From positions 1-21,775 of the IMG/VR virus record IMGVR_UViG_3300031602_000045: a stretch of 21,775 bases of DNA. One strand, 5' to 3'. The DNA is from a virus. The position numbers were made by a program, and so were the translations under genes. The notes under the pieces are model-generated. The model saw nothing but the letters and a program-made list of their open reading frames with translations. It searched no databases and was not told the origin of the DNA. Positions 1-21,775 of the stretch are shown here, piece by piece (position 1 is the stretch's first letter; the number at the start of each line of letters is the position of its first letter).

Positions 1-11
1 TGCTTTCTTCT

Positions 12-362
12 ATGGCTAAAAAGATAGCTAAGAAACAAGGATGGCAGAAAACAGATGATATAGCAACAAAAATTTATGATTGGACGCATAAGAACGAAGC
101 AGCTTTTATGTCACCAATTAAAAGAGTACTATCAGTAGTAATGATAGGACCAACTAAAAAATACATTGACCCAGTTACTAAAGGACTATATGCTTTATTT
201 ATATTCTTCTTAGCAGGTCAATACGGAGGTGATGTAATCGCTTCAATCAGAAAATCAGCATGGGGACAAACAGCATTCGCTTCAGTAAAATCTCTAGTTA
301 AAGGAAAAGAAGTACATACCCTAGTAAGAGACGTCTTAACAGACATCGGGCTATTAGGATAA
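12..362 (+). CDS. Small membrane-type protein of unknown function
   Basis: This encodes 116 residues that I do not recognise as a named family. The N-terminus is lysine-rich (MAKKIAKKQGWQK). Residues about 58-70 form a hydrophobic stretch (GLYALFIFFLAGQ) that could be one short membrane segment, and residues 36-46 are a weaker hydrophobic patch. The C-terminal half is basic and amphipathic. It sits just upstream of the scaffold and capsid genes, where T4 relatives carry head-assembly genes, so a head or membrane-associated morphogenesis role is possible but not shown. The start is uncertain. The frame is open to the window edge, and the bases before this ATG are C/T-rich, unlike the A-rich leaders of the other genes. 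The true start could lie upstream of the window. It ends with TAA. Confidence 0.6.
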   Translation: MAKKIAKKQGWQKTDDIATKIYDWTHKNEAAFMSPIKRVLSVVMIGPTKKYIDPVTKGLYALFIFFLAGQYGGDVIASIRKSAWGQTAFASVKSLVKGKEVHTLVRDVLTDIGLLG

Positions 363-403
363 GGTAATTCCTCGGACGCTACCGACGGGCAGGAAAGTTA
401 ACC
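363..403 (+). other. GC-rich, potentially structured spacer RNA
   Basis: Directly after the TAA of the preceding gene lies a short GC-rich patch in otherwise AT-rich DNA. TTCCT (368-372) can pair with AGGAA (391-395). An outer GGTAA (363-367) can pair imperfectly with TTAACC just before the terminator hairpin. An inner TCGG/CCGA pair (373-376 with 383-386) closes a 6-base loop. It may be a folded 3' end for the upstream transcript or part of a composite terminator. It matches no RNA family I can name. Confidence 0.3.
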
Positions 404-430
404 ATCTTTTACAGGTGGTTTTCTTGTTTT
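400..430 (+). terminator. Probable intrinsic terminator upstream of the scaffold gene
   Basis: AACCATC (400-406) pairs with GGTGGTT (414-420), a 7-bp stem with one G-U pair around loop TTTTACA. It is followed by a T-rich tract (TTCTTGTTTT). It would separate the 116-residue gene from the scaffold/capsid unit. The tract is not a pure T run, so efficiency is unclear. Confidence 0.55.
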
Positions 431-442
431 CGTAAAAAGTAT

Positions 443-451
443 ATATTTATA
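443..451 (+). promoter_or_regulatory. Candidate late promoter motif, ATATTTATA
   Basis: This is one copy of the recurrent TATTTAT(A/T) 8-mer, at 444-451, 97 bases before the scaffold ATG and just after a terminator-like hairpin. No consistent -35 element is visible. It is assigned as a promoter because copies cluster in short intergenic gaps upstream of + strand genes. Confidence 0.5.
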
Positions 452-459
452 TACATAAT

Positions 460-521
460 AATCAGTCTCTATACTGATTCCAACAATTTATAATTTTCTA
501 TTACGATTTATAATAATCGTA
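460..521 (+). other. Two matched hairpins in the scaffold-gene leader
   Basis: AATCAG (460-465) pairs with CTGATT (474-479), and TACGAT (502-507) pairs with ATCGTA (516-521). Each is a 6-bp perfect stem with an 8-base loop, and they are 22 bases apart. Both lie between the promoter motif and the ATG at 548, so they would be in the 5' leader of the scaffold/capsid mRNA. Messenger stabilisation or translational control are possible roles. The stems are short and AU-rich, so this is tentative. Confidence 0.35.
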
Positions 522-547
522 GAAACCCACAACAAACATTTATTAAA

Positions 548-1624
548 ATGGCAAACAAAGATTTATTCAAGCAAGCAATTGCTGAAGCAAAATCTGTACG
601 TTCCGCTGCTATTGCTAACGCGAAAGAAGCCCTAGAAGAGTCTTTGACTCCTCATTTAAAAGATATGTTAGCTGCAAAACTTCAAGAGATGGAAGACTCT
701 TCCACAGAAGAAGCAGTAACTGAATCTGATGAGGTAGAAGAAGGTAACTATGAGGCTAAAGACGAAGTAGTAAAAGAGGAAGATGCAGATACTGAAGTAT
801 CCGATGAGGATGCTCCAGAAGAAGAAGAATTAGACGGAGAAGAAGAAATCGCACCTATGGAGGATGAAGCAGAAGAAGCTGCTGACGAAATAGACGGAGA
901 TGAAGACTTATCTAAATTATCAGTCGATCAATTTAAAGATCTTATTAGAGATGTAATAGCAACCGAAATGGGAGCTGAAGCAGGTCTAGAAGGAGAAGAT
1001 GAATTAGGAGCTGATATGGATGCAGGAATGGAAGCAGAACCAGAAATGGGAGCTGAACCAGAAATGGCTCCAGAAGACGGAGAAGGTGAAGAAGAAATTG
1101 ACTTAGACGAATTACTTGCAGAACTAGAAGGTTTAACTACCGAAGGTGAAGAAGCAGATAAAGACGATAAGCCAGTAGAAGAAAGTACAGAAAACGAAGT
1201 ATCAGCAGAATCAGATTCTAAAGAGAAAAACGTTAATGATACTTTGAAGGAAGCTAAACAGAATAGTGCAGACCTTAAAGAAGCTCTTATAACAGTAGAG
1301 ACTTTAAGACATGAACTAAACGAAGTTAACATTCTTAACTCTAAACTATTATACGTTAATAAAATTTTCAAAGCTAATTCATTAACTGAAAGCCAGAAAG
1401 TAAGCATAATCGCTGCATTCGATAAAGCTGAAACAGTTAAAGAAGTAAAATTAGTTTTCGAAACAGTATCAGACAATATTGTCGCACCAGCTAAAACCAA
1501 TCTTAAAGAACATAGAGGTATGGCTTCTAGAGCTACAGGAACTACAGCAAGTAATCCTCCAGTAATAGGACAAGTATCAGAAGCAGTATTAAGAATGCAG
1601 AAATTAGCAGGTATTATTAAATAA
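548..1624 (+). CDS. Prohead core scaffolding protein, T4 gp22-like
   Basis: This encodes 358 residues. After a basic/neutral N-terminus (1-30), residues about 50-215 are overwhelmingly Glu/Asp with Ala, Gly and Met and few aromatics, including the short direct repeat (A)EPEMGAEPEM. The C-terminal third (about 225-358) is more conserved-looking. It has a helical stretch (ETLRHELNEVNILNSKLLY) and a KxSIIAAFDKAETVKEVKLVFETV-type region, as in prohead core proteins of marine T4-like phages, and it ends RMQKLAGIIK. Its place 33 bases upstream of the gp23-like gene matches the T4 gp22-gp23 order. In T4 the core protein shapes the prohead and is then degraded by the gp21 protease. That protease is not in the window. 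Several L/I-x-E sites would suit such cleavage. The leader AAACATTTATTAAAATG has no Shine-Dalgarno sequence. Identity rests on composition, the C-terminal pattern and neighbourhood. Confidence 0.82.
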   Translation: MANKDLFKQAIAEAKSVRSAAIANAKEALEESLTPHLKDMLAAKLQEMEDSSTEEAVTESDEVEEGNYEAKDEVVKEEDADTEVSDEDAPEEEELDGEEEIAPMEDEAEEAADEIDGDEDLSKLSVDQFKDLIRDVIATEMGAEAGLEGEDELGADMDAGMEAEPEMGAEPEMAPEDGEGEEEIDLDELLAELEGLTTEGEEADKDDKPVEESTENEVSAESDSKEKNVNDTLKEAKQNSADLKEALITVETLRHELNEVNILNSKLLYVNKIFKANSLTESQKVSIIAAFDKAETVKEVKLVFETVSDNIVAPAKTNLKEHRGMASRATGTTASNPPVIGQVSEAVLRMQKLAGIIK

Positions 1625-1657
1625 CATTAATTATAAACTTAAATTAAAATTTCAATT

Positions 1658-3250
1658 ATGGAAATTAACAATCTTTTAGAAAGCTCAAACAGCTTTAAAA
1701 GCTTACAAGCTGACTCAGCAAAATTAGCTGAGAAGTGGAGTGCTTCAGGTTTGTTAGAAGGGATCACTGATGAAAGAGTAGCTACAAACATGGCTATGAT
1801 TTTAGAGAACCAAGCTAAACAAATCGTAGCAGAAGCAAATAACACAGGTGCATCTGGTACTTCAGCAGGCTTTACAGCAGGCGCAGGAGAACAATGGGCT
1901 GGTGTTGCATTACCTTTGGTAAGAAAAGTATTTGCTCAAATTAGTGCACAGGATTTCGTATCTGTACAACCAATGTCTTTACCTTCAGGTCTAGTATTTT
2001 ATCTAGATTTCAAATATGGTACTGCCGCTAACGGACGTACTGATGGAGAAAATATGTACGGTAACGTTACTGACGGTGCTAACAAAATGGGTGTTGATGT
2101 AGATCCTTCAGGAGGATTATACGGAGCAGGTCAATTTGGTTACACTATCAACGGTGTATCTGGAACTGTAGCAGCAGCTGCAGTAGGAGCTGCAAAGCTT
2201 AAAGATGTAGGATTCGATGCTGGTATTACATTAGCTGAATACGAAACTGTATCTATCGCTTTATCTTCTATTCCTAACTATGACGTAGAAGGAGTTCGTG
2301 CATTCGGATTAACTTCTGGTTCAGTAACAATCAACAAGCAATTCACTAAAATCTCAGGATCTAACTTAGTATTCGTACAAACAGTAGGAGCAGGAGATAT
2401 TACTGATGCAGATAACGTTCAAGTAACTTATCACAAACAACCAACAGACAACACAAGAGGCGATTTTGAAGCTGACGGTGGTGTAGCAGTTGATACTTCT
2501 ATTTCTATTCCAGAAATCGATGTTCAATTACAATCTGAGGCAATTGTTGCTAAGACTAGAAAGTTAAAAGCACAATGGACTCCAGAATTTGCTCAAGATC
2601 TTAACGCATACCATTCAATTGATGCAGAAGCTGAATTAACTTCTTTGTTATCTGAATACATCTCTATGGAGATTGATTTAGAAATCTTAGATATGTTGAT
2701 CAAAGGCGCTACAACAACTGAAAAATGGTCTGCAGAGAACAACAAAGTCTTTAAAGGCGGTGCTTGGTCTTCAGCAACTTCAGATTTTTACAATACTCAA
2801 GGACAATGGTTCCAAACATTAGGAACTAAAGTACAGAAAGTATCTAACAAGATTCACCAAAAGACCTTAAGAGGTGGTGCAAACTTCGTAGTATGTTCTC
2901 CTTCAGTAGCAACAATCTTAGAATCAATTCCAGGATATGCTGCACAAACTGACGGTAACCAAGAGAAATTTGCAATGGGTGTACAGAAAATTGGTAGCTT
3001 AGCTAACCGTTTCCAAGTTTACAAGAATCCTTATATGACTGAGAACATTATGTTGTTAGGTTACAGAGGTGGACAGTTCTTAGAAGCTGGTGCAGTATAT
3101 GCTCCTTATGTACCATTAATGATGACTCCAATGGTATACGATCCAGAAACCTTCACTCCAAGAAAAGGTTTAATGACTCGTTATGCTAAGAAAATGATCA
3201 GACCAGAATTTTATGGTAAGATCTATATTTCTGACTTAGAGTTAGTATAG
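1658..3250 (+). CDS. Major capsid protein, T4 gp23-like
   Basis: This encodes 530 residues, close to the 521 of T4 gp23. The N-terminal ~59 residues resemble the scaffold-facing propeptide. IVAE-A at residues 56-60 corresponds to the T4 gp23 maturation site (LAE-A), so mature protein probably starts at Ala60. Conserved gp23 landmarks follow: SVQPMSLPSGLVFYLDFKYG near 110-125, the block KTRKLKAQWTPEFAQDLNAY near 305-325, DAEAELTSLLSEYI with EIDLEILD just after, and near the C-terminus YAPYVPLMMTPMVYDPETF then RKGLMTRYAKKMIRPEFYGK. Residues about 150-280 are Gly/Ser/Thr/Val-rich and fit the variable insertion domain. There is no motif-type promoter in the 33-base gap from the scaffold gene, so the two are probably co-transcribed from upstream. 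A strong terminator follows. The sequence is distant from T4 itself. Confidence 0.95.
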   Translation: MEINNLLESSNSFKSLQADSAKLAEKWSASGLLEGITDERVATNMAMILENQAKQIVAEANNTGASGTSAGFTAGAGEQWAGVALPLVRKVFAQISAQDFVSVQPMSLPSGLVFYLDFKYGTAANGRTDGENMYGNVTDGANKMGVDVDPSGGLYGAGQFGYTINGVSGTVAAAAVGAAKLKDVGFDAGITLAEYETVSIALSSIPNYDVEGVRAFGLTSGSVTINKQFTKISGSNLVFVQTVGAGDITDADNVQVTYHKQPTDNTRGDFEADGGVAVDTSISIPEIDVQLQSEAIVAKTRKLKAQWTPEFAQDLNAYHSIDAEAELTSLLSEYISMEIDLEILDMLIKGATTTEKWSAENNKVFKGGAWSSATSDFYNTQGQWFQTLGTKVQKVSNKIHQKTLRGGANFVVCSPSVATILESIPGYAAQTDGNQEKFAMGVQKIGSLANRFQVYKNPYMTENIMLLGYRGGQFLEAGAVYAPYVPLMMTPMVYDPETFTPRKGLMTRYAKKMIRPEFYGKIYISDLELV

Positions 3251-3272
3251 TCTATATCTTGACTAAATTATT

Positions 3273-3299
3273 AAGAGAGGCCTTCGGGCCTCTTTTTTT
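3273..3299 (+). terminator. Strong rho-independent terminator after the capsid gene
   Basis: A 10-bp stem, AAGAGAGGCC (3273-3282) with GGCCTCTTTT (3287-3296, one G-U pair), closes a stable C(UUCG)G tetraloop (3283-3286). A T run follows, 3293-3299. This is a textbook intrinsic terminator ending the scaffold-capsid unit. Confidence 0.93.
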
Positions 3300-3304
3300 A
3301 TGTC

Positions 3305-3313
3305 CTATTTATA
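3305..3313 (+). promoter_or_regulatory. Candidate late promoter motif, CTATTTATA
   Basis: This copy of the recurrent motif (core 3306-3313) lies between the capsid terminator and the phoH start at 3340, 26 bases before the ATG. It supports phoH being its own transcription unit. The + strand TTATAAATC just downstream (3315-3323) also resembles the T4 late core. Confidence 0.55.
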
Positions 3314-3339
3314 GTTATAAATCAAATAAAGTTATAAAC

Positions 3340-4026
3340 ATGCCACAAAGACACCATACCGATGAGGTATTTTCAGTAAAGAAGAGGCCTAAGAACCCAA
3401 TTAAATTTAAAGTACAATTAAACGAAGAACAAAAAGAAGCTAAAGCTAAAATTCTTACTGCTCCAATAACAGTCATTAAAGGAATGGCAGGATCTGGTAA
3501 GACATTAATAGCAACTCAAGTAGCTTTAGATATGTTATTTACCAAACAAGTAGATAAGGTTATTATAACAAGACCTACTGTGTCTAAAGAAGATATAGGC
3601 TTTTTACCAGGAGATATAAGAGAAAAAATGGACCCTTGGTTAGCGCCTATCTATCATAACTTACACATGCTTTACAGCAAAGAAAAAGTAACAAAATTAA
3701 TAGATGACGAAATTATAGAAATAGTTCCTTTTGCTTTTCTAAGAGGAAGGACTTTTGTAAATGCATTTGTAATAGTTGACGAAGCTCAGAACGTAACACA
3801 TACTCAAATGGAAACCGTAATCGGAAGATTAGGGAAAAATTCTAAAATGGTAATATGTGGAGATATGGCTCAAATAGACTTAAAAGACAAAAGAGAAACT
3901 GGATTTTCTTTTCTATCTAGAATTGAAGAGAACGTAGAAGGCTTTCAAACAGCTTCATTAGAAACCAATCATAGACACGATATAGTGGCACCTATCTTGA
4001 AAGTATACCAAACCTTCAGAGATTAG
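3340..4026 (+). CDS. phoH: PhoH-family ATPase
   Basis: This encodes 228 residues from ATG 3340. The frame is open back to an ATG at 3259, but that extension would run through the terminator at 3273-3299 and the promoter motif, so 3340 is preferred. The fold is a P-loop ATPase of the PhoH group. Walker A is GMAGSGKT (48-55). Walker B is VIVDEAQN (144-151). There is a motif-III-like CGDMAQID (173-180) and the characteristic ITRPTVSKEDIGFLPGD (76-92). The C-terminus has LETNHRHDIVAPIL (207-220). The single-domain length is typical of phage PhoH proteins, which lack the RNA-binding KH domain of some cellular ones. PhoH is widespread in marine phages. Its role is unsettled, with nucleotide-dependent RNA work suggested. 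Placement inside the structural region implies late expression. Confidence 0.93.
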   Translation: MPQRHHTDEVFSVKKRPKNPIKFKVQLNEEQKEAKAKILTAPITVIKGMAGSGKTLIATQVALDMLFTKQVDKVIITRPTVSKEDIGFLPGDIREKMDPWLAPIYHNLHMLYSKEKVTKLIDDEIIEIVPFAFLRGRTFVNAFVIVDEAQNVTHTQMETVIGRLGKNSKMVICGDMAQIDLKDKRETGFSFLSRIEENVEGFQTASLETNHRHDIVAPILKVYQTFRD

Positions 4027-4029
4027 TCC

Positions 4030-4038
4030 CTATTTATT
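4030..4038 (+). promoter_or_regulatory. Candidate late promoter motif, CTATTTATT
   Basis: This motif copy (core 4031-4038) lies in the 25-base gap between phoH and the gp13-like gene. The ATG at 4052 is only 13 bases beyond it. If transcription starts about 7 bases downstream of the motif, the leader would be only a few bases long. Confidence 0.45.
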
Positions 4039-4051
4039 AGAAAACTAATAT

Positions 4052-5200
4052 ATGGCAAATGTAACTATATGGAACGGAAGTTCTACCTTTGCACCAGGTA
4101 ATACTCCATTCGGGTTTTACGATGCAGACAGCTCTTTTCAACAAGATGCTGATAAAGTTGCTAAATTCTGTGCTACCAGATTAGGGTACCCTCTAATGGA
4201 TGTAGAATTGAATAACAACTCTTTTTATGCATGTTTTGAAGAAGCTATAACTACATATGGTAATGAAGTATTTCAATACAATATAAGAGAGAATTATTTA
4301 GGTTTAGAAGGCTCTTCTACTGGTAGTAGAGGTTCTTTGAACAACCAAGTAATTGATCCAACCATAAGTAGAATTATACAAATATCTCAACACTACGGAA
4401 CAGAAGCTGGAGTAGGTGGAAACGTAACTAAACATACTGGTTCAATAACGATCAATAGAAATGTACAAAATTATGATTTTGATGCATGGTCAACAGAAAA
4501 TAACATTTCAGGAAAGATTGAAGTAAGAAAAATCTTTTATGAAGCTGCACCAGCGATACAAAGGTATTTTGACCCTTATGCTGGAACAGGTACAGGTGTA
4601 CAGTCTTTAATGGGAGCATTTGACTTTGGAAAATTTAGTCCTGGAGTTAACTTTTTATTAATGCCAACATCTTATGATGTACTAAAGACACAAGCAATTG
4701 AATTTAATGATCAAATTAGAAAGTCCGCTTTTTCGTTTGAAATGACAAATAATAAATTAAAGTTATTCCCAATACCTACTGCATCAGGAAGTTTACATTT
4801 TGAGTATTATAAGATGGAAGACAAAGCATCAACTAACTTTAACTCTAACAATTCAGTAATTACAAATGTTTCTGAAGTACCTTATGAAAATATACAGTAC
4901 AAACAAACTAATAGTGTCGGTAGACAGTGGATTTTCCAATATACTTTAGCATTAGCAAAAGAACTATTAGGATATATCAGAGGGAAGTATGCAACAGTAC
5001 CAGTACCGGGATCAGAAGCAACTCTTAATCAAGCTGACCTGCTTGCAGATGCAAGAAGTGAAAAAGGAGCTTTATTATTAAGTTTAAGAGAGCTATTAGA
5101 TATGACATCTAGAAGTAAACAATTAGAAGCACAGGCTAAAGAATCTGAAGATGTAGAGAACATTTTAAAGTCTGTACCAATGGTAATATACGTAGGTTAA
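4052..5200 (+). CDS. Neck/head-completion protein, T4 gp13-like
   Basis: This encodes 382 residues. It is recognised by its overall pattern and order. The C-terminal part has RQWIFQYTLALAKELLGYIR (about 291-310), then a P-V-P-G-S-E-A-T-L-N segment. A helical DARSEKGALLLSLRELLDMT follows, as in gp13 proteins of marine T4-like phages, where this helical region packs in the neck ring. The N-terminal part carries an acidic/aromatic helix around residues 30-75 (KVAKFCATRLGYPLMDVELN). A TGSRGSLNNQVIDPTISRII segment follows near 97-116. In T4, gp13 and gp14 close the filled head and join it to the tail. It is the first gene of a tight four-gene unit, and its TAA overlaps the next ATG by one base (TAATG). 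It was identified without a database search. Confidence 0.8.
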   Translation: MANVTIWNGSSTFAPGNTPFGFYDADSSFQQDADKVAKFCATRLGYPLMDVELNNNSFYACFEEAITTYGNEVFQYNIRENYLGLEGSSTGSRGSLNNQVIDPTISRIIQISQHYGTEAGVGGNVTKHTGSITINRNVQNYDFDAWSTENNISGKIEVRKIFYEAAPAIQRYFDPYAGTGTGVQSLMGAFDFGKFSPGVNFLLMPTSYDVLKTQAIEFNDQIRKSAFSFEMTNNKLKLFPIPTASGSLHFEYYKMEDKASTNFNSNNSVITNVSEVPYENIQYKQTNSVGRQWIFQYTLALAKELLGYIRGKYATVPVPGSEATLNQADLLADARSEKGALLLSLRELLDMTSRSKQLEAQAKESEDVENILKSVPMVIYVG

Positions 5201-5499
5201 TGAAACTATCACAAATTATATCTGAAATTACATTCAGAACATTCGAAGCAATGATTAAAGTTACCTTTGGTGATGAAGGTCCTAGCAAATATGATGATGC
5301 TATTAGAGCATTACCTGGTGTAACAACAGTTACATTAGCAAGTCAAGACCAAGAATCATTAGTTGCTACATATAAAGTAAAACTTATAAGTCAAAAAGAA
5401 GGAACTGAAGCATATGAAGCTTTTAAAAAAAATGCCATGACTAAATACAGTAATATAGTTAGTATGGAAATAGGAACAGAAACAATAGAAGAGAAATAA
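5200..5499 (+). CDS. Small conserved-looking protein in the neck module
   Basis: This encodes 99 residues, starting within the stop of the gp13-like gene (TAATG), so its translation is probably coupled. I cannot name a family. The pattern is beta/alpha. An N-terminal helix (KLSQIISEITFRTFEAMIKV) is followed by alternating short strands and helices (GVTTVTLASQ, SLVATYKVKLIS, GTEAYEAFKKN, VSMEIGTETIE). This is compatible with a small ferredoxin-like fold. Sitting between gp13-like and gp14-like genes with no spacing suggests a virion or assembly role, such as a neck accessory protein. That is inference from context only. Confidence 0.8.
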   Translation: MKLSQIISEITFRTFEAMIKVTFGDEGPSKYDDAIRALPGVTTVTLASQDQESLVATYKVKLISQKEGTEAYEAFKKNAMTKYSNIVSMEIGTETIEEK

Positions 5500-5994
5500 A
5501 TGCTATTTGGATCGAACAGAGATTTTGACTTATTGGTTAACATCAATAGGGAACTGCTACATGATATTGTAGAGCAAGAAGTTTTATACCATAAATTGAG
5601 TATAGAAGATTCTAGTATGAACCTATATGGAGAATCATTACAGAAATCTTATTGGAACGCAGTTAAAATAGCCTGTTTAATTACTAGAGGAGATCAAGTA
5701 ATAGATATAAAAGAATTTGGTCCTGATTTAGGAAGAGAAGCATCTTTTGCATTCATCAAACAAGACTTAATAGACTCAGAACTACCTCCAGAGGTAGGAG
5801 ATATAGTACAATGGCATAATGATTTTTATGAAGTTGATACAGTTAGAGAGAATACCTTATTTCTAGGAAGAGATAATACATACAATCTTACTAGCAGTAC
5901 ATCTGGATTCGGTTCATCTATGTCGATTATAGTTGATGCTCATTTAACAAGAGCAGACAGAGCAGGAATAACAGAAGCAGTAAATAGAGAATAA
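5500..5994 (+). CDS. Neck protein, T4 gp14-like
   Basis: This encodes 164 residues, with its ATG immediately after the TAA of the previous gene. Features fitting gp14-like neck proteins are an N-terminal N-x-x-RELLHDIVEQEVLYHKLS, the segment MNLYGESLQKSYWNAVKIAC (about 40-59), and a small beta-rich core with LPPEVGDIVQWHNDFYEVDT (about 95-116). T4 gp14 completes the head with gp13 and forms part of the portal-neck interface. The protein is shorter than T4 gp14, as is common in distant T4 relatives. Assignment relies on the beta-core pattern and on lying between gp13-like and gp15-like genes. Confidence 0.72.
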   Translation: MLFGSNRDFDLLVNINRELLHDIVEQEVLYHKLSIEDSSMNLYGESLQKSYWNAVKIACLITRGDQVIDIKEFGPDLGREASFAFIKQDLIDSELPPEVGDIVQWHNDFYEVDTVRENTLFLGRDNTYNLTSSTSGFGSSMSIIVDAHLTRADRAGITEAVNRE

Positions 5995-5995
5995 T

Positions 5996-6811
5996 ATGGC
6001 TGGAAAGAAACCTATACCGAAAAGTCAAGAGCAATTATCTGCAGCCCTTACAGGAGCTTCAATTGATAAAAGCAAAGATCGCGCTATGCAAATAAGAAGG
6101 GATAACGATACAGTTAAAAACTTCAGCGTAGGTATAAAAGATATTGATGAAGCAATTTACTATTACTTTAATGAAGTACTGCAACCAACTGTAACACAGA
6201 ACGGCAAACCTATAAAGGTACCTCTTGTATATGGTTCTCCTGAACGATGGGCAGCAATGCAAAAAGACGGGTATTACCGAGATAAGAACGGTAAGATGCA
6301 AGCACCTTTAATAGTGTTTAGAAGAGATAGTATCTCAAAAAACAGAAACTTAGGAAACAAATTAGATGCTAACGGACCAAACAATATGGGAGTGTTTAAA
6401 ACTTCCTATTCTAAAAGCAATATTTACGATAATTTTGGGATATTAAACAATAGGAAACCTCAAGAAGAGTATTATGCAGTAGCTATACCAGATTATGTTA
6501 ATATAGTATACTCTTGTATAATATACACCGACTATGTTGAACAAAATAATAAAATTGTCGAAGGAATAAACTTTGCATCTGACTCTTATTGGGGAGATCC
6601 AGATAAATATAGATTTAGAGCACAGATAGACACCTACTCTACTTCAGCAGAAATAGTACAAGGTAGCGATAGGATGATTAAGACAGAATTTAACATTACA
6701 TTACTAGGACATATAATATCAGATACTATCAATGCACATATGCACAACAATCGTAAAGTATATAGCAAGTCAGAGGTCAAATTTACTTCAGAAAATGAGT
6801 CTAGCCTTTAA
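5996..6811 (+). CDS. Tail completion/sheath-terminator protein, T4 gp15-like
   Basis: This encodes 271 residues, against 272 for T4 gp15. The pattern agrees with T4 gp15. A substrate-like IKVPLVYGSPERWAAMQKDG (73-92) is followed by PLIVFRRDSIS (104-114). Then comes IPDYVNIVYSCIIYTDY (164-180), matching the gp15 stretch with I-Y-E-L-S-I-F-T. The protein ends with a strand-rich IKTEFNITLLGHI (228-240). In T4, gp15 caps the tail tube and sheath and binds the neck during head-tail joining. A charged N-terminal extension of about 45 residues precedes the conserved part. It is the last gene of the neck module. A promoter motif follows 10 bases after its stop. Confidence 0.8.
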   Translation: MAGKKPIPKSQEQLSAALTGASIDKSKDRAMQIRRDNDTVKNFSVGIKDIDEAIYYYFNEVLQPTVTQNGKPIKVPLVYGSPERWAAMQKDGYYRDKNGKMQAPLIVFRRDSISKNRNLGNKLDANGPNNMGVFKTSYSKSNIYDNFGILNNRKPQEEYYAVAIPDYVNIVYSCIIYTDYVEQNNKIVEGINFASDSYWGDPDKYRFRAQIDTYSTSAEIVQGSDRMIKTEFNITLLGHIISDTINAHMHNNRKVYSKSEVKFTSENESSL

Positions 6812-6819
6812 TCAGGTGA

Positions 6820-6828
6820 CTATTTATA
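6820..6828 (+). promoter_or_regulatory. Candidate late promoter motif, CTATTTATA
   Basis: This motif copy (core 6821-6828) is in the 71-base gap before the giant cadherin-like fibre gene, 54 bases upstream of its ATG. It marks the likely start of the fibre transcription unit. Confidence 0.55.
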
Positions 6829-6882
6829 CTAAAGTAGGCAACTACGACGGTTTTCTTAATATTATAAAATAGCAAAGCTTTA

Positions 6883-9800
6883 ATGTCAAAGTTCATAGGA
6901 GAAATATCAGGATCACTCGTCTTTAGAAAAGACAACGTGATGCAAACCGAGTTAAGACCAGGGATGAATGCCTTGAACTTAACAGGTTCGTTGAACATTA
7001 CAGGGTCCTCACTTACTTTTAATGGATCTGATGTAATTAACCGTATAGCTTCATTAGAAGCTGGAAGTGCTACTGGATCTTCGTTACTCCCTTTAAACTT
7101 ACACTCAAGCTCAATAAATACCTATACTGGATCAGTAGATAAGCGTTTAGCAGCAATAGAAATTGTTTCCGGAACACTAGAAACTAAGGTAGAAGCATTA
7201 GAACAGTTAACTTCATCATACTTTAGTAGAGTAGATGCTAGTAACATAGTATCATCATCTATTCAAGTAGAAGGATTAGGGTTCATAAAGAATGCCTTAT
7301 CCGGTTCACAACAATTACTTAACTTAGGATTTAAAAGAGATGTAATATCCGGGTCACAACAGATTGCTTCTTTAGGATTTGTTACCTCTTCAGGAATAGC
7401 AAGTTTTAACCAACTAAGTAACATACCATCTTCTATTATAAGCTCTTCTGCACAAATAGAATCTTTATTATATATTACAGGATCAACTTATCAGGAGATT
7501 ACAAGCAAACCACCGGGTATAGTTTCTTCTTCTGCTCAAATTACAGCATTAGGCTTTGGAACAGTTAACTCTGGTACAATATCATCGTCATTACAGATTG
7601 AATCACTAGGGTTTGTAACATCTTCAGCAACTACTGACGTAGAAGGGCTTAATACCTTTACTGGGTCAATAGAAATTAAGGTAGATAACCTAACATCAGC
7701 TTCTGGATCATACCTTACCGGTATTAATGCAGGTATACTGTCTTCATCAGCACAAATAACAGCTTTAGGATACATAACAGCATCAGTAAGTTCAGATGTA
7801 GCAGGACTAAACACATTTACATCATCTATACAGACAGAAGTAAATTCTATTAAGGCTGTAACGGGTTCATTCCTTAGTTCTTTACCTAATAGCATTATAT
7901 CTTCATCAGCTCAGATATCCTCATTAGGATTTCTATCTTCTGCACATACAGAGATACCAGAAGGTACTATATCATCATCTCTACAAATAGGAACACTAGG
8001 ATACATCACTTCTTCAGTTCAATCTGATGTTACCGGTCTTAATACCTTTACAAGCTCAATAGAAGCTACAGTTCAAGGGCTATTAAGTGCTACTTCATCA
8101 TATGCTGTAGGAAGTCATAGTGATATAACAAGTATTAACCTATTTACAGGTTCTATTCAATCTAAAGTCGATAATTTGACTTTAAGCACTGGTTCCTTAC
8201 AAAATGAAGTTAATGCTCTTAAAGCATCTACAGGGTCTTACTTAAATTCACTAAATGCAGGTATATTATCCTCTTCTTTACAAGTAGAAGCATTAGGATA
8301 CATAACAGCATCAGTTAAAGCAGATGTAACAGGCTTAAACACATTTACAGGCTCAATAGAAGCCTCAGTACTAGGTCTTTTACAGGCTACATCTTCATAT
8401 GCTGTAGGAAGTCATAGTGATATAACAGGATTAAATAATAAAACCGGTTCTTTCGCTAGTACAGGGTCTAATACCTTTATAGGTAACCAAATAGTTACCG
8501 GAAGCATAATACCAGGTTCATCTACTAATGATTTAGGTACATCTGTTAAACCTTGGCAACATTTATATATCAGCTCAGGGTCTATTAAGTTTATGAACAA
8601 AGATGGAACTCAACAATCAGCTTTTAATAACCAATTTGATGGTAATAGAGTAGTATCTAACACAGAACACCCTTTATTTAACTCATATAACCCTGGAACA
8701 GCAAATACAATAGAAGATTTCTTAGAAGCAGTCTTTTACCCTAATACAGCACCGACTATATCAACAGGTAACCAGGTAGTAGCAGAATATGAACCTATAG
8801 GAACAAACTTAGTTACATTAGCTGGAGCAGATGCTGAATCTCAAGCAATTACATTCACAATAGATAGTTCTTATACAGATGGATATGTAAATATTACTAG
8901 TGGGGTACTAAAGCTAGCAGCTTTACCTACAGTAGCAGCATTTAATACAACTGATAGAGGAGATAGCGTATTCGCACACCCAGTAATTGTTAGAGCAACA
9001 GATACTATAGGAGCTTTCACATTAAAGACTATATATGTAACAGTAACTGCAAATGCAGCACCACAATTTAGAGAAACAAGCGTTGGAGGTAATGTAATAA
9101 GCTCTTTCACTACATCTAGAAATGAAAACGCAGCAGCAGGAGAGATAACAAAGATATATTTTACAGATACTGAAACTGACACTATAACAATCACATCAGG
9201 ATCAGATTCAGGTGATTTATTTAGTATAGTTAAGTCACCAACCTACGTAACTATCAATCAGGTAACTGGTTCATTAGATTATGAAACAAAAACAACACAT
9301 ACACTAAGCATTACAGCATCTGATCAACATTTTAGTGATGGAGATGACAGCAATTCATTTGTACAGATTCCTATCACTATTAACGTAACAGATAATACAC
9401 AGCCAACTGTCAATGCTCAAACAGTTACTGGATTAAGTGAGAATAGTGCAGGTAATGCAGCTGCAGGAACAATAACAGCAACTGATCCAGAAGGAGATAC
9501 CATAGTATTTAAAACAGTTACATTAATTGGTATAGAATTAGATTCATCAGCAATCTCGTTAGGTACATACACTGGGACTAGTGTCTCTGATCCAACAGAA
9601 AATGCTTTTGACATATCATCAACCGGAGTAGTAACAAGAAAAGCAGCAGTTTTCCTTAACTCCGATATAGTTAATAGCTATAAGTACCGAGTTACTGTTA
9701 CTGATGCTTATAACAACGGTACAGATACAGGTATAATAACAATCCCGATATCTGATGATGGTGCTCCTACTATTAGTGGAGAGACTTCTTTATATGTAAT

Positions 9801-11571
9801 TGAATCAGCTACTAATGGATCATCATTATACGATAATTCAAATGGATACTCTGGAACTACATCACAATTTACAGCTAACCAATCAGTAACATGGGGTGTC
9901 ACACCGAACAGTAAGTTAGCAATTAATAGCTCAGGCTATCTAACAGTTAATTATAATGTATCAGGATCATCTGAAGTAGGAGGAACACAGATTAACGGAA
10001 CAGTAACAGCAACTAATGCTTTTAATACACCTTCAACACAGAACTTTACATTAAACGTAACAGATAATACAGCCCCTACTATAACATTTACTAATACTAA
10101 TGCTAACTTAAATACTAACAAGGCAATCGCTGGAAACAACCTAGTAGCATTAGCATTTAATGACTCAGAAGGAAATACAATAGACTATACTTCTTATTCA
10201 GCATCATTTAATGGAGATAGCTTAGAATCAGTTGTATCTGGTACTTCTAGGTTGATAAGAGCTACTTCTCCTCTAACAGCCGGTGTATATTCAGTAACAG
10301 CATCAATTGCCGACGAACATGGCTTTGAAACTAGGACATCTAGTCATGCATTTACAATTGCACAAGCACAAACTGGTACATTAACTAATAACGGTACATA
10401 CTATATAATAGAATCAGCAGGAACTGGTGACATTATTAGAACCAATACCAATGGAAGAACAGGAACACAGGGAGATGTCGGAGTTAATTATAGTCCAAAC
10501 TATGGATCACAAGTAGTACAAGCTTTTACTTCTTCTAATGATGCAATAGCAGTTAATAGTAGCGGTAATTTAAGTCTTAACCTTAATATTAGCGGTTCTA
10601 CTACTGGATCAGGAGATACTATAACAAGTACTATACAGTACCAAGACCAATACAACAATCACGGTAGTTCAAACATAACTATTAATGTAGCAACAAATAA
10701 TAACCCATCAGTTACTATATCAGAACAAGGTTCTTTAGAAACAGATAGCATAACATCAGGAGTATTAACAGCAACTGTTAGTATATCAGACACAGAAGCA
10801 GATTATCCGATTACTTTAGCACTATCCGGTACACATGCTTCATCATTTACTGCAGTATCTAATAATAGTAATGGAACATCATTCAATATAAATGCAAATA
10901 GTGCTTTAGCAGCAGGAACTTATAGCTTTACAGCTACAGCCACTGATGCTTTCGGGAAAACAGGTACAGATACAGGTAATGTAGTTATAGCTCAATCAGC
11001 TGACTACGGTAAAGTGTATGTTTATACTTCCACATATGGTTCAGATGCTGGTTTTGGAGGTAATTATAATGCAGTAATGGGAGCAAGTACTCTTAATGGT
11101 GATACTCCTCCACAAGTTACAGCATATACAGGAAATACAGCATCACCTTATTATAAATTTAAAGCAGGAGCGATAGGAGACAGTTCAATATCATTAGCAG
11201 GATCACAATCAGCAACATTACAGGCAACACTTAGTGGGTCTAACTTAGATACAGTACTAGCATCAGCAGGATTAATTTCTGCAGCTACAACTGGACAGAT
11301 AATAGTTCTATTTCCTTCTGGATCAGATATGAGCAACCTACCGACATCTATTCAAGAGACCTTTAACAGTGTAGCAGGAGGAGCAGTCCCTTGTTTGAAT
11401 GTAGATGGAGGAGGATTCTTAATAGAGACAGGGGAATTACATTCTATAGTGCTCGACACTGCTCATTTAGGATATAACGAATGGTTTGTATTTGGTAGAA
11501 AGTCACAAAATGCAATAGCAACAGCTTTTAAAATAAGACTTGTTGCAGCTAACGGAAGTCTACCAACATAA
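6883..11571 (+). CDS. Giant fibre/adhesin with cadherin-like repeats
   Basis: This encodes 1562 residues, with an in-frame TAA just upstream at 6865 so the start is firm. It has four regions. (1) 1-120: N-terminal FIGEISGSLVFRKDN and Thr/Ser/Gly-rich sequence, presumably the virion-attachment end. (2) About 120-530: shaft of S-S-S-(A/L/I)-Q-(I/V) units alternating with GLNTFT(G/S)SI helical segments, as in fibres of many marine phages. (3) About 530-620: a linker with LGTSVKPWQHLYISSGSIKF. (4) About 620-1370: seven Ig/cadherin-like beta domains of roughly 100 residues, joined by links such as NAAP, DNTQPT, DDGAPT and DNTAPT. DPEGD- and ATDxxG-type motifs may bind calcium. Residues about 1371-1562 form a distinct C-terminal domain I do not recognise, possibly the receptor-binding tip. 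Neck fibre or tail fibre are both possible. The product probably trimerises. Confidence 0.85.
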   Translation: MSKFIGEISGSLVFRKDNVMQTELRPGMNALNLTGSLNITGSSLTFNGSDVINRIASLEAGSATGSSLLPLNLHSSSINTYTGSVDKRLAAIEIVSGTLETKVEALEQLTSSYFSRVDASNIVSSSIQVEGLGFIKNALSGSQQLLNLGFKRDVISGSQQIASLGFVTSSGIASFNQLSNIPSSIISSSAQIESLLYITGSTYQEITSKPPGIVSSSAQITALGFGTVNSGTISSSLQIESLGFVTSSATTDVEGLNTFTGSIEIKVDNLTSASGSYLTGINAGILSSSAQITALGYITASVSSDVAGLNTFTSSIQTEVNSIKAVTGSFLSSLPNSIISSSAQISSLGFLSSAHTEIPEGTISSSLQIGTLGYITSSVQSDVTGLNTFTSSIEATVQGLLSATSSYAVGSHSDITSINLFTGSIQSKVDNLTLSTGSLQNEVNALKASTGSYLNSLNAGILSSSLQVEALGYITASVKADVTGLNTFTGSIEASVLGLLQATSSYAVGSHSDITGLNNKTGSFASTGSNTFIGNQIVTGSIIPGSSTNDLGTSVKPWQHLYISSGSIKFMNKDGTQQSAFNNQFDGNRVVSNTEHPLFNSYNPGTANTIEDFLEAVFYPNTAPTISTGNQVVAEYEPIGTNLVTLAGADAESQAITFTIDSSYTDGYVNITSGVLKLAALPTVAAFNTTDRGDSVFAHPVIVRATDTIGAFTLKTIYVTVTANAAPQFRETSVGGNVISSFTTSRNENAAAGEITKIYFTDTETDTITITSGSDSGDLFSIVKSPTYVTINQVTGSLDYETKTTHTLSITASDQHFSDGDDSNSFVQIPITINVTDNTQPTVNAQTVTGLSENSAGNAAAGTITATDPEGDTIVFKTVTLIGIELDSSAISLGTYTGTSVSDPTENAFDISSTGVVTRKAAVFLNSDIVNSYKYRVTVTDAYNNGTDTGIITIPISDDGAPTISGETSLYVIESATNGSSLYDNSNGYSGTTSQFTANQSVTWGVTPNSKLAINSSGYLTVNYNVSGSSEVGGTQINGTVTATNAFNTPSTQNFTLNVTDNTAPTITFTNTNANLNTNKAIAGNNLVALAFNDSEGNTIDYTSYSASFNGDSLESVVSGTSRLIRATSPLTAGVYSVTASIADEHGFETRTSSHAFTIAQAQTGTLTNNGTYYIIESAGTGDIIRTNTNGRTGTQGDVGVNYSPNYGSQVVQAFTSSNDAIAVNSSGNLSLNLNISGSTTGSGDTITSTIQYQDQYNNHGSSNITINVATNNNPSVTISEQGSLETDSITSGVLTATVSISDTEADYPITLALSGTHASSFTAVSNNSNGTSFNINANSALAAGTYSFTATATDAFGKTGTDTGNVVIAQSADYGKVYVYTSTYGSDAGFGGNYNAVMGASTLNGDTPPQVTAYTGNTASPYYKFKAGAIGDSSISLAGSQSATLQATLSGSNLDTVLASAGLISAATTGQIIVLFPSGSDMSNLPTSIQETFNSVAGGAVPCLNVDGGGFLIETGELHSIVLDTAHLGYNEWFVFGRKSQNAIATAFKIRLVAANGSLPT
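7240..8330 (+). repeat. Coding repeats: SSSxQ / GLNTFTGSI fibre shaft
   Basis: Eight copies of S-S-S-(A/L/I)-Q-(I/V), most followed after a few residues by (S/A)LG(F/Y)(I/V), alternate with four V-x-GLNTFT(G/S)SI units. Two degenerate S-G-S-Q-Q units also occur. The phrase AVGSHSDIT occurs twice (8106 and 8403). Related S-S-S-A-Q units recur in the 417-residue fibre downstream. Confidence 0.8.
8740..10995 (+). repeat. Seven tandem cadherin/Ig-like coding domains
   Basis: Approximate domain starts in bases are 8740, 9051, 9400, 9761, 10071, 10369 and 10696. Domains 4 and 6 resemble each other (YVIESATNGSSLYDNSNGYS versus YIIESAGTGDIIRTNTNGRT), as do 5 and 7, suggesting duplication of a two-domain unit. 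DNA identity between domains is low, so the duplication is old. Confidence 0.7.
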
Positions 11572-11588
11572 TAATATAAAGATAGAAT

Positions 11589-12395
11589 ATGCCAGTATAT
11601 ACTTCAATATTAGAGTTAACATCAGCAGCCAGTAGTTCGGGTGTTGCGTTTGCGGATATACAGTACCTAAAAGGTGCATTCTATACAGTAAGAGACACCT
11701 CAGATCTTAATAACATACCAGCAAACAGGGCAACAGACGGACAAATAGTTTGGGTTGAAGGATCTTCAGCTACATATCAAGCATCTGTTACATTAGCAGA
11801 TTATGTTAGTACCTTTGCTGATTCAGTAACATGGAGTGTATTTAATGGCTTTGGAGGAAGTGGAGGAGCATCAACATTAGGAGACTTATCAGATGTAAAT
11901 ACTGGTTCATTAGACGATGGAGATGTATTAGCTTGGAGTCAATCAAATAATAGATGGGAACCACAGAATATATCAGGAACTGGAGATATTGCAGCAGTAT
12001 TTGCAGGAGATGGACTTTCAGGAGGAGGAACTCAAGGTTCTGTATCATTAGATGTAAATGCAGGTTCAGGTATCACTTTAGACAGTAACGGTGTAAATGT
12101 TAACACAGGTTCATCACATTTTATTAATGCAGTTACAATTTTAGCTGGAGCATCCAGTATATTTGCACAAACTGGATCATATCATTCAACAAATAGAAAT
12201 ATAGAGGTAACAGGATCGATGTCTATCAATATGACAGGCAATACAAATCCTTTCACTCTTACATCAGGATCTAAAGAACTATTTAAGGTTTCAAGTACCG
12301 GAGTTCTTTTATTAACATCTCAATCTACTATACCAACACCAGTAGTCGGAGGATTGTATTTTGACTCTGATAAAAACTTATATTTTGGTTCTTAG
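11589..12395 (+). CDS. Fibre-like structural protein
   Basis: This encodes 268 residues, 17 bases after the double TAA of the cadherin-like fibre and with no promoter motif between, so probably co-transcribed. The N-terminal ~85 residues (MPVYTSILELTSAASSSGVA... AFYTVRDTSDLN) look like an attachment domain. Residues about 95-128 contain LGDLSDVNTGSLDDGDVLAW, then W-E-P, a phrase common in phage tail fibres. A GDGLSGGGTQGSVSLDV-type beta segment follows at about 138-154. The C-terminus is VGGLYFDSDKNLYFGS, a short tip motif. Gly/Ser/Thr-rich composition supports a trimeric beta-structured fibre. Its exact position on the virion cannot be told from sequence. Confidence 0.75.
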   Translation: MPVYTSILELTSAASSSGVAFADIQYLKGAFYTVRDTSDLNNIPANRATDGQIVWVEGSSATYQASVTLADYVSTFADSVTWSVFNGFGGSGGASTLGDLSDVNTGSLDDGDVLAWSQSNNRWEPQNISGTGDIAAVFAGDGLSGGGTQGSVSLDVNAGSGITLDSNGVNVNTGSSHFINAVTILAGASSIFAQTGSYHSTNRNIEVTGSMSINMTGNTNPFTLTSGSKELFKVSSTGVLLLTSQSTIPTPVVGGLYFDSDKNLYFGS

Positions 12396-12411
12396 TATTA
12401 AACTAAATAGC

Positions 12412-12420
12412 CTATTTATT
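12412..12420 (+). promoter_or_regulatory. Candidate late promoter motif, CTATTTATT
   Basis: This motif copy (core 12413-12420) is in the 85-base gap before the 480-residue fibre gene, 61 bases upstream of its ATG. Confidence 0.5.
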
Positions 12421-12424
12421 AACA

Positions 12425-12447
12425 ATGCCAAAAGGCATAAAATTTTT
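12425..12447 (+). terminator. Weak terminator-like hairpin
   Basis: ATGCC (12425-12429) pairs with GGCAT (12434-12438) around AAAA, followed by AAAA and TTTTT (12443-12447). It has a 5-bp stem with a T run. It could end the 268-residue gene transcript, but it lies just after the promoter motif, so it may be a leader hairpin or attenuator instead. Confidence 0.35.
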
Positions 12448-12480
12448 ACTAACAAATAACAATAAAATAATTACAACAAA

Positions 12481-13923
12481 ATGGCAGAATGGAAAAAAAT
12501 TGTCGTATCCGGGAGTGGTTTAGCCCAATTAGCGAATGATGCTAATTTCTTAACAACAACAGGAAACGGTTCAGGATTAACAAACGTTGCAGCAGCTTCA
12601 GTAGCAGCAGGCAATGTAACAGGCTTAAATGAGGCTATTGATGATCAAGTTAATTCGGTGTTAGGAAGTGCGGACGGTTCTGTTACTTTGACATATAACG
12701 ACTCAGCAGGAACATTAGACTTATCAGTACCAGCAGGTGATGTAACGGGAGTTGCAGCAGGAGCAGGACTTACTGGTGGAGGAGCAGCAGGCGACGTAAC
12801 ACTTAACGTAATTGGCGGAGACGGTATCACAGCTAATGCAGACGAATTAGAAGTAACTGTAGATGGTTCAAGTATTGAATTATCAGCATCAGACGGTACA
12901 GGAGCAGTTAGAGTAAAAGCTGGCGGTATTGCAGAAGGACATCTTGCTGATGATTCAGTAACAGCAGCAAAATTAGCTGACTCAATCAATTCAGCTATTT
13001 TAGCTAACACTAATAAAACAGGAATTTCTGGAGCTCAAGTATCAGCAATTACAAACAACAGTGCTAAATTAACAAATGCAACTCACTCAGGTGAAGTTAC
13101 AGGAGCCGGAACACTTACAATAGCAAACGGTGCAGTAGTTGAAGATAGAATTGCAGATAATGCAGTAACAGCAGCTAAATTAGCAAATACAGCAGTATCA
13201 CCAGGTACATATGGTAGTACAACAGTAGTACCAGGAATTACAGTTGATGCACAAGGACGTATTACAGGTGTAACTTCTAATACTATTGCAACTTCATTTA
13301 ATGTAGCAGCCGATTCAGGAACTACAGATTTAGTAGCAGGAGGCGAGACATTAACTTTCGAAGGTGGAAGTGGTATCGCATCAACAGTATCAGCAAACAA
13401 AGTTTCTTTTGCATTAGATAACGGAATCGTTTCAGCTTCTAACTTCAGCGCACCTTCACAAGGTACAATGAGATCAGGACAAAACGGAGTTAACACAGAT
13501 GTAGATTTAGGTCTACAAACTACTGACTCTCCAACATTCGTTGGATTAACTTTATCAGGAAATGCTACAGTAGCAGGTAATTTATCTGTTAGTGGAGACT
13601 TAACATATATTAATACGACTAACCTTGCAGTAACAGATAAGTTTATCTTATTGAACTCAGGATCTGCCAACCCAGATGAAGGTGGTATTATAATTGATGA
13701 AGGAAACGGAGTAGGACACGGTTTTGTATTTGATAATTCAGATTCAAGATTCGGTGTTAATCAATCAGTAGATTCAAAAGTTAACGGGACAGCCGCTAAT
13801 GAAGCATATGTTGCTTTAGTAGTAGATGAGGATAACGCAGCCCACGACATTGCAGATACCGAATACCACAAAAGAGGTAACATGAAGGTAAATTCTTCAG
13901 ACGATATCTTTATCTACGTATAG
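12481..13923 (+). CDS. Fibre protein with WKK N-terminal tag
   Basis: This encodes 480 residues. The N-terminus MAEWKKIVVSGSG is nearly the same as in two further fibre genes (14028, 15648) and probably docks these proteins at a common site. GNGSGLTNV follows at 28-36. The middle is a beta-rich shaft. It contains GAGLTGGGAAGDVTLNV (90-106), two copies of a D-x-(S/A)-V-T-A-A-K-L-A unit, and SPGTYGSTTVVPG with DAQGRITGVTS, phrases widespread in phage tail fibres. Residues about 347-480 form a C-terminal module shared with the 417-residue fibre, including the TDKFILLNSGSA and GIIIDEGNG.GHGF motifs. No S74 chaperone domain is present. It has its own promoter motif upstream and a strong hairpin downstream, so it may form a single-gene unit. 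The leader is AT-rich with no Shine-Dalgarno sequence. Confidence 0.82.
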   Translation: MAEWKKIVVSGSGLAQLANDANFLTTTGNGSGLTNVAAASVAAGNVTGLNEAIDDQVNSVLGSADGSVTLTYNDSAGTLDLSVPAGDVTGVAAGAGLTGGGAAGDVTLNVIGGDGITANADELEVTVDGSSIELSASDGTGAVRVKAGGIAEGHLADDSVTAAKLADSINSAILANTNKTGISGAQVSAITNNSAKLTNATHSGEVTGAGTLTIANGAVVEDRIADNAVTAAKLANTAVSPGTYGSTTVVPGITVDAQGRITGVTSNTIATSFNVAADSGTTDLVAGGETLTFEGGSGIASTVSANKVSFALDNGIVSASNFSAPSQGTMRSGQNGVNTDVDLGLQTTDSPTFVGLTLSGNATVAGNLSVSGDLTYINTTNLAVTDKFILLNSGSANPDEGGIIIDEGNGVGHGFVFDNSDSRFGVNQSVDSKVNGTAANEAYVALVVDEDNAAHDIADTEYHKRGNMKVNSSDDIFIYV

Positions 13924-13931
13924 TAGATTAA

Positions 13932-13974
13932 TAATAATGAGGGAGAGAACTTAACCACCTCTCCCTTACTATTA
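13932..13974 (+). terminator. Long hairpin, probable terminator
   Basis: AGGGAGAG (13940-13947) pairs perfectly with CTCTCCCT (13959-13966) around an 11-base loop. The stem extends outward, TAATAATG (13932-13939) with TACTATTA (13967-13974), with one mismatch and one G-U pair, for about 15 pairs in all. There is no clean T run, only an AT-rich tail. It lies 9 bases after the stop of the 480-residue fibre gene. Confidence 0.65.
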
Positions 13975-14027
13975 TATTATAAAAATTAGGTTAAGATTAA
14001 CATTATCATTAGAAAATACAATAAGAC

Positions 14028-15281
14028 ATGGGTTGGAAGAAAATAATTGTTAGTGGTTCACAAGCTATATTAGATTCATTAACAGTAGACAACGGCTTAT
14101 CAGCCGCATCATTTAGTGGAGGTGGAGCAGGCATCACAGGAGTAGTACACAACTCTGGTGAAATTGCATCTGATATATCTGGATCATTTAATGCAGTATC
14201 TGCATCTATAGCTACAGACATAGCAAATATATCTACAGACTTTGGAAATATAGCAAATAAACCCACTCTTATATCATCTTCAGCACAAGTTGAAGCAACA
14301 TTACTAGATAATACTGTAACATTCGGTACAGGAACAGTAACAGCCGCAGCCTTCGTAGGTAATGGCTCTCAATTATCTGGAATAACAGTAGATCAAGCAG
14401 CAACACTTGCTAGTACATTTACTAACCAAACATCAGTAGAGGTAGTACATAACTTCTCTTCTCCAAACATTAATACAACAGTTTACGATGCAGACGGGTA
14501 TCAAATTATACCTGCTTCTGTAAGAGCAAACTTAAACGATAGAGTAACAGTAACCTTTTCTACAGCAACATCAGGTAGAATAGTAGTAGCTAAAGGTGGT
14601 CATATTATATCTGGATCAATAGCGTACTCAACCATATCAAATATTCCAACACTAGTATCTGGTTCAACTCAAGTAGATTTTGATTCAATTCAAAACAAAC
14701 CTACAACTATTTCAAATGCACAAGGTACTAAGTTATCAAGCATAACAGTAACTCAAGCAGTTAACTTAGATTCAATGGAGTCTAACATAACTACTAACAA
14801 TAGTAAATTAACAGCTAATACATCTAATGTAACCGCAGCAGGAGCATTAATGGATTCAGAAGTAAGTAACTTAGCAGCTGTAAAAGCAATTAACCAAAGT
14901 CTAGTAACATCAGCATCTCCAACCTTTGCAGACTTAACAATATCAGGTGATTTAATTGTACAGGGAGATACAACTACAATATCTACAGCTAACCTATTAA
15001 TCGAAGACAAGTTTATTCTTTTAAACTCTGGATCAGCAGGAACAGCAGACGGTGGTATCGTAATAGATGAAGGAAGTGGTAATGGCCATGGATACATATA
15101 CGATTCTGCTACCGAAAGATTTGGTTTTCATAATTCATTAAGCTCAACAGCAACCTCAGCAACTCCTCAAGCCTTTGCTTCAGCAGTAGTAGATATAGAT
15201 GCCGGACACAGTGACATATCAGAATACCAAAAGAACGGTAATGTTAAAGTAGATACTGGCAATATATTTATATATGCTTAA
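14028..15281 (+). CDS. Fibre protein with WKK tag and shared C-terminal module
   Basis: This encodes 417 residues. The N-terminal tag is MGWKKIIVSGSQ. Residues about 20-105 hold a fibre-type segment with S-S-S-A-Q-V. At about 109-116, FVGNGSQL is followed by a ~65-residue beta module (about 128-195) with VVHNF, then Y-D-x-D-G-Y-Q-I-I-P, then SGRIVVAKGGHIISGS. The same module occurs twice in the 188-residue protein downstream. Residues about 294-417 match the C-terminal module of the 480-residue fibre (EDKFILLNSGSAG, GIVIDEGSGNGHGYIYD, E-R-F-G). The protein is thus a mosaic of both relatives. A copy of the TATTTATA motif falls inside its last codons, at 15265-15272. No exact promoter motif precedes it. 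The nearest candidate is the degenerate ACTATTATATTATAAAA after the hairpin. Confidence 0.82.
   Translation: MGWKKIIVSGSQAILDSLTVDNGLSAASFSGGGAGITGVVHNSGEIASDISGSFNAVSASIATDIANISTDFGNIANKPTLISSSAQVEATLLDNTVTFGTGTVTAAAFVGNGSQLSGITVDQAATLASTFTNQTSVEVVHNFSSPNINTTVYDADGYQIIPASVRANLNDRVTVTFSTATSGRIVVAKGGHIISGSIAYSTISNIPTLVSGSTQVDFDSIQNKPTTISNAQGTKLSSITVTQAVNLDSMESNITTNNSKLTANTSNVTAAGALMDSEVSNLAAVKAINQSLVTSASPTFADLTISGDLIVQGDTTTISTANLLIEDKFILLNSGSAGTADGGIVIDEGSGNGHGYIYDSATERFGFHNSLSSTATSATPQAFASAVVDIDAGHSDISEYQKNGNVKVDTGNIFIYA
15264..15272 (+). promoter_or_regulatory. Candidate late promoter motif, ATATTTATA
   Basis: This motif copy (core 15265-15272) is embedded in the final codons of the 417-residue fibre gene, 28 bases before the preferred ATG (15301) of the next small gene. 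Confidence 0.45.
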
Positions 15282-15300
15282 AAAATTAAAATTAACAGTT

Positions 15301-15540
15301 ATGGGATTAATTACAAAAGGTAAAATTACAACAGGAAAAGGAGCTAATGTAGAGAATGCAAAAGCAAAGGAAAAAACAGAAGCTGTTAAAACATCGGCTC
15401 TGAAAGCCCCTCCTACTATATTTTCTCCTGAGGAAGTTCAATTCATTATTAGTAAAATGCGTCAAGCAGACTACAAGGGAGTCGAACTAGAAACTTCATT
15501 TATTATTTTCTCTAAACTTTCTGCACTTATTAAGCAATAA
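15301..15540 (+). CDS. Small protein of unknown function between fibre genes
   Basis: This encodes 79 residues from ATG 15301. An in-frame ATG at 15274 would add nine residues but overlaps the upstream gene and sits only two bases after the promoter motif, so 15301 is preferred. The first ~40 residues are Lys/Thr/Ala-rich and probably disordered (LITKGKITTGKGANVENAKA). The rest is a compact helical segment: FSPEEVQFIISKMRQADYKG, then VELETSFIIFSKLSALIKQ. Unlike its neighbours it is not a fibre: it lacks Ser/Gly/Thr repeats. I cannot name a family. A fibre-assembly helper or linker would fit the location, but this is speculation. Confidence 0.75.
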   Translation: MGLITKGKITTGKGANVENAKAKEKTEAVKTSALKAPPTIFSPEEVQFIISKMRQADYKGVELETSFIIFSKLSALIKQ

Positions 15541-15567
15541 AAGTTGCATTGTAAACATATTTACCGT

Positions 15568-15576
15568 ATATTTATA
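15568..15576 (+). promoter_or_regulatory. Candidate late promoter motif, ATATTTATA
   Basis: This motif copy (core 15569-15576) is in the 107-base gap before the 188-residue fibre gene, 71 bases upstream of its ATG. The rest of the gap includes CTCATTTGAG, a near-palindrome, and no gene. Confidence 0.5.
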
Positions 15577-15647
15577 TTAAAGCTATTATAGGCCTTTAAC
15601 AGGGAAGTGGGCTCATTTGAGTAACCAACCATAATGTAAGTAAGAAA

Positions 15648-16214
15648 ATGCCAAATTGGAAAAAACTGATAGTAAGCGGCTCGTCTGCAAACCTATCAAA
15701 TCTTAATGTAGATAATACTTTGACCGCTACAAGCTTTGTAGGTAATGGGTCACAGTTAACCGGTATAACAGCGGAGATAGCAGAAACTGCTACAAAACTA
15801 GATACGTTTACTAACGTAACATCTAAAACCGTAACTCACAACTTTAATAGCAAAAACGTTTTAGTATCAATATACGATACTAGCGATCAAGTGATTATTC
15901 CTTCAACAATCACAACAACAACCCTTAACACTGTAGATGTAACATTTAACTATCCTACCTCAGGACGAGCAATAGTAGCTAAAGGAGGTCATATAGTTTC
16001 TGGCTCTGCAGAATTATACACTCATAGAGAATCCATTTCTGGTGCATCTCAATATACAATAAACCATAACTTATCAGAAGAGTTTCCTGTAGTACAGGTA
16101 TACGATACTAATAAAAAACAAGTTATACCTAAAGACGTAGAATCTACAACAAATAATAGAGTAGTAATCACTTTTAATTCTCCACTAAATGGTACCGTGG
16201 TAGTTAAAAAGTAA
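15648..16214 (+). CDS. Short fibre protein with WKK tag and duplicated beta module
   Basis: This encodes 188 residues. The N-terminal tag MPNWKKLIVSGSS is followed by NVDNTLTATSFVGNGSQLTG (about 19-38), closely like the 417-residue fibre. Two copies of a ~65-residue module follow. Copy 1 (about 53-120) has VTHNF, IYDTSDQVIIP and SGRAIVAKGGHIVSGS. Copy 2 (about 125-188) has INHNLSEEFPVVQVYDTNKK, VIP and a terminal GTVVVKK. The conserved skeleton is H-N-(F/L), V-x-(V/I)-Y-D, (V/I)-I-P, and V-x-(I/V)-T-F ending in a V-V strand. It lacks the C-terminal module of the other WKK proteins. It may be a short fibre, a decoration protein or a spacer on the shared docking site. Confidence 0.8.
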   Translation: MPNWKKLIVSGSSANLSNLNVDNTLTATSFVGNGSQLTGITAEIAETATKLDTFTNVTSKTVTHNFNSKNVLVSIYDTSDQVIIPSTITTTTLNTVDVTFNYPTSGRAIVAKGGHIVSGSAELYTHRESISGASQYTINHNLSEEFPVVQVYDTNKKQVIPKDVESTTNNRVVITFNSPLNGTVVVKK

Positions 16215-16215
16215 C

Positions 16216-16224
16216 ATATTTATA
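16216..16224 (+). promoter_or_regulatory. Candidate late promoter motif, ATATTTATA
   Basis: This motif copy (core 16217-16224) is in the 40-base gap before the largest fibre gene, 30 bases upstream of its ATG. Confidence 0.55.
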
Positions 16225-16254
16225 CATAACAATAATTTCATACAATAATAACAG

Positions 16255-19200
16255 ATGAGAATAGATAGTCCAATTTCAAACAACGCATCCATAACAGGTT
16301 CCTTTTCCGGGTCTTTTCACGGTATTGGTAATTTTACAGGTTTAACAGCCGATTCAGTAGAGTATGCAAACGTCCTAAACATACCTACAGGTATTATATC
16401 CGGATCTGCATCTGCAGCTAGAAATCAATTAGGGGTGGTGATTGGTACAGACGTACAAGCACATGATAATACACTAGATACTATAGCAGCACTGACTGCT
16501 ACAGATGGCGCTTTTATGATAGGTGACGGAAACGACTTTGTACTTGAATCTGGTGCAACAGCTAGAACTTCATTAGGACTTGGTTCAATGGCAATCAAAA
16601 ATAGTATCGACATCTCATCCGATACTAACTTAACTGCTGGAACTGGACTAGCTCTTACAGGAGATGCACTAACAACGGAAGACACAGAGATTAATCACGA
16701 TGCTCTTTTAAACTTTGAAGCTAACGAACATATAGATTGGACAGCAGACCAAGGAGGAACAAATATTCATGCAGGTAACTACACAGATACAAATACAACA
16801 TATACTGTTGGAGATGGTGGATTAACACAGAAAAACTTTACAACAGCACTAAATACTAAACTAACAGGTATTGAAGCTTCAGCAGACGTAACAGATACTG
16901 CAAACGTAGTTGGAGCTCTAACAGCTGGTACTAATGTACAAATTGCTGCTGACGGAACAGTAAGTTCTACCGATACTACTACTAACACACAACTATCAAC
17001 AGCACAAGTAAGGTCCAAATTAAGTGGAGCAGGAGCTGTATCGTACAACAGTACAACAGGGGTAATAACAGGAACAGACACCAATACAACATATTCAGTA
17101 CAAGATGGTGAGTTGTCACAAAACAACTTTACAGATACAGATCATTCTAAATTAGATGCAATTGAAGCTTCAGCTGATGTAACAGACACAGCTAATGTAA
17201 AAAGCTCTTTAAATGCCTCTTTAGGAGGAAGTGCTACATTTGGTGATTCATCAGATACAATTACTTTCCCAGGAAGTATAACAGTAGCAGGAACTACAAC
17301 TACTAACAATGTAGCAGTAATAGAGACATCTAATGGAGTTGTATTTGAAGGAACAACGGCAGATGCTAATGAAACTACCTTAGTTGCTATAAACCCAACT
17401 GCTGATAGATCAATTAATTTACCAAATGCAAGTGGTACAATTGCTTTAACAAGTGACATTATAACTGATAATAATCAAATTGCAAATAGTGCAGGATACA
17501 TAACATCCTTTACTAACACAACATATTCAATACAAGATGGAGAGTTGTCACAAAACAACTTTACTAATGCTGACCATTCTAAATTAAATGCAATAGAAGC
17601 TTCAGCTGATGTAACAGACACAGCCAATGTAGTAAGTGCATTAACAGCAGGAACTAACATAGCTATTTCAGCAGGAGGAGCTATATCTTCTACTGATACC
17701 AATACAACATACTCAGTACAAGATGGACAGTTATCTCAAAATAGCTTTACTAATGCTGATCACAGTAAATTAAATGCAATTGAAGATAGTGCTAATAACT
17801 ATTCATTTACTTTAGCAGGAACAGATATAGACAATGGAGATGAAATTACACTTGCAGGAGGTTTATCTTTCGTAGGAGGAGCACTAACTCAAACTGATAA
17901 TAATACAACATATTCAATTCAAGATGGTGAGCTGTCACAGAACAACTTTACTAATGCTGATCATAGTAAATTAAATGCAATCGAAGCAAGTGCTACTGCA
18001 GATCAAACAAATGCTGAAATCAAAGCAGCTGTAGAAGCAGCAACTGATTCAAATACATTCACTGATGCAGATCATTCTAAATTAAACGCAATAGAAGCTT
18101 CAGCAGACGTAACAGATACTGTAAACGTAGTAAGTGCATTAACAGCAGGAACTAACGTACAAATTGCTGCTGACGGAACAATAAGTTCTACCGATACTAA
18201 CACTAACACACAACTATCAACTTCAGACGTTAGAGGTAAAATATCAGCTTCAGGTAACGCTCAGTATAACTCTTCAACAGGGGTTATTACATCAACAGAT
18301 ACGAACACTCAATTAAGTGATTCACAAGTAAGATCTAAACTATCTGCAGGTACCGGTATATCTTATAATAGTACAACAGGAGCTATAACTAATACAGTAA
18401 CGAATACTAATACACAACTAAATAATGCACAAGTAAGAAGTGCAGTTGAAGCGGCAACTGACTCAAATGTATTTACAGATACAGACCATTCTAAATTAAA
18501 TGCAATCGAAGCATCAGCAACTGCTGACCAATCAAATGCAGAAATTAGAGCAGCTGTTGAAGCGGCAACTGACTCAAATGTATTTACAGATACAGATCAT
18601 TCTAAATTAAATGCAATTGAAGCTTCGGCTGATGTTACAGACACAACTAATGTTAAATCAGCTTTAGCTGCATCATTAGGGAGTGCTACATTTGGAGATG
18701 CAAACGATACTATTAGCATACCTGGTAACTTAACAATAGCAGGAACAACAACTACTAATAATGTAGCTGTAATCGAAACTTCTAATGGAGTAGTATTTGA
18801 AGGAACAACAGCAGATGCTAATGAAACTACTTTAATAGCACAAAATCCAACAGCTGATAGATCAATTAAATTACCAAATGCAAGCGGAACACTTGCTTTA
18901 ACAAGTGACATTATAACTGATAACAATCAAATTGCTAACAGTTCAGGATATATAACATCTTTTACTAACACTCAATTATCTACAGCACAAGTTAGAGGTA
19001 AAATATCAGCTTCTGGTAACGCTCAGTATAACTCTTCAACAGGGGTTATTACGTCTACAGATACAAACACTCAATTATCTGATAACTATGTTATAGGTTT
19101 ATTTACTGGTGGTACTAACGTATCTCTAGCATCAGATGGAACAATAAGCTCTACCGATACAAACACTCAACTATCTACAGGAGATGTAAGAGGGAAAGTA

Positions 19201-21504
19201 TCAGCTGGTACAGGTATATCTTATAATAGTACGACAGGGGTAATTACTAATACAGTTACAAATACCAACACCCAGCTAAGTGATGCTCAGATTGCAGCAT
19301 TTGGATATATTAAAACTGATACCAACACTCAATTATCTACAGCACAAGTTAGAGGTAAAGTATCAGCTGGAACTGGAATATCTTATAACAATTCAACAGG
19401 TGTTATTACTAATACAGTAACCAATACGAATACACAGTTAAGTGATGCACAAATTGCAGCGATGGGGTACATTAAAACTGATACCAACACTCAATTATCT
19501 ACAGCACAAGTTAGAGGTAAAATATCAGCTTCAGGTAATTCATCATACAATAGTTCAACAGGTGTTATTACTTCAACTAATACAAACACTCAATTATCTG
19601 ATAACTATGTTATAGGTTTATTTACTGGAGGTACTAATGTAACCCTAGGATCAGATGGAACAATAAGCTCTACCGATACTAACACTCAATTATCTACAGC
19701 AGATGTAAGAGGTAAATTCACAGCAGGAACTAATGTAAGTATTACTAATGGAGTAATTACTTCAACAGATACTAACACAGATACTAACACTCAACGTTCT
19801 GATGAAGAAATTAGAGACGTAGCAGCTGGACAATGGATAGATGGAACGAACACTACTGTAGTATTTGATGACGCAGCTAATACTATTAAAATTAATTCTG
19901 TTGATACCAATACTGATACTAACACTCAATTATCTACAGCAGATGTTAGAGGCAAGATATCTGCAAGTGGTAATTCATCATACAATAGTTCAACAGGTGT
20001 TATTACTTCAACTAATACAAACACTCAATTATCTGATAACTATGTTATAGGTTTATTTACTGGAGGTACTAACGTATCAATAGCGGCAGATGGAACAATT
20101 AGTTCAACAGATACCAATACAGATACAAACACAACAACTACAGCTGATGTTAAAACTGCATTAAACGCTAACTTAGGAACACTAACAGTTGGTGATTCAA
20201 GTGATACGGTTTCAATTCCTGGTAACTTAACTGTAACAGGAACAACAACTACAAATAATGTAGCAACTGTATCAACATCTAACGGTGTAATTTTCGAAGG
20301 TAATGCCGCTGATGCAAACGAAGTAACATTACTCGCAGGAACCGTAACTGCCGATAGAACGATAACATTACCAAATGCAACTGGAACTGTTGCTTTAACA
20401 AGTGACATTATAACTGATAACAATCAAATTGCAAATAGTGCAGGATACATAACATCGTATACTGATACTAACACTCAATTATCTACAGCAGATGTTAGAG
20501 GCAAGATATCAGCTAGCGGCAATTCATCATACAATAGTTCAACAGGTGTTATTACTTCAACTAATACAAACACTCAGAATGATGCAGCAGCAATAAGAAC
20601 TAAAATTGGAAGTGGTAATAACGGTCACGTACCAACTGTAGGTACAGCAGGACATTTCTTAAAGCATGACGGTACTTTTGGATTACCTTCTTATACAACT
20701 AATACAAATACAAACACTCAGAATACTGCAGCCCAAATAAGAACTAAAGTAGGGACTGGTAACAGCGGAGTTGTACCATCAATAGGAACAGCAGGACACT
20801 TCTTAAAGCATGATGGTACATTTGGAATACCTTCTTATACAACTAATACAAATACAAACACTCAGAATACTGCAGCCCAAATAAGAACTAAAATTGGAAG
20901 TGGTAATAACGGCCATGTTCCAACTACAGGAACAGCAGGACACTTCTTAAAGCATGATGGTACATTTGGAATACCTTCTTATACAACTAATACAGATACG
21001 AACACAACTTATTCTGCTGGAGCAGGACTTGATTTATCTGGTGCTGGTGCATTTAGTATTGAAGCAGATTTAAGAGACGGTCTTACGCACGTAGGATTAA
21101 ATTCAGGCGACTATATTCAGTTTTCTAACAATGCTTGGACTAGAACAGTAGTAAACGGTACTGAGAGACTAAGAGTAGATACTTCAGGTATAGACGTTAG
21201 TGGTAGAATAGTAGCTGATAGTGACATTACTGCTTACTCTGATGAAAGACTTAAAAAAGATATCGTAACGATCGATGGAGCATTAGACAAAACAAAAGCT
21301 CTTAGAGGTGTAGAATTTACTAGGATAGCTGATAACAGCAGATCAATTGGAGTTGTAGCACAAGAATTAGAAGCAATACTTCCAGAATTAGTATTAACTG
21401 ACGACGAAGGTATGAAGTCTGTTAACTATGCACAAATTACAGGTTTATTAATTGAAGCAGTAAAAGAATTATCTGCTAAAGTAGAAAAATTAGAAAACAA
21501 ATAA
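16255..21504 (+). CDS. Very long repetitive fibre with C-terminal S74 chaperone
   Basis: This encodes 1749 residues. Residues 1-180 include ITGSFSGSFHG, IPTGIISGSASAARNQLGVV, IGTDVQAHDNTLDTIAALTA and NFEANEHIDWTADQGGTNIH, phrases typical of phage tail fibres. Residues about 180-1440 are built from several repeat types: DHSKL(N/D)AIEAS units (seven), TNTQLS.(A/S)(Q/D)VR(G/S)K units, and three ~100-residue blocks with TTTTNNVA. Three exact-length 48-residue units with GHFLKHDGTFG follow (1442-1585). Residues about 1590-1661 form a distal beta segment. Residues 1662-1749 form an intramolecular chaperone (peptidase S74): SDERLKKDI, AL(x)7LRGVEF, IGVVAQELEAILPELV, SVNYAQITGLLIEAVKEL and a final coiled coil. 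In this family the chaperone trimerises the fibre and cleaves itself off before the Ser of the SD pair, here Ser1662. Mature fibre would then be about 1661 residues. No enzyme domain is evident. Confidence 0.9.
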   Translation: MRIDSPISNNASITGSFSGSFHGIGNFTGLTADSVEYANVLNIPTGIISGSASAARNQLGVVIGTDVQAHDNTLDTIAALTATDGAFMIGDGNDFVLESGATARTSLGLGSMAIKNSIDISSDTNLTAGTGLALTGDALTTEDTEINHDALLNFEANEHIDWTADQGGTNIHAGNYTDTNTTYTVGDGGLTQKNFTTALNTKLTGIEASADVTDTANVVGALTAGTNVQIAADGTVSSTDTTTNTQLSTAQVRSKLSGAGAVSYNSTTGVITGTDTNTTYSVQDGELSQNNFTDTDHSKLDAIEASADVTDTANVKSSLNASLGGSATFGDSSDTITFPGSITVAGTTTTNNVAVIETSNGVVFEGTTADANETTLVAINPTADRSINLPNASGTIALTSDIITDNNQIANSAGYITSFTNTTYSIQDGELSQNNFTNADHSKLNAIEASADVTDTANVVSALTAGTNIAISAGGAISSTDTNTTYSVQDGQLSQNSFTNADHSKLNAIEDSANNYSFTLAGTDIDNGDEITLAGGLSFVGGALTQTDNNTTYSIQDGELSQNNFTNADHSKLNAIEASATADQTNAEIKAAVEAATDSNTFTDADHSKLNAIEASADVTDTVNVVSALTAGTNVQIAADGTISSTDTNTNTQLSTSDVRGKISASGNAQYNSSTGVITSTDTNTQLSDSQVRSKLSAGTGISYNSTTGAITNTVTNTNTQLNNAQVRSAVEAATDSNVFTDTDHSKLNAIEASATADQSNAEIRAAVEAATDSNVFTDTDHSKLNAIEASADVTDTTNVKSALAASLGSATFGDANDTISIPGNLTIAGTTTTNNVAVIETSNGVVFEGTTADANETTLIAQNPTADRSIKLPNASGTLALTSDIITDNNQIANSSGYITSFTNTQLSTAQVRGKISASGNAQYNSSTGVITSTDTNTQLSDNYVIGLFTGGTNVSLASDGTISSTDTNTQLSTGDVRGKVSAGTGISYNSTTGVITNTVTNTNTQLSDAQIAAFGYIKTDTNTQLSTAQVRGKVSAGTGISYNNSTGVITNTVTNTNTQLSDAQIAAMGYIKTDTNTQLSTAQVRGKISASGNSSYNSSTGVITSTNTNTQLSDNYVIGLFTGGTNVTLGSDGTISSTDTNTQLSTADVRGKFTAGTNVSITNGVITSTDTNTDTNTQRSDEEIRDVAAGQWIDGTNTTVVFDDAANTIKINSVDTNTDTNTQLSTADVRGKISASGNSSYNSSTGVITSTNTNTQLSDNYVIGLFTGGTNVSIAADGTISSTDTNTDTNTTTTADVKTALNANLGTLTVGDSSDTVSIPGNLTVTGTTTTNNVATVSTSNGVIFEGNAADANEVTLLAGTVTADRTITLPNATGTVALTSDIITDNNQIANSAGYITSYTDTNTQLSTADVRGKISASGNSSYNSSTGVITSTNTNTQNDAAAIRTKIGSGNNGHVPTVGTAGHFLKHDGTFGLPSYTTNTNTNTQNTAAQIRTKVGTGNSGVVPSIGTAGHFLKHDGTFGIPSYTTNTNTNTQNTAAQIRTKIGSGNNGHVPTTGTAGHFLKHDGTFGIPSYTTNTDTNTTYSAGAGLDLSGAGAFSIEADLRDGLTHVGLNSGDYIQFSNNAWTRTVVNGTERLRVDTSGIDVSGRIVADSDITAYSDERLKKDIVTIDGALDKTKALRGVEFTRIADNSRSIGVVAQELEAILPELVLTDDEGMKSVNYAQITGLLIEAVKELSAKVEKLENK
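17139..18660 (+). repeat. Seven DHSKL(N/D)AIE coding repeats
   Basis: Seven copies of D-H-S-K-L-(N/D)-A-I-E occur, variously followed by ASADVTDT, ASATADQ or DSANN. Two are near-identical 108-base units around 18451 and 18559, each carrying AAVEAATDSNVFTDTDHSKL. This is a fibre repeat common in marine T4-like phages. Confidence 0.85.
17201..20460 (+). repeat. Three dispersed copies of a ~100-residue fibre block
   Basis: Blocks at about 17201-17511, 18658-18961 and 20155-20460 share the order (A/S)LxA(S/N)LG, GD(S/A)xDT, TTTTNNVA, FEG..ADANE.TL, TADR, LPNA(S/T)GT and ALTSDIITDNNQIANS. The landmark ACAAGTGACATT occurs at 17449, 18901 and 20398, spacings of 1452 and 1497 bases (484 and 499 codons). 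This implies an ancestral unit of about 1.45-1.5 kb. Confidence 0.85.
19534..20072 (+). repeat. Perfect 104-base direct repeat (19534-19637 and 19969-20072)
   Basis: The two 104-base segments are identical base for base by eye, starting GGTAATTCATCATAC and ending GGAGGTACTAA, 435 bases apart (145 codons, so in frame). Synonymous sites have not diverged, which points to recent duplication or gene conversion. Confidence 0.9.
20578..21009 (+). repeat. Three tandem 144-base coding units
   Basis: Units start at 20578, 20722 and 20866, exactly 144 bases (48 codons) apart. Each encodes IRTK(I/V)G(S/T)GN, V-P, GTAGHFLKHDGTFG and PSYTTNT. Units 2 and 3 share a 67-base identical stretch (20784-20850 and 20928-20994). 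Confidence 0.92.
21238..21501 (+). other. Peptidase S74 / intramolecular chaperone domain
   Basis: This is the C-terminal 88 residues of the giant fibre. The cleavage Ser-Asp pair is at residues 1662-1663 (TAY|SDERLKKDI). The other family landmarks, IGVVAQELE, PELV, SVNY and the C-terminal helix KELSAKVEKLENK, are intact. Release of about an 88-residue fragment is expected from known endosialidase-type chaperones. Confidence 0.93.
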
Positions 21505-21512
21505 AGGATAGA

Positions 21513-21775
21513 ATGGGTTTTATATTAAATATAGATTTAGAAACAAGTAGTGGCCCTACAGAGCAAGCTTATGTTAGGATAGATAATTATCGTTTCAATA
21601 AGGTAACATCTGAAGTATTGATAACTACTACAACGTGGTTAGATTATAAGAGAGCACAAGAGTTTAACAGGGAGTACCTGGAAGACGACTTAAAGAATGC
21701 TGAAGGTCTTATAGGATCTAAAATTATTTACTATAAAGATAAAGACGATGAAGGACAAGAAATCAATATTCCTAA
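21513..21775 (+). CDS. Phage protein of unknown function, cut by window end
   Basis: The first 87 codons are visible and the frame is open at the window edge. The protein begins MGFILNIDLETSSGPTEQAY, then VRIDNYRFNKVTSEVLITTTTW, L-D-Y and a charged AQEFNREYLEDDLKNAEG. A later stretch reads IGSKIIYYKDKDDEGQEINI. It looks like the small conserved beta-rich protein that often follows fibre genes in marine myoviruses, but I cannot give it a function. The start is 8 bases after the fibre stop, with no promoter motif between. A weak AAGGA seven bases upstream is the best Shine-Dalgarno-like sequence in the window. Co-transcription with the fibre is likely. Confidence 0.8.
   Translation, partial: MGFILNIDLETSSGPTEQAYVRIDNYRFNKVTSEVLITTTTWLDYKRAQEFNREYLEDDLKNAEGLIGSKIIYYKDKDDEGQEINIP

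Follow-up and report, generated by a model that had tools for sequence, protein, structure and literature searches.

The late promoter of phage T4 is an 8-bp box of the -10 type, TATAAATA, served by gp55, gp33 and gp45; the box spans -13 to -6 (PMC1524935). Two of its adenines, A-12 and A-8, are inserted by gp55 into deep pockets, and the pocket for A-9 is shallow (PMC7892883). Related phages carry other forms of the box. In Aeh1 the late box has diverged to CTAAATA, and the gp55 paired with it is divergent as well (PMC1524935). Cyanophages and pelagiphages, also T4-type phages, have NATAAATA at their late virion genes, as given for S-PM2 and syn9 (PMC2984593); for HTVC008M, NATAAATA comes from counts in this analysis. 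Here we analyze a stretch of 21,775 nucleotides (IMG/VR record IMGVR_UViG_3300031602_000045, positions 1 to 21,775; hereafter the window), in which TATTTAT(A/T) is very probably, from its sequence context, the on-switch for late genes of little-studied T4-type phages of Bacteroidota, a host phylum that we infer for this clade from immuto, a phage of Flavobacterium sp. LMO8. The likeness to the T4 late promoter lies in an 8-bp box of the -10 type, the lack of a -35 element, the late virion genes and the gp23-type capsid. The difference is that TATTTATA carries T for A at -10 and -9 of TATAAATA, with A-12 and A-8 kept, and judged by these letters the box is a late promoter of the T4 type in a new, two-base variant.

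By eye, the preliminary description had found nine copies on the + strand, and an exact search returned the same nine, at 196, 444, 3306, 4031, 6821, 12413, 15265, 15569 and 16217, with a further copy on the - strand at 7113-7120. This raw total of 10 on both strands is not above chance, as dinucleotide shuffles of the window average 8.17 and 32 of 100 reach 10, and enrichment by raw count was rejected. Such a total is what an AT-rich word arising by chance in AT-rich spacers would give, but that reading is refuted, keeping a negligible probability, by where the copies lie. Seven of the nine sense boxes, as had been claimed, fall wholly in non-coding DNA, which amounts to 804 bases or 3.7% of the window (taking gene starts at 3340 and 15310) and holds no antisense box (binomial P 3e-9 for this placement). 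In the proposed comparison of coding with intergenic DNA against an AT-rich shuffled control, shuffled non-coding segments held a mean of 0.61 boxes and a maximum of 5, and none of 5000 shuffles reached seven. In the window, position and strand of the box are beyond chance and its total is not. Conservation among orthologues and a sense:antisense ratio of 230:21 for TATTTATW in 64 phage loci likewise contradict a chance word.

The placement described earlier, with eight of the nine copies 13-97 bases before a gene, is borne out by gaps from box end to start of 96, 26, 13, 54, 60, 37, 71 and 30 nt, where the gap of 37 nt assumes a start at 15310 for an ORF listed from 15274. The copy at 196 is internal, 344 nt from the next start. 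The first unit follows a terminator-like hairpin at 400..420 (+) and opens with TATTTATA at 444..451 (+), upstream of a gene at 548..1624 (+), which has no family match and is called scaffold-position gene for its place before the major capsid protein (MCP) gene of the gp23 family at 1658..3250 (+; Pfam Gp23, E 8.8e-82). A second terminator-like hairpin, 3273..3296 (+), with 10 pairs and then a T run, closes this unit, and directly 3′ of it the box at 3306..3313 (+) precedes phoH (3340..4026, +; Pfam PhoH, E 7.7e-63 on ORF 3259-4026). These are two of the three hairpins proposed to delimit units; the third, near 13932, failed the scan criteria, and the eight terminator-like sites in 1-16500, against 7.0 in shuffles, are not above chance in total. 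Next, TATTTATT at 4031..4038 (+) lies before the neck gene at 4052..5200 (+; head-tail adaptor Ad2, phrog_211, E 2.7e-14) and the packed genes 5200, 5500 and 5996. Further boxes stand at 6821..6828 (+), upstream of gene 6883, which is followed by 11589; at 12413..12420 (+), again TATTTATT, upstream of gene 12481 and followed by a small hairpin at 12425-12438; at 15265..15272 (+), within the 3′ end of gene 14028 and before a small gene, 15274 (or 15310)-15540; at 15569..15576 (+), upstream of gene 15648; and at 16217..16224 (+), upstream of fibre gene 16255. Genes 1658, 5200, 5500, 5996, 11589 and 21513 are without a box, as had been noted, and gene 14028 does stand as the exception that also has none.

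Across 67 non-redundant phage loci, and counting only orthologues whose start was locatable, the box precedes the scaffold-position gene in 23/23, phoH in 33/34 and the neck gene in 47/58 (11/58 have none), mostly at fixed distances. The negative-control genes behave differently, with 0/64 for MCP and 0-1 of 50-57 for the three packed genes. Twenty shuffled 7-mers gave medians of 0-4; the highest counts among them were 23/23 (scaffold), 25/58 (neck), 13/34 (phoH) and 14/64 (MCP), and some of the high-scoring ones perhaps overlap the longer AT context. In 66 of these loci (Mel-JY01 left out), the 30,083 non-coding bases upstream of genes hold 265 sense boxes and the 769,133 coding bases 59, a 115-fold difference, and antisense boxes number 27 and 61, respectively; the gene starts come from an ATG-only caller, and the loci are related, so that counts are not independent. 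Upstream segments of seven larger genomes hold 133 sense and 20 antisense copies of TATTTATA, which ranks second of all 8-mers for asymmetry. The core is strict, with some tolerance at its end: a sense excess is seen for T as last base (47:19 sense:antisense) and also for G or C at position 7 (16:2 and 8:1). A backwards-pattern control is likewise strand-biased in many records (e.g. 12:2 in G015); since TATTTAT is unchanged by reversal, this control shares the core of the box and cannot count as independent.

Against known late boxes, the window has a sense TATTTATA:TATAAATA count of 7:0. In T4 the count is 1:12 for a late block whose genes all run in one direction, and 6:10 for the upstream segments of 50 kb in which both strands carry genes. 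The seven genomes hold 20 sense TATAAATA in their upstream segments against the 133 of TATTTATA, and what they carry is a two-base variant, not the canonical TATAAATA/NATAAATA. Blocks of syn9 and HTVC008M have the AA form (sense TATTTATA:AA-form 0:3 in each), and RM378, where 16 kb contained 2 TATTTATA and 1 TATAAATA, was rejected as a carrier. Reverse-complementing TATAAATA yields TATTTATA, and an inverted T4 box was therefore considered. The idea was rejected: sense TATAAATA is not enriched (the same 20; 0 in the window), and for a box so close to a palindrome it is simpler to assume an unchanged orientation and two substitutions at the centre. The preliminary description had called the promoter undescribed. 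That stands for the TATTTATA form, which is not described as a phage late promoter among the matches listed in a literature search, and gives way in that the box is a two-base variant of TATAAATA and that Aeh1 provides a precedent for a divergent late box with a divergent sigma, though its sequence change differs from that in TATTTATA.

These phages carry a second upstream signal, GTTG-N17-21-TAnnTTTA, a class separate from the late box, which resembles the Bacteroidota housekeeping promoter TTG-N-TAnnTTTG and from which early genes would be read by host RNA polymerase. In immuto, late and early boxes number 2 and 24 in the region 60-78.15 kb, and 28 and 3 in 78.87-160 kb (P 1e-10; the test covers these two regions, and 0-60 kb holds 11 late and 4 early). 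This distribution, like the orthologue footprints, places the box upstream of virion genes. The host might also read the late box, through its main or an alternative sigma and perhaps with a phage activator: the box resembles the Bacteroidota -7 element TAnnTTTG with changes, and promoters of host type seem to serve the early genes. We consider this unlikely, as GTTG stands at the right distance in 4/260 sites, whereas the housekeeping promoter has TTG at -33; the top upstream column reaches 0.46 bits (G, -18 from box start), in keeping with the earlier remark that no -35 box is visible. Nor is the box enriched in host upstream DNA, with TATTTATW at 11:14 sense:antisense in 38 contigs, kept out of 80 for a GC content of <40% and some not Bacteroidota, and at 8:9 in 33 contigs of any GC, out of 80, that are titled Flavobacteria, compared with 27:0 for TTG-N-TAnnTTTG in both sets; promoter use of the box by the host itself was rejected on this ground. 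The strict core and the presence of a sigma-like protein in the phages also speak against a host sigma. Together, the shuffle test, the orthologue footprints with negative-control genes, the host control and the -33 test argue for the late promoter class first proposed by eye.

Two structured leader RNAs lie at near-fixed spacing from the box. The leader of the scaffold-capsid unit, 457..547 (+), has hairpins at 460-479 and 502-521 (z -4.16 over 456-547), and in 50/50 rows of its alignment the covarying hairpin begins 15-17 nt after the box start, with 12/13 pairs changed on both sides and 99.1% of cells paired. The rows were chosen by requiring the box; 50 of the 56 found were used, 49 of the 50 being distinct, and the six dropped (L011, L012, L013, L016, L065, L081) are 98-100% like kept rows. 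The leader of gene 15648, 15585..15635 (+), would form a three-way junction of helices 15585-15592/15629-15635, 15593-15595/15602-15604 and 15608-15613/15620-15627. Its 13 rows, out of 16 matches found by requiring the box and AGTGGG, have 98.6% of cells paired and 7/16 pairs changed on both sides; left out were G001, which repeats the window row, L087, whose printed row is that of L080, and L055, apparently a fortuitous match within coding sequence. The box (and AGTGGG in the second leader) is constant by construction; pairing and box-to-helix spacing are not. No Rfam family reached its gathering threshold in the window, and at E up to 5 the two leaders gave only unrelated families, far below threshold. 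From T4 spacing, RNA would start about 6 nt after the box, predicting a start at about 457 for the 444 box, and the capsid-leader hairpin stands where such a start would place the RNA 5′ end. In at least two units the RNA would begin with a conserved structured leader, and we regard both leaders as new and as candidate regulators of capsid and fibre synthesis. Words like UAUUUAU are bound by proteins in other systems, and a box standing shortly before start codons on the sense strand could be an RNA element for processing, stability or translation in the 5′ leader. We hold this to be very improbable, since the boxes at 444 and 3306 come directly after terminator-like hairpins, the packed genes lack the box yet also need translation signals, the box is rare in the immuto early region, and it sits just outside the start of the structured leaders.

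The late promoter is probably read by a phage sigma listed as a hypothetical protein, immuto gp118 and its homologues, whose predicted structures support this assignment. Among known structures, gp55 as it stands in the T4 gp55-RNAP complex was the top match of each of two models (Z 9.4, 129 aligned, rmsd 6.8; Z 9.6, 127, 6.7), a tie with other sigmas in that the next rows lie within Z 0.5, and by title 50/50 and 49/50 rows were sigma factors or RNA polymerase complexes; the tool warns that helical bundles at Z below about 13 may share a common arrangement only. Model pTM was 0.46 and 0.50, and the best Foldseek E values were 0.17 and 0.21. Sequence comparisons lend weak support, giving phrog_234 at E 0.003-0.008 in 3/19 non-T4 records (at E<=1, 7/14 control genomes matched too) and at 0.03-0.7 in 4/5 proteins, of which two had better matches to families of unknown function, and Pfam Sigma70_r2 at E 0.011, under the cut-off, in 1/5 candidates. 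A PDB sequence search with the candidate found no sigma, and hhalign gave a probability of 7%, with 1/60 column-shuffled nulls at 23.8 against 23.7 for the 83-row profile. The models suggest a gp55-like region-2 fold followed by a conserved helical domain, which may be region 4. By eye, the alignment shows no C-terminal tail like ...SLDFLYE... of T4 gp55, which we take to be its clamp-binding part; the helical domain stands in its place. A box lies 0-16 nt after the stop codon of the sigma gene in 80/80 loci. The gene is absent from the window fragment and from contig G001, and immuto gp115 and gp116 had no Pfam match, so that a synteny like that of T4, where gene 55 neighbours genes 46/47, was rejected. 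Early expression of sigma is not supported because the nearest upstream elements are mixed (early 19, late 27, none 11; n=57). Two points would favour a host sigma here: the identity of the phage sigma comes mainly from predicted structure, and LR756508 encodes a homologue at 40% identity without being enriched in the box, nor was a motif of its own recognised in its 41.6 kb.

A further difference from T4 may lie in the clamp. Neither the complete immuto genome nor any of 18 contigs gave a phrog_223 (gp45) match at E<=1, in a search in which T4 was positive and which a diverged clamp could escape. Early genes here also seem to use Bacteroidota-type promoters. A phage-encoded RNA polymerase was rejected, with no match in 8 records, one search having no positive control. 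Taken together, we think it likely that the box, with C or A before it, is a -10-only late promoter of the Immutovirus-like clade, at which the gp118 homologue would bring host polymerase to head, neck, tail and fibre units with structured leaders. More tentatively, and with the odds somewhat against it, late transcription of T4 style might here be clamp-free, a two-domain sigma replacing gp55, gp33 and gp45 and reading TATTTATA, with the leaders controlling capsid and head-fibre production.

The box would provide a simple rule for late transcription units in a phage clade well represented in IMG/VR, where scans for its capsid and its sigma each gave at least about 600 matches, and a function is proposed for a conserved hypothetical protein. 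It would also represent a naturally occurring change of two bases in the clamp-activated promoter that has been studied best, at positions where the gp55 structure suggests tolerance, and the need of T4-type late transcription for a clamp would become testable in an isolated phage, immuto.

Recovered in full were the nine + strand copies of TATTTAT(A/T), hereafter the box, that the preliminary description had placed in this 21,775-base IMG/VR phage fragment, whose genes for a gp23-type capsid protein, PhoH, a neck protein and fibres all lie on the + strand. The total over both strands is ordinary (10 against 8.17 expected from window composition). Seven of the nine sense copies fall in the non-coding 3.7% of the window, where no antisense copy occurs, while shuffles of the non-coding segments gave a mean of 0.61 boxes and never reached seven in 5000 trials. 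Gene 14028 has no box; what its upstream stretch (13924-14027) offers instead is a hairpin followed by a degenerate TATTATATTATA. A small hairpin, ATGCCAAAAGGCAT, lies at 12425-12438, immediately 3′ of the box at 12413, and is perhaps a further structured leader.

Among phage records, the closest relatives are four Flavobacterium phage immuto entries (capsid 64% identical to that of the window), while among the IMG/VR matches listed, contigs L011-L013 carry capsids 99-100% identical, and contig G002 is among those with a 99% identical capsid. We followed the box through 67 non-redundant loci out of 83, seeking it up to 110 nt upstream of each locatable orthologue. The box precedes the scaffold-position gene in 23/23 orthologues (its end 87-96 nt before the start codon), phoH in 33/34 (18-36 nt) and the neck gene in 47/58 (13-19 nt, with one at 91). 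Among the closely packed genes, it was found before 0/64 major capsid protein genes (with one shorter TATTTAT), 1/50 orthologues of gene 5200, 0/57 of gene 5500 and 1/51 of gene 5996. Upstream non-coding box density is 115 times the coding density. In the upstream segments of seven genomes, TATTTATA occurs 133 times in sense and 20 in antisense, and CTATTTAT 90 and 3 times; among one-base variants, a last-base T is in sense excess (47:19), and G or C at position 7 more weakly so (16:2 and 8:1). The motif favours the capsid-sense strand in all 31 records searched whole (for example, G015 27:3, G019 19:1, G001 52:20, immuto 53:33), a count for which the control pattern contains the same core and is likewise biased.

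That the box marks transcription starts is best supported here by the structured RNA leaders, which begin at a nearly constant distance after it. The stretch that separates the scaffold-position gene's box from its start codon contains two hairpins (+ strand, 460-479 and 502-521, within 457-547). They show strong covariation in an alignment of 50 sequences, where 99.1% of cells are paired, 12 of 13 pairs have changes on both sides, and the covariation score of 0.640 compares with 0.248 for shuffles and no more than 0.13 on sliding. The first paired base follows the box start by 15 nt in 41 rows, 16 in eight and 17 in one, so that with a T4-like start 13 nt after the box start, the RNA would begin 2-4 nt before the helix. 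In L035 (8804-8922), this leader has a tandem pair of boxes, the second holding the standard hairpin spacing. The leader of gene 15648 (+ strand, 15585-15635) is a three-way junction; across 13 aligned sequences, 98.6% of cells are paired and 7 of 16 pairs have both-side changes. Measured from the box start, this structure begins at 13-18 nt in 12 of the rows and at 32 nt in the other one. GGAAGTGGGC and GTAACC are constant in all 13 rows, AGTGGG being constant by selection, as it was a search requirement. Rfam gave no credible match for either leader. The gene-15648 leader is a candidate new RNA family, the scaffold leader a possible regulator of capsid protein synthesis, and the near-fixed spacing of both seems to mark an RNA 5′ end.

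The T4 late box, TATAAATA, occupies -13 to -6 (PMC1524935). TATTTATA keeps T-13, A-12, T-11, A-8, T-7 and A-6 and differs at -10 and -9. The gp55-RNAP structure places A-12 and A-8 in deep pockets and A-9 in a shallow one (PMC7892883), so the base change sits where gp55, the T4 late sigma, might tolerate it. On one-directional late blocks, sense TATTTATA:TATAAATA is 7:0 in the window versus 1:12 in T4, 0:3 in each of syn9 and HTVC008M, and 18:10 in immuto, some of whose boxes are a palindromic TATTTATAAATA holding both. Mel-JY01 gives 7:1 in upstream segments but 7:6 over the whole 40 kb block, and in T4, with genes running in both directions, the upstream segments give 6:10.

A gp55-family search matched open frames of similar length (240-242 aa) weakly in immuto, G002 and contig G018 (E 0.003-0.008), and at E up to 1 also matched 7 of 14 control genomes. 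The immuto protein, gp118 (NC_055915, 78150-78869), annotated as hypothetical, has at least 600 matches in IMG/VR, and sigma-like proteins occur in 10 of 30 records (G002, G013, G014, G015, G018, G020, immuto, Mel-JY01, LR756508 and, marginally, RM378). Since the window is a fragment, G001 begins about 15 kb before its capsid gene, and the sigma gene lies 46-49 kb before that gene in immuto and G002, its absence from the window and G001 says little. Foldseek alone, a PDB sequence search and profile comparison gave weak results for the sigma identity. For two AlphaFold2 models (29 sequences, pLDDT 75, pTM 0.46; 80 sequences, pLDDT 78, pTM 0.50), VIA-align ranked T4 gp55 (7d7c) first, tied with the next rows, at Z 9.4 and 9.6, values that can come from common helical arrangements; the titles of 50/50 and 49/50 of the rows listed name sigma factors or RNA polymerase complexes. 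With hhalign, gp55 F86 and Y97, two of the pocket residues given for that structure (PMC7892883), stand opposite F92 and Y103 of the candidate sigma, both invariant among its aligned homologues. All 80 of the 80 loci having enough sequence show a TATTTATW box 0-16 nt downstream of the stop codon of the sigma gene. The protein and its homologues (L137-L216) differ from T4 gp55 in a conserved C-terminal helical domain, KKALYIYIREMTDCETP, and, by eye, show no counterpart of its clamp-binding tail in the alignment. A search for the gp45 clamp family, which detected the T4 positive control, gave no match in immuto or in the 18 contigs covered. In the 484 kb phage LR756508 (L221), the sigma homologue is 40% identical, yet the 41.6 kb read has no TATTTATA enrichment.

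The box-bearing genomes also have another signal upstream of genes, GTTG-N17-21-TAnnTTTA (forward:reverse 33:1 in immuto, 30:3 in G013, 29:3 in G020, and weaker, 10:6, in G001), which resembles the Bacteroidota promoter TTG/TAnnTTTG, whose TAnnTTTG element is described in PMC10309648. These early promoters are densely arrayed before small early-region genes in immuto (60-78 kb), G020 (20-39 kb) and G013 (147-162 kb). The early and late box classes occupy separate immuto regions, with 24 early versus 2 late boxes at 60-78.15 kb and 3 versus 28 at 78.87-160 kb (P 1e-10); the first 60 kb, outside that test, holds 4 early and 11 late. A -33 GTTG is missing from the late boxes, being present upstream of 4 of 260. 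In host-type contigs, the housekeeping signal was present and the box signal was not found (27:0 and 11:14 in 38 low-GC contigs; 27:0 and 8:9 in 33 Flavobacteria-titled ones). Per kb, the box occurs 0.35 times in the 38 low-GC contigs, compared with 8.5 times across 64 phage loci.

The pattern set out in the preliminary description is right, and the late-promoter function proposed there is very probably so. We do not file the box as a T4 late-promoter member because its sequence departs from the defining one and the sigma lacks the clamp-binding tail. The box is very probably a late promoter, a variation on the T4-type late promoter rather than a separate type, and is predicted to function like the T4 box.
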